NCBI RefSeq assembly: GCF_040373385.1
Contig: NZ_JBDXXH010000001.1
Location: 184,575-248,574, forward strand
Origin: Nitratidesulfovibrio sp.
GTDB lineage: Bacteria; Desulfobacterota; Desulfovibrionia; Desulfovibrionales; Desulfovibrionaceae
Reading direction: 5' to 3'
Length of the DNA stretch: 64,000 nucleotides
The notes under the pieces were generated by a model. That model searched no databases. It worked only from the letters and a program-made list of their open reading frames with translations, and was not told the DNA's origin. Of the stretch, positions 1 through 64,000 are shown piece after piece. The number at the start of each line of letters is the position of its first letter. The first letter of the stretch is position 1. The position numbers were made by a program, and so were the translations under genes.

Positions 1-917
1 AGCAGCTTGCGCGTCACCTTCGCGCCCACGCGGTGGTGCTGGTAGAAGTTCCACTTACCGTCGAAGTATTCCGCCGTGTACAGCTTGCCCACGTCGTGGA
101 ACAGCATGGCGAAGGTACCCAGCCAGTCGTAGTTGTATTCGCCTTCCGGGTAGTGGCGCACACACTCGATGGTGTGGTCGAACACGGTTTCTTCCGCGCC
201 GTCGTCGTTGCGCTGCTGGCGCACGCGGGACAGGGCCGCCACTTCAGGCAGCAGGCCGTGCAGCACCTGCGAATCGAACAGCAACTGCACGAACTTCCAC
301 ATGCACTCGGCTTCCACCTTGCGCCATTCGTCCATGATGTCCGAGATGCGCACGTAGTCCAGCACGCGGCTGGCGGCGCGGATGATGGCCATCCACGAGT
401 TGGGCTCGATGGGCAGGTCGAAGTTGGCCGCGAAGCGCATGGCCCGGATGACCAGAAGATAGTTGCGGCGCAGGGTTTCGTCCGGAATGCCGCGCAGTTG
501 CACCTTGCCCTTCGAGAAATCCTCGAAGCCTTCATACGCGTCGCCAGTGTGGGCGATGAACGGGCAGGAAAGGGCCGGGGGCATCTTGCCCTGCTCTTCC
601 AGCACGCGCAGCATGCGCGGGGTGATGCGGGCCAGGGTATGTTCCGGGTGCGAGGATTCTTCGGTATCGGTGTGGTAGAAGCGGATCAGGGCTCCGCCTT
701 CGCGCATGGTGGCGACCACGCCCTCTTCGTTGGAGCGCTCGAGGCTGGGAAAAAGCTTGCCGAGCTCTTCGTAGTCGGGCTCGCAGGCGATGTCGATTTC
801 GGTTTCGCGGCCGTCCAGCAGTTCCTTTTGCAACTGCGCGTTGACCACGTAGGCGTCGTAACCGTTGCGAAGGATGGCCTTGCAGATGGCTATGGCGTCC
901 TTGAAAGGTTGGCTCAT
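1..917 (-). CDS. CCA-adding-enzyme-like protein with HD domain (3' end outside window)
   Basis: About 305 residues are present; the gene runs off the left edge. The start is the ATG at 917, preceded by a perfect AGGAGG. Residues 1-60 resemble the head of class II poly(A) polymerase / CCA-adding enzymes, but the signature is eroded: the Gly-Gly loop reads VVNAQ, and of the DxD metal pair (EIDIACEP) only one Asp remains. An RNA-binding-like helical part follows, then an HD phosphohydrolase motif (FHDVGK) near residue 285. The seen facts are the fold-like order and the missing catalytic residues. Loss of nucleotidyl transfer, leaving an HD hydrolase or RNA-binding role, is inference. A true CCA enzyme with a divergent active site is less likely. 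Confidence 0.75.
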   Translation of the reverse strand, partial: MSQPFKDAIAICKAILRNGYDAYVVNAQLQKELLDGRETEIDIACEPDYEELGKLFPSLERSNEEGVVATMREGGALIRFYHTDTEESSHPEHTLARITPRMLRVLEEQGKMPPALSCPFIAHTGDAYEGFEDFSKGKVQLRGIPDETLRRNYLLVIRAMRFAANFDLPIEPNSWMAIIRAASRVLDYVRISDIMDEWRKVEAECMWKFVQLLFDSQVLHGLLPEVAALSRVRQQRNDDGAEETVFDHTIECVRHYPEGEYNYDWLGTFAMLFHDVGKLYTAEYFDGKWNFYQHHRVGAKVTRKL

Positions 918-1228
918 CCCTGTCCTCCTGAAAGTGATGAAAGGCGCGCCCTCCGGCGCGGTGCCATCCGTGCATCACAGGCGCGGCCCGAAAAGTCAAG
1001 GCGGCTAGGCGTGACGGGGCGCGGACGGTGGCCGTGGGCTGGCTATGGCCCGTGGCAGTGGATGGGTCAGCGCTGGGTGCGTGCGCACGGGAAGTGTGTC
1101 CGTCTGATTGTGCCAAAATGCACAAAAGTGGCGGAGGATGCAAGGGGGAGTGGGGTGGGGGCTGTCGGGGGGAGGGGTTGTCGGGGGTAGGGGTGGGAGG
1201 GGTGAGGGGAGAGGGGATGCTGCCTGAT

Positions 1229-1441
1229 GGGTACGGCCTCTACGAATACACTCCTGCCCTGTTGTGCTCGCCCGATTTCGTTATGCCTCCGGCGGGCAAG
1301 GGGCCGCAGAGCGGCGGCCCCTTGCATCCCCGCGCTCCAGGGGGGCTTCGCCACCCCTGGACCCCCAGCGTTTCCTGCGCGGCGTCCCTGCGGCGGCAGC
1401 TTCCCTCCGGCGCTGGGGCGCCTCCGGGCGATCTGCCGCCT
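1229..1441 (+). repeat. Left copy of a ~210 bp inverted repeat
   Basis: This segment matches the reverse complement of 2246-2455 over nearly its whole length. Shared parts in order are a CTACGAA...CCTGCCCTGTTG stretch, CGCCCGATTTCGTTATG, a GGGGCCGC/GCGGCCCC hairpin, a second hairpin of the form CCAGGGGGGC...CCCCTGG, and the module CTTCCCTCCGGCGCTGGGG. Hairpin stems differ between the two copies but remain self-complementary. Confidence 0.7.
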
Positions 1442-1704
1442 GTGCCGCCAATGCGCGCGAATCTCTCGTCATCCTTGATGAAAGCTTGTGTGCCCCTTCG
1501 TCGGATTTCCTGCACCGCATTCCTTTCGCCGCCAGCTTCCCTGCGGCGCTGGGCGCCTCGGGCGATCTGCCGACGGGAATGCGGTGTGCGCCAATCTCTC
1601 GTAGCCACGACGTAGCGAGGGAGCCTTTGCAACACGCGTTTTGCGGCGCGTATCCGCGACGCCGGAGCTTCCGCCTCGCAAAGCCTCGGCGGCGATCTCC
1701 GGCT
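1394..1704 (+). repeat. Three same-strand copies of a ~47 bp palindromic module
   Basis: Copies lie at about 1394-1440, 1529-1575 and 1661-1704 (the last diverged). The core is GCAGCTTCCCTCCGGCGCTG followed by GGGCGCCTCCGGGCGATCTGC. Two opposite-strand copies lie at about 2112-2161 and 2244-2293. Each module can fold on its central GGCGC palindrome. Confidence 0.65.
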
Positions 1705-2245
1705 GCGGACGCGTATCGCCGCACAAAGGTTTTCAGTGCAAAATGAAGGGCGACTTGCTCGTCGAGGTAAGCAACTCGCGTGGAATGGATTCCGTTACGT
1801 ATTGGCTGGGTGCGAACGCATCGTGGGGTAGGGGCAGGTGTCCTTAGCGAGAAGGCGGCGGGAGACTGGTGTACAGTGAAGGCTCGTAGCCGCGCTCAGC
1901 CCAACGGGAGATTGTGCGTGTGCTTAGGCCGATTAAACGGACACGGACAGTGCGTAGACGCATGTGACGCCGGGTTTTGATGGCGGTACATACGTCGCAA
2001 CGGGGGCATGGATAAGGGTGCCCAAGTGGGATGAGGGCAACGGGAAATTGGCGCACAGCGAAGGCGCGTAGCGTTGTCAGGCCACCGTGAGATTGGTGCG
2101 CATTGGCGTCACCGGCGGCAGATCGCCCGGAGGCGCTTAGCGCCGAAGGGAAGCTGCCGCCGTAGGGACGCTGCGCAAGATACGTATGGAGGGGGTGCCC
2201 TGGCTCTGCCAAGGCAACGGGAGCTTGGCGCACATACGCATTCCG

Positions 2246-2455
2246 CCGGGCAGATCGCCCGGAGGCGCCCCAGCGCCGGAGGGAAGCTGCCCGGTGAAGA
2301 ATGCGGTGCAGGACGAACTTGGGGGGACCAGGGGGGCAGCGCCCCCCGGAGCGCGGGGGTACAGGGGGCCGCCGCTTAGCGGCCCCCTGCCCGTCGGAGA
2401 CATAACGAAATCGGGCGGTACCAACAGGGCAGGACTGTCTTCGTAGAAGCCGTGT
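2246..2455 (-). repeat. Right copy of the ~210 bp inverted repeat
   Basis: Inverted partner of 1229-1441. It ends about 40 bp downstream of the pyrC stop codon, so the pair brackets the non-coding block like the ends of a composite element. No target-site duplication could be identified by eye. Confidence 0.7.
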
Positions 2456-2497
2456 CCAACAGGACGGTGCGTCCCCTTCCCCTTGCGGCGCAGCCCC

Positions 2498-3778
2498 CTA
2501 CACCACCTTCACCCCGCCAAGCCACAGCGCCTTCACCCTGCCCACCAGCTCCCGTCCCAGAAACGGCGTGTTCAGGCTCTTCGAGTGCATGGTCTCGCGC
2601 GAGGGCACCCACTTCTCTTCCGGGTCCAGCAGGAAGAAATCCGCCGGGTCGCCGACGCCAAATCCGTTCACGGGCAGCCCGAATATCTTCGCCGGTTCCG
2701 TCGCCCACAGGCGCATCAGGTCGGCTTCCGTCAGCACTCCTTCGCACACCAGCCCCCATGTCAGGGCCACGGCGGTATCAAGGCCGGTAATGCCATTGGG
2801 GGCCTCGTCCAGCGGGGTTTCCTTTTCGTGCGCGGCGTGCGGGGCATGGTCGGTGGCCAGGATGTCGATGACGCCGGATTGCACCGCCTCGCGCAGGGCG
2901 GCCACATCGTCGTCGGTGCGCAGGGGCGGGTTGACCTTGGCCTTGGTGTCGTACCCCAAGAGTTCCCTGTCGGTCAGCAGCAGGTAGTGGGGGCAGGTTT
3001 CCGCCGTTACCGGCACGCCGCGCTGCTTGGCCCAGGCGATCAGCTCCACGGAGCGGCGGCACGAGATGTGCGCAAGGTGAATGGGCAGCTTCAGGTAGTC
3101 GGCCAGCAGGATGTCGCGCGCCACGTGCAGCGCCTCGCCGATGTCCGGCTGGCCCTTCACCCCGATGCGTCCGCTGGTCTCGCCCTCGTTCATGTGCGCG
3201 CCCTTGGCCAGGTAGGGGTCCTCGCAGTGGTCGATGACCACCTTGCCCTGGTCGGCGGCGTATTCCACGCAGCGGCGGAACATTTCGGTATCCGGCACGG
3301 GCGCGCCGTCGTTGGAAAAGGCCACGCAGCCCGCCTCGGCCAGTTCGGCCAGCGGGGCAAGCTCCGTGCCCTTCAGCCCCACCGTGGCCGCGCCGATGGG
3401 GTGCAGGCGCGGGCCGTGCGGCCAGTGGCGGCGGGCGGTGTCGATCATGTCCCGCGTGATGGAGGCATCGTCGTTGACCGGCTTGGTGTTGGCCATGCAC
3501 AGCACGGCCCCGAACCCGCCGTGGGCGGCGGCGGCAAGCCCGCTGGCGATGTCTTCCTTGTACTCCTGACCCGGTTCGCGCATGTGGGTGTGCGCGTCGA
3601 TGAAGGCCGGGAACAGCACCATGCCCTTGGCATCGATGCTTGCCGCGTCTTGCGGCGCAGTGCCGGAACCGGCGTCCGTCACGGACGCAATGCGCCCGTC
3701 GGCCACGGCAACGTCCACCATGCGCCCCAGCAGGCGGGCATTGCGAAGGAACAGGGATGCGGAAGTGGTGGCGGTCAT
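2498..3778 (-). CDS. pyrC: Dihydroorotase
   Basis: A 426-residue class I dihydroorotase, catalysing cyclisation of carbamoyl-aspartate to dihydroorotate in pyrimidine synthesis in the cytoplasm. The metal-binding [10 protein letters not shown] motif is at residues 61-70. Further amidohydrolase signatures are SNDGAP, IDHCEDP, an AHIS segment and the C-terminal ATDHAPH that supplies the last metal ligand. The start ATG overlaps the pyrB stop codon by 4 bp (ATGA), so the two are translationally coupled. Length and motif order are normal for a catalytically active enzyme rather than a pyrC-like pseudo-subunit. Confidence 0.96.
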
Positions 3779-4752
3779 GCGCGGCCTCCGTTGTCGGCGG
3801 TCTGCTCTGTGCCGGTGCGGGTGGCGAGCAGGAAAAGGATTGCCATGCGCGTGGCCACGCCTGCGGCCACCTGGTCCAGGATCAGGCTTTCGGGCGAGTC
3901 GGCCAGCACGGACGATATTTCCAGTCCCCGGTTCATGGGGCCGGGGTGCAGCACCCGCGCGCCCGGCGCGGCCATGGCCAGGTGCCGGGGCGACAGGCAG
4001 AAACGCTGCGCGTATTCACGCAGGTCGGGCAGCAGGCCCGCCTGCTGGCGTTCCAGTTGCAGGCGCAGGCACATCACCGCGTCCGCGCCCTGCACGGCGT
4101 CGTCCAGCCGGTTGAAGATGGTCACCGGCCAGTTGTGCACCCCGGCGGGCAGCAGGGTACGCGGCGCGCACAGCCGCACCTTTACCCCCAGCGACGAGAG
4201 CAGGTGCACGTTGGAGCGGGCCACCCGGCTGTGGGCAATGTCACCAAGGATGAGCAGGGTGCGCCCCTCGAAGGTGTCGCCCCAGACCTGGCGCAGCGAA
4301 TAGCAGTCCAGCAGGGCCTGGGTGGGGTGGGCGTGCCAGCCGTCGCCCGCGTTGACCACAGAGCAGTCCAGCCGTTCGGCCAGAAACTGCGCCGCGCCGC
4401 TGGACGAATGGCGGATGACGATGATGTCCGGCGTCATGGCCTGCAAGGTGAGGGCGGTGTCCTTCAGGCTTTCGCCCTTGGACAGGCTGGACCCGCTCTT
4501 GGCCAGCGAGAAGGTGTCGGCGGAAAGCCGCTTGCCCGCCACGTCGAACGAGGTCTTGGTGCGGGTGCTCGGCTCCGCGAAGAACAGCACCACGCTCTTG
4601 CCCTTCAGGGTGGGCACCTTTTTCACGGGGCGGCGGTTGATGTCGTGGAACTGGGCCGCCGTATCCAGCAGGTGGAACAGCTCTGGCCGCGTCAGCTGGG
4701 TGACGTCCAGCAGGTCCTTGTGGGGCCACGTGGGGCGTTGTGCGTGCTGCAT
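3775..4752 (-). CDS. pyrB: Aspartate carbamoyltransferase, catalytic subunit
   Basis: A 325-residue protein condensing carbamoyl phosphate with aspartate, the first committed step of pyrimidine synthesis. The carbamoyl-phosphate site STRTKT is at residues 62-67, with the HPTQALLD motif from residue 142 and a downstream [10 protein letters not shown] segment typical of ATCases (rather than ornithine transferases). The ATG at 4752 is used because upstream in-frame sequence has no start with a Shine-Dalgarno and would run into the preceding gene, whose stop is 14 bp away. No pyrI regulatory subunit is nearby. It lies between an amidohydrolase gene and pyrC. Confidence 0.95.
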
Positions 4753-4766
4753 GTGGGTGTGGGGGG

Positions 4767-6236
4767 TTACGGGGTTGTCCCCAGTGCTTGGGAAAAATCT
4801 TGGGGCAGCAGGGCCAGCCGCGCGCGGCGGCCGGGAACGATGGCGCCGATGTCGCCCCGGCCCAGTGCGGCTGCGCCGCCCACGGTCAGCAGGCGCAGCA
4901 GGGCGGCGGGGGGCAGGTCGTGCCCGGCGGGCAGGTCGCGCAGGGCGCGGGCCTCGTTCCACAGGTCCAGGTCGTGGTTCGAGGCCAGGCTGTCGGTGCC
5001 TAGGCACAGCGGCGTGCCCGCCGCAGCCAGGGCGCGGGCCGGGGCCGTGCCCACGCTGATGGCCGCGTTGGAGCGCGGGCACAGGCAGACGTGCGCGCCC
5101 GATTCGGCCAGCAGGCGGATGTCCGACGCGTCCAGTTGCACGCAGTGCACGGCCAGGGTGCCTTCGTCCAGCAGGCCAAGGTCGGCGGCATAGGGCACGG
5201 GGCGCATGCCCGGCGCGGCAAAGCCCGGCGGCAGCACGCGCACGGCCAGCAGGTCGGCCAGCGCGCCGCGCCCGGTGGTCAGGAATTCCACCTCGTCCGG
5301 GTGCTCGGCCAAGTGCATGGAAAAGACGCGGTGGTTGCGTTCGCACCAGCGGCGGGCGGCGGCGAGCGCAACCGGGTGGGTGGAATACAGGGAGTGCCCG
5401 GCCAGCGCGGCATCGGGATGGAGCGGGAAGGGCGCGCCGGGTGCGGGGGATGCGCCTGTCGGGCCGGAGGGAACGATATCGTCCGCAGCAAGATCGGACG
5501 CCAGTTCCGCCATGGCGCGCGGCCACAGGGCGGCGGTGTCTGCGGGGGCTGCCGGTTCGCCGTCGGGCGTGGTGAAGCGGTAGCCGAACACCTCCGCGAA
5601 GTGTGAACAGCCGATGGACGCGGCCTGCATGGCCCGGTGCACGGCGGCGGGGGCCACGGCGGTGATGTCGCCCACGTGGGCGGTGTGGCAGGCCGCAAGC
5701 TGGCGGGCGGCTTCGGTCAGCGCGGCGGCGCGGACATCCGGCGGGGTTTCGGCCCCGGCGGCCACGAGCGACAGCAGGCTTTTCACCCACGGCACAAAGC
5801 CGCCCCCAAGCACGGTGCGCCCGGCCAGGTGCGAAAGTTCGAGGTGTGTGTGGCAATTGACCACGCCGGGCGTCAGGGTGACCTCGCCAAGGTCGGACAG
5901 GGGAACCCCCGCGCGGCGGCGGAAGGCATCCATGGGTTCCACGGCCTCGATGACGCCCCCGCGCAACCCGGAGAGCACGCGGGCCGCGCCATCCGCGCCA
6001 TTCGGGGCACCCACGCCATCTGGGGCATTCGCGCCATCAGGGACATTCGCGTCGGGCGGCGTGGTGCACGCGCCATCAGTCAATGCCGCCTGCCCGGCAC
6101 CGTCCAAGAAAACGCCCCGGATCACAACGACATGGTCGTCGAGAACGCGGGGCGGCGAAAACAGGTCGCGCGGGTCTCGTGCTGGACCCTCACCTGCGAG
6201 AGGTATGACGCGTCGCGCGCGGACGGCGATGAGCAT
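4767..6236 (-). CDS. Amidohydrolase, aminofutalosine-deaminase-like
   Basis: A 489-residue member of the ATZ/TRZ-type metal-dependent amidohydrolases. Visible motifs are [10 protein letters not shown] (metal HxH), [13 protein letters not shown] (His and Glu of the deaminase site), an HCVQL segment, [11 protein letters not shown], and [12 protein letters not shown] with the last metal Asp. HTHLELS followed by this layout is what I associate with aminodeoxyfutalosine deaminases of the alternative menaquinone pathway, which desulfovibrios use; this assignment is inference, and a nucleoside or triazine deaminase of another specificity is possible. An in-frame GTG at 6272 has a better ribosome binding site (GGGAG) and could be the true start. 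Residues about 55-85 are a repetitive PDGANAPDG-type insert. Confidence 0.8.
5985..6070. repeat. In-frame minisatellite inside the amidohydrolase gene
   Basis: About four imperfect copies of an 18 bp unit around GCCATCTGGGGCATTC. On the coding strand they encode a repeating P-(D/N)-G-(A/V) pattern that interrupts the N-terminal beta domain before the metal-binding HTH motif. Confidence 0.7.
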
Positions 6237-6542
6237 TGTCTGTACGGGGGGTTGGGTGTACAAGCCGGGCACAGTGGCTCCCGGCACTGGGGGCATGTCG
6301 TTGGACGCATGCCCACAAGATAGTGTTCCACAATCGGGTGGGGATGTAAAGAAAAGGGGCGCTCCCGCCGAACAGATGGCGACGGATGACCACGCCTGGC
6401 AGTTGCGCTGCCCGGCGGCCTGCCGTCTGCCAGCCCCCCGGTTTTCGCAGTTCCCCCAGTTTCCGCAGTCCCCGCAGTCCGGCCCCATTCCGGGGGCGCA
6501 CGCGCATCGCACCTTCAACCGCCAGTTCTCGCGCAGATTCCC
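6237..6542. other. Divergent intergenic region
   Basis: This holds the outward promoters of the leftward amidohydrolase-pyrBC operon and the rightward WcbI-like gene. No strong -35/-10 pair is recognisable. A short direct repeat of CAGTCCCCG-like units lies at about 6450-6482. Confidence 0.5.
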
Positions 6543-7460
6543 ATGACCACACCGCACCGCAGCCTCTGCCTCATCCACGCCAACTGCCAGGGCGATCCGC
6601 TGGCGAAACTGCTGGCCGCCTCGCCGCAGTTTGCCGCGCGTTACGAAATCCGCCGCTACACCAATTACCTGCGCGAGCGCGTGGCCCCCGCCGAACTGTC
6701 CGGTTGCGGGCTGTTCCTGTACCAGCACCTGGGCGAAAAGTGGGACGACCACGCCTCCGACCGGCTGCTGTCCATGGTCAACCCGGCTGCGCGGGTGCTG
6801 CGCCTGCCCAACATGCTGTTCACGGGCTACTGGCCGTTCTGGACCAACAAGAGCCCCATGGATTTCGGCGATGCGTTCCTGGACCGGCTGGTGTCCATGG
6901 GCCTCGGCATGGCGGAAATCCTGCACGTGTACCTGCACGGCGACATCGCGGCCAAGTACGACCTGGACGCCATGCTGCGCGCGTCACTGGATGTGGAGCG
7001 GGACAAGGAGCGCGGGGCGGGCGCGGAACCGGGCATGGTCGGGGGCGACGGGGGGAGCAGGGCAGGCAGGGGCGGAAGCGCGGTGCCGGAGGTCATCCCC
7101 GCCGTGGTGGCCCCCACGGTGGAACTGGTGGAGGCGCTGTGGAAGCAGGAGCGGCTGTTTGCCACCATCAACCATCCCAACCGACGGCTGGTGCTGCATG
7201 TGGCGGAAGGGGTGCTGGCGGCGCTGGGCATGGACCCGCTGCCCCCGGCGGTACGCGAGGGGTTCACCGACCCGTACCCGGAGTTCGAGCTGCCCATCCA
7301 CCCGCAGGTGGCCGCCCACCACGGGCTGGCATTCGGCGGGCCGGATGCCACATACAACATTTACGGGCGGCGCATGACCTTCGAGGAATACGTGCGCCGC
7401 TACGCGGACTGCCGCCTGCGCGGCATCGACAATTTCATCGGATACTTGCAGCTGGTGTGA
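6543..7460 (+). CDS. WcbI-like polysaccharide biosynthesis protein
   Basis: A 305-residue protein with the IHANCQG signature at residues 11-17 that marks the WcbI family, named after a capsule gene of Burkholderia and proposed to be an SGNH-like acyltransferase acting on cell-surface glycans. A second conserved-looking block (LRLPNMLFTGYWPF) lies near residue 95, and HPNRRLVLHVAE near residue 215. Residues about 150-183 are a low-complexity Gly/Arg/Glu insert absent from the compact family members I know. It stands alone, with no other capsule or glycosyltransferase gene in the window, so its substrate cannot be inferred. Confidence 0.8.
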   Translation: MTTPHRSLCLIHANCQGDPLAKLLAASPQFAARYEIRRYTNYLRERVAPAELSGCGLFLYQHLGEKWDDHASDRLLSMVNPAARVLRLPNMLFTGYWPFWTNKSPMDFGDAFLDRLVSMGLGMAEILHVYLHGDIAAKYDLDAMLRASLDVERDKERGAGAEPGMVGGDGGSRAGRGGSAVPEVIPAVVAPTVELVEALWKQERLFATINHPNRRLVLHVAEGVLAALGMDPLPPAVREGFTDPYPEFELPIHPQVAAHHGLAFGGPDATYNIYGRRMTFEEYVRRYADCRLRGIDNFIGYLQLV

Positions 7461-7465
7461 TCCGG

Positions 7466-7481
7466 CGGGGGCAAGCCCCCG
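7466..7481 (+). terminator. Probable terminator hairpin after the WcbI-like gene
   Basis: A CGGGGGC-AA-GCCCCCG hairpin starts 5 bp past the stop codon and is followed by TTCTCC. The U-tract is poor, so efficiency is doubtful. Confidence 0.45.
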
Positions 7482-7570
7482 TTCTCCGGTGGCGCCATGC
7501 CGGTGCGCCCGGCATCAGGAAAGCCCGTGCGTCCATGAAGCGACGAACGTCGTGCCGCCGTGTCCCGCAG

Positions 7571-8392
7571 CTATGCGCCGGGCGCGGCGGCGTTCGTTTG
7601 CCCGTCGAGTCCCAGCAGGGTGGCCGCGCTGGACAGCAGCACCTCTATCTCGCCGTCGGAAAGGTCCAGCCGCCGTTGCAGGCGGTGGCATTCGTCGGCG
7701 GGGTCGAACAGGGGGTAGTCGCTGCCGAACAGGATGTGCTCGCGGTCATGCCTGTTGAAGATGGCCCGCAGGGTGGCGTCGTCGATGAAGGAGAGGCTGC
7801 TGGAAGTGTCCATCCACACTTCGCGGCCCACCAGCGCCTCCAGCGCATACTGCCAGTGCAGGTAGCCGCCAAGGTGCGCGGCAATGAACCGGGCACGCGG
7901 AAAGGCATCCAGCAGGGCGGCCAGCTTGTACGGGCAGGAGGGGTTTTCCGCCGGGGGCAGCTTGTCGCCGATGTGGCACATGAACACGAAGTCGTTCTGC
8001 GCCGCCTCGATGATGGGCAAAAGGCGCGGGTCGTCCAGGCGGAAGCCCTGGAATTCCGGGTGCAGCTTCAGCCCCCGGATGCCCGCCGCGCGCAGTCGGT
8101 CCAACTGGTGCTCCCAGTCCTGATATTCGGGATGCACGGTGCCGAAGGCCACCACTTCCGGGTGGTGGCGCTGCAATTCCACGGCAAAGGCATTGGCGGG
8201 CACCACCTGCGCGGCGGCGGTGGCGGCGCAGTGCACCACCACGCCGTCCAGCCCGGCGCGTTTGGCGCGGGGCAGCAGGTCTTCCACCACGCCTTCGCCC
8301 ACGGGCGAGATGCCGTAGTGCGATTCCAGCTGTTGCAGGACCTTGGACGCAATTTTGGGGTGGAAGGCATGGGTGTGGACGTCGAGGAACAT
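7571..8392 (-). CDS. TIM-barrel amidohydrolase (amidohydrolase_2 family)
   Basis: A 273-residue metal-dependent hydrolase. Motifs are DVHTHAFHP at the N-terminus (metal HxH), GLKLHPEFQGF mid-protein, CHIGD and AAHLGG histidines, and GSDYPLFDP near residue 235 with the final metal Asp. The family includes decarboxylases and lactonases such as ACMSD-like and 2-pyrone-4,6-dicarboxylate hydrolase-like proteins, so substrate is open. The ATG at 8392 has AGGG about 10 bp upstream and leaves the HTH motif at the usual distance from the N-terminus. It converges with the WcbI-like gene. Confidence 0.85.
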   Translation of the reverse strand: MFLDVHTHAFHPKIASKVLQQLESHYGISPVGEGVVEDLLPRAKRAGLDGVVVHCAATAAAQVVPANAFAVELQRHHPEVVAFGTVHPEYQDWEHQLDRLRAAGIRGLKLHPEFQGFRLDDPRLLPIIEAAQNDFVFMCHIGDKLPPAENPSCPYKLAALLDAFPRARFIAAHLGGYLHWQYALEALVGREVWMDTSSSLSFIDDATLRAIFNRHDREHILFGSDYPLFDPADECHRLQRRLDLSDGEIEVLLSSAATLLGLDGQTNAAAPGA

Positions 8393-8500
8393 GGGCCATG
8401 CCCTACGCCCGGTCCACTGACCAGTCAAGCGAGCAGGCACATTCGTTGTCTGAAGTGTACAAGCCTGCACGCGTGAGCGCCCTGCTTGCCGAGAGGCGTG

Positions 8501-8911
8501 CTATTTCAGCAAATCACGCAGCCATTCGGGCACCGGCACCGGCTTGCCCTGCGGGTTGATGCAGGCGTGCTGGGTCATGCCGTCGGCCAGCAACCTGTTG
8601 CGTCCCTCGTCCCGAATCTCGTACACGAAGGTCAGCGAGGCGCGGCCCCATTCGCTGATGCCCGCGCGTACCTGGATCAGGTCGTCGAAACGGGCCGGGC
8701 TGCGGTAGCGGCAGCGTGCCTCGCGCACCGGCAGGATGATGCCGCGTTCTTCCACGGTGGCATAGCCCATGCCCCGCGAGCGGATGAATTCGCTGCGGGC
8801 GCGTTCGAAGAAGTGCAGGTATTCCGCATAGTATACAACGCCCATCATGTCCGTTTCACCGTAGGACACCCGATGGGCCAACCAGATTTCAGGCACGGGA
8901 AAGCCATCCAT
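8501..8911 (-). CDS. Acyl-CoA thioesterase, YbgC/4HBT family
   Basis: A 136-residue hot-dog-fold thioesterase. The signature YGETDMMGVVYYAEYLHFFERAR lies at residues 16-38 and carries the catalytic Asp of the 4-hydroxybenzoyl-CoA thioesterase group; the rest has the usual RYRSPARFDDLI strand. It probably hydrolyses short acyl-CoA or acyl-ACP thioesters in the cytoplasm. The ATG at 8911 follows AGGAGG by 11 bp. It is divergent from mltA; no tol-pal genes, a frequent YbgC context, are nearby. Confidence 0.9.
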   Translation of the reverse strand: MDGFPVPEIWLAHRVSYGETDMMGVVYYAEYLHFFERARSEFIRSRGMGYATVEERGIILPVREARCRYRSPARFDDLIQVRAGISEWGRASLTFVYEIRDEGRNRLLADGMTQHACINPQGKPVPVPEWLRDLLK

Positions 8912-9010
8912 ATGTTTCGCAACCTCCTGCCGCGTGGCGCGGCGTGTCGATTCGTACGCCATTTCGTGGCGAAAGCCAAAGCCGCGAGCACGCGCGGCCT
9001 GTCCCTCTCC

Positions 9011-10288
9011 ATGGCCTTGCCCGCGTCCTTCACGTCGCCGGGCCGTGGCCGCGCCGCCGGGGCGCTGCTGCTGGCACTGATCATCTCCGGCTGTGCATCG
9101 CGCGCGCCGCAGGTTGCGGTTCCCGCGCCGGGCACCCCCGCCGTGACGCAGGCCCCGGCCCCGGCGCGTCCGGCTCTGTCGCTGCCGCCGCTGCCCGCGT
9201 ACACCGAGGCCGCGCCCGACGAAATCCGCGCCGCCATCGCGGCCATGGACCCGCGCAGCCAGGGGCTTGCCTCGTGGAACGACCTGGCCCCGGCCCTGGC
9301 CCAAAGCCTTTCCTACATGGCCACCCGCCCGGCTGGCGGCGTGGCCCTGGACCGCCCGGGCGTTCGCGCGACCAACGCGGACTTCATGGCCGCCCTGCGC
9401 CAACTGTCCGGCCTGCTGCCCGAACTGGATGCCAACCCCGGCCTGCTGGCCGAACGGTTCCGCTGGCTGCGCGTGGACACCGCCTGGACCGGCTACTACG
9501 AGCCGGTGCTGCGCGCCAGCCGCAGCCCCGCGCCCGGCTACGCGCACCCCATTTACCGCACTCCGCCGGACATGCGCGTGACCGAGGTGGCCGCCTCCGG
9601 GTCCGGCAAGCAGCGCATGACCTACCGGGTGGTGAACGGCCCCAAGGGGCGCACGCTGAAGCCGTACTACGACCGCGCGGAAATCGACGCCGGGGCGTTG
9701 CGCGGCAAGGGGCTGGAACTGGCCTGGGCGGCGGACCCGGTGGACGTGTACATCCTTCAGGTGCAGGGCTCCGGCAGGCTGCGCTTTACCGACGGCAGCG
9801 AGGCCCGCGTGCTGTACGCCGCGCAGAACGGGCGGCCCTACGTGTCCATCGGGCGCATCCTGAAGGAACGGGGCGAACTGCCGCCCGACGGGGTGAACAT
9901 GCCCGCCATCCGCCAGTGGCTGGAAAGTCACCCCGCGCAGGCGCGGGAGCTCATGAACACCAACCCCAGCTACGTCTTTTTCCGGCTGGAGGAAGGCCGC
10001 GCCAGCGGTCCGCTGGGGTGCACGGGCAGGCCGCTGACCCCGTGGGTAAGCCTGGCCACGGACCGTTCCGTGCTGCCTTCCGGCGCGCTGGTGGCCTTTT
10101 CCGCCCCGGTGCCGCAGCCAGCGGGCGGCGGTGCCGTGACCGGCCTTGGCCTTGCGCAGGATACCGGCGGGGCCATCAAGGGCTACCGCATCGACCTGTT
10201 CTGCGGCGCGGGCGACCGCGCGTCCGCCGTGGCCGGGCATCTTGATGCGCCAGGACCGGCGTGGCTGCTGCTGCCCCGTACCCGTTAG
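9011..10288 (+). CDS. mltA: Membrane-bound lytic murein transglycosylase A
   Basis: About 425 residues. A lipoprotein signal (hydrophobic stretch then LIISGC, Cys at about residue 28) anchors it to a membrane. The MltA barrel domain follows, with WTGYYEPV and the YTPPDMR-like region, then a C-terminal 3D domain with AQDTGGAIKG and a conserved DLFCGAG holding the catalytic-type Asp residues. It cleaves peptidoglycan glycan strands to 1,6-anhydromuropeptides. The start is uncertain: the chosen ATG gives a normal signal peptide but has no clear ribosome binding site, while an in-frame ATG at 8912 would add 33 residues. Its stop codon begins a long hairpin element. Confidence 0.88.
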   Translation: MALPASFTSPGRGRAAGALLLALIISGCASRAPQVAVPAPGTPAVTQAPAPARPALSLPPLPAYTEAAPDEIRAAIAAMDPRSQGLASWNDLAPALAQSLSYMATRPAGGVALDRPGVRATNADFMAALRQLSGLLPELDANPGLLAERFRWLRVDTAWTGYYEPVLRASRSPAPGYAHPIYRTPPDMRVTEVAASGSGKQRMTYRVVNGPKGRTLKPYYDRAEIDAGALRGKGLELAWAADPVDVYILQVQGSGRLRFTDGSEARVLYAAQNGRPYVSIGRILKERGELPPDGVNMPAIRQWLESHPAQARELMNTNPSYVFFRLEEGRASGPLGCTGRPLTPWVSLATDRSVLPSGALVAFSAPVPQPAGGGAVTGLGLAQDTGGAIKGYRIDLFCGAGDRASAVAGHLDAPGPAWLLLPRTR

Positions 10289-10486
10289 GGGCCGTTTCCA
10301 AATAGTCCTTTCGCCCGTTGGCGACGTCAAACTTCACCTGCCGTATCGGTCAAATACGATAAGAGTACGCGCTGCGGTCCCTATCCGTAAGGTTCGCTCC
10401 ACTCACCTAACGGCTAGGGCACTCCCTCATGGCAGGCTCGTTTTCCTTGCCAACGAACGAAAATCCTAATTTGGAAACAGCCCCTG
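10286..10486. repeat. Stop-codon-anchored hairpin element, copy 1 (after mltA)
   Basis: About 200 bp. Outer arms 10288-10322 and 10450-10484 pair over about 35 bp with few mismatches. Inside the 5' arm is CGTCAAAC and just before the 3' arm is CGTTTTCCTTGCC. An inner pair CCTGCC/GGCAGG and a CACTCCCT motif lie between. This copy alone also carries a roughly 45 bp insert with its own CCGTAAG...CTAACGG hairpin, also seen at 19165-19240. Confidence 0.8.
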
Positions 10487-10526
10487 TGGAGAGCAAACGG
10501 TAAGGCCATCTGCACAGGAGACCTTC

Positions 10527-12185
10527 ATGGACCCACGCCCGTCCTCCGAACGCATTCCCGCCATCCTCGTGGTGGACGACGACCCGGTGGCCCGCACCGC
10601 CATGTGCGGCTACCTGCGCGATGCGGGCTATGCCGTGCGCGAGGCGGGCGGCGGCGCCGATGCGCTGGCCCTGTTCGACGAGCGCGGCGCCGATGCGGTG
10701 CTGCTGGACTGGCGCATGCCCGGCAAGAGCGGGGCCGAGGTGCTGCCCTGCATCGCCGCGCAGGACCCCACGGTGCCGGTCATCGTGGTGTCCGGCACCA
10801 GCGAGGTGCGCGAACTGGCGCGGGCCTTGCGCCTGGGCGCATGGGACTTCGTGATCAAGCCCATCGAGGACATGGCCGTGCTCGACAGGGCGCTGGTGCG
10901 TTGCCTGCTGCGGGCAGAACTGCTGCGCGAGCAGGGCCGCCGCCGCGAAACCCTGGAGGGGCTGGTGCGCCGTCGCACCGAAGACCTGGAGGACGCCAAC
11001 CGCCGCCTGCGGCGGGAAATCGCCGAGCGCAGGGAGTTCGAACGGGCCCTGGCGGAAAGCGAGGAACGTTTCCGCCAGTTGATGGAGAACACCAGCGAGG
11101 TGTTCTGGGTGCGCGATCTTGCCAGCGACCGGCTGCTGTACCTTTCTCCGGCCTATGAAACGGTCTGGGGGCGTCCGGTGCAGGACGCCATGCGGGGCGA
11201 CGGTCCGCGCCTGGGCACCGTGCACCCCGACGACAGGAACGCGGTGGAGACCGCCATGGCGGGCATCGCCACGTCGGCCACCCCTGTCGACGCAGAGTTC
11301 CGCATCGTGCGGCCCGGCGGCGAGGTGCGCTGGGTGCATGCGCGGGCCTTTCCCGTGCGCGACGGAGACGGCAACGTCTACCGCGTGGCCGGGGTGGCCG
11401 AGGATGTCACCGCCCGCCGCAAGGCGGAAGAGGACATTCGCGCCTCGCTGCGCGAAAAGGAGATTCTGCTGCGCGAGGTGCACCACCGGGTCAAGAACAA
11501 CCTGCAACTCATCGTCAGCCTGCTGAACTTGCAGGCGGCCTATGCCGACGGGGCCGCCGACCGCGAGCGGTTCATCGAAAGCCGCAACCGCGTGGCCTCC
11601 ATGGCCCTGGCGCACGAGGAACTGTACCGCGCCAACGACCTGGCCAGCGTGAACGTTGCCGACTACGTGGAGCGGCTGGCGCGCAAGCTGGTGCAGGCGT
11701 CGGTGGATGCCGAGGTGGCACTGGCGCTGGACCTGCCGCCGCTGTACCTGCCGGTGTCGGCGGCCATCCCCTGCGGGCTGATTCTCAACGAACTGGTCAC
11801 CAACGCCATCAAGCACGCCTTTCCCGGTAGGGACGCGGGGCGTATCGCCATAGCCGCCCGGCGTGAGGGACGGCAGGTGGAGGTGCGCGTCACCGACGAT
11901 GGGGTGGGGCTGCCGGAAGGCTTCGACCCTGCCGGGGGTGCCACGCTGGGCATGCAGTTGGTGGGCAGCCTGGTGGCGCAACTGGGCGGGCGGCTGGAGG
12001 TGGCATCCGGTCCTGCGGGGGCCAGCTTTGTGGTGCGTTTCGAGGAAAACGAGGCCGAACCCTACGGGACGGAGGCGCCCGGTGCCCCCGATACGCAAGG
12101 CGTGCCGGGTGGAGCGGATGCGCGGGACCCGTTGCGGGCCTGGTCTGGACTGGCTGGCGAGTTCATCGGCCCGGACACCGAGTAG
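10527..12185 (+). CDS. Receiver-PAS-histidine kinase (HisKA_2 type)
   Basis: A 552-residue soluble hybrid sensor. Residues 12-125 form a receiver with acidic VVDDDP, phosphoacceptor D61 (LLDWRMPG) and K111. A coiled coil (about 125-185) leads into a PAS domain (about 180-300). The dimerisation box has EVHHRVKNNLQL with the phosphorylatable His at about 319, the HWE/HisKA_2 class, followed by a HATPase domain with NELVTNAIKH (N-box) and TDDGVGLP. The C-terminal 45 residues are Gly/Pro-rich. The N-terminal receiver implies input from another kinase. There is no transmembrane segment and no partner regulator next to it. AGGAG precedes the ATG by 6 bp. Confidence 0.92.
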   Translation: MDPRPSSERIPAILVVDDDPVARTAMCGYLRDAGYAVREAGGGADALALFDERGADAVLLDWRMPGKSGAEVLPCIAAQDPTVPVIVVSGTSEVRELARALRLGAWDFVIKPIEDMAVLDRALVRCLLRAELLREQGRRRETLEGLVRRRTEDLEDANRRLRREIAERREFERALAESEERFRQLMENTSEVFWVRDLASDRLLYLSPAYETVWGRPVQDAMRGDGPRLGTVHPDDRNAVETAMAGIATSATPVDAEFRIVRPGGEVRWVHARAFPVRDGDGNVYRVAGVAEDVTARRKAEEDIRASLREKEILLREVHHRVKNNLQLIVSLLNLQAAYADGAADRERFIESRNRVASMALAHEELYRANDLASVNVADYVERLARKLVQASVDAEVALALDLPPLYLPVSAAIPCGLILNELVTNAIKHAFPGRDAGRIAIAARREGRQVEVRVTDDGVGLPEGFDPAGGATLGMQLVGSLVAQLGGRLEVASGPAGASFVVRFEENEAEPYGTEAPGAPDTQGVPGGADARDPLRAWSGLAGEFIGPDTE

Positions 12186-12962
12186 CGGACCGTCAGACCG
12201 CGAAACTGGCAGACCGCGAAACCGGCAGGCCACGAAACTGGCGGGCAACGGGACTGGCGGACTGGCGACCGTGCGCCCCGTTGCATTGGCGCGCTGGTGG
12301 CGGGTTGTCGGGTAGTGCGGCGGGTGCTCGCTGGGGATTTTGGGAGTTCTCACGCGCCGATCGCATGTGGAACGTTTTTTTAGCGTCAGTCCATGTACTT
12401 TTTTTCCCATTCACCCGGTTTTGCCTTGACTTGGCAAGCTGCCGGGCGGAACATGCCCTTGCACCGACCGGACGCTCAACGAGCGCCATACGGCCGATGC
12501 ATGCCGAAATCTCCGTGCTGCGCCACATGGCGCGGGAGGCCAGGCCATGCGTTCACGCCGTGTCATGCCCGCCTTTCATCTTTCTTCCCTCTACGCCCAT
12601 CGGACGCAGTCGTCCCTTTCTCCGGCCCAGTGCCGCATGTCCGTCACGCGGTACCGACTGGCGCGACTGGCCCGGCTGGCGCGCGCGGACCGCTTCGTTC
12701 CTCCCCCGGCCATCTCCGGACAGCCTCGCGTCCGTGCCGCCTGCAGGGCATCACGCCGGGCGGTCGCGTCCGCTTTCCGCCCCTTCCCGCTTCCCCATGC
12801 GGCGGGGCCGTCCCGTATCCAGTCATGCCGTATACATACCCCGTGCCGCTCCGGCGGCGCCCTGCAACGCGCCGCCATTTCCGCCTCGCGGGGTGCGGCA
12901 CAAACCCGGTGGACGACGGAAGCCGCCTGCCGATCCTGTCGGGCCAGGCCCGAGGAGGCACC
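12186..12962. other. Long intergenic region with tandem repeats
   Basis: No gene-like frame is present. Positions about 12190-12275 hold five imperfect copies of a 15-16 bp unit around CAGACCGCGAAACTGG. A relatively AT-rich patch with T-runs lies at about 12370-12425. A TTGACT box at about 12427 could be a -35 for the small gene downstream, but no convincing -10 follows. Confidence 0.5.
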
Positions 12963-13055
12963 ATGAGTTTCGCGGATATCGGTTCCATTGTCGGTGGTAT
13001 CGTCGTGCTTGGACTCATTGGGTACTTCATGTATGTCAAGGTGTTGAAGCACTAG
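12963..13055 (+). CDS. 30-residue single-pass membrane peptide
   Basis: A very short gene with a strong GAGGAGG Shine-Dalgarno at the right spacing and a good terminator 105 bp downstream, which together make translation likely. The peptide starts MSFADIGSIVGG, has one hydrophobic helix of about 18 residues and ends in a basic VKVLKH tail, so an N-out/C-in single-pass inner-membrane topology is expected. Peptides of this size often stabilise membrane complexes (CydX- or KdpF-like), but no homology is claimed and no partner is adjacent. The ferrosome-like locus begins 450 bp downstream. Confidence 0.7.
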   Translation: MSFADIGSIVGGIVVLGLIGYFMYVKVLKH

Positions 13056-13161
13056 CGCAACACCGGACGCATCGAACGCATCGACCCGGCCACCAGCCCA
13101 CCGGCCCACCGGCCAGCCCTGCCAGACCGACCGGCGTACCTGCCCCGCCGATGCCCATACC

Positions 13162-13195
13162 GGCGCCCTTCACCTGCGTGAAGGGCGCCGTTTTT
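13162..13195 (+). terminator. Strong intrinsic terminator
   Basis: Twelve base pairs, GGCGCCCTTCAC paired with GTGAAGGGCGCC around a 4-base loop, followed by GTTTTTAG. It terminates the transcript of the 30-residue peptide gene and insulates the locus downstream. Confidence 0.9.
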
Positions 13196-13226
13196 AGTTG
13201 TGTAAAGAGAACGGTAGGTTGAAGTT

Positions 13227-13271
13227 GATCGTGATAATCAGCCACAAAAATGAAAAAATATTGTCACGATC
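13227..13271. promoter_or_regulatory. Inverted repeat with Fur-like GATAATC core
   Basis: GATCGTGATAAT (from 13227) and ATATTGTCACGATC (to 13271) are near-perfect inverted half-sites about 20 bp apart, in an unusually AT-rich patch upstream of the ATPase locus. The left arm contains GTGATAATCA, close to half of a Fur box. Binding by Fur or another dimeric regulator is inference. Confidence 0.45.
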
Positions 13272-13353
13272 CGGTGACGGGTGCTAGCGTTGGCGAATCC
13301 GTATTTTCCGCCCTTGCCGGTCGACTTTGGCCGGACAGGACGGGGAAGGGGCA

Positions 13354-13383
13354 TTGACAGTGATTTTCGATATCAAATAAGGT
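13354..13383 (+). promoter_or_regulatory. Candidate promoter with overlapping Fur-box-like site
   Basis: TTGACA at about 13354 is followed after 17 bp by ATAAGG, a plausible -10. The spacer TGATTTTCGATATCA is a 7-1-7 partial palindrome similar to the Fur consensus TGATAATnATTATCA (about 10 of 14 positions). Repression by Fur would fit an iron-related operon downstream. Confidence 0.45.
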
Positions 13384-13424
13384 GGCGAACCCGCACGGCA
13401 CCGGGCTGGCGTGGATGCTGCCGG

Positions 13425-13467
13425 GCATGGGCTGAACATGGGCCGAACATGGGCCGAACATGGGCCG
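13425..13467. repeat. Four tandem 11 bp repeats
   Basis: Units of GAACATGGGCC lie in the untranslated leader of the ferrosome-like operon, between promoter and first gene. Copy number may vary between strains. Confidence 0.7.
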
Positions 13468-13503
13468 GACGCGTGACGGCGCACTCATCACAAGGAGACG
13501 GGA

Positions 13504-13782
13504 ATGAACGAGAGCTACAAGTACGGGTTGTATTTCGTGGGCGGCGTGGCGCTGGGCGCCCTTGGCGCGGTGATGCTGGGCCGGGGCAAGTTCGACATCC
13601 GTCCTGCCATGGCCGACCTGCTGAGCCATGGCTTCGACCTGAAGGACAAGGCCTCTGCCTATGCGGAAACCGTGCGCGAGCATATGGAAGACATCGTGGC
13701 CGAGGCCGAGCACGTGCACAAGCAGCGCAAGGACGCCGCCGAAACCGCCGCGCCCGAAGCTGCCGAAGCCGCCAAGGCCTAG
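13504..13782 (+). CDS. Small membrane-anchored protein of a ferrosome-like locus
   Basis: 92 residues: a hydrophobic, Gly-rich helix at residues 8-26 (a YtxH-like VGGVALGALGAVMLG stretch), then a soluble, charged, largely helical tail ending in an Ala/Glu-rich segment. AAGGAGA precedes the ATG by 5-6 bp. It is the first gene of a set with a P1B-type ATPase 60 bp downstream and a second RxR-motif protein. Ferrosome clusters generally include a small hydrophobic protein (FezA) next to the ATPase; equating this gene with that role is inference from position. Confidence 0.7.
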   Translation: MNESYKYGLYFVGGVALGALGAVMLGRGKFDIRPAMADLLSHGFDLKDKASAYAETVREHMEDIVAEAEHVHKQRKDAAETAAPEAAEAAKA

Positions 13783-13843
13783 CCGGATCTGAACGAACAG
13801 GCTCCGGATCACCCTTCGACCAAATCCGCAACGGACGAGGCGC

Positions 13844-16804
13844 ATGGACTATCGCATAGCACACGAACTGCCGGGGCGCCTGCGCCTGCGCTGCGCCCCC
13901 GGTTCGTTTTCCCAGGACCGGGCGCAGGACCTTGTGGCCCGCATCGTGGCCGTTGACGGCGTGGCAGAGGCGCACGCCACCGCCACCACCGGCAGCGTGC
14001 TGGTACGCTACGCCCGTCCCGCCGCGCGGGGCGAGGTGCTGGCCGTGGTGGACGGCTTTGTGGCCGGGGGCGCAGCGCGCCGTACGCCGGGCAGAAAGGC
14101 CGAGGCTTCCGAACACCCGGGCGGGGCGCGCGCGTCTGCGGACAGGTCACCGGAGAAGCCCGGCGGCAAGTCCGATGCCAAGGGTGGCCGGGGCAAGGGC
14201 AGGGCGGCAGGCATGTCTGCCGGTCCGTCATCGGGCAATGTCGGCCCTGCCGCCGTTGCTGCCCGCAAGGCGCGCGGCCCCATGGGGGCGCACCTGCCGC
14301 CGGGGGCTCCCGGCATGGCCGGTTTGCACGGCATGGCTCTGGACGGTGCAGCCCTGTCGGCTGGCGCGCCGGGCGTGGCCGGGTTGGGCGGACTGAACGG
14401 ACTGGCCATGGCCGGTGCCGCGCCTGGCGCGGGCGGGTTGATCCGCTACCTGATCCTGCGCCCCTTCCTGCCGCGCATCGTGCGCATGGTTTCCGCCTTC
14501 TTCCGCGCGTTGCCCTTCCTGCTCAAGGGGGGGCGTTCGCTGGCATCGGGCCGTCTCAACGTGGACGTGCTGGACGCGGCGGCGCTGGGCATCTCGCTGG
14601 TGCGGGGCGATTTCCGCTCCGTGGGGCTGATCACCGCGCTGTTCGCCGTGGGCGAATTCCTGGAGGAATGGACCCGCAAGAAGTCGCGCGAAAGCCTGGC
14701 CGAAAGCCTGGCCATTGACGTGGACACCGTGTGGGTGAAGCGTGGCGAGGCAGAGGTGCAGGTGCCCCTTTCCGCCCTGGCCGACGACGACCTGGTGGTC
14801 GTGCGGGCCGGGTCGTCCATTCCCGTGGACGGCGTGGTGGCCGAGGGCGAGGCCATGGTCAACCAGACCTCCATGACCGGCGAGCCGCTGGCCGTGGCCC
14901 GGCGCGCCGGGGCATCGGTCTACGCGGGCACGGTGGTGGAGGAAGGGCGGCTGGACATTCGGCCCACCGGCGTGGGGTCTGCAACGCGCATCAACCAGAT
15001 CGTGGGCTTCATTGAGCGATCCGAGGCCCTGAAGGCAAACGTGCAGGGCAAGGCGGAACGCCTGGCCGACGCCATCGTGCCGTACAGTTTCCTGTTAGCG
15101 GGCGGGGTGTGGGCAGTCACCCGCGACGTGGCCCGCGCCGCGTCGGTGCTGTTGGTGGACTATTCGTGCGCCATCCGCCTGGCCACGCCCCTGGCCATCC
15201 TGACCGGCATGCGCGAAGGTGCCCGCCACGGCGTGCTCATCAAGGGTGGCCGGTTCATCGAGGGGCTGGCGGGCGCGGATACCGTGGTCTTCGACAAGAC
15301 GGGCACCCTCACCGAGGCGCGTCCCCGCGTGGCCGAGGTCATCTCGCTGAACGGGCATGGCCGCGACGACGTGCTGCGCCTGGCCGCCTGCCTTGAAGAG
15401 CATTTTCCCCATCCCGTGGCCCGCGCCGTGGTGCGCAAGGCCGAACAGGAAGCGTTGGACCACCAGGAAGAACACGCCGAGGTCGAATACGTGGTGGCCC
15501 ACGGCATCGCCTCGCGCCTGCGCGGCAAGCGCGTGCTGGTGGGCAGCCGCCACTTCGTCCACGAGGACGAAGGCGTGCCCCTGGACGAATTCCTGCCGGT
15601 GGTCAACGAATGGGCCGCCAAGGGCTATTCCATCCTGCACCTGGCCATCGGCGGCAAACTGGCGGGCATCTTGTGCATTGAAGACCCGTTGCGGACAGAG
15701 GCCGCCGAGGTGGTGCGCGGCCTGCGCGAACAGGGTGTGAAACGCATCGTCATGCTGACCGGCGACGGGCCGGTGACGGCGGCTGCGGTGGCCAACGCCG
15801 TGGGCGTGGACGAATGGCGCGCCCAGGTGCTGCCCGCCGACAAGGCCGACATCGTGCGGCAGTTGCAGGCCGAGGGCGGCAAGGTGGTCATGGTGGGCGA
15901 CGGCATCAACGATTCGCCTGCCCTGTCCGCCGCCGACGTGGGCGTGTCCCTGCGCGACGGGGCCGACCTTGCCCGCGAGGTGGCCGACGTGGTGCTTTCC
16001 GGCAACGACCTTGCGGAACTGCTGGTGGCGCGCCACCTGGCAAAGGCAACCCTGCGGCGCATCCACCTGAACTTCGGGTCCATCATGGGGCTGAATTCGG
16101 CCTTCATGGCCCTTGGCCTGGTGGGCCGGGCGCAACCCGGCATGCTGGCCCTGCTGCACAACCTGACCACCGTGGGCGTGGCCCTGAACGCCATGCGGCC
16201 CATGCTGGGCAATGGCGCGGCGGAAGGGCGGCGCGGCGCGGATCGCAAGCCGGGCGTGATGGCATTGCCCGTTGGCATGACCGGCGAGGCAGCTGCCGAT
16301 CCGGTTGCCGCAGCGGTTTCGCCCGCCGCACGGGTTGCGGCGGGGGTGGCCGGTGCTGGTGCCGCCGTCAGGGCCGCGCTGAAGGCCACCGCGCAGGGCG
16401 CTGCCAAGGCGGTGGGTTCCATGACGCGCAAGGCCCGGGCGGCTGGTGAGACGGACATCGCCACGCAGGGCAAGGATCCCGACAAGGCCCCGGCCAAGGC
16501 TCCGGTCAAGACTGGAAAACCGGCGAAGGCTGGCAAGCAGGGCAAGGCCGCCGGAGCGGCGAACGCCGCGCGGGCCAAGGCTGCGGGGGCCGCAGACGCC
16601 ACTGCCACCGCCGTGGCAACGGCAGAGGTGAAGACCGCGCCGGAACGCTCCGGCAAGTCCGGCGTCAAGGCCACGAAATCCGCCAAGCCCGCCAAGTCGG
16701 CCAAGACCACAACGCCCAGGACCACAAAGCCCGGGACCGTCAAGGGCGGAACCAAGGCCACCGGCAAGGCTGCCCGCAAGGCCAGCGGTTCCGGCTCGGC
16801 ATAA
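13844..16804 (+). CDS. P1B-6-like metal-transporting P-type ATPase with Ala/Lys-rich tail
   Basis: 986 residues, much longer than the usual 650-750. The N-terminus has an HMA-like fold without CxxC; instead it begins RIAHELPGRLRLR, the Arg motif I associate with ferrosome FezB/FezC proteins. A Gly/Ala/Lys linker (about 80-200) precedes the ATPase core: MTGEPLA, transmembrane motif SCA at residues 441-443 in place of CPC, DKTGT with phosphorylated D484, the HPVA loop and GDGIND at 685-690. SCA defines group P1B-6, linked to iron loading. Residues from about 790 to the end are low-complexity Ala/Lys/Thr with PAK-type repeats resembling histone H1 tails. It is followed by a second RxR protein. 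Confidence 0.88.
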   Translation: MDYRIAHELPGRLRLRCAPGSFSQDRAQDLVARIVAVDGVAEAHATATTGSVLVRYARPAARGEVLAVVDGFVAGGAARRTPGRKAEASEHPGGARASADRSPEKPGGKSDAKGGRGKGRAAGMSAGPSSGNVGPAAVAARKARGPMGAHLPPGAPGMAGLHGMALDGAALSAGAPGVAGLGGLNGLAMAGAAPGAGGLIRYLILRPFLPRIVRMVSAFFRALPFLLKGGRSLASGRLNVDVLDAAALGISLVRGDFRSVGLITALFAVGEFLEEWTRKKSRESLAESLAIDVDTVWVKRGEAEVQVPLSALADDDLVVVRAGSSIPVDGVVAEGEAMVNQTSMTGEPLAVARRAGASVYAGTVVEEGRLDIRPTGVGSATRINQIVGFIERSEALKANVQGKAERLADAIVPYSFLLAGGVWAVTRDVARAASVLLVDYSCAIRLATPLAILTGMREGARHGVLIKGGRFIEGLAGADTVVFDKTGTLTEARPRVAEVISLNGHGRDDVLRLAACLEEHFPHPVARAVVRKAEQEALDHQEEHAEVEYVVAHGIASRLRGKRVLVGSRHFVHEDEGVPLDEFLPVVNEWAAKGYSILHLAIGGKLAGILCIEDPLRTEAAEVVRGLREQGVKRIVMLTGDGPVTAAAVANAVGVDEWRAQVLPADKADIVRQLQAEGGKVVMVGDGINDSPALSAADVGVSLRDGADLAREVADVVLSGNDLAELLVARHLAKATLRRIHLNFGSIMGLNSAFMALGLVGRAQPGMLALLHNLTTVGVALNAMRPMLGNGAAEGRRGADRKPGVMALPVGMTGEAAADPVAAAVSPAARVAAGVAGAGAAVRAALKATAQGAAKAVGSMTRKARAAGETDIATQGKDPDKAPAKAPVKTGKPAKAGKQGKAAGAANAARAKAAGAADATATAVATAEVKTAPERSGKSGVKATKSAKPAKSAKTTTPRTTKPGTVKGGTKATGKAARKASGSGSA

Positions 16805-16855
16805 CGGACGCATCCGCAGCAGGGCCGCGCCCGGCGCGGCAAGGAGAGGTGGATC

Positions 16856-17293
16856 ATGATCAGCAGCTTCATCGACGGCAGGGTGCGCATCCGGTGCGAT
16901 GCGCTGCGCAATCCGGAGGCGGCCGCCGCCATCGAAGGCACCCTGCGCGAAACGCCGGGCGTGCTTTCCGCCACGGCCAACCCGCGCACCGGCGGCCTGC
17001 TGGTGGAGTACGACCCGGACGCCGTGACCCAGGAACAGTTGCTGGAAGCGGCCAAGATGCTGGAAGCCTTTGCGGCGCAGGAACCGGCGGCCCCGAAGAA
17101 ATCGTGTTGCTGCCGCCGCCTGACCAAGGCCGAGGCCATGCGCATCTCCAAGCGGGGCATGGCCGGATCACTGGCGGCGCTGGTGCTGTTCGGGCTGGCC
17201 GGGCGCGAGCGGGCGCATATCGTGGCGGGCGGGCTGTTCCTGGCCTTCAACGCTTACCATCTGTACGCATATCGCAAGCGCGTGATGGCCTGA
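16856..17293 (+). CDS. RxR-motif HMA-like membrane protein (FezC-like)
   Basis: 145 residues with a good AAGGAGAGG ribosome binding site. Residues 1-70 look like a heavy-metal-associated fold without CxxC, starting ISSFIDGRVRIRC and thus sharing the GR-x-R-x-R pattern of the ATPase upstream. A CCC cluster lies at 84-86, followed by two hydrophobic helices (about 102-117 and 121-138) and a basic end. The layout matches FezC-like accessory proteins, which share the Arg motif with the ferrosome ATPase. Its exact function is unknown. The gene lies 52 bp after the ATPase gene and is surely co-transcribed. Confidence 0.75.
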   Translation: MISSFIDGRVRIRCDALRNPEAAAAIEGTLRETPGVLSATANPRTGGLLVEYDPDAVTQEQLLEAAKMLEAFAAQEPAAPKKSCCCRRLTKAEAMRISKRGMAGSLAALVLFGLAGRERAHIVAGGLFLAFNAYHLYAYRKRVMA

Positions 17294-17294
17294 T

Positions 17295-17348
17295 CGGGTT
17301 GGTTTTTCCGCTCATTGGTGACGAACGGAAAGCCTGATTTGGCCGCAG
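17295..17348 (+). repeat. Possible relic of the hairpin element
   Basis: Directly after the stop codon comes TTTTTCCG, then GACGAACGGAAAGCCTGATTTGG, which closely resembles the 3' arm of the mltA element (CGAACGAAAATCCTAATTTGG). The conserved inner motifs are missing, so this is at best a truncated or decayed copy. Confidence 0.4.
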
Positions 17349-17351
17349 CCG

Positions 17352-17654
17352 CTACGGCTTGCACACCTTGCAGGGGCGAAAGCCTGCGTCAAGGGCTGCT
17401 TTGCGCGTGGTGAACACCGCCGTGCAGGCCTTGCACGCGTAGTAGGTGCAGCCCTGGCGGTGGAAGATGCGCGACTGCACGTTGCCGTGGTAGGCGGCAT
17501 TCTGTGCGGCCTGTGTGGGCTGTGCGGAAAGGACGGCTACCGTCAGGACCAGCGTCGGGGGCAGCGCCAGCAGCAGGGTCAGCAGGACCGCCGCTGCGGC
17601 GCGCACCGCGAACGGACACGGGCCGGAACGGATGCGTGATGGTGTGCGATGCAT
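17352..17654 (-). CDS. Exported Ada-type zinc-binding protein
   Basis: 100 residues: an N-terminal signal sequence (hydrophobic stretch about residues 16-42, Ala-rich cleavage region), then a mature part of about 55 residues made of one Ada metal-binding-like module. It has HGNVQSRIFHRQGC, YYACKAC and FRPCKVCKP, giving four Cys that can bind Zn. Such modules occur in Ada and at the ends of secreted nucleases and are proposed to bind nucleic acid or serve as structural Zn sites. The ATG at 17654 has GGAGG 5 bp upstream. It converges with the ferrosome-like operon. Confidence 0.75.
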   Translation of the reverse strand: MHRTPSRIRSGPCPFAVRAAAAVLLTLLLALPPTLVLTVAVLSAQPTQAAQNAAYHGNVQSRIFHRQGCTYYACKACTAVFTTRKAALDAGFRPCKVCKP

Positions 17655-17729
17655 GCGGGCCTCCTTTGGTGTGGCCCTACCGCGAAGCGGGCGTGCGTGC
17701 AACGGATTGAGAATGCGTGCATGCGAGAA

Positions 17730-17752
17730 GGGGCGTCCCCATGGGGCGCCCC
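17730..17752. terminator. Hairpin terminator, better on the + strand
   Basis: GGGGCGTCCCC and GGGGCGCCCC pair around a short loop and are followed by TTTTGCG on the + strand. On the - strand, where it would serve the ApgM-like gene, the trailing sequence is CTTCTC and weaker. Confidence 0.6.
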
Positions 17753-17856
17753 TTTTGCGTGTACTGCGGGGAAGGGCAGCGCAGAGGGAGTGCGCAGCGG
17801 GTGGCAGGGTGACGGTCTGTTTTGCCCTGTCTGCCCCGTCAGACCTTGCCGTCCTG

Positions 17857-19143
17857 TCAGCCTTGCCGTGCGGTCAGGTCGGCTTCACCGTCAGACGGGT
17901 TGGCGGTGCCCCGCAGCACCATGTCCAACAGGGCGGGGCCGGAGGGAATGCGCAGGCCGGTGGCCGCGCAGGCGGCTTCGTCGAAGCGGGCGGCGGGATG
18001 CGGCAGCGCGCCCGGTCCGTGTAGCAGGAAGGGCACGGCGTCCGGGTGGTGGCGCCCATCGCCGCAGTGGGTGACATGGTCGCAGGTGACGCAGAGCAGG
18101 GCGTCCGGTCGGGCCGCGCGAAGCGGGGCGATGAGTTCCGCGTCGATGCGGGTCAGCAGGGATGACTTGGCGTGGGCGTCGCGGGCGTGGGCGCACATGT
18201 CCGGGCCTTCCACATGGATGAAGACCACGGCGTGGTCCGCCAGCAAGGCGAGCGCGGCTGCGGCCTTGGCGGCAAGGTCGGTGTCCGCGCCGCCGGTGGC
18301 GCCGGGGATTTCGGGCGCGGTCAGCCCGGCAGCCAGGGCCAGCCCGCGTGCCAGCGGCACTGCCGCCACCATGGCGGCGGTGAGGGGCGCGTCGGGGGGC
18401 GGCGAAGAGGCGGCGTACCGGGTGGAAAACGGCGGCAGGTCGGGGCGGTGACCGCACCCCCACGGCCACAGGGCCAGTCCGTGGGGTGCGTCCGGTATCG
18501 TGAGCCCGGCAAGGTGCGCGTTGGCCGCCGTGATGCGCGCGTGCAGGGCCGGGTGGTGGCGGGCAAGATCATGCAGGGCGTTGGCGGGGGATTGTCCGAT
18601 GACATCCTGCGGTCCGGCGGGCGTGAAAGAGGCGGGCGCAAAAGACACGGGCGTGGCGGGAGAAGACGGGGAGGCGGCGTGTCCGTCATCCCGTTCCACC
18701 ACCGTGAAGCGAAAGCCGCCGCCATGGGCCGTGGCATGGGCCGGGGCCGGGAAGACAGCGCGCACGATGCGGGCAATGGTTTGTTCCGTGGCGGGGAGCA
18801 GGGTGGCGGCTGGGTCGGCCATGCGGCCATGGGCGTCCAGCGCCACCACGTTGCAGCGCCATGCCGTGTCGCGGGGGCCAAGGGGCAGCCCGGCGGCCAG
18901 GGCTTCCAGGGGGCCGCGCGCGACGGGGTGGCGCAGCGGGTCGTAGCCGAGCAGGGCGGGGATGCCTGCGTCGGACCCGGCTTCCGCGCCGTAAGGGATG
19001 ACCTGGCAGCGACCGGCGGTGCCGGTGGCGGCAAGACGGTCGAGGGTGGGCGTGTTCGCGGCGGCCAGCGGGGTTGGCTGGCCGTCACGGGCGGGCAGGT
19101 CGGCCATGCCGTCGAGGATGCAGATGATGCGGGGCGTGTGCAT
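17857..19143 (-). CDS. ApgM-family alkaline-phosphatase-fold protein; candidate homoserine kinase
   Basis: 428 residues of the archaeal-type cofactor-independent phosphoglycerate mutase family. The N-terminal CILDGMADLP, with AANTPTLDRLA after it, is the family start. Metal-site motifs include HVEGPDMCAHA near residue 295 and CDHVTHCGDGRHH near residue 350. It is the third gene of a leftward operon after an aminotransferase and hom, under a Thr-rich leader peptide. No thrB is in the window. Members of this family next to hom have been proposed, and in some bacteria I believe shown, to be homoserine kinases. Function as glycolytic mutase cannot be excluded. Residues 150-195 are a variable Ala/Pro/Ser stretch. 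No Shine-Dalgarno is seen. Confidence 0.8.
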   Translation of the reverse strand: MHTPRIICILDGMADLPARDGQPTPLAAANTPTLDRLAATGTAGRCQVIPYGAEAGSDAGIPALLGYDPLRHPVARGPLEALAAGLPLGPRDTAWRCNVVALDAHGRMADPAATLLPATEQTIARIVRAVFPAPAHATAHGGGFRFTVVERDDGHAASPSSPATPVSFAPASFTPAGPQDVIGQSPANALHDLARHHPALHARITAANAHLAGLTIPDAPHGLALWPWGCGHRPDLPPFSTRYAASSPPPDAPLTAAMVAAVPLARGLALAAGLTAPEIPGATGGADTDLAAKAAAALALLADHAVVFIHVEGPDMCAHARDAHAKSSLLTRIDAELIAPLRAARPDALLCVTCDHVTHCGDGRHHPDAVPFLLHGPGALPHPAARFDEAACAATGLRIPSGPALLDMVLRGTANPSDGEADLTARQG

Positions 19144-19377
19144 GGCGGAACTGGTGGTGGCGTTTGAGTTAGCGCAGACACGTTGCGGTCGCCATCCGTA
19201 AGACTCGCGCGTTGCGCTCGCCTAACGGCTGCCGATCTGCGCGGAAAAATACCGCGTCGCCTTGCCCGGCGAAAAAACGCGTAATTTCCGGCACCGTGTC
19301 CGCACCAGCCATCCGCACCGAAAGACCGGCGCGGAGTATAGGGAAGCAAGGCATCCTCTGAAAACAGGTGGAACAGG
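19144..19377. other. Intergenic region with a second hairpin family member
   Basis: Positions 19165-19240 contain the CCGTAAG...CTAACGG hairpin also found inside the mltA element, flanked by GCGCAGA/TCTGCGC arms. A further stem (about 19241-19290) joins CGCGGTATTTTTCC with GGAAATTACGCG on the - strand around GGGCAAGGCGA. It is probably a diverged relative of the stop-codon-anchored elements, placed here just upstream of the ApgM-like gene. No open frame is supported. Confidence 0.5.
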
Positions 19378-19379
19378 CT

Positions 19380-19519
19380 GGCGTTGTAAACGGTCAGAAC
19401 GTGGGTAAGGGCAAGGAAAACGGCCCTTTTGACGAAGGGAGTGTACTCTTGTTGTACTCGACCGTAGTCAAAAGGGCCGTTTGACGATGCAATTGCCCGC
19501 GTTCTGGCCGTTTACTGCA
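19380..19519. repeat. Stop-codon-anchored hairpin element, copy 2 (after hom)
   Basis: Reading leftward from the hom stop: arm GTAAACGGCCAGAACGCGGG, CGTCAAAC, inner arm GGCCCTTTTGAC, GGTCGAGTAC, loop, GTACACTCCCTTCG, inner arm GTCAAAAGGGCC, GTTTTCCTTGCC, and closing arm CCCACGTTCTGACCGTTTAC. The outer arm overlaps the last codons of hom. Inner and outer stems differ in sequence from the other copies while the short motifs match. Confidence 0.85.
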
Positions 19520-20840
19520 ACACCCGGTAGCAGACGGGGGGCGCCAGCAGCAACCCGGCCGCCTGCACCTGGGCAATGGCGCCCTGAATGGCGCTGGCCT
19601 TGGCGGCGTGGGTCATGAACACCAGGGGCACGCCCTGGGGGTGCTGTCCCTTCTGGATGGCCTGGGCGATGCTGATGGAGTGGTCGGCCATGGCCCCGGC
19701 CAGGTCGCGCAGCACGCCGGGGTTGTCCGGCACCATGGCGCGTACGTAGTAGCTGCTTTCGGCATCTGCCGGGGGCAGGATGTTCGCACGGGGGGGCACC
19801 TGGCGCTGAAAGCCGGTGTTGTGCGGGGCTGCGCCGCGCGCCACGGTCATCAGGTCGGCCAGCACGGCGCTGGCGGTGGGCAGGCTGCCCGCGCCAAGCC
19901 CGTGCAGGAACACGGGGCCCACGGCGTTGCCTTCCAGGCGGATGGCGTTGTACGCGCCGCCCACCCGGGCGATGAGGAAGGTGTGCTTGACCAGGGTGGG
20001 GAACACCCCGGCCTCCAGCCTGCCGTCCACCTCGCGCACCTGGGCCAGCAGCTTGATGCGAAAGCCCAGCTCGCGCGCGAACTCGATGTCCATGCGGTCG
20101 ATGCCCGCAATGCCCTGCACGGGCAGTTCGGCGTAGGGGTAATCCATGCCGTAGGCCAGGCGGATCAGCAGCACCAGCTTGTGGGCGGTGTCGTGCCCTT
20201 CGATGTCCAGCGTGGGGTCCGCCTCGGCGTAGCCCAGTTCCTGCGCCTGCCCGAGGGCGGTGGCGAAGTCCAGGCCGTTGCTGGTCATCTCGGACAGGAT
20301 GTAGTTGGCCGTGCCGTTCAGGATGCCGACCAGCGAGCCGATGCGGTTGCCCGCGAGGCTCTCCTTCAGCGTCTGGACGATGGGGATGCCCCCGGCCACG
20401 CTGGCCTCGTGGTGCAGGCCCACGTTTTTCTGCTCGGCCAGACGGTACAGGTCGTAGCCGTTTTCGGCCAGCAGGGCCTTGTTGGCGGTGACCACGTGCT
20501 TGCCCGCTTCCAGCGCGCGCTGGATGATGGCGTGGGGCGCGGCAATGCCGCCCATCAGCTCCACCAGCACGTCGATTTCCGGATCGTCGGTGAGCACTGT
20601 CGGGTCGGCGGTCAGGGTGGCGCCGTCGGGCACGGGCCAGGCGCGCGGCTTGGCGAGATCGCGCACCAGAATGGTCTTGATGACCATTTCGCGTCCGGTG
20701 CGTTCGGTGATCCACTGGCGGTTCTCGTCCAGCACGCGGGCAAGGCCGCTGCCCACGGTGCCGAACCCGGCCATGCCAATGACTAACGGACGCGGGGGCA
20801 TGGGGCGCTTGCCGCCCGGCTTGTCGCTTTCGCTACCCAC
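19512..20840 (-). CDS. hom: Homoserine dehydrogenase with ACT domain
   Basis: 442 residues. It reduces aspartate semialdehyde to homoserine, the branch to threonine and methionine. The NAD(P)-binding [12 protein letters not shown] is near residue 20, [12 protein letters not shown] near 115, and [14 protein letters not shown] plus the substrate-site region [16 protein letters not shown] near 180-225. An ACT domain (about 360-440, [21 protein letters not shown]) implies feedback control, normally by threonine. The start is a GTG with GGGAGG just upstream; it overlaps the aminotransferase stop by 8 bp, indicating coupling. A hairpin element starts at its stop codon. Confidence 0.96.
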
Positions 20841-22017
20841 ACGACCTCCCGGAGAGCGCCTTCTTGATGCCCTTCATGGCCTGCTTGGTACGGTGTTCGT
20901 TCTCGATGAGGGCGAAGCGGACGTGGTCGTCGCCGTGCGCGCCAAAGCCCAGCCCCGGAGAAACGGCCACGTGGGCTTCCTTGAGCAGCAGCTTGGAGAA
21001 TTCCACGGAACCCATGGCGCGGAATTCTTCGGGAATCTGGGCCCACACGAACATGGTGCCCTTGGGCGGCGGCACCACCCAGCCTGCGCGGCCAAGGCCT
21101 TCGATGAGCACGTCGCGGCGCTTGCGGTAGGTGTCCACGATTTCGGTCACGCATTCCTGCGGGCCGTTCAGGGCCACGGTGGCCGCAATCTGGATGGGCT
21201 GGAAGTGGCCGTAGTCGAGGTAGCTCTTGATGCGGGTAAGTGCGTAGACCAGGTCGCGGTTGCCCACGCAGAAGCCCATGCGCCACCCGGCCATGGAGTA
21301 GCTTTTGGACATGGAGAAGAATTCCACGCCCACGTCCTTTGCGCCTTCGGCCTGCATGAAGCTGGGCGGCATGTGCCCGTCGAAGGCAAGGTCCGCGTAG
21401 GCGAAGTCGTGGATGACGTAGATCTTGTGTTCCTTGGCGAAGTCCACGACCTTCTGGAAGAATTCCGGCGCGGCTATCTCGCAGGTGGGGTTGTGCGGGT
21501 AGCTGATGAACAGCAGCTTGGGCTGCGGCCAGGTCTGGCGGGTGGCCACCAGCAGGTCTTCGAAGAAGTCGCGCCCGCGCCCGATGGGAATGCGCCGCAC
21601 GTCGGCCCCGGCAATGATGGGGGCATAGGTGTGGATGGGGTAGGTGGGGTCCGGCGCGAACACCACGTCGCCGGGCGACAGCATGGCCAGCGACAGGTGC
21701 GAAAGCCCTTCCTTGGCGCCCATGGTGGCCACGGCTTCGGTGTCCGGGTCAAGGTACACGCCGAAGCGGCGCATGTACCAGTCGCAGATGGCCTTGCGCA
21801 GGTTGGGGATGCCGCGCGACACCGAGTAGCGGTGGTTCACGCCCTTGCCCGATGCTTCCACCAGCTTGTCCACGATGTGCTGGGGCGTGGGGATGTCGGG
21901 GTTGCCCATGCCAAGGTCGACGATGTCCACGTTCTGGCGACGCAGCTGCATCTTCAGTTCGTTCACCGTCGCGAAGACATAGGGAGGCAGACGGTGCATG
22001 CGCGGAAACTGATTCAT
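20833..22017 (-). CDS. Class I/II aminotransferase (aspartate/alanine type)
   Basis: 394 residues, PLP-dependent fold type I. Motifs include [13 protein letters not shown] at the N-terminus, YPHNPT near residue 190, [11 protein letters not shown], and the PLP lysine in [17 protein letters not shown] near residue 240. It is closest in feel to the LL-diaminopimelate / alanine / aspartate aminotransferase group. As first gene of the operon with hom it most likely makes aspartate or a related amino donor for the aspartate family. GGAGAA precedes the ATG by 7 bp. Expression should depend on readthrough of the attenuator 26 bp upstream. Confidence 0.92.
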
Positions 22018-22046
22018 GGCGAAGTTCTCCGTGGTTGAAACGAAAA

Positions 22047-22065
22047 GAGGCGGCAGCGCCGCCTC
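22047..22065 (-). terminator. Attenuator terminator ahead of the aminotransferase-hom operon
   Basis: On the - strand GAGGCGGC-GCT-GCCGCCTC is followed by TTTTCGTTT. It sits 23 bp after the leader peptide stop and ends 26 bp before the aminotransferase start. The 5' arm can pair instead with GCC-rich segments of the leader coding region, providing an alternative fold when ribosomes stall. Confidence 0.8.
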
Positions 22066-22087
22066 GAACCAACGGCGCAAGCCTGCG

Positions 22088-22174
22088 TCACCGAGCGGCG
22101 GTTGCCGCGGTGGCGGCCGCGGCGGTAGCGGCGGCGGTGGTGGCGATGGTAGCGGTCCGGTCGAGGTGGGACAT
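22088..22174 (-). CDS. Threonine/alanine-rich leader peptide
   Basis: A 28-codon frame beginning Met-Ser-His-Leu-Asp-Arg and then made almost only of Thr (7), Ala (13) and one Ile, ending Arg-stop. It lies immediately upstream of an intrinsic terminator and of the operon containing homoserine dehydrogenase. This is the layout of amino-acid attenuation, as in the E. coli thr leader, which is rich in Thr and Ile. The ribosome binding site is weak (AAGAG 8-12 bp upstream). The frame is distinct from two longer but non-gene frames across the same bases. Confidence 0.65.
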
Positions 22175-22474
22175 GCCGATGACTCTTGTGGTGGAGAATG
22201 GCCGTGTATACATTGCGCGTGCGCCGCGTGCCGGTGCGCCGGACGTGTGGTGGACGCCGTGCGCGGAAAGGACAGCCCGTACGAATGATCCGGGCGAATG
22301 ATCCGGACAAACGGTCCGGACAAGGCATTCTGACAGGCGGCGAGGCTACCGTGGGTTGCGGTGTCGGTGGTTTGTACTGCAAAAAAGAAATGCCGGTCAA
22401 TACGCCTAGCTGTGATGAATACGGCTAGTCTGCGATGAATGTGGACTGGTTGGCCGAACGGTGCCGGGGGATGC
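22175..22474. other. Divergent promoter region, leader peptide / aroK
   Basis: On the - strand a TATACA at about 22206-22211 is a possible -10 for the leader transcript; no good -35 pairs with it. Two direct copies of GAATGATCCGG and a related GGTCCGGACAA (22282-22325) look like operator half-sites. No other gene is apparent. Confidence 0.4.
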
Positions 22475-23008
22475 ATGAACGACGATACGCGGCATACGCG
22501 GCGGGTGTACCTGGTGGGGCCGCGCGCCAGCGGCAAGACCACGGTGGGCAAGGCCCTGGCCGCTCGCGCCGGATGGAATTTCGAGGATACCGACGCCACG
22601 GTCACCGCCACGGCGGGCATGACCGTGGAGCAGATCGTGGAGCGCGAAGGCTGGGATGGCTTTCGTCGGCGCGAAACCGAGGCCCTGCGCGCCACCCTTG
22701 GCCGTGACGGGTTGGTGGTGGCCACCGGCGGCGGCATGGTGCTGGCGGAAGAAAACCGGCGCCTGCTGCGCGAAGGGGGCCTTGTGGCCTACCTGTGCGG
22801 CAGCGTGGACCTGCTGGCCGGACGCCTTGCGCGCGACCCGCTGGCCGCGCAGCGCCCCTCGCTGACCGGGCGGCCCATCGCCGACGAGGTGGCTGAGGTG
22901 CTGGCTGTGCGCGAGCCCTTGTACCGCGAATGCGCCCGCGCGGTGCTGGATGCCGGGGGCGACCTGCGGTCGCTGGTGGAGCGGCTGGTCAGTCTGATGG
23001 AAGAATAA
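22475..23008 (+). CDS. aroK: Shikimate kinase
   Basis: 177 residues. It phosphorylates shikimate in the aromatic amino acid pathway. Walker [13 protein letters not shown] is at residues 13-24, the shikimate-binding Asp lies in EDTDATV near 38, FRRRE near residue 65 contacts shikimate, GGGMVL near residue 88 follows, and the lid has RPSLTGRP. The start ATG at 22475 follows GGGGGA; an upstream in-frame ATG would add 12 residues but lacks a better site. aroC lies 720 bp downstream with a stress protein gene between them. Confidence 0.94.
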
Positions 23009-23215
23009 TGCACGGCCATCTCTCCGGGCCGGGTGGGCACATGCCCGGTCTTCCGGGGCCTTGGGCGGTTCCGGATTGCCGCGCCCCTTGCCATGCCCGC
23101 CCCCACGGGGGCATACTGGCATTCCGTGCCGTGGCAGCGCGCGGCGGCCATGTCCCTTGCCCTGTTTTTGCCTTCGCCGTGTCCAGCCTTCGCAGCGTTC
23201 GTTCGTGAGGTCGCC

Positions 23216-23638
23216 ATGCAGATTCGCAAGATACTCGTCCCCGTGGATGGTTCCGACTACTCGCAGCGCGCGGCGGAATACGCCGCCGACTTCGCGAAGC
23301 TGGTAGGGGCAGAGGTGGTGCTGCTCATCTGCCGCATGTCCATCCCGCCCATTCTCGGGCAGGTGGCCTACGACCAGGCCCGCAATTCGCTGGTGGCCCA
23401 GGCCGAGGAAGTGCTGGAACCCTGCCGCCGCCTGCTGCGCGAGCGCAACGTGCCCTTTGCCGACCGGGTGCTGGAAGGCAAGGTGGAAGTGGCCATAGTG
23501 GACGCCGCCGACTACGAACGCTGCGACCTGATCATCATGGGTTCGCGCGGGCATTCGGAGTTGGAAGGGCTGCTGCTGGGCAGCGTCACCCACCGGGTGT
23601 TGCAGATGGCGTCGTGTCCGGTGATGGTCATCCGCTAG
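23216..23638 (+). CDS. Universal stress protein (UspA family)
   Basis: 140 residues, a single Usp domain. It starts IRKILVPVDGSDYS and has the ATP-binding type C-terminal motif G-S-R-G-H-(9 residues)-G-S-V-T, near residues 109-123, so it probably binds ATP rather than belonging to the non-binding group. The role is general stress survival in the cytoplasm. GTGAGG precedes the ATG. It lies between aroK and aroC, likely on the same transcript. Confidence 0.92.
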   Translation: MQIRKILVPVDGSDYSQRAAEYAADFAKLVGAEVVLLICRMSIPPILGQVAYDQARNSLVAQAEEVLEPCRRLLRERNVPFADRVLEGKVEVAIVDAADYERCDLIIMGSRGHSELEGLLLGSVTHRVLQMASCPVMVIR

Positions 23639-23730
23639 GGGCCGGTTCCGCAACCCTTGCGGTGTGTTGCGCCTGACAGCGCCGTTCTCGTCGGCATAGG
23701 TTTCATCTTTTCCGGTTCACAGGAGTACCC

Positions 23731-24792
23731 ATGAGCGGCAACACCTTCGGTCGCATCTTCCGGCTGACCACCTACGGCGAATCGCACGGCCCCGGCCTTG
23801 GCGGCGTGGTGGACGGCTGCCCCGCCGGGGTGCCGCTGGACGAATCGATCATCCAGCGCGAACTGGACCTGCGCCGCCCCGGCAACGCATCCGCCGGTCT
23901 TGCAGGCACCGCACGCAAGGAACCGGACACCGTGCGCCTGCTTTCCGGCGTGTTCGAGGGGGTCACCACCGGCACCCCCATCGGCTTCCACATCGCCAAC
24001 GAAGACCAGCGCTCGCGCGACTACGGCGACCTGGCCAAGCTGTACCGCCCCGGCCACGCGGACATCACCTACGACGCCAAGTACGGCCTGCGCGACTTTC
24101 GCGGCGGCGGCCGGGCATCGGGGCGCGAGACCGTCTCGCGCGTGGCGGGTGGCGCCGTGGCCCTTGCCCTGCTGGCCATGCACGACATTTCGGTGCGCGC
24201 CTACACCGTGGAGATCGGCGGCGTGCCCGCCGACGTCGTGGACCCGGCGGGCGCGCAGGAGCGGATGTTCTTTTCGCCCGACCCGGACGTGGTGCCCGCG
24301 TGGGAATCGCTGGTGCACGACGTGCGGGCCGAGGGCGACACCCTGGGCGGCATCGTGCAGGTGGAGGCCACCGGCGTGCCTGCGGGCCTCGGTGAGCCGG
24401 TGTTCGACAAGCTGGATGCCCTGCTGGCCCACGCCCTGATGTCCGTGGGCGCGGTAAAGGCCGTGGAGGTGGGCGCGGGGCTGGAAGCGGCGCGCCTGCG
24501 CGGCAGCGAGAACAACGACCCCATCATTCCCGGCGGCTTTCACACCAACCATGCGGGCGGCATTCTGGGCGGCATATCCAACGGGCAGCCCATCGTGCTG
24601 CGCGCGGCGGTAAAGCCCATCCCCTCCATCGCGCAGGAGCAGATCACCATCGACACCAACGGCAGGCCCGCGCCCATACAGGTGGCTGGCCGTCACGACA
24701 TCTGCGCCATCCCGCGCGTGGTGCCGGTGCTCAAGGCCATGGCGGCGCTGGTGTTGGCGGACAGTCTCCTTCTCCAGCGCCGCATGGGCTAG
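23731..24792 (+). CDS. aroC: Chorismate synthase
   Basis: 353 residues. It converts EPSP to chorismate using reduced FMN, the last shared aromatic step. Family motifs are [20 protein letters not shown] at the N-terminus, [14 protein letters not shown] plus [20 protein letters not shown] near residues 108-145, and [20 protein letters not shown] near 270. AGGAG lies 6 bp before the ATG. Its stop codon opens a hairpin element. Confidence 0.97.
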
Positions 24793-24922
24793 GCAAATCG
24801 CGCCAGTTTGCCTTCGGGCCACGTCAAACATCGTTTTTTGCTCCGGTCGTGTATGGAAGAATACACTCCCTTCGCAAAAAACTCGTTTTCCTTGCCGGAA
24901 GGCAAACTGACGCGATTTGCGA
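24790..24922. repeat. Stop-codon-anchored hairpin element, copy 3 (after aroC)
   Basis: Outer arms 24792-24817 and 24895-24920 pair over 25 bp with one bulge and one C-A mismatch that would be G-U on the other strand. Inner features are CGTCAAAC, inner arm CGTTTTTTGC, GGTCGTGTAT, loop, ATACACTCCC, inner arm GCAAAAAAC, and GTTTTCCTTGCC. Confidence 0.85.
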
Positions 24923-24965
24923 GCGCTAGCGCGGCCCATGTGGCAATGCCGGGCCGAGTCTGATT

Positions 24966-27113
24966 TTACCTGTAGTTGAAACGCACACGGCGGATGTTCC
25001 GGAAGGAACGTCCGCCGTATGCGTTTTGCTTCTTACTGCCTGGGGTCGCCGGGCTGTACCTGGTCTCCGGGCGGGGCGGGGCGGGCGTATGGCCCGGTTC
25101 CGGGTCGCGGTAGGCGGTGGCGATGCGCTTGAATTCCTCTTCGGCCAGCAGGAAGGCGTCCACCACGGCGGGGTCGAAGTGGGTGCCCCGGCCTTGCAGG
25201 ATGATCTCGCGCACCTTGGCGTGCGGAAAGGCGGGCTTGTACTGCCGGGCGCAGACCAGCGCGTCGTACACGTCGGCCACGGCCATCAGGCGGCCGGACA
25301 GGGGAATTGCCTCGCCCGCCAGGCCTTCCATGTAGCCGCTGCCGTCCCATTTCTCGTGGTGGCTCCAGGCTATTTCCGCCGCCAGGTGCAGGAAGGCGTC
25401 GTCCTCCATGCCCTGCGCCGCGTTGGCGATGATGTTGCGTCCGTGGCGCACGTGCTGGCGGATCACCGCGTATTCCTCGTCGGTGAGCTTGCCGGGTTTG
25501 AACAGCACGCTGTCGGGCACGGCCACCTTGCCCACGTCATGCAGCGGTGCGGAGTGGAACAGCAGTTCGATGTAGTCCTCGGTCAGCTGGGGGTAGGTTT
25601 CCCTGCCGCCCATATCCCGCAGGGACTCGGCCAGCGCCCGCACGTAGTGCTGGGTGCGCTTGATGTGCGCGCCGCTGATTTCGTCGCGGCTTTCGGCCAC
25701 GGCGGTCATGGATTCCAGGGTCATTTGCCGGGCGTGGTTCAACTGGCGCAGCCGCACGAAGGCCATGCGCCGTTCCCGCGCGTACAGCGCGAGAGACAGC
25801 AGCGCCCCCTGCGCCAGGGCGGACAGGACCGGGGCGGCCATGGGCAGGGCGATGCCCCGCCACGCAAACAGCGCGGACCCTGCGGCGGGCATCAGCAGGG
25901 CCGCAGCCAGCGTGGCGCCCCCCGCCTGCAACGGCCCGGCCCGCAGGAACAGCAGCCCAGCCAACAGGGTGACCAGCGCCGCCGGCAGGAACCGGTACGC
26001 CGCCGCGTGGTCCGGCTCGCGCAGGGGGGTGCCCTCGAACAGGTTGTCCAGGGCAACGGCATGCACTTCCGTGCCGGGGTAGTTGGCCGACACCGGGGTG
26101 TGGTGCAGGTCGTTGAGCCGCGCCGCGCTGGACCCCACGATGACCACGCGGCCCTCGAACCGGGCCGGGTCGTGCGTGCCGCGCAGCACCTCCGCCGCCG
26201 GGACGAAGTGGTGCGCCCGCGCGCCCCCGTCGAAGCGCAGGCGCATGCGCGCCGCCCGGTCCACCGGAATGCGCGTGGTGCCCGCCACCAGCACCGGTCC
26301 CAGCATGTCCGTTTCCACGCGTACTTCCCGCAGGTTGCGGGCCTGCATGAACAGGGCAAGGGCCAGGCTGGGGTAGTATTGCCCCTGAAAGCGGTGCATC
26401 AGCGGCACGCGGCGGATGCTGCCGTCCTCGTCCTTTTCCACGTTGATGAATCCGGATGTGGCCAGCCCCGCCTGGATGGGACTGGCGTTGCACAATATGC
26501 CGGTGGCCTCTGCCGGGGCGATGGCCGCGGTTTCTCCGGTCACGCGCAATGGGCGGGGCAGGTTTTCCGGGTCGGGGGTGACCAGGTCGAACAGGTGCAT
26601 CACCGCGCCCACGGCTTCCGCCCCGGCCAGCACGCTGCCGAAGTAGGCGTCGTTGTCCTCCATGCCGCGCGGCACGCCGGTGATGGCGATGTCCAGCCCG
26701 AAGTCGCGCTGGAAGGCGTTGCGGATGGTGGCGATGGAGGTACGGTCCGGCTCGGAGAACAGGATATCCACCCCCACCCCCATGGGCCGGGCGGCGGACA
26801 CCCGGCGCACGATGCCCCCGGTGAGGTAGCGCGGCCACGGCCACTGGCCCGCCACGGCCAGGCTTTCCTCGTCGATGTCCACGATGACCACCCGGTCCGG
26901 GATAGCCGGGTGATGCGGGCCATCCGGTGCGGGGGCGTGCGCCATGCGGCTGGCCAGTGCGTCGAGGATGCGGTTGTCCGCAAGCTGCACCATGCCCGGC
27001 TCCGCAAGACAGAGCAGCGCGGCCAGCAGCAGCCCGGCCACGGTGACGGCGGCCACCAGCCGCTGGCGCGAAATGGCCGCCGGACGGGATGCGGGCATGA
27101 TGGGCGTGGGCAT
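24966..27113 (-). CDS. CHASE2-domain HD-GYP-type phosphodiesterase
   Basis: 715 residues. An N-terminal membrane helix is followed by an extracytoplasmic CHASE2 sensor (about 55-330, DRVVIVDIDEESLA and GRVVIVGSSAARLND), then two or three membrane helices (about 345-430) and a cytoplasmic HD-GYP domain with HSAPLHDVGKVAVPD and HHEKWDGSGY. The GYP triplet reads GYM. HD-GYP proteins hydrolyse cyclic-di-GMP; the altered motif leaves activity uncertain. OmpA-like and FecR-like genes precede it in the same operon. A GGCGGATGTTCC/GGAACGTCCGCC hairpin lies inside the last 15 codons. The start lacks a good ribosome binding site. Confidence 0.88.
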   Translation of the reverse strand: MPTPIMPASRPAAISRQRLVAAVTVAGLLLAALLCLAEPGMVQLADNRILDALASRMAHAPAPDGPHHPAIPDRVVIVDIDEESLAVAGQWPWPRYLTGGIVRRVSAARPMGVGVDILFSEPDRTSIATIRNAFQRDFGLDIAITGVPRGMEDNDAYFGSVLAGAEAVGAVMHLFDLVTPDPENLPRPLRVTGETAAIAPAEATGILCNASPIQAGLATSGFINVEKDEDGSIRRVPLMHRFQGQYYPSLALALFMQARNLREVRVETDMLGPVLVAGTTRIPVDRAARMRLRFDGGARAHHFVPAAEVLRGTHDPARFEGRVVIVGSSAARLNDLHHTPVSANYPGTEVHAVALDNLFEGTPLREPDHAAAYRFLPAALVTLLAGLLFLRAGPLQAGGATLAAALLMPAAGSALFAWRGIALPMAAPVLSALAQGALLSLALYARERRMAFVRLRQLNHARQMTLESMTAVAESRDEISGAHIKRTQHYVRALAESLRDMGGRETYPQLTEDYIELLFHSAPLHDVGKVAVPDSVLFKPGKLTDEEYAVIRQHVRHGRNIIANAAQGMEDDAFLHLAAEIAWSHHEKWDGSGYMEGLAGEAIPLSGRLMAVADVYDALVCARQYKPAFPHAKVREIILQGRGTHFDPAVVDAFLLAEEEFKRIATAYRDPEPGHTPAPPRPETRYSPATPGSKKQNAYGGRSFRNIRRVRFNYR
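24986..25018. terminator. Hairpin inside the 3' end of the CHASE2 gene
   Basis: ACGGCGGATGTTCC pairs with GGAACGTCCGCCGT across a 4-base loop, inside codons for the last residues of the CHASE2 protein. The + strand is followed by ATGCGTTTTGC and the - strand by GTGTGCGTTTC, so it may terminate transcripts from both sides. Confidence 0.5.
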
Positions 27114-27136
27114 GAGGTGCTGTTTGTCCGAAGTCT

Positions 27137-27721
27137 TTAACGGACCAGGATTTCCACCCGCCTGTTCCTCGCCTCGGCCACGCCGGGCGCGGTAGGCACC
27201 AGCGGGTCGTTGGCCCCGTGGCCGGAAAGCGCCATGACGCCAGAGGGCACCCCGCGCGCTTCCAGCATGCGGCGCACGGCGTCGGCTCGGGCCATGGACA
27301 GCTTCTGGTTGGCGGTGGGGTCGCCCGCGCTGTCGCTGTGCCCGATGACCGAAACGTTGCTCACCGCGCGGCGGGTGATGTCGGCGGCGGCATCGTCCAG
27401 CGCCGGGCGCGATGCGGGTTCCGGCTCCGTGGAACCGGTGGGGAAGTACAGCAGAAAGCTCTTGGGCGGTTCCGGCATGGCGGCCACGGTGCTGCCGAAG
27501 ATGCGGTCCACCTCCTGCTGCGGCATCACCCTGGGCGCGGCGGGCTTGTCGGCCACCTGGGTGGATTCGTTGGCGGCGGTCAGGGGCTGTTCGGCCCCGC
27601 CCGCCTTCACCACCACCCGACCCACGCTGCCGTTTTCGTCGGGCACCAGCACCACGGTGGTCTTGGGCGCGCAGGCCCCCAGCACGAGACACAGCAGAAG
27701 GACGGAAAACAGCGTGCGCAT
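27137..27721 (-). CDS. OmpA-family lipoprotein
   Basis: 194 residues. A lipoprotein signal ends in LVLGAC (Cys near residue 17). The C-terminal half is an OmpA/Pal peptidoglycan-binding domain with IGHSDSAGDPTANQKLSMARADAVR and the terminal RRVEILVR. It should tie an outer- or inner-membrane lipid anchor to the cell wall. It is the middle gene of a FecR-OmpA-CHASE2 set, 9 bp after the FecR gene. Probable role: transmission of cell-envelope state to the CHASE2 sensor (inference). Confidence 0.88.
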   Translation of the reverse strand: MRTLFSVLLLCLVLGACAPKTTVVLVPDENGSVGRVVVKAGGAEQPLTAANESTQVADKPAAPRVMPQQEVDRIFGSTVAAMPEPPKSFLLYFPTGSTEPEPASRPALDDAAADITRRAVSNVSVIGHSDSAGDPTANQKLSMARADAVRRMLEARGVPSGVMALSGHGANDPLVPTAPGVAEARNRRVEILVR

Positions 27722-27730
27722 GATGCCCCC

Positions 27731-28207
27731 CTATTCGGCGCGGATGAGAAAACGGGTGCCGCGTACGCCCACTGCGGCCTGCGGCGTGCGGAACCTGACG
27801 GCTTCTGGCGCCAGCTTGGCCAGCCGCCCGGAAGAATAGGCCGCCTCGCCGCGCTGCATGTACACGTCGAAATCGTAGTCCTTTTCCAGCGGCACGAAGC
27901 GGTAGGACTGCACCGTCAGTTCCGAACCCGGCCCCACGGCGATGCGCGTGCCGTCCTGAAAGCTGACCCCGGCCTTGCCGTCCGGTCCGGTGCGCAGAAT
28001 GTCGCCCACCAGCAGCGGGTCGCCCGGTGCGGGGGCCGTGCTGCTGCCTGCCCGCTCCACGGTGACCGCGCCGGACACCGAGCGGAAATTGGCGGCGGGT
28101 GGGTCCGCCCACGTGACGGATGCACAAGGGACAAGCCCCAAGGTCAGCAGGACCAGCAAGGCTGGCAGTGCCAGCGGCACGCGAGCAGGCAGACGTGTGA
28201 TGCGCAT
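27731..28207 (-). CDS. FecR-domain periplasmic protein
   Basis: 158 residues with a Sec signal (hydrophobic segment about 12-33). The mature part is a FecR-like beta domain: GDPLLVGDILRTGPDGKAGVSFQDGTRIAVGPGSEL, followed by a strand-rich end with TPQAAVGVRGTRF. FecR domains outside iron transport often sit beside CHASE2 cyclases or phosphodiesterases. GGGGGA lies 6 bp before the ATG. First gene of the operon. Confidence 0.88.
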   Translation of the reverse strand: MRITRLPARVPLALPALLVLLTLGLVPCASVTWADPPAANFRSVSGAVTVERAGSSTAPAPGDPLLVGDILRTGPDGKAGVSFQDGTRIAVGPGSELTVQSYRFVPLEKDYDFDVYMQRGEAAYSSGRLAKLAPEAVRFRTPQAAVGVRGTRFLIRAE

Positions 28208-28780
28208 GGTATTCCCCCGGTTTGGCGGTGTTGCGCCCGCATATGCGTCCGGAACGGGGCGTGCCCGCATCCGGCCTGTCCTGTCGACGGCGGGTTCCAT
28301 CCGCCGCATGTCCGGCTCGCATCCGGCTCGCATCCGGGCCGCATCCGGCTCGCATCTGGATTGCATCTGGGCCGCATGCCCGCGCGCGGCGTCCGGAATG
28401 CATGCGAAGGCTTGTCCCGTGTTTACCTTTTTGGCATTCACCAGTCAGGGATACAATTAGATTTTGCAGCAGGCAGGCTGGAAGGGGCGGGCGGAATGAC
28501 GGCATGTGTGCCGTACGCCCGGGGTGTGGAGGCGTCGTGCCTGCGGGTTCAATCCGCCGGGTGGCCCGATTGCCGTGCCATCCTTGACGGGTGCGGCACG
28601 AGCGGCTAGGGGCTGTTGCAGAACTTGCGGCATCCGGGCGCCTGCCACCGGTAGCGGCCGTGGCGGCTCACGCCGCGTTTCACGCCCACCGGACCGGGCG
28701 CCTTGAACGCACGTCACCCGAAAGCATGCCATCCTGACGCCCTCCGGCCCGCCCTTCTCGCCCCCCCAACCGGACACCCC
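28208..28780. other. Divergent intergenic region with minisatellite
   Basis: Positions about 28300-28380 contain seven or eight imperfect copies of a 10-11 bp GCATCCGGCTC unit. A rightward TTGGCA / TACAAT pair (28431-28457, 15 bp spacer) is a weak promoter candidate for recD2. The remaining 300 bp before recD2 shows no gene. Confidence 0.5.
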
Positions 28781-31108
28781 ATGCAGCACGACCCGCGCAA
28801 CCCGCGTTCTTCCCGAATTTCCCGCTCCGCCGCATCGTCCGGCCCTGCGTCCGGCACCCCGTCCGGCCAGCAGCCCTCCGCCCCCGCTGCTTCCGGCAAG
28901 GCCGCGCCCATGCTGGCCGCCATGCAAGAGGCGCAGGACGCCCCGGAACAGCTTTCCGGCGTGCTCGACCGCGTCATCTTCCACAACGAGGAAAACGGCT
29001 ACACCGTGCTCCGCCTGCGCCCGCTGCCCAAGGGTGACATGATCAGCGTGGTGGGGCATATGGTTTCGCCGCAGCCGGGTGCCTCGCTGAAGCTGGTGGG
29101 CCGCTGGGTGAACAACCCCCGCTTCGGGCGGCAGTTTTCCATGGAAAATTACGAGAACCTGCTGCCCGCCTCGGTGGAGGGCATCCGCCATTATCTCGGG
29201 TCCGGCCTCATCAAGGGCGTGGGCGAATCCATGGCCGCGCGCATCGTGGATGCCTTCGGCGAGGACACCTTCCGCGTGCTGGACGAAGAGCCGGACCGGC
29301 TGCTGCGGGTCAGCGGCGTGGGCGGCAAGACGCTGGAGCGCATCAAGGCGGGCTGGTCCGACCATCAGGGCATCCGCGACCTGATCATGTTCCTGCAACC
29401 CCACGGGGTCAGCACCGCCTACGCGGTGCGCATCTACCGCCACTACGGGCAGCAGGCCCTGGCCGTGGTGCGCGAGAACCCCTACCGCCTGGCCATGGAC
29501 ATTCACGGCATAGGCTTTCATACCGCCGACACCGTGGCGGAAAAGCTGGGCTTCTCGCGCGACAGCGAACTGCGGGCAGAGGCGGGCACCCTGTACACCC
29601 TGCAACGCCTGAACGACGACGGCCACGTCTACGTGCCGCACGACGAGTTGATCGCCCACACCTCGGACCAGCTGGACATCCGCGCCGACCTCGTGGAGGA
29701 CGCCCTGCGCACCCTTGAAATCGAGGAGCGCATCGTCATCGAGGAAATGGACGGCGAACTCGGCGTGTTCCTTTCCCGCTACCATCATTACGAAACCAAG
29801 ATCGCCTACTATCTGCAACGGGTGCTGCGTTCGCCGAAAGCCGTGCACTTCGAGGACCCGGAGGCCGTCATCACCGAGGTGCTGGCCAAGCTGTCCATCA
29901 CCCTTGCGCCGGAACAGCTGGAGGCCGTGCGCACCGCCACCCGTTCCAAGGTCATGGTGCTTACCGGCGGCCCCGGCACCGGCAAGACCACCATCATCAA
30001 CGCCATCATCAAGGTCTTTGCCGAAACGCGCGCCAAGATCCTGCTGGCCGCGCCCACGGGCCGCGCCGCCAAGCGCATGTCCGAGACCAGCGGGCGCGAA
30101 TCCAAGACCATCCACCGCCTGCTGGAGTACAGCCCCAAGGAAGACGGCTTCGCCCGCAACGAGGACAACCCCCTTGCCTGCGGCCTGCTGGTGGTGGACG
30201 AGGCGTCCATGATGGACACCATGCTCATGTACCACCTGCTGAAGGCCGTGCCGCTGGGCGCCACGCTGCTCTTCGTGGGCGACGTGCACCAGCTGCCCTC
30301 CGTGGGGCCGGGCAACGTGCTGCGCGACGTCATCGCCTCCGGCGTGGTGCCGGTGGTGGAACTGGTGGAGGTGTTCCGTCAGGCCGCCGAAAGCGAGATC
30401 ATCTGCAACGCCCACCGCATCAACCATGGCGAGGTGCCCCCGCTGGACTCCTCGCGTGACCGGCTGTCCGACTTCTACTTCATCCGGCAGGACGACCCCG
30501 AGAAGGCCGTGGAGATGATTGTGGAGCTGGTGCGCGACCACATCCCGCGCCGCTTCGGCCTGCATCCCGTCAATGACATCCAGGTGTTGACCCCCATGCA
30601 CAAGGGCGCGGTGGGCGCGGGCAACCTGAACATGCGCCTGCAACAGGCCCTGAACGGCCAGACCCTGTGCGTGCAGCGCGGCGAGCGTCAGTACCGCCTG
30701 GACGACAAGGTGATGCAGATCCGCAACAACTACGACAAGGACGTCTTCAATGGCGACATCGGGCGCATCTGCCTGGTGGACCCCAAGGAGCGCCAGCTTA
30801 CCGTGCGCTTTGACGAGCGCAACGTGCCCTATGCCTGGGAAGAACTGGACGAGATCGTGCCCGCCTACGCCATCTCCGTGCACAAGTCGCAGGGGTCGGA
30901 ATACCCCGCCGTGGTCATCCCCGTGCTGACCCAGCACTACATGCTGCTGCAACGCAACCTCATCTACACCGGGGTCACGCGTGGCAAACGCCTTGTGGTG
31001 CTGGTAGGCGAGCCGCGCGCCCTGGCCATGGCCGTCAAGAACAACCGCATGCACAAACGCCACACCCGGCTGGCCCGGCGGTTGGCATTGGGGCTGGGCG
31101 TGGGTTAG
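28781..31108 (+). CDS. recD2: RecD2-type ATP-dependent DNA helicase
   Basis: About 775 residues of the RecD2 family (helicase without RecBC). The N-terminal OB-like region begins LSGVLDRVIFHNEENGYTVLRL, a helix-hairpin-helix block follows near 125-260 (GVGESMAARIVDAFG), then superfamily 1 motifs: Walker A TGGPGTGKTTI near residue 395, VVDEASMMD, GDVHQLPSVGPGNVL, VHKSQGSEYP, and TGVTRGKRLVVLVG near the end. It unwinds 5'-3' and acts in repair. The start is uncertain; the first 60 residues are Ser/Pro-rich and lack a ribosome binding site, and translation from 28911 is possible. Confidence 0.92.
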   Translation: MQHDPRNPRSSRISRSAASSGPASGTPSGQQPSAPAASGKAAPMLAAMQEAQDAPEQLSGVLDRVIFHNEENGYTVLRLRPLPKGDMISVVGHMVSPQPGASLKLVGRWVNNPRFGRQFSMENYENLLPASVEGIRHYLGSGLIKGVGESMAARIVDAFGEDTFRVLDEEPDRLLRVSGVGGKTLERIKAGWSDHQGIRDLIMFLQPHGVSTAYAVRIYRHYGQQALAVVRENPYRLAMDIHGIGFHTADTVAEKLGFSRDSELRAEAGTLYTLQRLNDDGHVYVPHDELIAHTSDQLDIRADLVEDALRTLEIEERIVIEEMDGELGVFLSRYHHYETKIAYYLQRVLRSPKAVHFEDPEAVITEVLAKLSITLAPEQLEAVRTATRSKVMVLTGGPGTGKTTIINAIIKVFAETRAKILLAAPTGRAAKRMSETSGRESKTIHRLLEYSPKEDGFARNEDNPLACGLLVVDEASMMDTMLMYHLLKAVPLGATLLFVGDVHQLPSVGPGNVLRDVIASGVVPVVELVEVFRQAAESEIICNAHRINHGEVPPLDSSRDRLSDFYFIRQDDPEKAVEMIVELVRDHIPRRFGLHPVNDIQVLTPMHKGAVGAGNLNMRLQQALNGQTLCVQRGERQYRLDDKVMQIRNNYDKDVFNGDIGRICLVDPKERQLTVRFDERNVPYAWEELDEIVPAYAISVHKSQGSEYPAVVIPVLTQHYMLLQRNLIYTGVTRGKRLVVLVGEPRALAMAVKNNRMHKRHTRLARRLALGLGVG

Positions 31109-31261
31109 CACGTTGATGGAATGACGAAGATTTTTGAATGGGAAAAAAACGTATCGGGGGAAGGCAGAGGCCGTGCAGAAGCGGCAGGTTCACGCGGGGC
31201 AAGGCGCGAGAGGGAAAGAAATACCCCGGCCAGCAGTTTGCCCGGAACAGGGAGAAAGAAG

Positions 31262-32719
31262 ATGTTTCAGGAAATCGTTGCCGTCGTGCGTTTCCGCCGC
31301 CAATCGTCCGGTGGGGCGCGTTCCTTTGTCGCCGCGTTGGCCGTGTTGCTGCTGGCCGCGTTGTTTCTGTCCGGTTGCGCCGGGCGCGGGCCGCGCGAGG
31401 TGGCGCCGCCGCGCTTCACCGAACTGGAACGCCATCCGCAGGACCTTTCCGTGTATGCCGCCCGCGCGGGCGGCGACCACCCGTTGTTGGACGCCGCCAC
31501 CCAGGCCGCGCAGGACCAACGCTGGAACACCCGTTTCTTTTCCCCGTGGGCGCAGACCCGTACCGGCGTGACCCTTGCGGAAGTGACCCGCACCGCCCCC
31601 TACCTGACCAAGGACGGGCGCACGCGCGGTCACGCCGAAAACCTGCTGCCGTGGGATGCCAGCCGCTTCGCCGCGCTGGTGGCCAACTGCGACGCCCCCT
31701 CCTTCCCGGCGCTGGCAGAGCGCGGCATCATCGTGCGCAATACCGCCCTGCGCGAACTGCCCACCCTGCGCCCCTCGTTCGCCAATCCCGACAAGGCCGG
31801 GCAGGGCTATCCCTTCGACGATTTCCAGCGGTCCGCCGTGTGGACCGGCACCCCGGTGTTCGTCTCGCACGTGTCGCTGGATCGGGCGTGGCTGTACTGC
31901 GAAACCGGCTTCGCCTCCGGCTGGGTGCCCGCCGAACACGTGGCCCTTGCCGACGCCACTTTCCGCGCCCTGTACCAGAATGGCCGCTACGCCGCCGTGC
32001 TGCGCGACGACGTGGCCCTGACCAGCCCCAATCAGACGTTCATCGCCACCGCGCACATCGGCGCGGTGTTCCCCGTGGCCGTGGAATCGCCGGGCGGGCT
32101 TACCGTGCTGACGCCCCTGCGCGATGCCGATGGCCGTGCCGTGCTGGGCCAGTCCGTCCTGCCCGCAGGCTACGCCGCCATGAAGCCGCTGGCCATCTCT
32201 GCCGCGCGCATGGCCGAAATCGGCAACCGCATGATGGGCCAGCCCTACGGCTGGGGCGGCATGTACGAAGACCGCGACTGCTCGGCCACCCTGCGCGACC
32301 TGTTCGCCCCCTTCGGCATCTGGCTGCCGCGCAACTCCGCGTCGCAGGCCAGGGCCGGGCGGTTCGTGGATTTCGGCACCACCTCGTCCGACGGCAAGGA
32401 AGCCATCATCCGCGCGCAGGGCGTGCCCTTCCTGACCCTGTTGTGGCTCAAGGGGCACATTACCCTGTACCTTGGCGAATACGACGGCCACCCGGTGATG
32501 TTCCACAACATCTGGGGCTTGCGCGTGTTCAACAACGTCGGGGAGAATGGCGAGCGCGGGCAGGAGGGCCGGTTCATCCTGGGCCGCGCCGTGGTCACCT
32601 CGCTGCGGCCCGGCACCGAACTGCCCAACCTGACCACCCCGGACGGGCTGGTGGCCCGCATGCTGGGCATGTCCATTCTGCCCGGCGGGGCTGGCCTTCC
32701 CGGCGGCGGAGGGCAGTAA
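31262..32719 (+). CDS. NlpC/P60 lipoprotein with SH3 domains
   Basis: 485 residues. A lipoprotein signal ends LFLSGC near residue 38. Two SH3b-like domains (about 150-320) precede a C-terminal NlpC/P60 cysteine peptidase: catalytic Cys in YEDRDCSATLRDLF near residue 340, His in KGHITLYLG near 400, third residue in FHNIWG. This is the architecture of the structurally characterised D. vulgaris gamma-D-glutamyl-L-diamino acid endopeptidase (as I recall, PDB 3M1U). It trims peptidoglycan stem peptides in the periplasm. GGAGAAAGAAG before the ATG supports the start. It is 52 bp upstream of the mtaB-like gene. Confidence 0.93.
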   Translation: MFQEIVAVVRFRRQSSGGARSFVAALAVLLLAALFLSGCAGRGPREVAPPRFTELERHPQDLSVYAARAGGDHPLLDAATQAAQDQRWNTRFFSPWAQTRTGVTLAEVTRTAPYLTKDGRTRGHAENLLPWDASRFAALVANCDAPSFPALAERGIIVRNTALRELPTLRPSFANPDKAGQGYPFDDFQRSAVWTGTPVFVSHVSLDRAWLYCETGFASGWVPAEHVALADATFRALYQNGRYAAVLRDDVALTSPNQTFIATAHIGAVFPVAVESPGGLTVLTPLRDADGRAVLGQSVLPAGYAAMKPLAISAARMAEIGNRMMGQPYGWGGMYEDRDCSATLRDLFAPFGIWLPRNSASQARAGRFVDFGTTSSDGKEAIIRAQGVPFLTLLWLKGHITLYLGEYDGHPVMFHNIWGLRVFNNVGENGERGQEGRFILGRAVVTSLRPGTELPNLTTPDGLVARMLGMSILPGGAGLPGGGGQ

Positions 32720-32770
32720 CGTGCGCATGGGGGGAATGGGCGTTGTGTGCGCCCTGTGCGGGGTGCGCCC

Positions 32771-34156
32771 ATGAGCGGTCACGCCTTTTTCGCGCTGACG
32801 CTGGGCTGCAAGATCAATCAGTACGAGACCGAGGCCGTGCGCGAGGCATGGCTGGCGCGCGGCTGGCGCGAGGCTGCCGACCCCGCCGATGCAAGCGTGC
32901 TGCTGATCAATTCGTGCGCGGTCACCGCGCGCGCCGTGGCCGACGTGCGGCAGGCCGTGGCCCGCATGCACCGGGCCGCGCCGCAGGGGCGCATCGTGGT
33001 CACCGGCTGCGCGGCGCAGGTGCTGCGCGAGGACATTGCCGCGCTGCCCGGCGTGGCCGACGTGGTGGGCCAGCAGGCCAAGGTTTCATTGTTGCATTAT
33101 GACCCGGAGCGGGGCGCGGCGGGGGCGCATGCGGTCAGCGGGGGGGGCAGCAGCGACGGGGGCGAGGGCAGCGACGATCTTTTCGCTACCGATACCGCGT
33201 TTCCGGCCTTCCGCATCGACGGCTTCACCCGGTCGCGCCCGGTGCTCAAGGTGCAGGACGGCTGTTCGCACCGCTGCACCTATTGCATCGTACCGCTGGC
33301 GCGCGGCGCGGCCCGCAGCCGCGACCCGCGCGAGGCGCTGGCAGAGGCGCGCCGCCTGCTGGATGCGGGGTTCCGCGAACTCATTGTGTCCGGCGTGAAC
33401 CTGCGCCAGTACGGGCGCGACCTGCCCGGCGGCGGGCCGGACTTCTGGGATCTGCTGGCCTTTCTGGAGCGCGAGCTTGCCCCGCAGTGGGCGGGCCGGG
33501 CGCGGCTGCGCATCAGCTCGCTGGAGCCGGGCCAGCTTGGCGAACGCGCGCTGGACGTGCTGGCCGAAAGCCGTCTGGTGGCCCCGCAACTGCACCTTTC
33601 GTTGCAGAGCGGCAGCCCCGGCGTGTTGCGCCGCATGGGGCGGGGACATTACCGACCCGAGCCGCTGCTGGATTTCGTGCGCGATCTGGCCGAGGTGTGG
33701 CCGCTGTTCGGCCTTGGCGCGGACATCCTGACCGGCTTTCCCGGCGAGACGGACGCGGAGTTTGGCGAGACGCTGGATTTCGTGGGGGCGTTGCCGCTGA
33801 CCTATGCGCACGTGTTCCCGTATTCGCGCAGGCCGGGCACCCCGGCGGCGGTGATGGAGGGGCAATTGCCGCAAGAGGTGAAGAAGCGCCGGGCGGCAGA
33901 GTTGCGCGGCGCGGTGGCGGCGAAGAAGGCGGCGTTCCTGCACCGCCTGCTGGGCGAGCCGCAACTGCTGGTGGCCCCGGAGGGTTCGCGCGGCGTGAAG
34001 GGCGTGTGCGAGTACTATGCCGAGTGCCGGTTTACCGGCGGGCGGCGGCCCGCTGCACAGGCGGCGCAGGGCGGAGAGCATGCAGGCTCTGGTGACCTTG
34101 TGGCTGTGCGTCCGCTGGCTGTCGAGCGTGACGGCCTGTTGGTGGAGGCAATGTAG
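32771..34156 (+). CDS. mtaB: MtaB-like tRNA methylthiotransferase
   Basis: 461 residues of the MiaB/MtaB radical-SAM family. The N-terminal UPF0004 domain has TLGCKINQYE, INSCAV and GCAAQV, providing the three Cys of the auxiliary cluster. The radical-SAM CSHRCTYC motif is near residue 170. MtaB converts t6A37 to ms2t6A in tRNA decoding ANN codons. The KINQYE signature favours MtaB over MiaB or RimO. The C-terminal TRAM-like part is recognisable but carries Gly/Ala-rich inserts. The ATG is chosen over an upstream GTG because the conserved LTLGC starts 9 residues in. Confidence 0.9.
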   Translation: MSGHAFFALTLGCKINQYETEAVREAWLARGWREAADPADASVLLINSCAVTARAVADVRQAVARMHRAAPQGRIVVTGCAAQVLREDIAALPGVADVVGQQAKVSLLHYDPERGAAGAHAVSGGGSSDGGEGSDDLFATDTAFPAFRIDGFTRSRPVLKVQDGCSHRCTYCIVPLARGAARSRDPREALAEARRLLDAGFRELIVSGVNLRQYGRDLPGGGPDFWDLLAFLERELAPQWAGRARLRISSLEPGQLGERALDVLAESRLVAPQLHLSLQSGSPGVLRRMGRGHYRPEPLLDFVRDLAEVWPLFGLGADILTGFPGETDAEFGETLDFVGALPLTYAHVFPYSRRPGTPAAVMEGQLPQEVKKRRAAELRGAVAAKKAAFLHRLLGEPQLLVAPEGSRGVKGVCEYYAECRFTGGRRPAAQAAQGGEHAGSGDLVAVRPLAVERDGLLVEAM

Positions 34157-34189
34157 CGGTCAGGCTTGCTTGCGCTTTTGAAAGAATGC

Positions 34190-34231
34190 GGCTGCCCATC
34201 GTGCGTGTGCATGGTGGGCAGCCATTGTTTT
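34190..34231 (+). terminator. Intrinsic terminator after mtaB
   Basis: GGCTGCCCA pairs with TGGGCAGCC over a roughly 15-base loop, followed by ATTGTTTTTG. Confidence 0.8.
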
Positions 34232-34350
34232 TGAAAGGTATGCTGGGTGATGCATCAGGTAGATGCGTGTGGAATTGCGTGCGTGAGATTTCCGGACAAT
34301 TTTTTGCCAAGGCACCCCGTCCACAATGGAAAAGTTGAAAGGGGAGGGGG

Positions 34351-34388
34351 GCGGGGAGGGGAAAAATTTCAATTTTTCCCCTCCCCGC
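34351..34388. terminator. Very stable bidirectional terminator between mtaB and lipA
   Basis: Eighteen uninterrupted base pairs: GCGGGGAGGGGAAAAATT paired with AATTTTTCCCCTCCCCGC across a 2-base spacer. The AT base pairs at the loop end give the stem an A/T-rich tip. It lies 38 bp downstream of the lipA stop and also faces the mtaB transcript. Confidence 0.75.
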
Positions 34389-34425
34389 ATTTTCTTCACA
34401 TTCTCTTTTCTGGTTCAGCCTTCCC

Positions 34426-35334
34426 CTACTGCCCCCGCAACTGCTGCAAGGCGTCGTAGGCGGCGCGGGCGTTGTAGCTGCTGCGCACGAGGGGGGCGGA
34501 GAACACGTGGGGGATGCCGAGGGCGTGGCCGTGGGCGGCGTAGCCGTCGAAGACATCGGGGTGCACGTAGCGTTCGACGGGCGGGTGGTTGCGGCTGGGG
34601 CGCATGTACTGGCCGATGGTGGCGATATGGCAGCCCGTGGCGGCAAGGTCGGCCAGGGTGGCGCGCACCTCGTCGTCGGTCTCGCCCAGGCCCACCATCA
34701 GCCCGCTTTTGGCGATGGCCCCGGCGGCGCGCACGCGGGCCAGCAGTTCCAGGCTCTGGGCATAGTCGGCCTGCGGGCGGATGCGCGGGTAGTGCACGGG
34801 CGGGGTTTCCACGTTGTGGTTGATGATGTCGGGCGCGGCCTCCAGCACGGTATCCAGCGCGGCCCGGCTGCCGCGAAAGTCGGGGATCAGCACTTCGATG
34901 GTGGCGGGCTGGCCGTTCTGGGCAGCGGGCAGGGCGGCGCGCAGGGCGCGCACCGTGGCCGCGAAATGGGCAGAGCCGCCATCGGGCAGGTCGTCGCGGG
35001 TGACGGAGGTGACCACCACGTGCGAAAGCCCCAGGCGCGCGGCGCCTTCGGCCACGCGGCGGGGTTCGTCCGGGTCTGGCGGCGCGGCCTGGCCGGGGGT
35101 GATGTTGCAGAAGGCGCAGTTGCGCGTGCACACGTTGCCCAGGATGAGGAACGTGGCCGTGCCCGAAGAAAAGCACTCGAACATGTTCGGGCACTTGGCG
35201 CTCTGACACACGGTGTTCAGGCGCAGGTCGTCCACCAGCGAACGGGTGTCCCCGTAGGTGTGGCTACAGGGCAGCTTGACCCGCAGCCACGGCGGAATCC
35301 GCAAAGATGGCGCGGAATTGCCGGGCACAGACAT
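34426..35334 (-). CDS. lipA: Lipoyl synthase
   Basis: 302 residues. Radical-SAM enzyme inserting two sulfurs into octanoyl chains on lipoyl domains. The auxiliary cluster motif [14 protein letters not shown] is at residues 41-54 and the radical-SAM motif [10 protein letters not shown] at about 69-78. [10 protein letters not shown] is the usual N-terminal block, so the protein must start upstream of it. AGGAGG 6-7 bp before the ATG at 35334 supports this start, which lies inside lipB: the two genes overlap by 71 bp in different frames. The final [14 protein letters not shown] is the family C-terminus. Confidence 0.96.
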
Positions 35335-35920
35335 CCTTTACCTCCTGCATGGATGGGGAATCGCCGCCCAGTTCGCGGTGCAGCGACGTGGCCTGCGCGT
35401 CGGGCAGGCCGCACAGGGTGATTATTTCGAAAAGGGACAGGTCGCGCCCCACGTTCAGGGCGAACCCGTGGTACGAGGTCCAGCGGCGCATGGCCATGCC
35501 GATGGAGCAGATCTTGCGGTTTTCTATCCATACGCCGGGGCGGCCTTCCCAGCGGGCGGCGGACAGCCCGAAGTGGCCCAGCGTGGAAATGACCACCTCT
35601 TCGAGGTCGTGGAACATCCGGCGCAGGCCGCCGGGCCGCTTGGCCACCCGGAACACCGGGTAGGCCACCAGCTGGCCGGGGAAATGGCAGGTGATGTTGC
35701 CCCCGCGCGAGGATTGCACAAGGTCTATGCCCTGCGTTGCCAGCCAGTCGCGCCCCACGTGCAGGTTTTCGCCCCCGCCGTTGCGGCCAAGGGTGATTAC
35801 CGGGTGGTGCTCCAGCAGGTACAGGGTTTCTTCCGCCCCTGCCGCCACTTCCTCCAGCCGTGCCCGTTGCAGGGCGTCGGCCTCTGCGTAGCGGATGAGG
35901 CCAAGGTCGATGATGTTCAT
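35264..35920 (-). CDS. lipB: Octanoyl-[acyl carrier protein]:protein octanoyltransferase
   Basis: 218 residues. It transfers octanoate from ACP to lipoyl domains, feeding LipA. Motifs are [10 protein letters not shown] near residue 38, [20 protein letters not shown] at 69-88, and the catalytic region [16 protein letters not shown] with Cys near residue 169. The last 70 bp code in another frame for the N-terminus of LipA. Start ATG at 35920; the ribosome binding site is weak (ACCGGAA). Confidence 0.95.
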
Positions 35921-36013
35921 GCGCGTGCTGTTCCGGTTGCGAAGGGCCGGGGGCGAAATCGCCCCCGGCCTTGGAGTTGTTGCAGGGCCTGTGTCGGCGT
36001 TGCGGGAGCGGTG

Positions 36014-38857
36014 CTAGTCGTCGCGCCGGGGCTTGCGCCTCCGGGCGTGCGGCTGGCCCGCGTTGTCGGGCCGGTCGTCGGCAGGCTTGGGCCGCTGGTC
36101 GTCACGCCGGTCATCCCGACGCTGTTCCGGACGTTCGGGACGATCTGGCCGCCGGTCCGTGCGCTGGTCGGACTGCCCGCCGGGGCGGCGGTCATTGCGG
36201 GGGGCGTTGCGCTGGTCACCGCCGCGCTCCCCGCGTTCTCCGCGCGCGGTACGCTCGGGCTGGTTGCCGGGACGGGCCTGCTGCGGGCGCTGCTGCCCGT
36301 CATCACGCCGGGGCATGGGACGCCGCTCTTCGGACCGCCGCTCTTCCGGACGCCGTCCTTCCGGACGACGTTCCTCGGAACGGCGCGGGGCGCGGTCATC
36401 GCGACCGGGCTGGCCGCCGGGCCTGCCTTCACGGTCGAAGTGGCGGCGCGGCTTGCCCTTGCGGCCTTCGTCGGGCCGCTGCTGGCCCCCGAAATCGCGC
36501 GGTGCGCCGGGGCTGGTATCGGGCCTGGCATCGGACCTGGCATCGGGCCTGGTATCAGGACGGGCACCGGGGCGGGCATCGGCGGGGCGATCCTGCCGAT
36601 TGTCCGGCCTGCGGTCACGCGGGGCCTCGGCGCGGGCGCCGGGGTGGCGTTGGGCACGGTGTTCGTGGCGTTCGCCGCCCCGCTCGTGCCGTTCCCCCCG
36701 ATCCCCCCGATCTGTCCGGCCTGGCCGGTCTGGCCGGTCCAGTCGGTCCATCCGATTCGGGCGACGGTCCTGCCCGCGCTCCTGATTGCCTTCCTGCCGA
36801 GGGCCGCGCGGTTGCCGGTCATGATCGGCCCGGCCTTCCCGACGCCCTTCCTGCGGGCCGTCGGGCCGCTGGCGGCGGGCATTGCCGAAGGGGCGTTGCG
36901 TGCGCCCCTGCGTGCGCTGCTGGCCGTCTCGCTCGCCGTGGGGGCGACCCTGGCCCTGCTGTTCCTGACGTGCGGGAGTGACGTTGGGGCCACGCTGGTC
37001 TTGACCCGCGCCCTCCTGCTCGCCGTGCCGGGGGCGACGGTTGGCCCACTGGCCGCGCTGGTTGCCCTGCTGGCCGTCGGGATACCGTTCTCGCCGGTCG
37101 GCACGCGGCCCATCGGGATAGCGCTCTTTGCGGTCGGCAAACTGCCCGGCGGGTTGCCCGGCACCCCGCCCGGACTTGCGCATGCCAGCCCGATCGGTCT
37201 GGTGGCCGCCCGATTTCGCGCGGTTGCCGAAATCATCGGGCAGGACACCCTGGCGGCGCGAACCATATCCCGCGCCGCCGTCCCCCGCGAAGCCGCCGTC
37301 GAAACCGCCGTCGCGGGCGTGGCCGCGCCGCGCACCAAAGCGGGGCACACCGCGCCGCTGCGCGGGCCTGCCCCCGTGTGGTTGGTTGGCGAACATCTGG
37401 CTGTACGTTGCGCCGTGGTCCGGGCCATCGGCGCGGTTGCCGTTGGGTTCGGAGGGGGCGTGCCCGTCATGTGCATCGAGCCCGTCGAAATCGCCGCCTT
37501 CGGTCCCGGCGGCAACGGGCGCAGCCCCGTGCGGCGCGCCGTTCATCAGAAAGGCTGGCTGTGCGTCGTCCTCGTCATCCGGTACCTGCGATGCGCGCCC
37601 CGCGCCCGTGTCGCGCCCGGACGAGCGGCCCCGGCTGCCCATGCCGGCGGCAGCACCGCCCGTTTCGGCCTTGCCCCTGGGGCCCCTGCCCGGCGCGTCC
37701 GGTGTCTTGCCGTCGCGGCTGGGCGGCGTCCATTCCAGTTCCAGCGCGCCGGACTTGCGGTCGCGGCGTTCCACTTCCGGCCAGGTGATGTCGAGGGCCG
37801 TGCCGGAATGCACGTGCCGCGCATCGTGCAGCAGGGCCAGGCCCCGTTCGGAGCAGGCGTAGCGCACGGGTTCGCGGCGTCCGGGCAGCGGAAAGGCGTC
37901 GGAAATGATGCGGATGGTGTTGCGCGGCGCCACCACCTTGTCCGCTTCGCCCAGCAGGACAAAGGACAGGCTGGCGGTGCCCTTTTCCAGCTTGGCCCTG
38001 CGGCTCAGTTCTTCCAGCCAGGCGGGCGCGCCCTGGATGGGGAAGGTGAAGTGGCACCAGCCGCCCGCGCCGCCCTGCTCCAGCATGGGGCATTGGTCGT
38101 GATGGGGGCAGGGGGCCAGCGGGGCAAGCCCCACCTCCATGGCCGCGCGGCGGAACTGGGTGACGTAGCGCGCCCCCAGCCGTGTGCCCGGCTCGATGAC
38201 CAGTATGCGGCCACCGTGGGCCAGGGCCGACCCGATCTTTTCGGCCAGGTCCTCCATGCGGAATTCCAGCGGCTCGTCGCGGCGGGGCTTCAACTCGTTC
38301 AGCACGTTGCCCGCCAGGATCAGCGCCGCGTCGCCGCGGGCCTCCTTCAGGGCCGACTCCATGGGGGCGCGCAGGGTGCGCAGCGCCCAGGGCGATTCCT
38401 CTCCCGCGATGACTTGCAGCAGTTCGCGGCCCACCTCCAGCGGGTGGGGGGCGATGTCCGCGCACAGGAAGGTCAACGGCAGGGTGCGCAGGTCTGGCCG
38501 GGCTAGCCACAAGGCCAGCGGCAGGGTCAGCGGGCCGCTGCCCAGGTCGAGGATCAGCGGGCGTTCCAGCAGGGCCTCGCGGTCCACCAGATCCAGCGAG
38601 GGCAGCAGACGGCCAAGGCGCACCAGGTTCCACGGCATGAAGTAGCGCAGGTAGGCGGAAAGCAGGCGCGGGGCCGCCCAATACGGATCGGAGAGCGAGC
38701 CGCGTTCGCTGGTGAGCACCAGCGACAGGTCGTGGATGGCCATGGGCAGGTCGCGGCGGTGCGCGGTGCGCAGCGGGGCCACGGTGTCCAGCGCCGTGGG
38801 CAGGGATTCCAGGCGCTGCCGGTATTCCGGGGACAGGGCGGCGAAAAGATGGTGCAT
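36014..38857 (-). CDS. Rsm22-family methyltransferase with giant charged tail
   Basis: 947 residues. Residues 1-390 are a Rsm22-like (mitochondrial small ribosomal subunit assembly) SAM methyltransferase with LILDLGSGPLTLPLALWL near residue 100, a Cys cluster CPHHDQCPMLEQGGAGGWCHF near 245 and RRDRKSGALELEW. From about residue 430 the sequence is low-complexity, dominated by Arg, Asp, Gln, Gly and Pro in RRDDRR, ERRPEERR and DARPDTRPDA repeats, continuing to the C-terminus (about 520 residues). Such tails occur in RNA chaperones and RNA helicases, so RNA or ribosome binding is likely (inference). The reverse strand is fully open across the tail because of its codon bias. Confidence 0.85.
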   Translation of the reverse strand: MHHLFAALSPEYRQRLESLPTALDTVAPLRTAHRRDLPMAIHDLSLVLTSERGSLSDPYWAAPRLLSAYLRYFMPWNLVRLGRLLPSLDLVDREALLERPLILDLGSGPLTLPLALWLARPDLRTLPLTFLCADIAPHPLEVGRELLQVIAGEESPWALRTLRAPMESALKEARGDAALILAGNVLNELKPRRDEPLEFRMEDLAEKIGSALAHGGRILVIEPGTRLGARYVTQFRRAAMEVGLAPLAPCPHHDQCPMLEQGGAGGWCHFTFPIQGAPAWLEELSRRAKLEKGTASLSFVLLGEADKVVAPRNTIRIISDAFPLPGRREPVRYACSERGLALLHDARHVHSGTALDITWPEVERRDRKSGALELEWTPPSRDGKTPDAPGRGPRGKAETGGAAAGMGSRGRSSGRDTGAGRASQVPDDEDDAQPAFLMNGAPHGAAPVAAGTEGGDFDGLDAHDGHAPSEPNGNRADGPDHGATYSQMFANQPHGGRPAQRRGVPRFGARRGHARDGGFDGGFAGDGGAGYGSRRQGVLPDDFGNRAKSGGHQTDRAGMRKSGRGAGQPAGQFADRKERYPDGPRADRRERYPDGQQGNQRGQWANRRPRHGEQEGAGQDQRGPNVTPARQEQQGQGRPHGERDGQQRTQGRTQRPFGNARRQRPDGPQEGRREGRADHDRQPRGPRQEGNQERGQDRRPNRMDRLDRPDRPGRTDRGDRGERHERGGERHEHRAQRHPGARAEAPRDRRPDNRQDRPADARPGARPDTRPDARSDARPDTSPGAPRDFGGQQRPDEGRKGKPRRHFDREGRPGGQPGRDDRAPRRSEERRPEGRRPEERRSEERRPMPRRDDGQQRPQQARPGNQPERTARGERGERGGDQRNAPRNDRRPGGQSDQRTDRRPDRPERPEQRRDDRRDDQRPKPADDRPDNAGQPHARRRKPRRDD
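36050..37250. repeat. Degenerate repeats encoding the Arg/Asp-rich tail
   Basis: Short imperfect DNA repeats such as GGGCATCGGACCTGGCATCGG (about 36520-36560) and CGCTCTTCCGGACGCCG (about 36330-36380) underlie the RPDARPD and EERRPE peptide repeats. Slippage at these units could change tail length between strains. Confidence 0.6.
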
Positions 38858-39306
38858 GCGAAGTCCGTTGGTTGGGTGCCGGTGTGACCGGCGATGCATG
38901 GGCTGCCGCGCGCAAGGGCGCACGGTGGGCGGCATTCGCACATCCGGATGGGCCGGAGCGCGGGGCCGGTGTCGTGGCGCCCGGCATGGGGTGCGGGCGC
39001 TGGCGCGGGCGGTTTGCGGCAAAGCGCCGCCCGGATCGGAACGTCATGGTATCTGGGGGAGCGGGCGGGCGCGTGGCCGACCAGGCTTCCCGGTGTTCTG
39101 GTGCCGCACGTGGCCTCTGGGGCCGGGGCGGTTGGACGCGCCCCTGCGGTGCTGTCTGTCGGGTTCTTGCGGCATGTCGCCCGCACGAAAGCGTGCGTCC
39201 GGGGCCGGGTTGCGGAAGACTCCGCCTGTCGCGGATGGTTTCGCCTGTTGCGGAACACTCCGCATGGTCATGGCACGTGGTGCCGCCGGGTCGCCCGCGC
39301 CGACCG
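38858..39306. other. Intergenic region between RACo-like and Rsm22-like genes
   Basis: GC-rich and without a gene-like frame. It includes three CTGTTGCGGAA/CTGTCGCGGAT-type direct repeats at about 39210-39265. No clear promoter or terminator is visible. Confidence 0.4.
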
Positions 39307-41346
39307 TCAGCGAAAGCGCATGTGGCGCAGGAACGCGGCGGAAAAATCGCTGGCCGTGGTCAGGTCCACCACGCGGCAGCCCGCGCGCCAGGCATTGATG
39401 CGGTGGCGCAGTTCCGGTCGGAGCAGCAGCAGTTCCGCCCCGCGCAGCGAGGCGTTGCCCACGGCCCGCGTGCGCCCGGCCACCCCTGCGGGCAGGAAAC
39501 CCAGTGTTTCGAGGTCATCGGGGCGGGCGTGCTCGCCCAGCGCCCCGGCAAGATACACGGCGTCCAGCGCCGTTCCGGGCATGCCGGCTTCCGCCAGCAG
39601 CCGCTCGTAGGCCAGTGAGAAGGCGGCCTTCACCTTCAGCACCTCTTCTACGTCGCCCGCCGAAAGATGCAAGCCCCCTGGCAGGGGCAGGCGCCGTTCG
39701 CCGCGCACTTCGACAAGCAGGGCGGCAAGGCGACGCGCCAGCGGGGAATGCGGTTCCATCACGAAGCGACCGTCTTCGTCAAGCAGCCCGGCGCGCAACA
39801 GTACCCGGAGCAGCGAAAGATAGCCCGTACCGCACAGGTGGGTGGGCGTGGCGGGGGTGGTGTCATCTTCTGGCAGCACGGTGGCTGCCAGCCCTGCGGG
39901 GCCAAGGGTGAATGCGGCTATGGCCCCCGGCTGGGCCACCCCGCCGCAGGACAGGCCGATACCCTCCAACGCGGGGCCAAGGGCCACGCTGGTCACCAGC
40001 GCGCTGTCCGGCCCGGTGGCCAGCACGAATTCTCCGTTGGTGCCCAGGTCCGCCAGCAGAAAGGGAAAGCGGGGCGATGCGCCGGGTGCCGGGGCGGGGT
40101 CTGGAGCCGGAGCCAGAGCAGGGGCGGTGCCTGCGCGCGGCACGGCAGCCAACCCGCCGTACAGCAGCGCGGCCATGCCCGCCGCCACGTCGCCGCCCAC
40201 GAAAGGCGCGGGCTGCGGAGGAATCCACACCTCGGGCACGACGGCGGGCCCAAGCGGATCCGGCAGGATTTCCACGGTGCCGCCCGCGTAGTCCAGGCGG
40301 TAGGGGGCGGCGGCAAGGCCGGATACGTCGCGCCCCAGCAGGATGGCGGTCATGGCGGAGTTGCCCGCCACGCACAGTCCGCGCAACGGGCCGGGCAGCC
40401 CGGCGGCGATGCGGGCCACGGCGGCCAGGGTCAGGCGGCGCAGGGCGGCAAGCCCTTCCGGCGACGAGGCCACGGCCAGGCGGGACATGACCTCGCTGCC
40501 AGCACCCATCTGGGGGTTCAGTTCCGCGCCGTGGGCCACGCGGCGGCCATCCGGGGTCAGGGCCGACCAGTGCAGGGTGGTTGTGCCGAGGTCCATGGCC
40601 AGCAGCAGGGGGGCGGCGGTTGCCGGAGACGGGTCGGATACGGAAGGCCGGGAGGTGCCGGACAGGGGCGTACGGGACAGGGGCGTACGGGAGAGGGACG
40701 CACGGGACAGGGGAGTACCGGACAGGGGCGCATCAGGCGGGGGACCATCCGTTATCCGCGAGCGGCGCGGGGCCGTTCCGGCGGGCAGGGTGAAGGCCAT
40801 GCCGCAGCACGCGTCCGGGGGGCTGTCCGTGTTTTCATGCGGGACGGCCCCTTGGGCGGGGGGCGACGGCTGTGGGGATTGGGCCGGTTCGGAAGGGGCG
40901 TGGCGGCACAGCAGTCGCCAGCCGTCGGTCAGTTCGGCTTCGGAAAAATGGGCCTCGTCGGCGGGGTGGGGTGTGGGTGCGCCGCGCGTGAAGCGCGCCG
41001 CGCAGCGCCCGCAGCGGCCAAGGCCGGAACACAGCGCGGGCGGGTCCACCTGGCCGCTCATCCACACCAGCCGGGCCAGTGTGCTGGCCGGGCCTGCCCC
41101 GGAAGCCGCGCGCGCGGGCGTATCCACGTCCTGATCGCCGGGGATGGTGGCGGGCCGGGGCACGGGCAGGGGCAGACGCAGGATGCGCCCGTCCGGCAGG
41201 GTGACCTCGGCCACGGCATCCGGCGTGACGGGGCTGTCCGCTACGCCGGGCATGTCCGGTGTGTCCGGCAGGCCCGTTATGCCCGTTCCGGATGTCGCGC
41301 ATGCTGCGGGGCGCTGCGGCTGTTTTGGCGGAAAATGGGGGGACAT
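39307..41346 (-). CDS. RACo-like ferredoxin / ASKHA ATPase (DUF4445)
   Basis: About 679 residues. An N-terminal 2Fe-2S domain has CSGLGRCGRC with a fourth Cys in LLCRH. After a Pro/Ser linker comes an ASKHA-fold ATPase: AMDLGTTTLHWS near residue 260, LCVAGNSAMT, ADLGTNGEFVL and VYLAGALGEHA near the end. This is the layout of RACo, which reductively reactivates corrinoid proteins using ATP. No corrinoid methyltransferase is nearby, so the partner is unknown. ATG at 41346 has AGGGAG at good spacing; an upstream in-frame ATG at 41541 would add 65 residues without a ribosome binding site. The linker contains five LSRTP-type repeats. Confidence 0.88.
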   Translation of the reverse strand: MSPHFPPKQPQRPAACATSGTGITGLPDTPDMPGVADSPVTPDAVAEVTLPDGRILRLPLPVPRPATIPGDQDVDTPARAASGAGPASTLARLVWMSGQVDPPALCSGLGRCGRCAARFTRGAPTPHPADEAHFSEAELTDGWRLLCRHAPSEPAQSPQPSPPAQGAVPHENTDSPPDACCGMAFTLPAGTAPRRSRITDGPPPDAPLSGTPLSRASLSRTPLSRTPLSGTSRPSVSDPSPATAAPLLLAMDLGTTTLHWSALTPDGRRVAHGAELNPQMGAGSEVMSRLAVASSPEGLAALRRLTLAAVARIAAGLPGPLRGLCVAGNSAMTAILLGRDVSGLAAAPYRLDYAGGTVEILPDPLGPAVVPEVWIPPQPAPFVGGDVAAGMAALLYGGLAAVPRAGTAPALAPAPDPAPAPGASPRFPFLLADLGTNGEFVLATGPDSALVTSVALGPALEGIGLSCGGVAQPGAIAAFTLGPAGLAATVLPEDDTTPATPTHLCGTGYLSLLRVLLRAGLLDEDGRFVMEPHSPLARRLAALLVEVRGERRLPLPGGLHLSAGDVEEVLKVKAAFSLAYERLLAEAGMPGTALDAVYLAGALGEHARPDDLETLGFLPAGVAGRTRAVGNASLRGAELLLLRPELRHRINAWRAGCRVVDLTTASDFSAAFLRHMRFR
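40655..40735. repeat. Tandem 15 bp repeats in the RACo-like gene
   Basis: Five imperfect copies of GGACAGGGGCGTACG encode repeated L-S-(R/G)-T-P pentapeptides in the linker between the ferredoxin and ATPase domains. Confidence 0.8.
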
Positions 41347-41606
41347 GCGGCTCCCTGGCAGGGCGTCCAAGAGGGTTTCTTGCCTGCAACTGCCCCAAGA
41401 CGCAGCAGATGGCAAGTGCCGGGTCCGTGCGGCTCTGTCGGCAGCCATGGCGGCGGCGCGCATCCGGTGCAGACAGGGGCGCATCCGGTGCGCCCGGGGT
41501 GATCCGGAAGGCAGGGGACGCGGCGCAAGTTCGGTTGTCATTGCATATTCAATAATAGTCCTGTACAGTTATATTATTATTTCGAGGTGGCTAAAGGAGT
41601 TCGGGC
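41347..41606. promoter_or_regulatory. Divergent promoter region
   Basis: A strongly AT-rich patch (41542-41583) contrasts with the flanks. TTCAAT and TATATT separated by about 16 bp could drive the rightward coiled-coil gene and fliM. The leftward promoter of the RACo-like gene is not evident. Confidence 0.4.
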
Positions 41607-42074
41607 ATGGAAATCGTGCTTGGCGCGGTGGTCGGCTTTCTACTGCTGGTGGTGGTGCTGGTTTCGACCCAGCGCTCCAACGCCGCGCACGAGGAACGAT
41701 TGCGCGAACTGCATGCCCGGCGCCGTGCGCTGGCCGTGGACCTGCGCAAGTTGCAGGAGAACATGCAGCAGCTCAAGGTTGTCGAGTACGAGTTGGGCCG
41801 CAGGCTGGCCGAGGCCGACAAGCGCGCCAGCCAGGCCACGGAAGTGCGCAGGCAGCGAGACGCGCGCCAGCAGGCCAGCCAGTTCGGCTCCATTTTCGAT
41901 GTGCTGCTGCACGAACGGCTGCTGACCGTCGAGCAACTGGCCAAGGCCCGCAGCTACAAGGAACAGACCCGCTCGCAGTATCCGCTTTCCGAAATCGTGA
42001 CCATGCTCGACTACGTCAAGGCCGACGTGGTGCAGCGCACGCGCCTTCGCTATCCCAAGCTGCCCGACGAATAG
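41607..42074 (+). CDS. Membrane-anchored coiled-coil protein upstream of fliM
   Basis: 155 residues, not recognised. Residues 3-20 form one transmembrane helix, 25-95 a charged coiled coil rich in Arg, Glu and Gln, and the C-terminal 55 residues a small globular-looking domain (FDVLLHERLLTVEQLAKA). AAAGGAG is 9 bp before the ATG. Standing ahead of fliM it may belong to motility or the motor base, but this is position only. Confidence 0.8.
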   Translation: MEIVLGAVVGFLLLVVVLVSTQRSNAAHEERLRELHARRRALAVDLRKLQENMQQLKVVEYELGRRLAEADKRASQATEVRRQRDARQQASQFGSIFDVLLHERLLTVEQLAKARSYKEQTRSQYPLSEIVTMLDYVKADVVQRTRLRYPKLPDE

Positions 42075-42159
42075 CGGCCCGCTTTGCCGGGCGGCGCCAT
42101 GTGCCATGGCTGGCTGCGGCATATTTCGCCGGGGCGTCCTGCGTCCGTCAGGCGCTGCT

Positions 42160-42175
42160 TGGCGTTCATCTTGCA
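42160..42175 (+). promoter_or_regulatory. Candidate sigma-54 promoter upstream of fliM
   Basis: TGGCGTTCATCTTGCA has the invariant GG and GC at -24/-12 spacing and a good TTGCA. It lies about 190 bp before fliM. Flagellar genes in this group are often sigma-54 dependent. The -24 half (TGGCGT instead of TGGCAC) is imperfect. Confidence 0.4.
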
Positions 42176-42367
42176 TGAAAAACAGGCGGCGGCAGGATTC
42201 TCCCGGTTGCGGCGGCCCTTCCGGTGCGTTCCGGCGCCCTGCGCTGCCCGTTCAGCCCGGCAAGGCCGCCAAGTCCGGTCCGCCGGACAAGGCCGGAGCT
42301 TGACCCGGCCCGCCGTCACTGCCACTATCCGGTCATTCCGTATTCCACGCGCGAGGAGCCCGCACCC

Positions 42368-43348
42368 ATGAACAAGATTCTGGCGCAGGACGAGGTCGAT
42401 GCACTGCTCCGCGGCCTTTCCGGCGGCGAGATAGAGAGCGAGAGCGACATACCCGAGGACGACTCGGGCATCGTTCCGTTCGACCTCGCCAACCAGGATC
42501 GCATCATTCGTGGCCGCATGCCGGTTCTTGAAATCGTCAACGACCGGTTCGCGCGGCTGTGCACCAACGCGCTGTCCAACACCGTGCGCAAGCGGGTGGA
42601 GCTGAACCCCATCTCCATCGACATGACCAAGTTCGGCGATTTCATGCGCTCTTTGCCGGTGCCCACCAGCATCAACATTTTCAAGATGGAGCCGTTGCGC
42701 GGCAACGCCATCATCGTGGTGGATTCGCGCCTGGTCTTTGCCCTGGTGGAAAATTTCTTCGGCGGCGCGGGCAGCCAGCCCAAGATCGAGGGCCGCGAGT
42801 TCACGCGCATCGAGCAGGCCATCGTTGACCGGGTGATCAAGATCGCGCTCGACAACATGGAAGAATCGTGGCGCCCGGTGCACGACGTGAGCCTTGAACT
42901 GGTCCGCTCGGAGATCAACCCCCAGTTCGCGGCCATCGTGCCGCCCAGCGACGTGGTGGTGGTGATCACCTTCGAGGTGGAACTGGAAACGGCCATCGGC
43001 TCCATGGTCATCTGCCTGCCGTACGCCACCATCGAACCCATCCGGTCCAAGCTGCACGCCAGCTTCCAGACCGAACGCCTGGAAGTGGACCACGCCTGGG
43101 TTTCGCGCCTGAAGGAACGGTTGCTGGAAACCCCGGTGAACCTCAAGATCCATTTCGGCGAATCCAAGATCACCGGCAACCAGTTGCTGCGGTTGCAGGT
43201 GGGCGACGTGCTGCTGCTGGATACCGACACCGACGACCTGCTGGAGTGCACCGTGCAGGGGGTGACCAAGTTCTGGGGCATTTCCGGCACGGTAAAGGCC
43301 AACAAGGCCTTCCAGATCATCAAGGAAGAAGAGCCGCGCTACACCTGA
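42368..43348 (+). CDS. fliM: Flagellar motor switch protein FliM
   Basis: 326 residues. The N-terminal CheY-P binding peptide region ILAQDEVDALLRGLSGG is intact. The middle CheC-like domain has LPVPTSINIFKMEPLRGNAIIVVDSRL, and the C-terminal SpoA/FliN-like domain ends with GDVLLLDTDTDDLLECTVQGVTKFWG. FliM forms the cytoplasmic C-ring and binds phospho-CheY to set rotation direction. GAGGAG is 9 bp before the ATG. No other C-ring gene adjoins; MotE-like and fliJ genes lie 1 kb away on the other strand. Confidence 0.96.
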   Translation: MNKILAQDEVDALLRGLSGGEIESESDIPEDDSGIVPFDLANQDRIIRGRMPVLEIVNDRFARLCTNALSNTVRKRVELNPISIDMTKFGDFMRSLPVPTSINIFKMEPLRGNAIIVVDSRLVFALVENFFGGAGSQPKIEGREFTRIEQAIVDRVIKIALDNMEESWRPVHDVSLELVRSEINPQFAAIVPPSDVVVVITFEVELETAIGSMVICLPYATIEPIRSKLHASFQTERLEVDHAWVSRLKERLLETPVNLKIHFGESKITGNQLLRLQVGDVLLLDTDTDDLLECTVQGVTKFWGISGTVKANKAFQIIKEEEPRYT

Positions 43349-43387
43349 CGCGTGGCGGCAGCCCCACGCGAGATACGCAAGAAAACG

Positions 43388-43411
43388 ACGGCGCGCCCGC
43401 AAGGGTGCGCC
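43388..43411 (+). terminator. Weak terminator after fliM
   Basis: ACGGCGCGCCC and GGGTGCGCCGT pair around GCAA and are followed by TTTCGCG. Confidence 0.5.
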
Positions 43412-43546
43412 GTTTCGCGTCGTGGGGGCGGGGCTGTTTTCCGGCGCGGGGTTCCGCGTGGTGGTCGCAGGACGGCGGGTGTGTCAGCGGGCGGGATCGG
43501 AATGTGCCTGGGGGCTGGGGGCGGCAGGACGTGCGGGAAGCGGCCT

Positions 43547-44407
43547 CTAGTAGTGCACGCGGGTCAGGGTCAGCCCGTGCGCCGGGGCCGTGGCCGGGGC
43601 GGTCGTGCGGTCGCGGGCGGCCAGGATGGCAGGCACGGCGTCCGGATGCAGCTTGCCGCGCCCCACGGCCACCAGCAGGCCCATCATGTTGCGCACCATC
43701 TGCTTGAGAAAGCCGTCGGCCTCGAAGTCCCAGGCGATGACGCGCGGGCCCTCGGGCAGGCCGTTCGTTGCTTCGCCAGCGCCTGCCGTGGGTAACGATT
43801 GCGGCAATGGCTCTGACAGCGGGTGGGGCAGCGCAGGGGGGGCAGGCCAGGGCTCGCCCTCGTGGCGGCGGGCCACCCTGGTCACGGTGCGCACGGTGGT
43901 GACGATGTCGGTACCGGTATTCTGGAAGCTGGCGAAGTCGTGCGTGCCGTGCAGGAGCGCGGCGGCGGCGTCCATGGCTTCAAGGTCCAGCGGGCCCGTG
44001 GCCCATGCGAAAGGGGCCAGCCGGGGCGGCACCCAGCGCCGTTCGGTCCACAGCCGGTAGGTGTAGGTCTTGCCGCGCGCATCGAACCGGGCGTGAAAGT
44101 CGTCAGCCACGCGGACCACGGCGGACACGGCAATGTCGTCGGGCAGCCCGGCGTTGAAGGCGCGCAGCCAGTCCAGGTCCGCCCGGTGGTCGGGCACGTC
44201 CATGTGGGCCAGTTGGGCTTCCGCGTGCACGCCGGAATCGGTGCGGCCCGCGCCATGCAGGCGCACCGGCGCACCCACGATGCGTTCGGCGATGCGTTCC
44301 AGTTCGCCCTGCACGGTGCGCGGCCCAGGGCGGTCGGTGCGGGCCTGGATCTGCCACCCGGCCAGCCGGGTGCCCACATAGGACACGACAAGCGCGAGAC
44401 GGGCCAT
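43547..44407 (-). CDS. truA: tRNA pseudouridine(38-40) synthase
   Basis: 286 residues. It modifies uridines in the anticodon arm. The catalytic Asp is in [11 protein letters not shown] near residue 57; the KTYTYRLW and [21 protein letters not shown] motifs are present. An Ala/Pro insert (about 190-215) lengthens it slightly. The ATG lies just downstream of the stop of the MotE-like gene, so it is the last gene of a fliJ-motE-truA run. Confidence 0.95.
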
Positions 44408-44410
44408 GCG

Positions 44411-45298
44411 CTATTCTAGGGGCAGTTGCATGCGGGTGAGCGCCTCGGAAAGCTTGGCGGCCTTTTCCGCCTGCACGAAGGTCAGGATTTCGCCCGCCTG
44501 CCTGCCGCGCATGCCTGCCAGAATCCTGACGGCGATCTTCTCGTCCAGGGTTTCCAGCACGGCCGCCGCCTGCTTGGCCTTCATGTTGGTGTACACGTCC
44601 ACCAGATGGCGCAGCTTTTCGTCCTTCATGCCCTGCGCGTCCTTGAGCATGGTCTTGATGCGCGCTTCCAGATCCTGCATCTGGGCAAGCTTGGCGTCCA
44701 CCTGCTGTTCCAGGCTCTTCAGTTCCTGCTCGCGGCGGCTCAGGTCGTCCTGCTTGCGGTTCAACGCATCCAGCGCGGCCTGGTTGGCCTGGGCACCCGT
44801 CTGTGCTGCGGCGGCGGGGGGGGCAGTGCCCGCGCCCACGGACGACGAACCCGGCAGACCGGCGGCAGCGGGCAGGGCGGAAGACGGGGCGGCCGGGGCG
44901 GTGGGCGCGGCACCCGGCTGGGCGGGAGCGGGGGCGGACTGCGCCTCTGCGGCCCAGGCCGTGCCGTCGCGGTTCATGCGGCCACGCGCGTCGTTGACGC
45001 CTGCCACTGGGGCGGGGGCAGCGGCAGCGGTCAGGCCCACGGCGCGGGCGATATCGGCCGACAGGGGCTGGGACTCGCCAGCGAGCCCGGATTTTGCGGA
45101 CTGCCCGGTGCGCGTGGCATCGTCCGCGTCGTTGCGGGCCGCGACCACGGCGGACGGAGCCGCAGCGGTGGCGAAGGGCCACGGCTGTTCCAGCGCAAAC
45201 GCCACCAGCAGCGCCACCTTGATGGCGGCGGCGGTGAGCAGCCAGCGGCAGAGCCTAGAAAGACGGAGGCTCGAAGCGAAGCGTTGCGGTTTCGTCAT
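44411..45298 (-). CDS. MotE-like flagellar chaperone
   Basis: 295 residues. One membrane helix (about 20-36), a long Ala/Pro-rich low-complexity region (about 45-160), a coiled coil rich in Glu, Gln and Lys (about 165-215) and a C-terminal MgtE-N/FliG-like segment (EKLRHLVDVYTNMKAKQAAAVLETLDEKIAVRILAGMRGRQAGEIL). This is the MotE layout, a chaperone for the stator protein MotC in Sinorhizobium and a common neighbour of fliJ. The start is uncertain; none of the in-frame starts has a Shine-Dalgarno, and the chosen one overlaps the end of fliJ by 44 bp. Confidence 0.78.
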   Translation of the reverse strand: MTKPQRFASSLRLSRLCRWLLTAAAIKVALLVAFALEQPWPFATAAAPSAVVAARNDADDATRTGQSAKSGLAGESQPLSADIARAVGLTAAAAPAPVAGVNDARGRMNRDGTAWAAEAQSAPAPAQPGAAPTAPAAPSSALPAAAGLPGSSSVGAGTAPPAAAAQTGAQANQAALDALNRKQDDLSRREQELKSLEQQVDAKLAQMQDLEARIKTMLKDAQGMKDEKLRHLVDVYTNMKAKQAAAVLETLDEKIAVRILAGMRGRQAGEILTFVQAEKAAKLSEALTRMQLPLE

Positions 45299-45695
45299 AG
45301 GTACGCTGTTCGCGGAGGAGTTCGTCGTGCGCATGGCGGGCCGCCTGTTTGTCCTTCAGCTTTTCCAGCAGTTTGCGTTCCTGCGATTTTTTCACCAGTT
45401 CGCTGCGGGCCTGTTCCATCATCTGGGCCAGCATGCGCAGGCGCAGTTCGGCGTGGGTCAGGTCTTCGCGCAGGCCGCGCAGGAAGTTGCGTTGCAGCCA
45501 GAGTTCGTCACGCGAGAGGCGCGCGTCTTCGTACAGTTTCCGTTCCGCTTCGGCAATGGCCGCGCGTACCGCCTCCACCTGGCGCTGCTGCGCCTCGTGG
45601 GCGGTCTTGGCGCGGGCAAAGGCCAGTTTGGCCTGCTCCTCCAACTGTTCCCGGTAGTCGAGAACCTGTTGCAGGCGAAAGCGGAACGGGGGCAT
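45255..45695 (-). CDS. fliJ: Flagellar export protein FliJ
   Basis: 146 residues, nearly all coiled coil with heptad-spaced Leu and many Gln, Glu and Arg. PFRFRLQQVLDYREQLEEQAKLAFA at the N-terminus is the FliJ start. FliJ is the stalk-like component of the flagellar type III export ATPase. AAGGA is 7 bp before the ATG. fliI, its usual neighbour, is not here. Confidence 0.9.
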   Translation of the reverse strand: MPPFRFRLQQVLDYREQLEEQAKLAFARAKTAHEAQQRQVEAVRAAIAEAERKLYEDARLSRDELWLQRNFLRGLREDLTHAELRLRMLAQMMEQARSELVKKSQERKLLEKLKDKQAARHAHDELLREQRTYDETATLRFEPPSF

Positions 45696-45838
45696 GCGTG
45701 GTCCTTTCGCGGTCGTGGCCAGGTGCGCCGGCGTCGGAATGTCGTCGTGCGGGGCCTGGTCCACCAGGGGTAGCAAATACCGGGCCGGGCGCACCGTGGT
45801 GATGCCACGGCGTGCGGCGTGCGCAAAGGGGGCGGCTG

Positions 45839-46594
45839 TTACGCGAGTATGGTGCCCAGCAGCGCGGACAGCTCGCCCAGAATGATGCAGGCCCCCAGAA
45901 AGTCGCCGTTCAGGCCGCCCTCTCGCCGGGCCAGCGCGGCCAGCCAGGCCACGGCGCAGGCGCAGGGCAGGGCGGCGGCCAGCACGGCGGGCGGCCCGGC
46001 AAGGGCCACGCCAGTGGCGGCGGCCACCCCGGCACAGAACAGTACCGTCATGTGCGTGGCCCCGGCGGAGGTCAGGCGGCCCAGGGTGGAGCGGGTACCG
46101 GGGGGCACGCAGGCCGCCAGCACCACGCAGGCGGCGCGACCCAGCACGGGGGCCCATACCAGCGCCCCGCCCCGGCCCATGGTGATGACCTCGTGGGCCA
46201 GCACCATCTGCCCCAGCACCCCGAAAACGATGCCCAGCACCCCGAAGGCCCCGATGCGGCTGTCCTTCAGGATGTCCCAGAACCGGTCGCCGGTGGCGGA
46301 ACTGCCCCAGGCGTCCATGAGGTCGGCCCAGCCGTCCCAGTGCAGGCCGCGCGTGGCCCACAGCAGCAGGGCCGCGTAGCCCAGGGCCTGCACCCAGGGA
46401 TGCCCGCCGAGCAGGCCCAGCAGGAACGGCCCGGCGCACACCAGCCCGGCCAGCAGCCCCACCAGCGGGTAATGGGCCACCCCGGCGGCCATCTCGGCAT
46501 TGGTGGCGGCGCGGGCCGGGGCAAGCCGGGTCAGGAAGCCCGCGGACAGGGCAAAGGCACGCCACTGGGCGGCCAGCAGGTGGGCCAATTTCAC
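45839..46594 (-). CDS. cobS: Adenosylcobinamide-GDP ribazoletransferase
   Basis: 251 residues, an integral membrane protein with about six hydrophobic segments. The HWDGWADLMDAWGSS motif near residue 85 is the CobS signature (metal and substrate binding); SRIGAFGVLG follows. It joins alpha-ribazole to adenosylcobinamide-GDP to finish coenzyme B12. The GTG start at 46594 overlaps the stop of the SAM hydrolase gene as GTGA, with GGAGG 7 bp upstream; a TTG two codons earlier would sit on the Shine-Dalgarno and is less likely. Confidence 0.92.
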   Translation of the reverse strand: MKLAHLLAAQWRAFALSAGFLTRLAPARAATNAEMAAGVAHYPLVGLLAGLVCAGPFLLGLLGGHPWVQALGYAALLLWATRGLHWDGWADLMDAWGSSATGDRFWDILKDSRIGAFGVLGIVFGVLGQMVLAHEVITMGRGGALVWAPVLGRAACVVLAACVPPGTRSTLGRLTSAGATHMTVLFCAGVAAATGVALAGPPAVLAAALPCACAVAWLAALARREGGLNGDFLGACIILGELSALLGTILA

Positions 46595-47478
46595 CGGCAA
46601 TCCTCCAGCAGCACTTCCGCGCCCGGTCGCAGCCAGTGACGTTCGGCGGCGGAGGTCTTGTCCGCGGCCAGTTCAAGGTAGCCCTGGCTGCCCGCGACCA
46701 GCCCGGTGCGCCCGGCGGGAATGTCGGCATAGCTGGCGGCGCGGGCGATGTCGATAAGGGTGCCGTCGGGCAGGTGCAGGCGGCAGGCGGCCAGCCAGTC
46801 CCATTCGCGCAGCGAGAGGTTCAGCACCACGTTGCCGAAGCGGTCCACGTGCAGCACGGCGGCGTGCACCCCGTCGGACTCGCGCCGGGGTACGGCCCAC
46901 GAGGGGCGGGCGAGGTCGGTGGGCAGCACCGGATCGCCGAAGGCGGCAAGGGATTCGCCGCCCGCCAGGCGCGCGGCCAGCGGGGCCAGCACGTCGCGTC
47001 CGTGAAAGGTGGCGCTTTGCGGGTCGGGCAGGCGGGCCGGGTCCAGCTTGCGCAACACCGCGTCGGGGCGTGCTTCCGCCGCCAGGTGCAGCAGGCCGTT
47101 GTCCGGGGCCAGCATCACCTGTCCGCTGGTTTCCATGGAGACGAGGCCGCGCGGCGTGCCCACGCCGGGGTCCACCACGCAGATGAAGATGGACCCGGTG
47201 GGAAAGTGCGGATGGCTGGCCGCCAGGAAGAAGGCGGCGGTTTCCACCCGGTGGGGGGGCACCCCGTGCGAAATGTCGATGACCGGCACGGCGGGGGCCA
47301 GCCGGTGCAGCACGCCCTTCAGTTGCCCCACGTACGGGTCGTCCAGCCCGAAATCCGTCAGCAGGCCGAAGCAGCGGGCATGGGCGCGGGGCTTGCCGGA
47401 CGTGGAGGCGGGTGCGGACGACGTGGACGCAGCGGCTGGTGGGCAGGCTGATGCGGACGGGCGATGGGGGGTGTCCAT
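46591..47478 (-). CDS. SAM hydrolase (DUF62, SAM hydroxide adenosyltransferase family)
   Basis: 295 residues. After a 35-residue Ala/Ser/Pro N-terminus come the family motifs GLLTDFGLDDPYVGQLKG, IDISHGVPP, VVDPGVGTPR, APDNGLL, FHGRDVLAPLAA and VDRFGNVVLNL. The family includes fluorinase and chlorinase, but most members hydrolyse S-adenosylmethionine to adenosine and methionine. It is coupled by a 4 bp overlap to cobS, which is notable because CobS works near adenosyl-cobamide chemistry. GGAGCG precedes the ATG. Confidence 0.9.
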   Translation of the reverse strand: MDTPHRPSASACPPAAASTSSAPASTSGKPRAHARCFGLLTDFGLDDPYVGQLKGVLHRLAPAVPVIDISHGVPPHRVETAAFFLAASHPHFPTGSIFICVVDPGVGTPRGLVSMETSGQVMLAPDNGLLHLAAEARPDAVLRKLDPARLPDPQSATFHGRDVLAPLAARLAGGESLAAFGDPVLPTDLARPSWAVPRRESDGVHAAVLHVDRFGNVVLNLSLREWDWLAACRLHLPDGTLIDIARAASYADIPAGRTGLVAGSQGYLELAADKTSAAERHWLRPGAEVLLEDCR

Positions 47479-47924
47479 GGGCGCTCCGTGGTTGTGAGGG
47501 AGGCGGGACGGCTCGCGCGCGGTGGGGTGCCAGGCGGGACCGTCTGAACCCGCATGAATCTACCAGAACCGGACGGAACCGGACGGAACCGGACGGAGCC
47601 GGGGGCTGTTCAGGATGCTGCCCGGCGCGCCTCAGGGGCGGCATGGTTGTATCCTAGCGCGGGCGCGGAACGACCACAAGATGGGGGAGCGAGGATGCCG
47701 GGGGCCCTGCGGGCCTCGGCATTCGGTTCGTCACGCGCCGCAACGGCCTGGCCGTGAGCTGTCCGGGGCCACAATCATGGAACCCGCCAGACGGCGGCGA
47801 CAGCTACACAACTACGGAACCCGCCTGGTGGCGGTGACAGCAGCACAACTACGGAACCCGCCAGACGGCGGGTTCCATGGCGCAGCGGTGAACGGCTGCG
47901 GAGCGTGAGCGGCGTGCCTGCGGA
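47479..47924. other. Intergenic region with two tandem repeat arrays
   Basis: Positions about 47567-47600 contain four copies of the 11 bp unit CGGACGGAACC. Positions 47776-47880 contain three copies of a 37-38 bp unit of the form ACTACGGAACCCGCC-(spacer)-GGCGG-(T/C)GACAGC. The last copy closes into GGAACCCGCC/GGCGGGTTCC, a perfect hairpin next to the rex stop codon, which may act in termination. Confidence 0.65.
47776..47880. repeat. Three ~37 bp direct repeats
   Basis: Each unit holds a small GGAACCCGCC...GGCGG hairpin. The spacer alternates AGAC / TGGT, while the pairing bases are kept. Confidence 0.75.
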
Positions 47925-48572
47925 TCAGCGGTTGGCGCGGTCGAAGGTGATGTTGAACGACAGCGCGTAGAGGTGGTGGAAAAAGTCCACGTACTCCACG
48001 AACACGTCGTCCGGCACCGTGATGCGCGCGGGCGCGAAGTTGAGAATGCCCTTGATGCCCGCGTCCACCAGGTGGTTGGCGGCGCGCTGGGCGCGTTCCG
48101 GCGGCGTGGTGATGATGCCGATCTCCACGTCCAGGTCGGCCACCTTTTCCTTCAGCCGCTTGGTGCACACCACCTCAAGGCCGGACACTTCCTCGCCGAT
48201 CTTGAAGGGGTCGCAGTCGAAGGCACCCACGATGTGGAAGCCGCGCAGCTTGAATTCCTTGTGGTTCAGCAGCGCACGGCCAAGGTTGCCCACCCCGACA
48301 AGCACGGTGCGCCATTCGCGGTTAACCCCGAGAACGCTGGTGATGGATTCGATAAGGCTCTTGACGTAGTACCCAACGCCACGCACGCCGAACTCGCCGA
48401 AGTAGGCAAGGTCCTTGCGGATTTGCGAGGCGTTGACATTGCACGCCTTGGCCAGCGGTTCGGAGGATATGACGTCGGTCCCTTCGCGCAGCAGGTTTTC
48501 CAGCACCTGCACGTAGACGGCAAGGCGCTGGATGGTTGCGCGGGGAATGTGTTCGCTCTTGGGGGTTTGCAT
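47925..48572 (-). CDS. rex: Redox-sensing transcriptional repressor Rex
   Basis: 215 residues. The N-terminal winged helix (IPRATIQRLAVYVQVLENLL, then SSEPLAKACNVNASQIRKDLAYFGEFG) binds DNA. The C-terminal Rossmann domain has VLVGVGNLGRALL and FDCDPFKIG for NADH/NAD+ sensing, and a swapped C-terminal helix. Rex in desulfovibrios controls ATP synthase and sulfate-reduction genes. It lies downstream of atpE but behind a strong terminator, so it may have its own promoter. The ATG at 48572 is chosen because the conserved PRATIQRL starts 10 residues later. Confidence 0.95.
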   Translation of the reverse strand: MQTPKSEHIPRATIQRLAVYVQVLENLLREGTDVISSEPLAKACNVNASQIRKDLAYFGEFGVRGVGYYVKSLIESITSVLGVNREWRTVLVGVGNLGRALLNHKEFKLRGFHIVGAFDCDPFKIGEEVSGLEVVCTKRLKEKVADLDVEIGIITTPPERAQRAANHLVDAGIKGILNFAPARITVPDDVFVEYVDFFHHLYALSFNITFDRANR

Positions 48573-48627
48573 GGCTTGATTGGTCTCTCGTTTGGCGGAT
48601 GTCGTACGGCGAGCCGCCATAATGCTG

Positions 48628-48657
48628 AAAAAGGAGGCCGTTTGCAACGGCCTCCTT
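48628..48657 (-). terminator. Intrinsic terminator after atpE
   Basis: On the - strand AAGGAGGCCGTT and AACGGCCTCCTT form a 12 bp stem with a 3-base loop, running into TTTTTCAGC. Confidence 0.88.
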
Positions 48658-48684
48658 CCGTACGTTCGAAGCGAGGCTCGCGAA

Positions 48685-49014
48685 CTAGCCCACGAAGGGG
48701 TTGGCGACGAGCAGGATCAGGTTCACCACGAGGGCGTAGATGGCGAGGGATTCGATGAAGGCCAGGCCGAGGATCAGGGTAACCATGATCTTGCCGCCCG
48801 CTTCGGGGTTGCGCGCGGTGCCTTCGCAGGCAGCCTTGAGGCCCATGCCCTGGCCGAGGCCGCAACCGGCGGCGGCAATGGCCATGCCGATGGCGGCGGC
48901 GAGGCAGGTCAGGCCAAGCGCGCCGGCGTCCATCTTGCCATCAGCGGCGAAGGCAAGGGCGGCAAAGGACATCAGGGCCACGGTGTTCAGGGCGATCATC
49001 AGAAACTTGCGCAT
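48685..49014 (-). CDS. atpE: ATP synthase F0 subunit c
   Basis: 109 residues. A 23-residue signal-like N-terminus ([20 protein letters not shown]) precedes the two-helix hairpin. Helix 1 has [14 protein letters not shown], the loop ARNPEAGGK, and helix 2 carries the ion-binding Glu in [11 protein letters not shown]. Gln in helix 1 and Glu-Ser in helix 2 are part of the Na+ signature, but Leu replaces the Thr next to Ser, as in proton-type rings, so ion choice is not settled. AGGAG is 5 bp before the ATG. Confidence 0.95.
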
Positions 49015-49069
49015 GACAAACTCCTCATTGCGTATGGTTGTTTTGGTCGGTTGACCATTCCCTTCGAGA

Positions 49070-49771
49070 TTAATGGGCGTGTTCGAACGCGCCCTTCAGG
49101 TAGATCATCGTCAGCATGAAGAAGATGAAGGACTGAAGGACCTTGCCCAGCAGGAACAGGAAGTAGACCGGAATGGTGCCAACGATGGGAGCCATCAGGA
49201 AGAACAGCACCATGACGATTTCTTCACCGCGGATGTTCCCGAACAGACGCAGCGTCAGCGAAAGCGGGCGCGCGGTGTGCGAGATGAGTTCCAGCGGCAG
49301 CATCAGCGGCGTGAGCCACCACATTGGACCCATGAAATGCTTGATGTAGCCCGGCCCCCAGCGCTTGATGCCCTGGTAGTTGTAGTACAGGAACACGAAG
49401 ACGGCCATGGCCGCGTTGGTGTTCACGTTGGCCGTGGGCGCATCGCAGCCGGGGATGAGCCCCAGCAGGTTCTGGAAGAGGATGAACAGGAAGATGCCGC
49501 CCAGCAGCGGGAACACCTTGCGTCCATCCTCACCGATGTTGGTGACCACGAAGTCTTCAAGACCCCCGATGACCACCTCGAAAACGTTCTGCATGCCACC
49601 GGGCACCAGTTTCAGCCCGCCACGGACCAGAAGGCCCAGGCTGAACAGGACGGCCATGGCACACCACGTGTAGAAGACATGCTTGAACTCGACGGTCGCT
49701 CCACCGATGGTGACTTGATCCACATGCAACAGCGTGGACCAGAGTACCGGATGCGGCAATCCACCAGCCAT
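49070..49771 (-). CDS. atpB: ATP synthase F0 subunit a
   Basis: 233 residues with five to six membrane helices. The essential Arg is in the [16 protein letters not shown] motif near residue 175. It forms the ion half-channels against the c-ring. AAGGAGG lies 7 bp before the ATG. It stands between an AtpI-like gene (4 bp away) and atpE, with F1 genes elsewhere in the genome. Confidence 0.96.
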
Positions 49772-49775
49772 TCCC

Positions 49776-50210
49776 TTACGCCTCCTTCACTTTTTGTCCT
49801 GCGCCCCTGGCTATTCCCCACGCGGCGATACTGAGAACGCACGTGGACAGCCCCGCCAGCAGCGCGGCGACAGAGACCTTTAGCCAAACGATCAGGCCGA
49901 AGAGGACCAGACCGGTAAGCAGCAGCCGACCGTAGAATCTGAACATGAGCCCGGCCGCCATGGCGCGCGTGTACGGCATGAAAACAATGCCCTGCACGAA
50001 CTTGGCCAAGGCGTAGAAATTGAAGGTCGATAGCGCGGCCCCCACGCCGAACCACAACCCCCAGTCCCAGAGAGGCGCGCACGCAACCCCGGCAAGCAAG
50101 GATGCCCCCGAAACCAGAATCTGGCAGCGCAGCAGAAGGCGGATTTCCGACGCGCGGAACCCCTTGTGCCACAGCCATTCATCAATCTTTCGGGCCAAAT
50201 CTTTCAGCAT
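49776..50210 (-). CDS. AtpI-like membrane protein
   Basis: 144 residues with four predicted membrane helices (from about 24, 47, 84 and 108). It matches the position and general character of AtpI, a helper for c-ring assembly, but has no strong motif. It ends 4 bp before atpB. The ATG at 50210 follows AAGGAAG and lies inside the upstream gene (29 bp overlap). Confidence 0.78.
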
Positions 50211-50457
50211 CTTCCTTGTCCTGGGCCTTGAGGAGCCTCCGCGAGTCAAGCCAGACGTTCTTGAACCCGGCGACGATGCCGAGAATCAGGAACACCCCGG
50301 TGAGCCACGGCTTTGTTCCCAACCAACGATCAAGGTACCAGCCCATCCCAAGGCCGACCACCGTGGACGACACCATGTGCAGTCCGATGACACCGGCGGT
50401 GGAAATGGCGTCGAGGTATTTCTTGTCGTTGATTTTGAACCAATCTTTAGGGAACAT
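50182..50457 (-). CDS. AtpZ/AtpI-family small membrane protein
   Basis: 91 residues with two helices separated by a short turn (VIGLHMVSSTVVGLGMGWYLDRWLG and WLTGVFLILGIVAGFKNVW), typical of the AtpZ family (F0F1 subunit, Mg/Ca-channel-like). It is the first gene of the operon. ATG at 50457 or a GTG two codons upstream could start it; GGGACGG lies before both. Confidence 0.82.
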   Translation of the reverse strand: MFPKDWFKINDKKYLDAISTAGVIGLHMVSSTVVGLGMGWYLDRWLGTKPWLTGVFLILGIVAGFKNVWLDSRRLLKAQDKEDAERFGPKD

Positions 50458-50514
50458 ACGCACCGTCCCGGAGCTGTCGCGCCCGTGTTGAAGCGAGCGG
50501 TTGCCTGGGGCACT

Positions 50515-50532
50515 TCGTGCAAACGTTCACAA
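50515..50532. promoter_or_regulatory. Candidate Rex operator
   Basis: On the - strand TTGTGAACGTTTGCACGA matches the Rex pattern TTGTGA-n6-TCACAA in 10 of 12 positions. It lies just downstream of the predicted transcription start of the atpZ-I-B-E operon, whose distal neighbour is rex itself. Confidence 0.6.
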
Positions 50533-50541
50533 GTCGGGTCG

Positions 50542-50570
50542 TGTCTACCACAGCCGCCGGTGGGCGTCAA
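50542..50570 (-). promoter_or_regulatory. Promoter of the F0 operon
   Basis: TTGACG and TAGACA separated by 17 bp on the - strand, about 85 bp before the first gene. The predicted Rex site starts about 10 bp downstream of the -10, so bound Rex would block initiation. Confidence 0.6.
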
Positions 50571-50693
50571 CGCGGCGGGGCGGAGTTCGTGAAAAAATTC
50601 CCCACCGAAGTGCCGGACATGTTTGCTGATTGCCTGAACAATTCAACTGCGTGCGGCGGCCCGTTCCGGGCTGGCGCCCATACCGGAGGTACC

Positions 50694-51155
50694 ATGCGGC
50701 ACAAGGACAGGGAAGTGACCGACGCGGCGGAGATATGGGCGGCAGTGGTCGCCAGCCCGTGGATGACCGTGGCGCTGTGCGACGGCGCGGAACCCTATGC
50801 GGTGCCGTTGTCGTTCGGGGTGGCGGACGGGGCCATCTATTTCCATTCCTCGCGCAGGGGCCACAAGGTGGAGCTTTTGCGGCGCGGCGGAACGGCCTGT
50901 TGCTCGTTCGTGCCCTATGCCGAGGTGGTCAGGCCGGAGGACGGCGCAGGCTGCAAGTATTCCATGCGCTTCATGAGCGTGCTGGCCTGGGGGCGGGCCG
51001 AAGAACTGCACGACCCCGCCGACGTGGCCGTGGCGGTGCGCGCCTTGCTGGCCGCCGTGCAGGCCCCGGATGCGCCGATCAACGAAGAGGCGGTGGGCCG
51101 CACGGCCTTTTTCCGGCTGGTGCCGGACAGGATGACCGCCTCGCGCCATGCCTAG
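50694..51155 (+). CDS. Pyridoxamine 5'-phosphate oxidase-like flavoprotein
   Basis: 153 residues with the split-barrel FMN-binding fold of PNPOx-like / NimA-like proteins. WMTVALCDGAEPYAVPLSFGVADGAIYFHSSRRGHKVELLRRGGTACCSF is the typical N-terminal two thirds; the FHSSRRGHK loop binds FMN phosphate. The substrate is unknown; some relatives reduce nitroimidazoles. GGAGGTACC before the ATG is a strong start. It stands alone between the F0 operon and a cytochrome gene. Confidence 0.88.
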   Translation: MRHKDREVTDAAEIWAAVVASPWMTVALCDGAEPYAVPLSFGVADGAIYFHSSRRGHKVELLRRGGTACCSFVPYAEVVRPEDGAGCKYSMRFMSVLAWGRAEELHDPADVAVAVRALLAAVQAPDAPINEEAVGRTAFFRLVPDRMTASRHA

Positions 51156-51403
51156 CCCTGCACGGAACCAGGGCGCGGCACCGCAGGCCCCGTCAGGGGC
51201 CTGCGGCATGAAGAAGCGCGGAAACATTCATGAAGGCTGGACTGTTCGATTGTAACGCGGTACCAATGCGCCACGGCGCATCACGTTGCGTCGTGCCTGC
51301 CACCGCGTCAAACCGCCGGACCTGCCATTGGGGGGATGCCATGCGCCTGACCGTGCCTGTCGTTGTGTGCCGCCGCCGGAATTCCACCCTGCCTTCCGCC
51401 CCA

Positions 51404-51913
51404 ATGACCTTGCGGATTTCAGTCCGGCCCCTGGGCCTGCGCACGACCCTCGCGGCGGTTCTGTTGGCCGCGCTGCTGGCGTTGCCCCTTGCCGGTCCGC
51501 TGGCCGCAACCGCCCGGGCCGCCGAGGCGCGCAGCTACGTGGGCACCGACGCCTGCGCGCCCTGCCACGCCGACCAGCACGCCACCTTCCGCAAGTATGC
51601 CAAGAAATCCAAGTCCGCCCACAGCGTGAAGGTCATGGCCTCCAAGCTGACCCGGGAAGAAGTGCAGGGGTGCTACGCCTGCCACACCACCGGCTACGGC
51701 AAGCCGGGCGGGTTCGTCAGCTTCGAATCCACCCCCCATCTGGCCGACGCGGGCTGCGAGGTCTGTCATGGCCCCGGTTCCGCCCACGTGGATTCGGGGG
51801 GCGACGTTTCGCTCATCGACACGCCCACCATGGAAGGCTGCGTGGTCTGCCACAACGAGCAGCGGGTGCGCAGCTTCAATTTCAAGCCGTTGCTGCACGG
51901 CGGTGCCCATTAG
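51404..51913 (+). CDS. Tetraheme c-type cytochrome (cytochrome c554-like)
   Basis: 169 residues. A signal sequence (to about residue 40, ARAAEA) directs it to the periplasm. Four CxxCH sites are present: CAPCH, CYACH, CEVCH and CVVCH, matching the cytochrome c554 / multiheme family, with extra His residues (for example AHSVKV, TPHLA) as distal ligands. It probably carries periplasmic electrons. An in-frame ATG at 51341 with GGGGGGAT ahead is an alternative start, but codon use between the two is not coding-like. A strong terminator follows. Confidence 0.9.
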   Translation: MTLRISVRPLGLRTTLAAVLLAALLALPLAGPLAATARAAEARSYVGTDACAPCHADQHATFRKYAKKSKSAHSVKVMASKLTREEVQGCYACHTTGYGKPGGFVSFESTPHLADAGCEVCHGPGSAHVDSGGDVSLIDTPTMEGCVVCHNEQRVRSFNFKPLLHGGAH

Positions 51914-51946
51914 CCTGCCCTTGCAGCCGCAGATGACGAAAAACGC

Positions 51947-51978
51947 CCGCCGCATGGTCAGCACCATGCGGCGGGCAT
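51947..51978. terminator. Bidirectional terminator, cytochrome gene / rlmD
   Basis: GCCCGCCGCATGGT and ACCATGCGGCGGGC form a 14 bp stem around a 4-base loop. The - strand continues GTTTTTCG, serving rlmD; the + strand continues ATTGCTTTTCG, serving the cytochrome gene. Confidence 0.88.
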
Positions 51979-52026
51979 TGCTTTTCGGGCGGGCGGCGTT
52001 TGGCGCCGCCCCGTGTCCTCGCGGGC

Positions 52027-53505
52027 CTAGCCGGCCGAACGGGTCAGCAGGGCCACGCATTCCACGTGGGGCGAATGGGGGAACAGGTCTACGGGGCGCG
52101 CCTCTTGCAGCGCGTAGCCGCGCGCGGTGAACAGGGCCACGTCGCGGGCCATGGTGGCCGGGTTGCACGAAACGTACACGATGCGCTCCGGCTGGTGGGT
52201 GGCCACCGCCTCCACCACGTCCTCGTGCAGGCCAGCGCGTGGCGGGTCCATGACCACGATGCGCGGCGACACGCCCTCGCCCGGCCGTTCGCGGCGCAGG
52301 CTGGCGCGCACGTCGCCGGACACGAAGGAACAGTTCAGGATGTTGTTGCGCGAGGCGTTGGCGCGGGCGTCGTTGACCGCCTCGGGCGTGATTTCGAAGC
52401 CGCGCACCGCACCGGCCGCGCGGGCCAGGTGCAGGGCGATGGCCCCCACGCCGGAATACAGGTCCCACACCGTGTCGTTCGGTCCGGCGGCGGCCATGCG
52501 GCGCGCCTCGTCGTACAGCAGGGTCGCGGCGGCGGTGTTGGTCTGGAAGAACGAATCGGGGCCCAGCAGCAGGTCGTTGTCGCCCAGGCGCTCCGTCAGC
52601 ACGGCCTCGCCGTCCACGGCCAGCACCCGTTCACCGTAGGCCACCTGTTCCGGATCAAGACGCAGCGAATGGACCACGCCGGTCACCTCGGGAAAGCGGG
52701 CGCGCAACGCCTCGGCCAGGCGGGATACGGCCTGGGCCGCGCCGGGGTGCCGCCCGGTGATGCACTGGAGCATGCACTGGCGGCCCTGCGCATTCTGCCC
52801 GTCGCCGTGGGCGGTATCGTCCGCCGTCAGGGTGTCGGCACCGTCCGCCGCCGGGGTGTCGGCACTGGCCGCGCGGCCCAGTTCCGGCTCGCGCACCACC
52901 AGAAAGCGCCAGAAACCGTCGTGCCTGGCGTCATCCCAGCCGGGCAGGCCGCTTTCGCGCGCCAGTTCGCGCACCGCCTCGACGATGCGCACCGTGAGCG
53001 GGGTCTGCAAGTGGCATTCGGTAATGTCCACCACCGCGCGCGAGGCGCGGCGGCGCAGGCCCAGGTGCAACTGGCCGTCACGGTCCTGGCTGAAGGCGAA
53101 TTCCATCTTGTTGCGAAAGCCGCGTTCGGCGGGCGAGGGCAGGATGGGCAGCACGTTGGCCTCGCGCAGGCCGCCGATGCGTCCCAGCGCATCGACCACG
53201 AAGCGTTCCTTCCAGCGCAGTTGCTCGGCGTAGGGCAGATCCTGCCAGGTGCAGCCGCCGCAGTCGCCGAAGTGGGCGCAGAACGGGGTGCACTGCACGG
53301 GTGACGGTTCGAGCACGGCGTCCAGGGTGGCCTCGGCAAAGCGGCGCTTCACCGTGGTCAGCTTGGCACGGACGCGCTGGCCGGGCAGTCCGCCCGCCAC
53401 GAACACGACGCGGCCCTCGTGGCGGCACACGGCGCGGCCACCTGCGGCAAGGCCGTCCACGGTCAGTTCCAGAAGGTCGCCGGGGCGGGGGGTGGTATCG
53501 GACAT
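52027..53505 (-). CDS. rlmD: 23S rRNA (uracil-C5)-methyltransferase, RlmD/TrmA family
   Basis: 492 residues. An N-terminal TRAM domain (LELTVDGLAAGGRAV...GLPGQRVRAKL) is followed by the Fe-S cysteines in CTPFCAHFGDCGGCTWQ near residue 75. The methyltransferase domain has DSFFQTNTAAA, DLYSGVGAIAL, VMDPPRAG and the catalytic Cys in YVSCNPATMARD near 450. The CGGC cluster favours rRNA (RlmD/RlmCD) over TrmA. A variable Ala/Asp-rich insert (about 225-255) is present. GGAGA is 5 bp before the ATG. Confidence 0.92.
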   Translation of the reverse strand: MSDTTPRPGDLLELTVDGLAAGGRAVCRHEGRVVFVAGGLPGQRVRAKLTTVKRRFAEATLDAVLEPSPVQCTPFCAHFGDCGGCTWQDLPYAEQLRWKERFVVDALGRIGGLREANVLPILPSPAERGFRNKMEFAFSQDRDGQLHLGLRRRASRAVVDITECHLQTPLTVRIVEAVRELARESGLPGWDDARHDGFWRFLVVREPELGRAASADTPAADGADTLTADDTAHGDGQNAQGRQCMLQCITGRHPGAAQAVSRLAEALRARFPEVTGVVHSLRLDPEQVAYGERVLAVDGEAVLTERLGDNDLLLGPDSFFQTNTAAATLLYDEARRMAAAGPNDTVWDLYSGVGAIALHLARAAGAVRGFEITPEAVNDARANASRNNILNCSFVSGDVRASLRRERPGEGVSPRIVVMDPPRAGLHEDVVEAVATHQPERIVYVSCNPATMARDVALFTARGYALQEARPVDLFPHSPHVECVALLTRSAG

Positions 53506-53914
53506 GGTGTCTCCAGAAAATATGTTATGGATGTGGCGACCGGGGTGGTCGCGCGTGCGTGCGGTGTGGTATCGCCCGTTCAGGCAGTTGCAGCATTCAG
53601 TCCGCGCGGAATGGGGCGGAATGGGCGGAATGGGGCGGCTGCCGGGGGCACGTCCTGGTCGGGTCTGCCGGTGCCCGGTGTCATTTCTGCCGGGGGTGGG
53701 GCCGGGCCATGTACAGCGGGACGGCGCGCGAGGCAAGTGCGCGCCGGGCTTGCTCCGTGCGTTCCTTGTGCGGGAATTCACGATGCGCTTGACATTTGCC
53801 GGAAAAGCGGCAAGTAATCTGCGGACCTGGAGTGTTCACGTCAATCCCGCCCGGTGCGTGGCGGCCGTCTTGCGCGGCTGCGTGTCGCTGCCGGGGCGCA
53901 CAAGGAGTCCGGAC
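53506..53914. other. Intergenic region before a 46-residue membrane peptide gene
   Basis: It includes three GGAATGGGGC-type direct repeats at about 53609-53640 and the promoter described separately. No gene is seen. Confidence 0.5.
53789..53818 (+). promoter_or_regulatory. Promoter of the 46-residue peptide gene
   Basis: A consensus TTGACA is followed after 17-18 bp by AAGTAAT. The gene starts about 95 bp downstream, leaving a substantial leader. Confidence 0.6.
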
Positions 53915-54055
53915 ATGCTGAACGAACTGATTCAGAATGCGATGCATTCGAGCCCGCAGGGTTTCCTGGGCGTCAGCCTGATCGCCATCTACTTCTGTGT
54001 CATCGTGGCCACCGCCTTCTACCGTATCGGCAAGGGCGACCACATGCATCATTAG
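53915..54055 (+). CDS. 46-residue single-pass membrane peptide
   Basis: A short gene with AAGGAG at good spacing, its own consensus promoter and a terminator downstream. The peptide has a soluble N-terminus (MLNELIQNAMHSSPQG), a hydrophobic helix of about 20 residues (VSLIAIYFCVIVATAF) and a basic, His-rich end (RIGKGDHMHH). Function unknown; a subunit of a membrane complex or a metal-linked role for the His tail is conceivable. No related gene adjoins it. Confidence 0.75.
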   Translation: MLNELIQNAMHSSPQGFLGVSLIAIYFCVIVATAFYRIGKGDHMHH

Positions 54056-54168
54056 AAGGGGCCACGGGCGGCGCTGTCCGCCGGGTTTCTTCGGTACCGC
54101 CGCGTTCCCTCGCCGGAGCGTCACGGGGGTTTGCGGTGCGCCAGCGCGCGCTGCGCCAGTTTTTTGCA

Positions 54169-54197
54169 GGGGCCGTCCGCAGGGGCGGCCCTTTTGC
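54169..54197 (+). terminator. Terminator after the 46-residue peptide gene
   Basis: GGGCCGTCCGC and GCGGCCC form a short GC-rich hairpin followed by TTTTGCG. Confidence 0.65.
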
Positions 54198-54355
54198 GTG
54201 CCCGCCGGTGGCGGATCGGGGGAAGGCGCAAGGCTGCCGACGAGGGGCCCATGCCGCGCCTGCGGGCCGGGTGCGGCATGCATCGTCGTTATGCGGGACG
54301 GGGTAAGCTGCGGTCGATTGGCGTCGGGGCGCAGTCCGCTGCCGGGCGATATCCG

Positions 54356-55234
54356 TCACACCCGCAGGCGGTCCTCCATGATGTCCATCAGGTAGCGGCC
54401 ATAGTCGTTCTTCAGCATGGGGGCGGCCAGCGCGCGCAGTGCGTCGTCGTCGATGTAGCCCCTGCGCCAGGCGATTTCCTCGATGCAGGCGATTTTCAGC
54501 CCCTGCCGGTCCTGCACGGCCCGCACGAACGAGGCCGCCTGGTGCAGCGATTCGAAGGTGCCGGTATCCAGCCAGGCCACCCCGCGCCCCAGGAATTCCA
54601 CCGACAGGTTGCCTTCGCGCAGGTACAGGTTGTTCAGGTCGGTGATTTCCAGCTCGCCGCGTGGCGAGGGGGTGAGCCGGGCGGCCAGTTCCGGCGCGCG
54701 TCCGTCATAGAAGTAGAGGCCGGTGACCGCAAAGCGCGACTTGGGCGCGGCGGGTTTTTCCTCGATGCTGATGACCTTGCACGCGTCATCGAATTCGACC
54801 ACGCCGTAACGTTCCGGGTCGCGCACCTTGTAGCCGAACACCACGCCGCCGTGTTCCAGTCCGGCGCACTGCCGCAGCAGAGAGGGCAGCCGGTCGCCGT
54901 AGAACAGGTTGTCGCCAAGGATCAGGCAGCTGGGTTCCCCGGCCAGAAAGTCGCGCGCCAGCACGAAGGCCTGGGCCAGTCCTTCGGGGCGGGGCTGCGC
55001 GATGTAGGTGAACGCAAGGCCCAGTTGCGCGCCGTCACCCAGCAGTTCGCGAAAGCGCGGTTGGTCCGCCGGGGTGGTGATGATGCATATTTCGCGGATG
55101 CCCGCCAGCATCAGCACCGACAGCGGGTAGTAGATCATGGGCTTGTCGTACACCGGCATGAGCTGTTTGGAGACGCCCATGGTGATGGGGTAGAGCCGCG
55201 TGCCGGACCCCCCGGCGAGAATGATGCCTTTCAT
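54356..55234 (-). CDS. rfbA: Glucose-1-phosphate thymidylyltransferase
   Basis: 292 residues. It makes dTDP-glucose, the first step of dTDP-rhamnose and other deoxysugars. [16 protein letters not shown] at the N-terminus is the nucleotide-binding signature, [17 protein letters not shown] follows, LGDNLFYGD near residue 110 binds metal, and VVEFDD / [11 protein letters not shown] and WLDTGT are present. Length is normal. No rfbB, rfbC or rfbD is nearby, so the rest of the pathway lies elsewhere. GAGAGG precedes the ATG. Confidence 0.95.
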
Positions 55235-55486
55235 GCCGACCTCTCTGGTGATGGTGCCGTGCGGGCACGGCAGTGCGGCATGGTAGCCGGGACGGGGCGG
55301 GAAGGGAAGGGGGGGCCGGGCGGGCGCTTCCGGTGGAGGCGCAACACCGCTCCGGCGGATTGCGTGGCGAACGGCCCGGAGGGAATGGGGGGGCGCTGTC
55401 TGGTGATGCGCGCTGGCGGGCGGTCCGGCGCGGGCCGGACCTGGCCGGACCTGGCGGGACCTGGCCGGGCCGGGCGTCCGGGCAAC

Positions 55487-55507
55487 AAAAAAGACGGCCT
55501 AGCCGTC
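55487..55507 (-). terminator. Orphan leftward terminator
   Basis: GACGGCTAGGCCGTC on the - strand forms a 7 bp stem followed by TTTTTTG. No protein gene ends here. Confidence 0.75.
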
Positions 55508-55630
55508 CTGTGGCACCCTTTGCGGAAGGGCTTTGGGGTGTGCTCGCGTTTTTTGGTGGTCCGGGGGGAACAGCCTTGGGGGAGGGCCTTGGTGCGGGGT
55601 TCCCCCCGGACGCGAGACGAGACACACTCG
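55487..55630 (-). ncRNA. Candidate structured small RNA
   Basis: A leftward intrinsic terminator (GACGGCT-A-GGCCGTC then TTTTTTGTTG, 55507 to 55487) has no gene ahead of it. About 50 bp upstream is a 13 bp perfect stem GTCCGGGGGGAAC / GTTCCCCCCGGAC (55559-55611), extended outward by CTCGCG/CGCGAG and GTGTG/CACAC pairs with internal loops. A TATACC at 55642-55637 could be its -10. A transcript of about 145 nt with one long interrupted hairpin results. The shape recalls 6S RNA, but no family is claimed. Confidence 0.45.
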
Positions 55631-55971
55631 AGAAGAGGTATACCCCCGGAACCATGGCCCGTCTGTTAGAAATTTTGCGGGGGGTGGTCGGACATGGCGG
55701 TAAGTGGTTGCTGACGTCCGGTATTGTTGAGGAATGGGGAAATTCTAATGCGGGGGCGGTGCTGTGGCCGTTGTTGGCGGGGGGAAATCCCGACCTTGCG
55801 GGGCGGGTGGGGGTGTGCTATCGACATCGGCCCTGCAAGTCGGGGAGCTTGGCGCGGCGAAAAGGCTGGCGCTGGCGCAAGGATGCGGCCCGCTTGTGGC
55901 CGCCCGGACGGAATTTTACGAACATTTCCGGGGCTCGGCGGCGCGCCATGGCATTCCGGGGCATTCCGGGG

Positions 55972-55999
55972 TTGACTTCCTGCCCGGAATGAGGATAAG
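55972..55999 (+). promoter_or_regulatory. Promoter of rplU-rpmA
   Basis: TTGACT and GATAAG separated by 16 bp, 30 bp before the rplU start, with GGAGG 6 bp before the ATG. Confidence 0.65.
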
Positions 56000-56028
56000 T
56001 CAGCCCTCTCTCGTCATGGAGGATACTA

Positions 56029-56337
56029 ATGTACGCGATTATCGAAACGGGTGGCAAACAGTTCCGCGTCGAAGAAGGCGCCAAGATCTTCGTCGAGAAG
56101 CTCGAGGCCGAAGCCGGCAGCGAAATTGTCATCGATAAGATTCTGATGCTGGGCGGCGGCGCGTTTTCCGTCGGCGCTCCCTATGTGGAAGGCGCGAAGG
56201 TCACCGCTGAGGTGGTCGAACACGGTCGCGGCGAAAAGCTCATCGTGTTCAAGAAGTGGCGCCGCAACGACTCCCGCAAGAAGCAGGGCCACCGTCAGGA
56301 TTTCACGGCCCTGAAGATCAAGGCCATCCAGGCCTAG
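56029..56337 (+). CDS. rplU: 50S ribosomal protein L21
   Basis: 102 residues, full length. MYAIIETGGKQFRVEEG is the family N-terminus and KKWRRNDSRKKQGHRQDFT the basic C-terminal rRNA-binding segment. First gene of the conserved rplU-rpmA-obgE order. Confidence 0.98.
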   Translation: MYAIIETGGKQFRVEEGAKIFVEKLEAEAGSEIVIDKILMLGGGAFSVGAPYVEGAKVTAEVVEHGRGEKLIVFKKWRRNDSRKKQGHRQDFTALKIKAIQA

Positions 56338-56355
56338 CGCCAAGGAGAACACGTC

Positions 56356-56625
56356 ATGGCACATAAAAAAGCAGGCGGCAGTTCCCGTAACGGTCGCGAC
56401 AGCGCCGGACAACGCCGCGGCGTGAAGCGCTTCGGCGGCGAGCGGGTTCTGGCAGGCAACATTCTCGTCCGTCAGCTGGGCACTCGCGTGCACCCCGGAG
56501 ACAACGTGGGCATGGGCAGGGACTACACCCTGTTCGCCACGGTCGAGGGCACCGTGAAGTACGAAAAGTACACCCGCAAGAAGAAGGTCCAGACCCGCGT
56601 GCACGTGGTGCCCGCCCAGGCGTAG
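56356..56625 (+). CDS. rpmA: 50S ribosomal protein L27
   Basis: 89 residues. [24 protein letters not shown] is the usual N-terminus that reaches the peptidyl-transferase centre, without the cleaved extension seen in Firmicutes. AAGGAGA lies 8 bp before the ATG, 18 bp after rplU. Confidence 0.98.
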
Positions 56626-56660
56626 GCCAGGCGCACATACACGTCCACGGCTTGCATTTC

Positions 56661-56698
56661 CGGGGCGGAAGTCGCGTAGCGCTCTTCCGCCCCTTTCG
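56661..56698 (+). terminator. Terminator after rpmA
   Basis: GGGGCGGAAG pairs with CTTCCGCCCC around a roughly 12-base loop, followed by TTTCGTG. Obg therefore probably has a further promoter in 56700-56986. Confidence 0.7.
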
Positions 56699-56986
56699 TG
56701 TTTGCCACGCGCTCCGGTCCCGTGTAGTGCACGGGCCAGATCGGCCAACCCGGCCCGTTTGGCAGGTCGCGTGACCGGCCAGGGGGCATGGTGGGCGTGG
56801 CGGGCACCAGCGGTCCCCCCGGCTTCTTCGGCATCCGTCGCGTTCACGGCGTTCCTTGGTGTATACTGTGCCGGGGGGCACGGGTATCGTCGGGCATGTC
56901 GGCGGTTTCCGGCCTCGTCTCGGCTTTCCGGACGTTCCGGGCGCCGCATCCATCGCTTATCCACAAGTATTCAAGGCAGGCTCACC

Positions 56987-58093
56987 ATGCGCTTCGTTGA
57001 CGAAGCCACCATCACGGTTCGCGCGGGCAACGGCGGCAACGGCTGCGTTTCGTTCCGCCGCGAAAAGTTCGTGCCGCGCGGCGGTCCCGACGGGGGCGAC
57101 GGCGGCGACGGCGGCAGCGTCATCCTGCGCGCCTCCACCCGGCTGCTGTCGCTGTACGACTTCCGCCTGCAACGCAACTACGAGGCGCAGAACGGGCAGG
57201 GCGGCATGGGCAGCCAGTGCCATGGCCGCAAGGGCGACGACCTGACGGTGGAATTGCCGTTGGGCACCCAGATCTATCAGGTGACCGACGACGGCGAAAC
57301 CCTGCTGGCCGACCTTTCCGACCCCGACACGGCTTTCGTGGTGGCGCAGGGCGGGCGCGGCGGCAAGGGCAACGAGCACTTCAAGTCGTCCACCAACCGC
57401 GCCCCGCGCTTTGCCCAGAAGGGCGAGGCCGGCGTGGTGCTCTCGCTGCGCCTGGAACTGAAGATCCTTGCCGACGCGGGCCTGCTGGGCCTGCCCAACG
57501 CGGGCAAGTCCACCTTCATCTCCAAGGTGTCGGCGGCGCGTCCCAAGATCGCGGCCTATCCGTTCACCACGCTGACGCCCAACCTCGGCGTGATGATCGA
57601 CGATGCCGACCCGGAGCAGCGGCTGGTCATCGCGGACATTCCCGGCCTCATCGAGGGGGCGCATTCCGGGCAGGGCCTTGGCCACCGCTTCCTGAAGCAC
57701 GTGGAGCGCACCCGGTTCCTGGTGCACATCCTGAGCGTGGAAGACGTGTCGCTGGACAGTCCCGACGGCCCGTGGAGCGGCTTTGACCTCATCAACGAGG
57801 AACTGGTGCGCTTCGACGCGGACCTTGGCCAGCGGGTGCAGTTGCAGGTGGTCAACAAGATCGACCTGCGCACCGCCGAAGACGTGCAGGCCCTGCGCGA
57901 GCGTGCCGCGGCCGACGGGCGCACGGTGCTCTTCATGTCCGCGCTCACGGGCGACGGCGTGGAGGAAGTGGTGACCGAGATGTGGCGCATGCGCGACGCG
58001 CTGGACAACAACGAGGCCCTGGTGCGCCTGCGCGAGACCGAGGAATTCGACGAGGAAGAAAGCGACATCGAGGTGATCTGGGTGCGCGAATAA
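56987..58093 (+). CDS. obgE: GTPase Obg/CgtA
   Basis: 368 residues. The Gly-rich OBG fold (FVDEATITVRAGNGGNGCVSFRREKFVPRGGPDGGDGG) precedes a GTPase domain with GLPNAGKST near residue 168, DIPGLIEGA, NKID near 285 and SALTGDG. It acts in late 50S assembly and stress signalling. The C-terminus is short and acidic, lacking a TGS-type domain. AAGGCAGG precedes the ATG. proB follows after 48 bp. Confidence 0.97.
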   Translation: MRFVDEATITVRAGNGGNGCVSFRREKFVPRGGPDGGDGGDGGSVILRASTRLLSLYDFRLQRNYEAQNGQGGMGSQCHGRKGDDLTVELPLGTQIYQVTDDGETLLADLSDPDTAFVVAQGGRGGKGNEHFKSSTNRAPRFAQKGEAGVVLSLRLELKILADAGLLGLPNAGKSTFISKVSAARPKIAAYPFTTLTPNLGVMIDDADPEQRLVIADIPGLIEGAHSGQGLGHRFLKHVERTRFLVHILSVEDVSLDSPDGPWSGFDLINEELVRFDADLGQRVQLQVVNKIDLRTAEDVQALRERAAADGRTVLFMSALTGDGVEEVVTEMWRMRDALDNNEALVRLRETEEFDEEESDIEVIWVRE

Positions 58094-58141
58094 GTCCGGC
58101 GCAAGCCGGCGACGCGCCCCGCATCCCAACGGAGCGACGGC

Positions 58142-59329
58142 ATGTCCAGACGGGACGAGGCGAAGCGGGACAGGGCGGATACGGCGGGCGACTGGCAGGC
58201 CGAGCGGCGCAGGGCGCTGGCGGATGCCCGTTGCATCGTGCTCAAGGTGGGCAGCGCCGTGCTGACCAACGGCGATGGGCTGGACCTTGCCATGGTGGAA
58301 TCGCTGGCGGACCAGCTTTCCGCCCTGCAGGAAGGCGGGCGGCGCGTGGTGCTGGTGTCTTCCGGCGCGGTGGCGGCGGGGCGCGGCGTGCTGCGCAGTT
58401 GCTGCGAGATTGCGGGCATGCCCCACCGGCAGGCGGCATCGGCCATCGGGCAGAGCCGCCTGATGCATCATTATGATGAAGCCTTCGCCCGGCGCGGGCG
58501 CATATCGGCCCAGGTGCTGCTGACCCGCGACGACCTGAAGAGCCGCAACCGCTTTCTCAACGCCCGCAACACCTTTGCCGCGCTGCTCGACTGGGGCGCC
58601 ATTCCCGTGGTCAACGAGAACGACACCGTGGCCGTGCACGACCTGAAGTTCGGCGACAACGACTGTCTGGCCAGCCTGCTGCTGAACATCGTGGAAGCCG
58701 ACCTGTTCGTGAACCTGACCTCGGCGGGCGGCGTGTTCGCGCAAAATCCGCAGAACAACCCCGATGCCTGCGTCATGGACTGCATCGACGACGTGCACGG
58801 GCTGGATCTGGACGGGCTGTGCGGCGGCAAGACCTCCGTGGGCACCGGCGGCATGTATTCCAAGCTGCTGTCCGCGCGGCGCGCCGCGCAGATCGGCGTG
58901 CCCACGCTCATCGTGCCCGGCCGCGAGCCCGACGTGCTGGCCCGCGCCTTCGCGGGCGAGGCCATAGGCACCTGGGTGCGCGCCGACGTCAGGACGGTTT
59001 CGCGCCGCAAGTACTGGCTGGCCTACCAGTCGGACCCGGCGGGCACCGTCACCGTGGACGAAGGCGCGGCCCACGCGCTGCTGCAAGGTGGCAAAAGCCT
59101 GCTGCCCGGCGGGGTATGCGCGGTAGAGGGGGGCTTCGGCTCCGGCGCGCTGGTGCGCGTGGCCGCCCAGGACGGCACGGTCATCGGGGTGGGGCTGTCC
59201 AACTATGCGGCGGCTGAGCTGCGGCGCATCATGGGCCACAAGCGCCACGAGGTGGCGGCCCTTCTGGGTGACGCGCACTATCCCGAGGTTATTCACCGCG
59301 ACAACCTGTTGCTGGATGCCGTGGTTTAG
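58142..59329 (+). CDS. proB: Glutamate 5-kinase
   Basis: 395 residues. It phosphorylates glutamate in proline synthesis. The amino acid kinase domain has VLKVGSAVLT near residue 34, LVSSGAVAAGRG, NENDTVAVHDLKFGDNDCLAS and GTGGMYSKLLSAR; a C-terminal PUA domain (about 300-385, GAAHALLQGGKSLLPGGV) completes it. An Arg/Asp-rich 28-residue N-terminal extension precedes the core. The obgE-proB order is common. Its TAG stop begins a hairpin element. Confidence 0.96.
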   Translation: MSRRDEAKRDRADTAGDWQAERRRALADARCIVLKVGSAVLTNGDGLDLAMVESLADQLSALQEGGRRVVLVSSGAVAAGRGVLRSCCEIAGMPHRQAASAIGQSRLMHHYDEAFARRGRISAQVLLTRDDLKSRNRFLNARNTFAALLDWGAIPVVNENDTVAVHDLKFGDNDCLASLLLNIVEADLFVNLTSAGGVFAQNPQNNPDACVMDCIDDVHGLDLDGLCGGKTSVGTGGMYSKLLSARRAAQIGVPTLIVPGREPDVLARAFAGEAIGTWVRADVRTVSRRKYWLAYQSDPAGTVTVDEGAAHALLQGGKSLLPGGVCAVEGGFGSGALVRVAAQDGTVIGVGLSNYAAAELRRIMGHKRHEVAALLGDAHYPEVIHRDNLLLDAVV

Positions 59330-59453
59330 TCGCGAGGATTTTGCCGCATGGCGGCGTCAAACAGGGATGGTTGCTGCGGTCGAGTACCACAAAAGTACAC
59401 TCCCTCCGCAACCATCCTGTTTTCCTTGCCCTGCGGCAAACTTCTCGCGACGA
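59327..59453. repeat. Stop-codon-anchored hairpin element, copy 4 (after proB)
   Basis: Outer arms 59329-59348 and 59432-59451 (20 bp, two mismatches). Between them are CGTCAAAC (59355-59362), inner arm CAGGGATGGTTGC, GGTCGAGTAC, loop, GTACACTCCCT, inner arm GCAACCATCCTG (59408-59419) and TTTTCCTTGCC. Confidence 0.85.
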
Positions 59454-59549
59454 AACTGGATGGACTGTCCGTAAATGCTGGCGGTGAGGCTCCCAATTCG
59501 CCCCATACTGTAGGATTCCATTTCCTGTTCTGAAGCAAGGACCCCGCGC

Positions 59550-60395
59550 ATGACCGTACACGCACCGCACGCCACGCCCCCCTGCATCCTGACCATCGCC
59601 GGGTCCGATTCCGGCGGCGGCGCGGGCATTCAGGCGGACCTGAAGGCCATGACCGCCCTCGGCGGCTTCGGCATGAGCGTCATCACCGCGCTCACGGCCC
59701 AGAACGGCCTGGGCGTCACCGGCATCCACGCCCCGGACGCGGAGTTCGTGGCCCTGCAACTGACCACCGTGCTGGACGGTTTTCCCGTGGTCGGGGCCAA
59801 GACGGGCATGCTGTTCTCCGCGCCCATCATCGAGGCCGTGGCCGACGTGCTGGACGCCCGCAAGAATTTTCCGCTGGTGGTGGACCCGGTGTCCGTGAGC
59901 CAGAGCGGCCACCGCCTGCTGCGCGAGGACGCCGTGGAGGCCATGGTGCGCCGGGTGCTGCCCCTGGCCGACCTGTTGACCCCCAACCGGCCCGAGGCGG
60001 AAATGCTGGCGGGCATGGACATCGCCACCGAAGGCGATGCCCGCGAGGCGGTGCGCCGCATCCTGGGCATGGGACCGAAGGCCGTGCTGCTGAAGGGTGG
60101 GCACTTCGAGGGCAGCGGCGACCTGGTGGACTGGCTGGGCCTGCCCGGCGGGGCAGACGGCGAAGCGGACATTGTCGCGCTATCCCAGCCCCGCGTGGAC
60201 ACCCCCAACAACCACGGCACCGGCTGCACCCTGTCCGCCGCCATAGCCACCTGCCTGGGGCTTGGCATGAAACTGCTGCCAGCCGTGCAGCGCGCCCAGC
60301 GCTACCTGAACCTGTGCCTGCGCGAAAGCTACACGCCGGGCCGGGGCTTTGGCCCGCCCAACCATGCCGCGCCGTTGACCCTGCGGGATTTCTAG
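59550..60395 (+). CDS. thiD: Hydroxymethylpyrimidine / phosphomethylpyrimidine kinase
   Basis: 281 residues of the ribokinase-fold ThiD family. TIAGSDSGGGAGIQADLKAM near residue 11 is diagnostic; VDPVSVSQSG, LLTPNRPEAEML, KGGH and the anion-hole NHGTGCTLSAAIA near residue 215 follow. It phosphorylates HMP twice for thiamine synthesis. There is no thiE fusion and no TPP riboswitch motif upstream. AAGGA lies about 10 bp before the ATG. Confidence 0.96.
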   Translation: MTVHAPHATPPCILTIAGSDSGGGAGIQADLKAMTALGGFGMSVITALTAQNGLGVTGIHAPDAEFVALQLTTVLDGFPVVGAKTGMLFSAPIIEAVADVLDARKNFPLVVDPVSVSQSGHRLLREDAVEAMVRRVLPLADLLTPNRPEAEMLAGMDIATEGDAREAVRRILGMGPKAVLLKGGHFEGSGDLVDWLGLPGGADGEADIVALSQPRVDTPNNHGTGCTLSAAIATCLGLGMKLLPAVQRAQRYLNLCLRESYTPGRGFGPPNHAAPLTLRDF

Positions 60396-60970
60396 CGGAT
60401 TGCCGACAGCCCCGCCCCGTTGGCAGGGGTACCGCACGGCATGCGCCGCGTGCGCCGCGTGCGCCACATGCCGTGGAAGGGGCGGCATATCCGGCATATT
60501 CGGGCCGCCCCATGGGGCGGCCCTTTGCATTTGCAGCGCGCGGGATTGCCCGACGGCCTGTCTTCGCGTCCAGTCAGACGGACGGCCGGACTGATGGCCG
60601 GACTGATGGCCGGAAGACCTCGCAACGGCCTGCAAAACGGCTGGTCCCGCTCCTGCTTCCTTCACCAGGTGCCGCCAGAACGGCCCGAACCTGCCGACTT
60701 GGAAATATCATGGACCTGAGGTAGGCTTTTTCAGGTGCGGAAAGCCCCTGTCGGGTCGCCATTCGACCATGGGGCTGGGCGCCCGCTCCGGCGGTCAGTC
60801 TGGCCTGGTTGTCAGCCCGGTCCGGTTGCCAGTTTGGCCCGGCGGCCAGTCTGGCCCGCCTGCCAGGCTGGTTTGACCGCAGCACCGCCCGCAAACCGAT
60901 CCCGCTCGGCCCATCCCGCGCTTTTCCACCCGTAGCCAGCGCCACCCCGAACGCCTCCACAGGACGATGC
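60396..60970. other. Intergenic region with terminator and short repeats
   Basis: It contains CATGCGCCGCGTGCGCCGCGTG tandem units (60440-60462), a perfect palindromic terminator (60503-60524) and three GGCCGGACTGAT units (60590-60620). Related CCAGTCTGG/CCAGTTTGG repeats lie at 60795-60875. No gene is supported. Confidence 0.55.
60503..60524 (+). terminator. Terminator after thiD
   Basis: GGGCCGCCCC-AT-GGGGCGGCCC is a perfect 10 bp stem followed by TTTGCATTTG. Confidence 0.8.
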
Positions 60971-62350
60971 ATGACCCCCCCCCTGCCCACGTTCCACGCC
61001 CCCGCAGAGCGTTCGGCCGATGCCGACCTGCTGCGCCAGGCCGGGCTGTTCCGCGATCCCACCCTGGTCAGCCTGCTCGATTCGGTGACGGACATCGTGC
61101 TGATCCTGAACCGGCACCGCCAGATCGTCTTCGTCAATCGCAACCTGCTGGACCTGCTGTCCCTGTCCGACGGCACCAATCTGCTGGGACTGCGCCCGGG
61201 TGAACTGTTCCACTGCGAGAACGCCTGCGAAGGCCCCGGCGGCTGCGGCACGGCGGACGGCTGCCGCGAATGCGGGGCGGTCAAGGCGGTCCTGTGCGCC
61301 CTTGGCGACGAGCGCAGGGTGGAGGAATGCCGCATCACCCAGCGCAAGGGCGACGACGTGCTGGCCTACGACCTGAAGGTCTGCGCCACGCCGTTCGACA
61401 GGGACGGCGAGCGGTTCGTCATCTTCGCCATCAACGACATCAGCCACGAGAAGCGGCGGCGTGCGCTGGAGCGCATCTTCTTCCACGACATCCTGAACAC
61501 GGCGGGCGGCCTGCGCAACCTGGCCCAGATGATCCTGGAAGAAGTGCCCCTGGACCTGCGCGGCGATACCATGCTGCTGCACCGTTTTTCCAACTCGCTG
61601 GTGGAAGAGATCGTTACCCAGAAGCTGCTGCTGGCCGCCGAAACCGACGAACTGCCGGTGGACCCGCACCCGGTGGACGGGGTGGAACTGCTGCGCGACG
61701 TGGCCAACCTGTACGCCGGGCACGAGACCGCGCGGGGGCGTGCCCTTACCGTGCTGTCCTGTGCCGCCGACACGGCCATGGTCACGGACTCCACGCTGCT
61801 GGGCCGGGTGCTGGGCAACCTGGTCAAGAATGCGCTGGAGGCCACCCCGGAACAGGGCGAGGTGCTGCTTGGCTGCGACTGCGACGGCCAGTGCGTCACC
61901 TTTCGGGTGCGCAACCCCGGCTACATCCGGCCCGACGTGCAGCGCCAGATATTCCAGCGTTCGTTTTCCACCAAGGGTGCGGGGCGGGGGCTTGGCACCT
62001 ACAGCATCCGTCTGCTGACCCAGAATTACCTGAAGGGCCGGGTGGGCTTCGAGACATCGCCTTCGGGCTGGACGGAATTCTGCGTCCGCCTGCCGCGCAA
62101 CGCCTTCAACGGTACGGTGTCCGATACGCCCGATACGCCCGATACGCCCGAAACGCTTGGTCCGCCCGATACGCCCGATGCACCCGGAAACGTGCCGGGC
62201 GAGGCGCCGGGGTTCGCCTCCGGGTGGGCGCGCGAGCAGGGGCAGGGGGCTGGTGAAGGCCCGTTGTGGACCGACAACGGCGGCGCGCCCGGAAGCGACG
62301 CAACAGCATGGGGGAGCGATGACACAGCCGTTGCGCGTGCTGGTCGCTGA
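60971..62350 (+). CDS. Histidine kinase with Cys-rich PAS domain
   Basis: 459 residues, no membrane helix. The PAS domain (about 35-165) carries a cysteine set, FHCENACEGPGGCGTADGCRECG near 80-100, as in a PAS group that may bind a metal, cluster or heme. The dimerisation box is RIFFHDILNTAGGL (phospho-His near 177), then HATPase motifs NLVKNALEATP and GAGRGLGTYS. The last 75 residues are a disordered tail with DTP repeats. AGGACG precedes the ATG. It overlaps the receiver gene by 32 bp, so the pair forms a two-component system. Confidence 0.92.
   Translation: MTPPLPTFHAPAERSADADLLRQAGLFRDPTLVSLLDSVTDIVLILNRHRQIVFVNRNLLDLLSLSDGTNLLGLRPGELFHCENACEGPGGCGTADGCRECGAVKAVLCALGDERRVEECRITQRKGDDVLAYDLKVCATPFDRDGERFVIFAINDISHEKRRRALERIFFHDILNTAGGLRNLAQMILEEVPLDLRGDTMLLHRFSNSLVEEIVTQKLLLAAETDELPVDPHPVDGVELLRDVANLYAGHETARGRALTVLSCAADTAMVTDSTLLGRVLGNLVKNALEATPEQGEVLLGCDCDGQCVTFRVRNPGYIRPDVQRQIFQRSFSTKGAGRGLGTYSIRLLTQNYLKGRVGFETSPSGWTEFCVRLPRNAFNGTVSDTPDTPDTPETLGPPDTPDAPGNVPGEAPGFASGWAREQGQGAGEGPLWTDNGGAPGSDATAWGSDDTAVARAGR
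62125..62190. repeat. Tandem 9 bp repeats in the kinase tail
   Basis: About six copies of GATACGCCC encode D-T-P triplets in the C-terminal linker of the kinase, just before the start of the receiver gene. Confidence 0.8.
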
Positions 62351-63545
62351 GGACGACTCCGTCGGCGCCGCCCTGCTGTGCGGGCTGCTGGCGCGCGAGG
62401 GGCATGTGGTGATCGGCCCCGCCGCCATGGGCGAGGAGGCCGTGCGCCTGGCCCGAGACGAGCGCCCCGACGCCGTGCTCATGGACATCTGGCTGGCCGG
62501 TGACATGAACGGCGTGGAGGCCACCCGCGCCATCACCGCCGACTTCGACATCCCGGTCATTCTGGTTACCGGCGCCACAGAGGCCACGGACCACGACCTC
62601 ATGGAACAGGTGGCGGGCAGCGGCGCCCTGGGCTTCATGTCCAAGCCGGTCACCGGCGACGCCCTGCGCATGAACCTGCGCATCGTGCGCCACCACACCC
62701 GCCTGCACGCCCGGTTGCGCGACAGCGAGCAGCGCTACCGTTCCATCTTCGACAATGCCGTGGTGGGCATCTACATGGCCGACCCGGACGGGCGCTATCT
62801 GGTGTCCAACCGCGCCTTCGCCGGGATGCTGGGTTGGGCAGGCCCGGGTGATCTGGTTTCGGGCGTGCGCTCCATCGACGCGCAAATCTACGAGGCGCCG
62901 GGGCGGCGGCAGGAACTGCTGGCCCGCTTGCGCGCCGAAGGCACGGTGGCGGGCTTCGTTTCGCAGGTGTACGGCCGCGACGGCGACCTGCTGTGGGTGT
63001 CAGAACATTGCACCGCCGTGTACGACTGGGCGGGCGAACTGCTGCACTACGAGGGCATAGTGGTCAACGTCACAGCCCGCATCGAGGCGGAGCAGCGCTG
63101 GCGCACCACCCTCGGCATCCTGCGCAGCACCATCGACGCCATGCCCGACCACGTGGTGCTGCTGGATCTTGATCGCAACGTGATCATGGCCAACGCCTCG
63201 TGGGTGCGCCAGATGTGCGGGCCGGGACTTCCGGATGCGCCGGATCAGACGGATACGGGAGGGGCGGTGGACGGCACGGTCATGGTGCGCTGCCCCGACT
63301 GCGTGTCCGAGGACGGCGGCCCCACGCCCCTCGACCGCTTTCTGCTGGAGTGCAGGCACCAGTCCGGCCCCGTGCGCCTGCTGCCCGGCGGCGAGCCGTG
63401 CGTGTGCAGCGTATCGCCCTACCGCACGCCGGACGGTACGGTCATCGGCGCGGTGCTGGTGCTGCGCCGCGACGGTGAAGGATGCTTCGCCGCTTGCGAA
63501 GGGTTGGCCGCACCGGCGGGCATGACGGGGCGCCGGGGGGTGTGA
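62319..63545 (+). CDS. Receiver-PAS-PAS protein without output domain
   Basis: 408 residues. The receiver (1-120) has VLVAEDDSV, phosphoacceptor Asp in VLMDIWLAGDMNG near residue 53 and SKPVTG Lys near 108. Two PAS domains follow (about 135-255 and 260-395); the second has Cys residues (MVRCPDCVSEDGG, CVCSVSP) reminiscent of the kinase's PAS. There is no kinase, GGDEF, EAL or DNA-binding domain, so it must act by protein contact. GGGGGAG before the ATG; stop and next start overlap as TGATG. Confidence 0.9.
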   Translation: MTQPLRVLVAEDDSVGAALLCGLLAREGHVVIGPAAMGEEAVRLARDERPDAVLMDIWLAGDMNGVEATRAITADFDIPVILVTGATEATDHDLMEQVAGSGALGFMSKPVTGDALRMNLRIVRHHTRLHARLRDSEQRYRSIFDNAVVGIYMADPDGRYLVSNRAFAGMLGWAGPGDLVSGVRSIDAQIYEAPGRRQELLARLRAEGTVAGFVSQVYGRDGDLLWVSEHCTAVYDWAGELLHYEGIVVNVTARIEAEQRWRTTLGILRSTIDAMPDHVVLLDLDRNVIMANASWVRQMCGPGLPDAPDQTDTGGAVDGTVMVRCPDCVSEDGGPTPLDRFLLECRHQSGPVRLLPGGEPCVCSVSPYRTPDGTVIGAVLVLRRDGEGCFAACEGLAAPAGMTGRRGV

Positions 63546-63793
63546 TGCGCAAGCACCAGTTTGCCAAGATTGACTGCGACTGCACCCGCCGGGCCACCCA
63601 TCTGAAGTGCGTTTTCTGCGGGGTGATGGAATACCGCAGCCTGGACGAGGCGCGCCGCATGACCCTGGGCCAGGCCGAATGCCAGCATCCGGATGCGCCA
63701 CAGGTGCCCCCGCAGGAAAAGTTCCGGGCCATGATGGGCGGCACGCTGGATTGCCTTGCCCCGGACTACGACACCCATTTCAAGCAGGACTGA
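63545..63793 (+). CDS. Small Cys-rich protein coupled to the receiver gene
   Basis: 82 residues, not recognised. CDCTRRATHLKCVFC gives four Cys spaced like a zinc ribbon or knuckle near residues 11-25, with another Cys-His pair (ECQHPD) near 46 and a lone Cys near 70. It begins on the stop codon of the receiver gene (TGATG), so translation is coupled, and it is the likely third member of this signalling operon. Confidence 0.75.
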   Translation: MRKHQFAKIDCDCTRRATHLKCVFCGVMEYRSLDEARRMTLGQAECQHPDAPQVPPQEKFRAMMGGTLDCLAPDYDTHFKQD

Positions 63794-64000
63794 TACGGGT
63801 TTGGCCGGATCGGGCAGGGTGGGCCGGATCGGGGGGCCGCTCCGGCAGTCGTGCCGTCCCGGTGTTGGCACTCTCTTTTTCAGCGGGGTTCAGGCCTGCT
63901 GTCCCCTCCCTGTCGGCTGGCGCATGACCATGTCCGCTTGCCGCGCGTGCCGACCAGCCCCTCTGTGCCAGCCAACGCATCTGCCCTGACCAACGCATCT
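63794..64000. other. Right end of window, non-coding as far as visible
   Basis: GC-rich sequence with a GGCCGGATCGGG direct repeat (63801-63834). No gene or terminator is convincing. Confidence 0.4.

Follow-up and report, generated by a model that had tools for sequence, protein, structure and literature searches.

Stop-codon-locked palindromic repeats in Nitratidesulfovibrio and beyond: a candidate family of non-autonomous mobile elements

Introduction

Why would four long hairpins with unrelated stems and nearly identical loops each start from the stop codon of a different gene within a single stretch of a Nitratidesulfovibrio genome? The stretch analyzed here, hereafter the window, is 64 kb long. 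A sequence-only reading had placed such elements after mltA, hom, aroC and proB, and had suggested that they form one family of structures kept by compensatory evolution, with the strand opposite to the host gene as the selected molecule, either as antisense RNA or as single-stranded DNA. Below, the elements are traced through the genus, the family, the phylum and an order of Clostridia, and the functional readings are weighed against the reading as mobile DNA.

Results

Four elements in the window

The four copies in the window are imperfect palindromes, the left end of each of which coincides with the stop codon of the host gene. The elements and their parts are as follows.

10286..10486, + strand: element 1, from the TAG of mltA; carries a nested insert and has arms of the homologous type; outside the training set of the R1 model
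10325..10332, + strand: CGTCAAAC of element 1, comprising the GTC module (internal loop 1, 5' side) and the start of the inner stem
about 10367..10420, + strand: nested palindromic insert of element 1, near the apical stem (limits by eye)
10440..10451, + strand: GTTTTCCTTGCC of element 1, comprising the end of the inner stem and the TCC module (internal loop 1, 3' side)
19380..19519, - strand: element 2, from the minus-strand TAA of hom at 19512-19514; its arms are not related to those of element 1
19410..19421, - strand: GTTTTCCTTGCC of element 2
19436..19446, - strand: GTACACTCCCT of element 2, the apical stem and the TCC module of internal loop 2
24790..24922, + strand: element 3, from the TAG of aroC
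24822..24829, + strand: CGTCAAAC of element 3
24885..24896, + strand: GTTTTCCTTGCC of element 3
59327..59453, + strand: element 4, from the TAG of a proB-like gene
59355..59362, + strand: CGTCAAAC of element 4
59419..59430, + strand: GTTTTCCTTGCC of element 4

All four elements are thus present where they had been reported, each beginning at a stop codon (TAG, TAA, TAG and TAG, respectively); for the hom copy, the position was right but the strand is minus, the same as that of the hom gene. The Pfam domains of the host genes are MltA and 3D, homoserine dehydrogenase, chorismate synthase, and AA-kinase with PUA, the last combination being expected of proB. The motifs common to the window elements are CGTCAAAC, a small apical hairpin between GGTC and CTCCCT, and GTTTTCCTTGCC. 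Of the shared motifs that had been proposed, GGTCG(A/T)GTA is replaced by GGTCAAATA in the mltA copy.

A covariance model built from 14 insert-free copies, denoted R1, recovers all four elements (10286-10480, +; 19384-19519, -; 24790-24921, +; 59320-59458, +); the hom, aroC and proB copies belong to its training set and the mltA copy does not. No fifth copy was found by R1 in the 64-kb window at E<=1. Folding of elements 2-4, the set covered by the shuffling control, is far better than that of dinucleotide shuffles on both strands, with DNA and RNA energies alike (z-scores from -7.7 to -14.6). The window yields no Rfam 15 match at gathering scores, and a search of seven loci at E<=5 gives only two weak, unrelated matches. 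The view that no element of such layout had been described agrees with these searches and with the open-licence literature, in which no description of the family was found (subscription papers and preprints lie outside this scope).

Size and spread of the family

The exact motif pair occurs 27 times in the genome, compared with 0 occurrences of the reversed pattern, so that the family is not a product of chance. By visual comparison, the arms of 24 of these 27 copies, including the mltA copy, are homologous, and those of the remaining three (hom, aroC and proB) are divergent. The covariance search that had been proposed as a check, rather than coming back without further copies, gives at least 124 R1 matches in the own genome at E<=1, a rough value as are all E-values here, training copies included.

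Among 39 genomes searched, the exact motif pair is confined to the genus, with a match in 8 genomes, the own genome included. R1 reaches further, with matches in 19 of 59 sampled genomes and 14 of 44 genera of the family (again including the own genome), and a pattern match at 55.7 bits, starting at the TAA of an ORF, was found in a Clostridia-labelled metagenome-assembled genome (MAG; locus L089). A core model was assembled from 31 diverse copies, five of them from this MAG. Within the window's phylum it has matches in 29 of 297 genomes, and within the order of the Clostridia-labelled MAG in 47 of 200; tandem copies are common. Two further MAGs contain more diverged, MITE-like relatives. All numbers of copies per genome are lower bounds because at most 150 candidates were scored in the own genome and at most 54, 14 and 21 per genome in the family, the phylum and the Clostridia order, respectively.

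Constant loops and interchangeable stems

The elements are about 125-200 nt in size, encode no protein and share a single layout, namely, an outer stem, internal loop 1, an inner stem, internal loop 2 and an apical stem. The inner stem is followed by TTTTCCTT. Both internal loops contain the same module, with fixed parts GTC..TCC, in which a G-C pair adjoins T.C and C.T, which amounts to a tandem G.A when the other strand is read. Among the 31 cores, T.C is found in 27 and C.T in all 31 at loop 1, and in 28 and 29, respectively, at loop 2. The claim that the copies form a single family, in which the stems vary and the motifs stay constant, is supported.

The stems, in turn, vary jointly on their two sides. 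In the 31 cores, 93.7% of the pair cells are paired, compared with 72.5% for shuffled and 39-53% for slid sequences, and 22 of the 26 pairs changed on both sides; in a set of 14 copies, double changes are seen in 31 of 48 pairs. When arm matching was scored across 104 copies, a copy's own partner reached 11.0 on average and arms taken from other copies 5.5; the own partner ranks best, ties included, in 60 of the 104. Wobble pairs are rare at variable positions. For 48 of 98 copies, the distal arm lies within 3 mismatches out of 14 of that of a copy from an unrelated site, and the remaining copies fall within or close to the range given by shuffling.

Stop-codon and orientation lock

The lock to stop codons was examined in 146 distinct matches, which were taken from 178 rows after partial, overlapping reverse-strand, weakest, duplicate and window rows had been left out. 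The left end lies exactly at the stop that closes a frame of at least 90 codons, in the sense of the gene, in 98 of the 146 matches, a set that leans to motif-perfect copies because the loci were partly fetched by the exact motif; an in-frame stop is found within 9 nt of the left end in 115. At random positions, an exact stop occurs in 126 of 46,400 cases. A stop triplet opens 116 of the 146 matches and closes the frame in 98 of these 116, compared with 1132 of the 4438 TAG triplets in the same loci. The lock proposed in the sequence-only reading is supported.

The 115 stops near copies comprise 96 TAG, 17 TAA and 2 TGA, compared with 37 TGA, 35 TAG and 13 TAA among 85 greedily called ORFs of the genome; R1 was trained on TA(G/A) starts, so that the left edge leans to TA and the TGA deficit may be somewhat inflated. 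No upstream base preference besides the triplet is apparent by eye. In clusters that were fetched without regard to stops, 10 of the 14 distinct full matches are exactly at the stop and one is 3 nt off; the remaining ones are a tandem repeat, a copy with a nested insert and a copy 24 nt past a TGA.

Outside the window's lineage, the phylum set consisted of 22 of 30 loci (L362, from the own genome, L373, cut by a contig end, and L384-L389 were left out) and the Clostridia-order set of 29 of 30 (without L404). Sense stops at most 8 nt away from the start of the stem were detected in 17 of the 29 Clostridia-order loci and 13 of the 22 phylum loci, whereas antisense stops at the same distance number one in each set and the frequencies at random positions are 3.9% and 4.4%. 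Placement at antisense stops was accordingly rejected, in the own lineage as well as in these two sets. In these other lineages, TGA is common and the stop often falls within the outer stem, and in the Clostridia order the lock is looser; an exact lock to TAG/TAA is, therefore, particular to the window's lineage.

Which strand folds

In RNA energies, the strand opposite to the gene is the more stable one in 69 of 69 copies of the own lineage, 27 of 29 loci of the Clostridia order and 20 of 22 loci of the phylum (the same loci as above), and also in 40 of 40 copies of an own-lineage subset, the distinct copies that were used in the shuffle control. In DNA energies, the corresponding counts are 28 of 29 (Clostridia order), 22 of 22 (phylum) and 40 of 40 (own lineage). 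These bare counts overstate the case because base composition alone gives the same sign in about 70-85% of cases: with RNA energies, the opposite strand is favored by 202 of 290, 179 of 220 and 317 of 400 letter-shuffled copies (Clostridia order, phylum and own lineage, respectively). Random windows of the same loci show no lean (126 of 290, 99 of 220 and 140 of 246). With about one in eleven expected, the strand difference is greater than in all ten of the copy's own shuffles in 18 of 29, 12 of 22 and 35 of 40 copies for RNA and in 15 of 29, 14 of 22 and 19 of 40 for DNA. The opposite-strand folding bias exceeds composition, and the proposal that this strand is the better folder survives in that form.

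The asymmetry on which the proposal had been founded, C-A mismatches in gene sense that become G-U on the other strand, is seen in the three folded window copies and in the 69 copies but in part reflects fixed positions. In the model columns, it is small (149 A.C compared with about 107 G.T, with a single fixed G.T column excluded from each alignment), and much of it stems from positions that are fixed in related copies. The strand bias alone is compatible with both single-stranded DNA and RNA.

Decay in place

The suggestion that compensatory evolution maintains the resident structure is not supported in that form. In 13 clusters of copies at the same site, pairs departed one-sidedly in 180 cells (73 to other mismatches, 55 to or from G.T and 52 to or from A.C) compared with 9 Watson-Crick to Watson-Crick changes on both sides, where the counts are pairwise and not independent, with the structure taken from one sequence of each pair, some flank included and genomes reused. 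Because pairs are lost at the same sites without compensation, pairing is not preserved in place on behalf of the host; its importance lies between one insertion and the next. The rarity of wobble pairs at variable positions, together with decay in place, speaks more for DNA and mobility than for an RNA that serves the host.

Filled and empty sites

Orthologous ends were traced for 13 of 14 element-bearing genes in seven other genomes of the genus, with gaps (83 ends, 80 of which were fetched). A model match in gene orientation is present at 26 of these 80 ends, a count from which copies with nested inserts are missing, no fewer than three as recognized by eye (L300, L301 and L333); three of the model matches are located downstream and in reverse orientation (L298, L302 and L303). 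As expected of mobile DNA, a gene end that carries a copy in one species may lack it in a related one, and what the comparison at the same stops brings out is independently placed insertions between species, not unrelated chance palindromes. For several genes, the C-termini of the proteins are identical between filled and empty genomes, so that the stop predates the insertion.

At one gene, the empty site reads TAC-TAGGGGGCGGCAAC and the filled one TAC-TAGGGGC..GCGCCCC-TAGGGGGCGGCAAC; at one site, a second TAG follows the filled copy and the empty site has a single TAG. One stop bears three unrelated elements in three genome pairs, one of which is placed before an older copy. The TAG repeat is seen at one clean site and one stacked insertion. 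Right flanks could be placed in 62 cases, of which 5 open with TAG and 14 with TGG; most junctions are not clean. For proB and the gene at L006, and only for these two, the outermost arm was apparently host sequence before the insertion; as a general origin of the left arm, earlier host sequence was rejected. In single cases of gain, the route could be horizontal recombination.

Search for a mobilizer

The Y1 transposase (PF01797) has no match in the own genome and only partial matches in two of the eight genomes of the genus; a resident mobilizer of the HUH Y1/RAYT type was rejected on these grounds. A search of the own genome for an autonomous relative that shares these ends, with an end pattern allowing up to 3 mismatches and pairs judged by eye, found none: there are 40 forward and 39 reverse ends, and no pair encloses a transposase-sized stretch, so that an autonomous parent was rejected for this genome, too. 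The genes between neighboring copies at L187 and L189, named by eye, are host-like. One typical copy gave no match to phage and plasmid collections at E<=1e-5, and none of six viral contigs with a motif-pattern match is matched by R1 at E<=0.001.

Two modes of insertion were also discarded. Several Clostridia loci suggested that the right arm is an inverted copy of the gene end; this was rejected because in the own lineage the right flank does not follow the base before the stop (when this base is G, the third flank base is G in 8 of 14 cases and C in 3), and because tandem copies in Clostridia have ends of their own, CTGACGG..CCGTCAG. Insertion into terminator hairpins was rejected as well: of 14 stops inspected, those that are empty or decayed bear hairpins that differ from the arms of their filled relatives. 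As for replication-strand bias, the elements on contig C3 are distributed 28 + and 6 -, compared with 9 + and 5 - for the start-site proxies, which are few.

Discussion

A folded-strand mobile element as the leading explanation

The explanation that we consider best, with a probability of about 50%, is a non-autonomous mobile element that is recognized as a folded bottom strand, in a mode like that of attC. The strand opposite to the host gene would fold, as single-stranded DNA, into a long rod, and a recombinase or transposase would read this rod by its shape, with stems of any sequence, and by the two tandem G.A mismatch modules. The copy would then be placed in gene sense at a stop codon of translation, which in the window's lineage is TAG or TAA in nearly all cases, and would decay after placement. 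Movement as single-stranded DNA, recognition by shape, the enzyme itself and the way in which stops are found are parts of this explanation that we infer.

A bolder version holds that the family is a class separate from integron attC and from IS200/IS605-type elements, read from the folded strand through the two tandem G.A modules, with stems free in sequence, and with placement coupled to translational stops; insertion would then depend on translation termination or on some property unique to the 3' end of translated genes. The order TAG > TAA >> TGA in the window's lineage resembles the stops of release factor 1 or mRNA cleavage in the ribosomal A site. We regard this version as speculative and rather unlikely.

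Alternative explanations

An antisense RNA, transcribed from the opposite strand over the 3' end of the host gene and acting, once folded, to regulate or protect that gene, appears improbable. It would account for the better folding of the opposite strand and for the orientation locked to the gene, but the pairs decay uncompensated at fixed sites, and the copies follow unrelated housekeeping genes and are missing at the same stops in relatives; the rarity of wobble at variable positions fits folded DNA at least as well.

A role in the sense RNA, as a host terminator or a stabilizer of the mRNA 3'-end beside the stop codon, has a slightly lower chance still. The position at gene ends, the orientation, the presence of TTTTCCTT after the inner stem and a Clostridia relative (L428), an apparently decayed copy that ends in the terminator-like GGCAGGGGTTTTTT (by eye), all speak for it. 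Nevertheless, copies also occur between the genes of an apparent flagellar operon (L209; genes named by eye), a terminator scan flags one of the three elements in 10200-25000, and terminator-like sites are fewer than in shuffles (7 compared with a mean of 9.8). Moreover, the gene strand is the worse folder and the pairing is not maintained at fixed sites.

On a par with the sense RNA in our estimate are neutral palindromic repeats, the arms of which are matched by template switching during replication, and which fold without any function. Double changes without wobble intermediates are in line with such a process, and template switching is a published source of double changes of this kind (PMC8794818). 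However, copies at the same site gain no matched changes, and the two mismatch modules persist across phyla although arm matching would erase them.

Integron attC sites conserve structure over sequence, are recognized as a folded bottom strand and follow stop codons in gene orientation, and the present family shares with them the position after stops, the gene sense, variable sequence with conserved shape, the bottom strand (matched by the folding energies, for which composition accounts in part) and tandem arrays. That the copies are attC-like sites moved by an integron integrase is, nonetheless, highly improbable, given that the end boxes of attC, RYYYAAC..GTTRRRY, are not seen by eye at the copy ends inspected, no cassette array is visible, and the neighbors are housekeeping genes with syntenic empty sites in relatives.

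Relation to described repeats

REP and REPIN sequences, with their RAYT transposases, are many dispersed hairpins beside genes that involve recognition of single-stranded DNA hairpins. The present elements differ from them in being longer, in having conserved internal loops and in the absence of a Y1 transposase from the own genome, which makes a REP/RAYT system unlikely. The original paper on the YPAL repeats of Yersinia reportedly describes copies close to stop codons. YPAL-like palindromes are the nearest described repeats, as judged from the portion of the literature source drawn upon here (PMC2229807). According to that portion, YPAL / RU-2 comprises small non-coding palindromic mobile repeats with filled and empty sites and target duplications of 3 to 26 bp (PMC2229807). 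The likeness extends to the location near gene ends. The YPAL copies share one sequence in that account (PMC2229807), whereas in the present family the stems change and only the loop modules are fixed. Also unlike YPAL, this family has the exact in-frame stop and orientation lock, a range of two phyla and the strand bias. ERIC, RUP and NEMIS resemble it in being palindromic, in their TA-type targets and in their size of about 100-200 bp, but have conserved terminal repeats, and the same portion of the source does not state a stop-codon lock for them (PMC2229807).

Implications

If the mobile-element explanation is true, an element that finds in-frame stops and retains its shape though not its sequence would be a new solution to the problem of harmless insertion, and would point to a shape-reading enzyme new to science in common anaerobes. 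Covariation between copies of a repeat need not imply a host RNA function. With more than 100 natural copies in one culturable lineage, the movement of such repeats becomes testable.

Nested inserts and related repeats

Some of the elements contain palindromic inserts of about 50-75 nt, nested at recurring positions so as to form hairpins within the hairpin; these were recognized by eye, as were the insert types, CCGTAAG..CTCGC / GCGAG..CTAACGG. The inserts lie at the following places:

Window 10367-10420, inside the element after mltA: nested palindromic insert (by eye)
Loci L001, L010, L011, L013, L016, L022 and L023: further nested palindromic inserts (by eye)

The covariance model has 91 matches in an Oscillospiraceae MAG and 12 in a Ruminococcus MAG (genomes G082 and G084), and in these two genomes, related cores are enclosed by repeats that resemble classic MITEs and have long terminal inverted repeats (loci L220-L248).

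Copies at gene ends and in arrays

A Clostridia relative seems to retain, after the same gene, a decayed copy that consists of a terminator-like stem and a T run (locus L428). At one stop codon where relatives carry an element, the hairpin in genomes G002 and G005 is short and almost perfectly paired, with the sequence GGGCTTGTTTTCC..GGAAAA(C/T)AAGCCC, and it includes part of the element motif (loci L312 and L315).

In an apparent flagellar operon (locus L209, 9986-13913; genes named by eye), several copies are located between the genes, each preceded by a stop codon. Copies also follow an apparent DNA polymerase I gene, again named by eye, in three genomes (L363, L365 and L198 in G194, G250 and G062), one of which has a five-copy array with a period of 152 after this gene. 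In a tandem array at another locus, one copy (L460, 1825-1912) combines the left inner-stem arm of one type with the right arm of another, as though recombination between neighbours had produced it.
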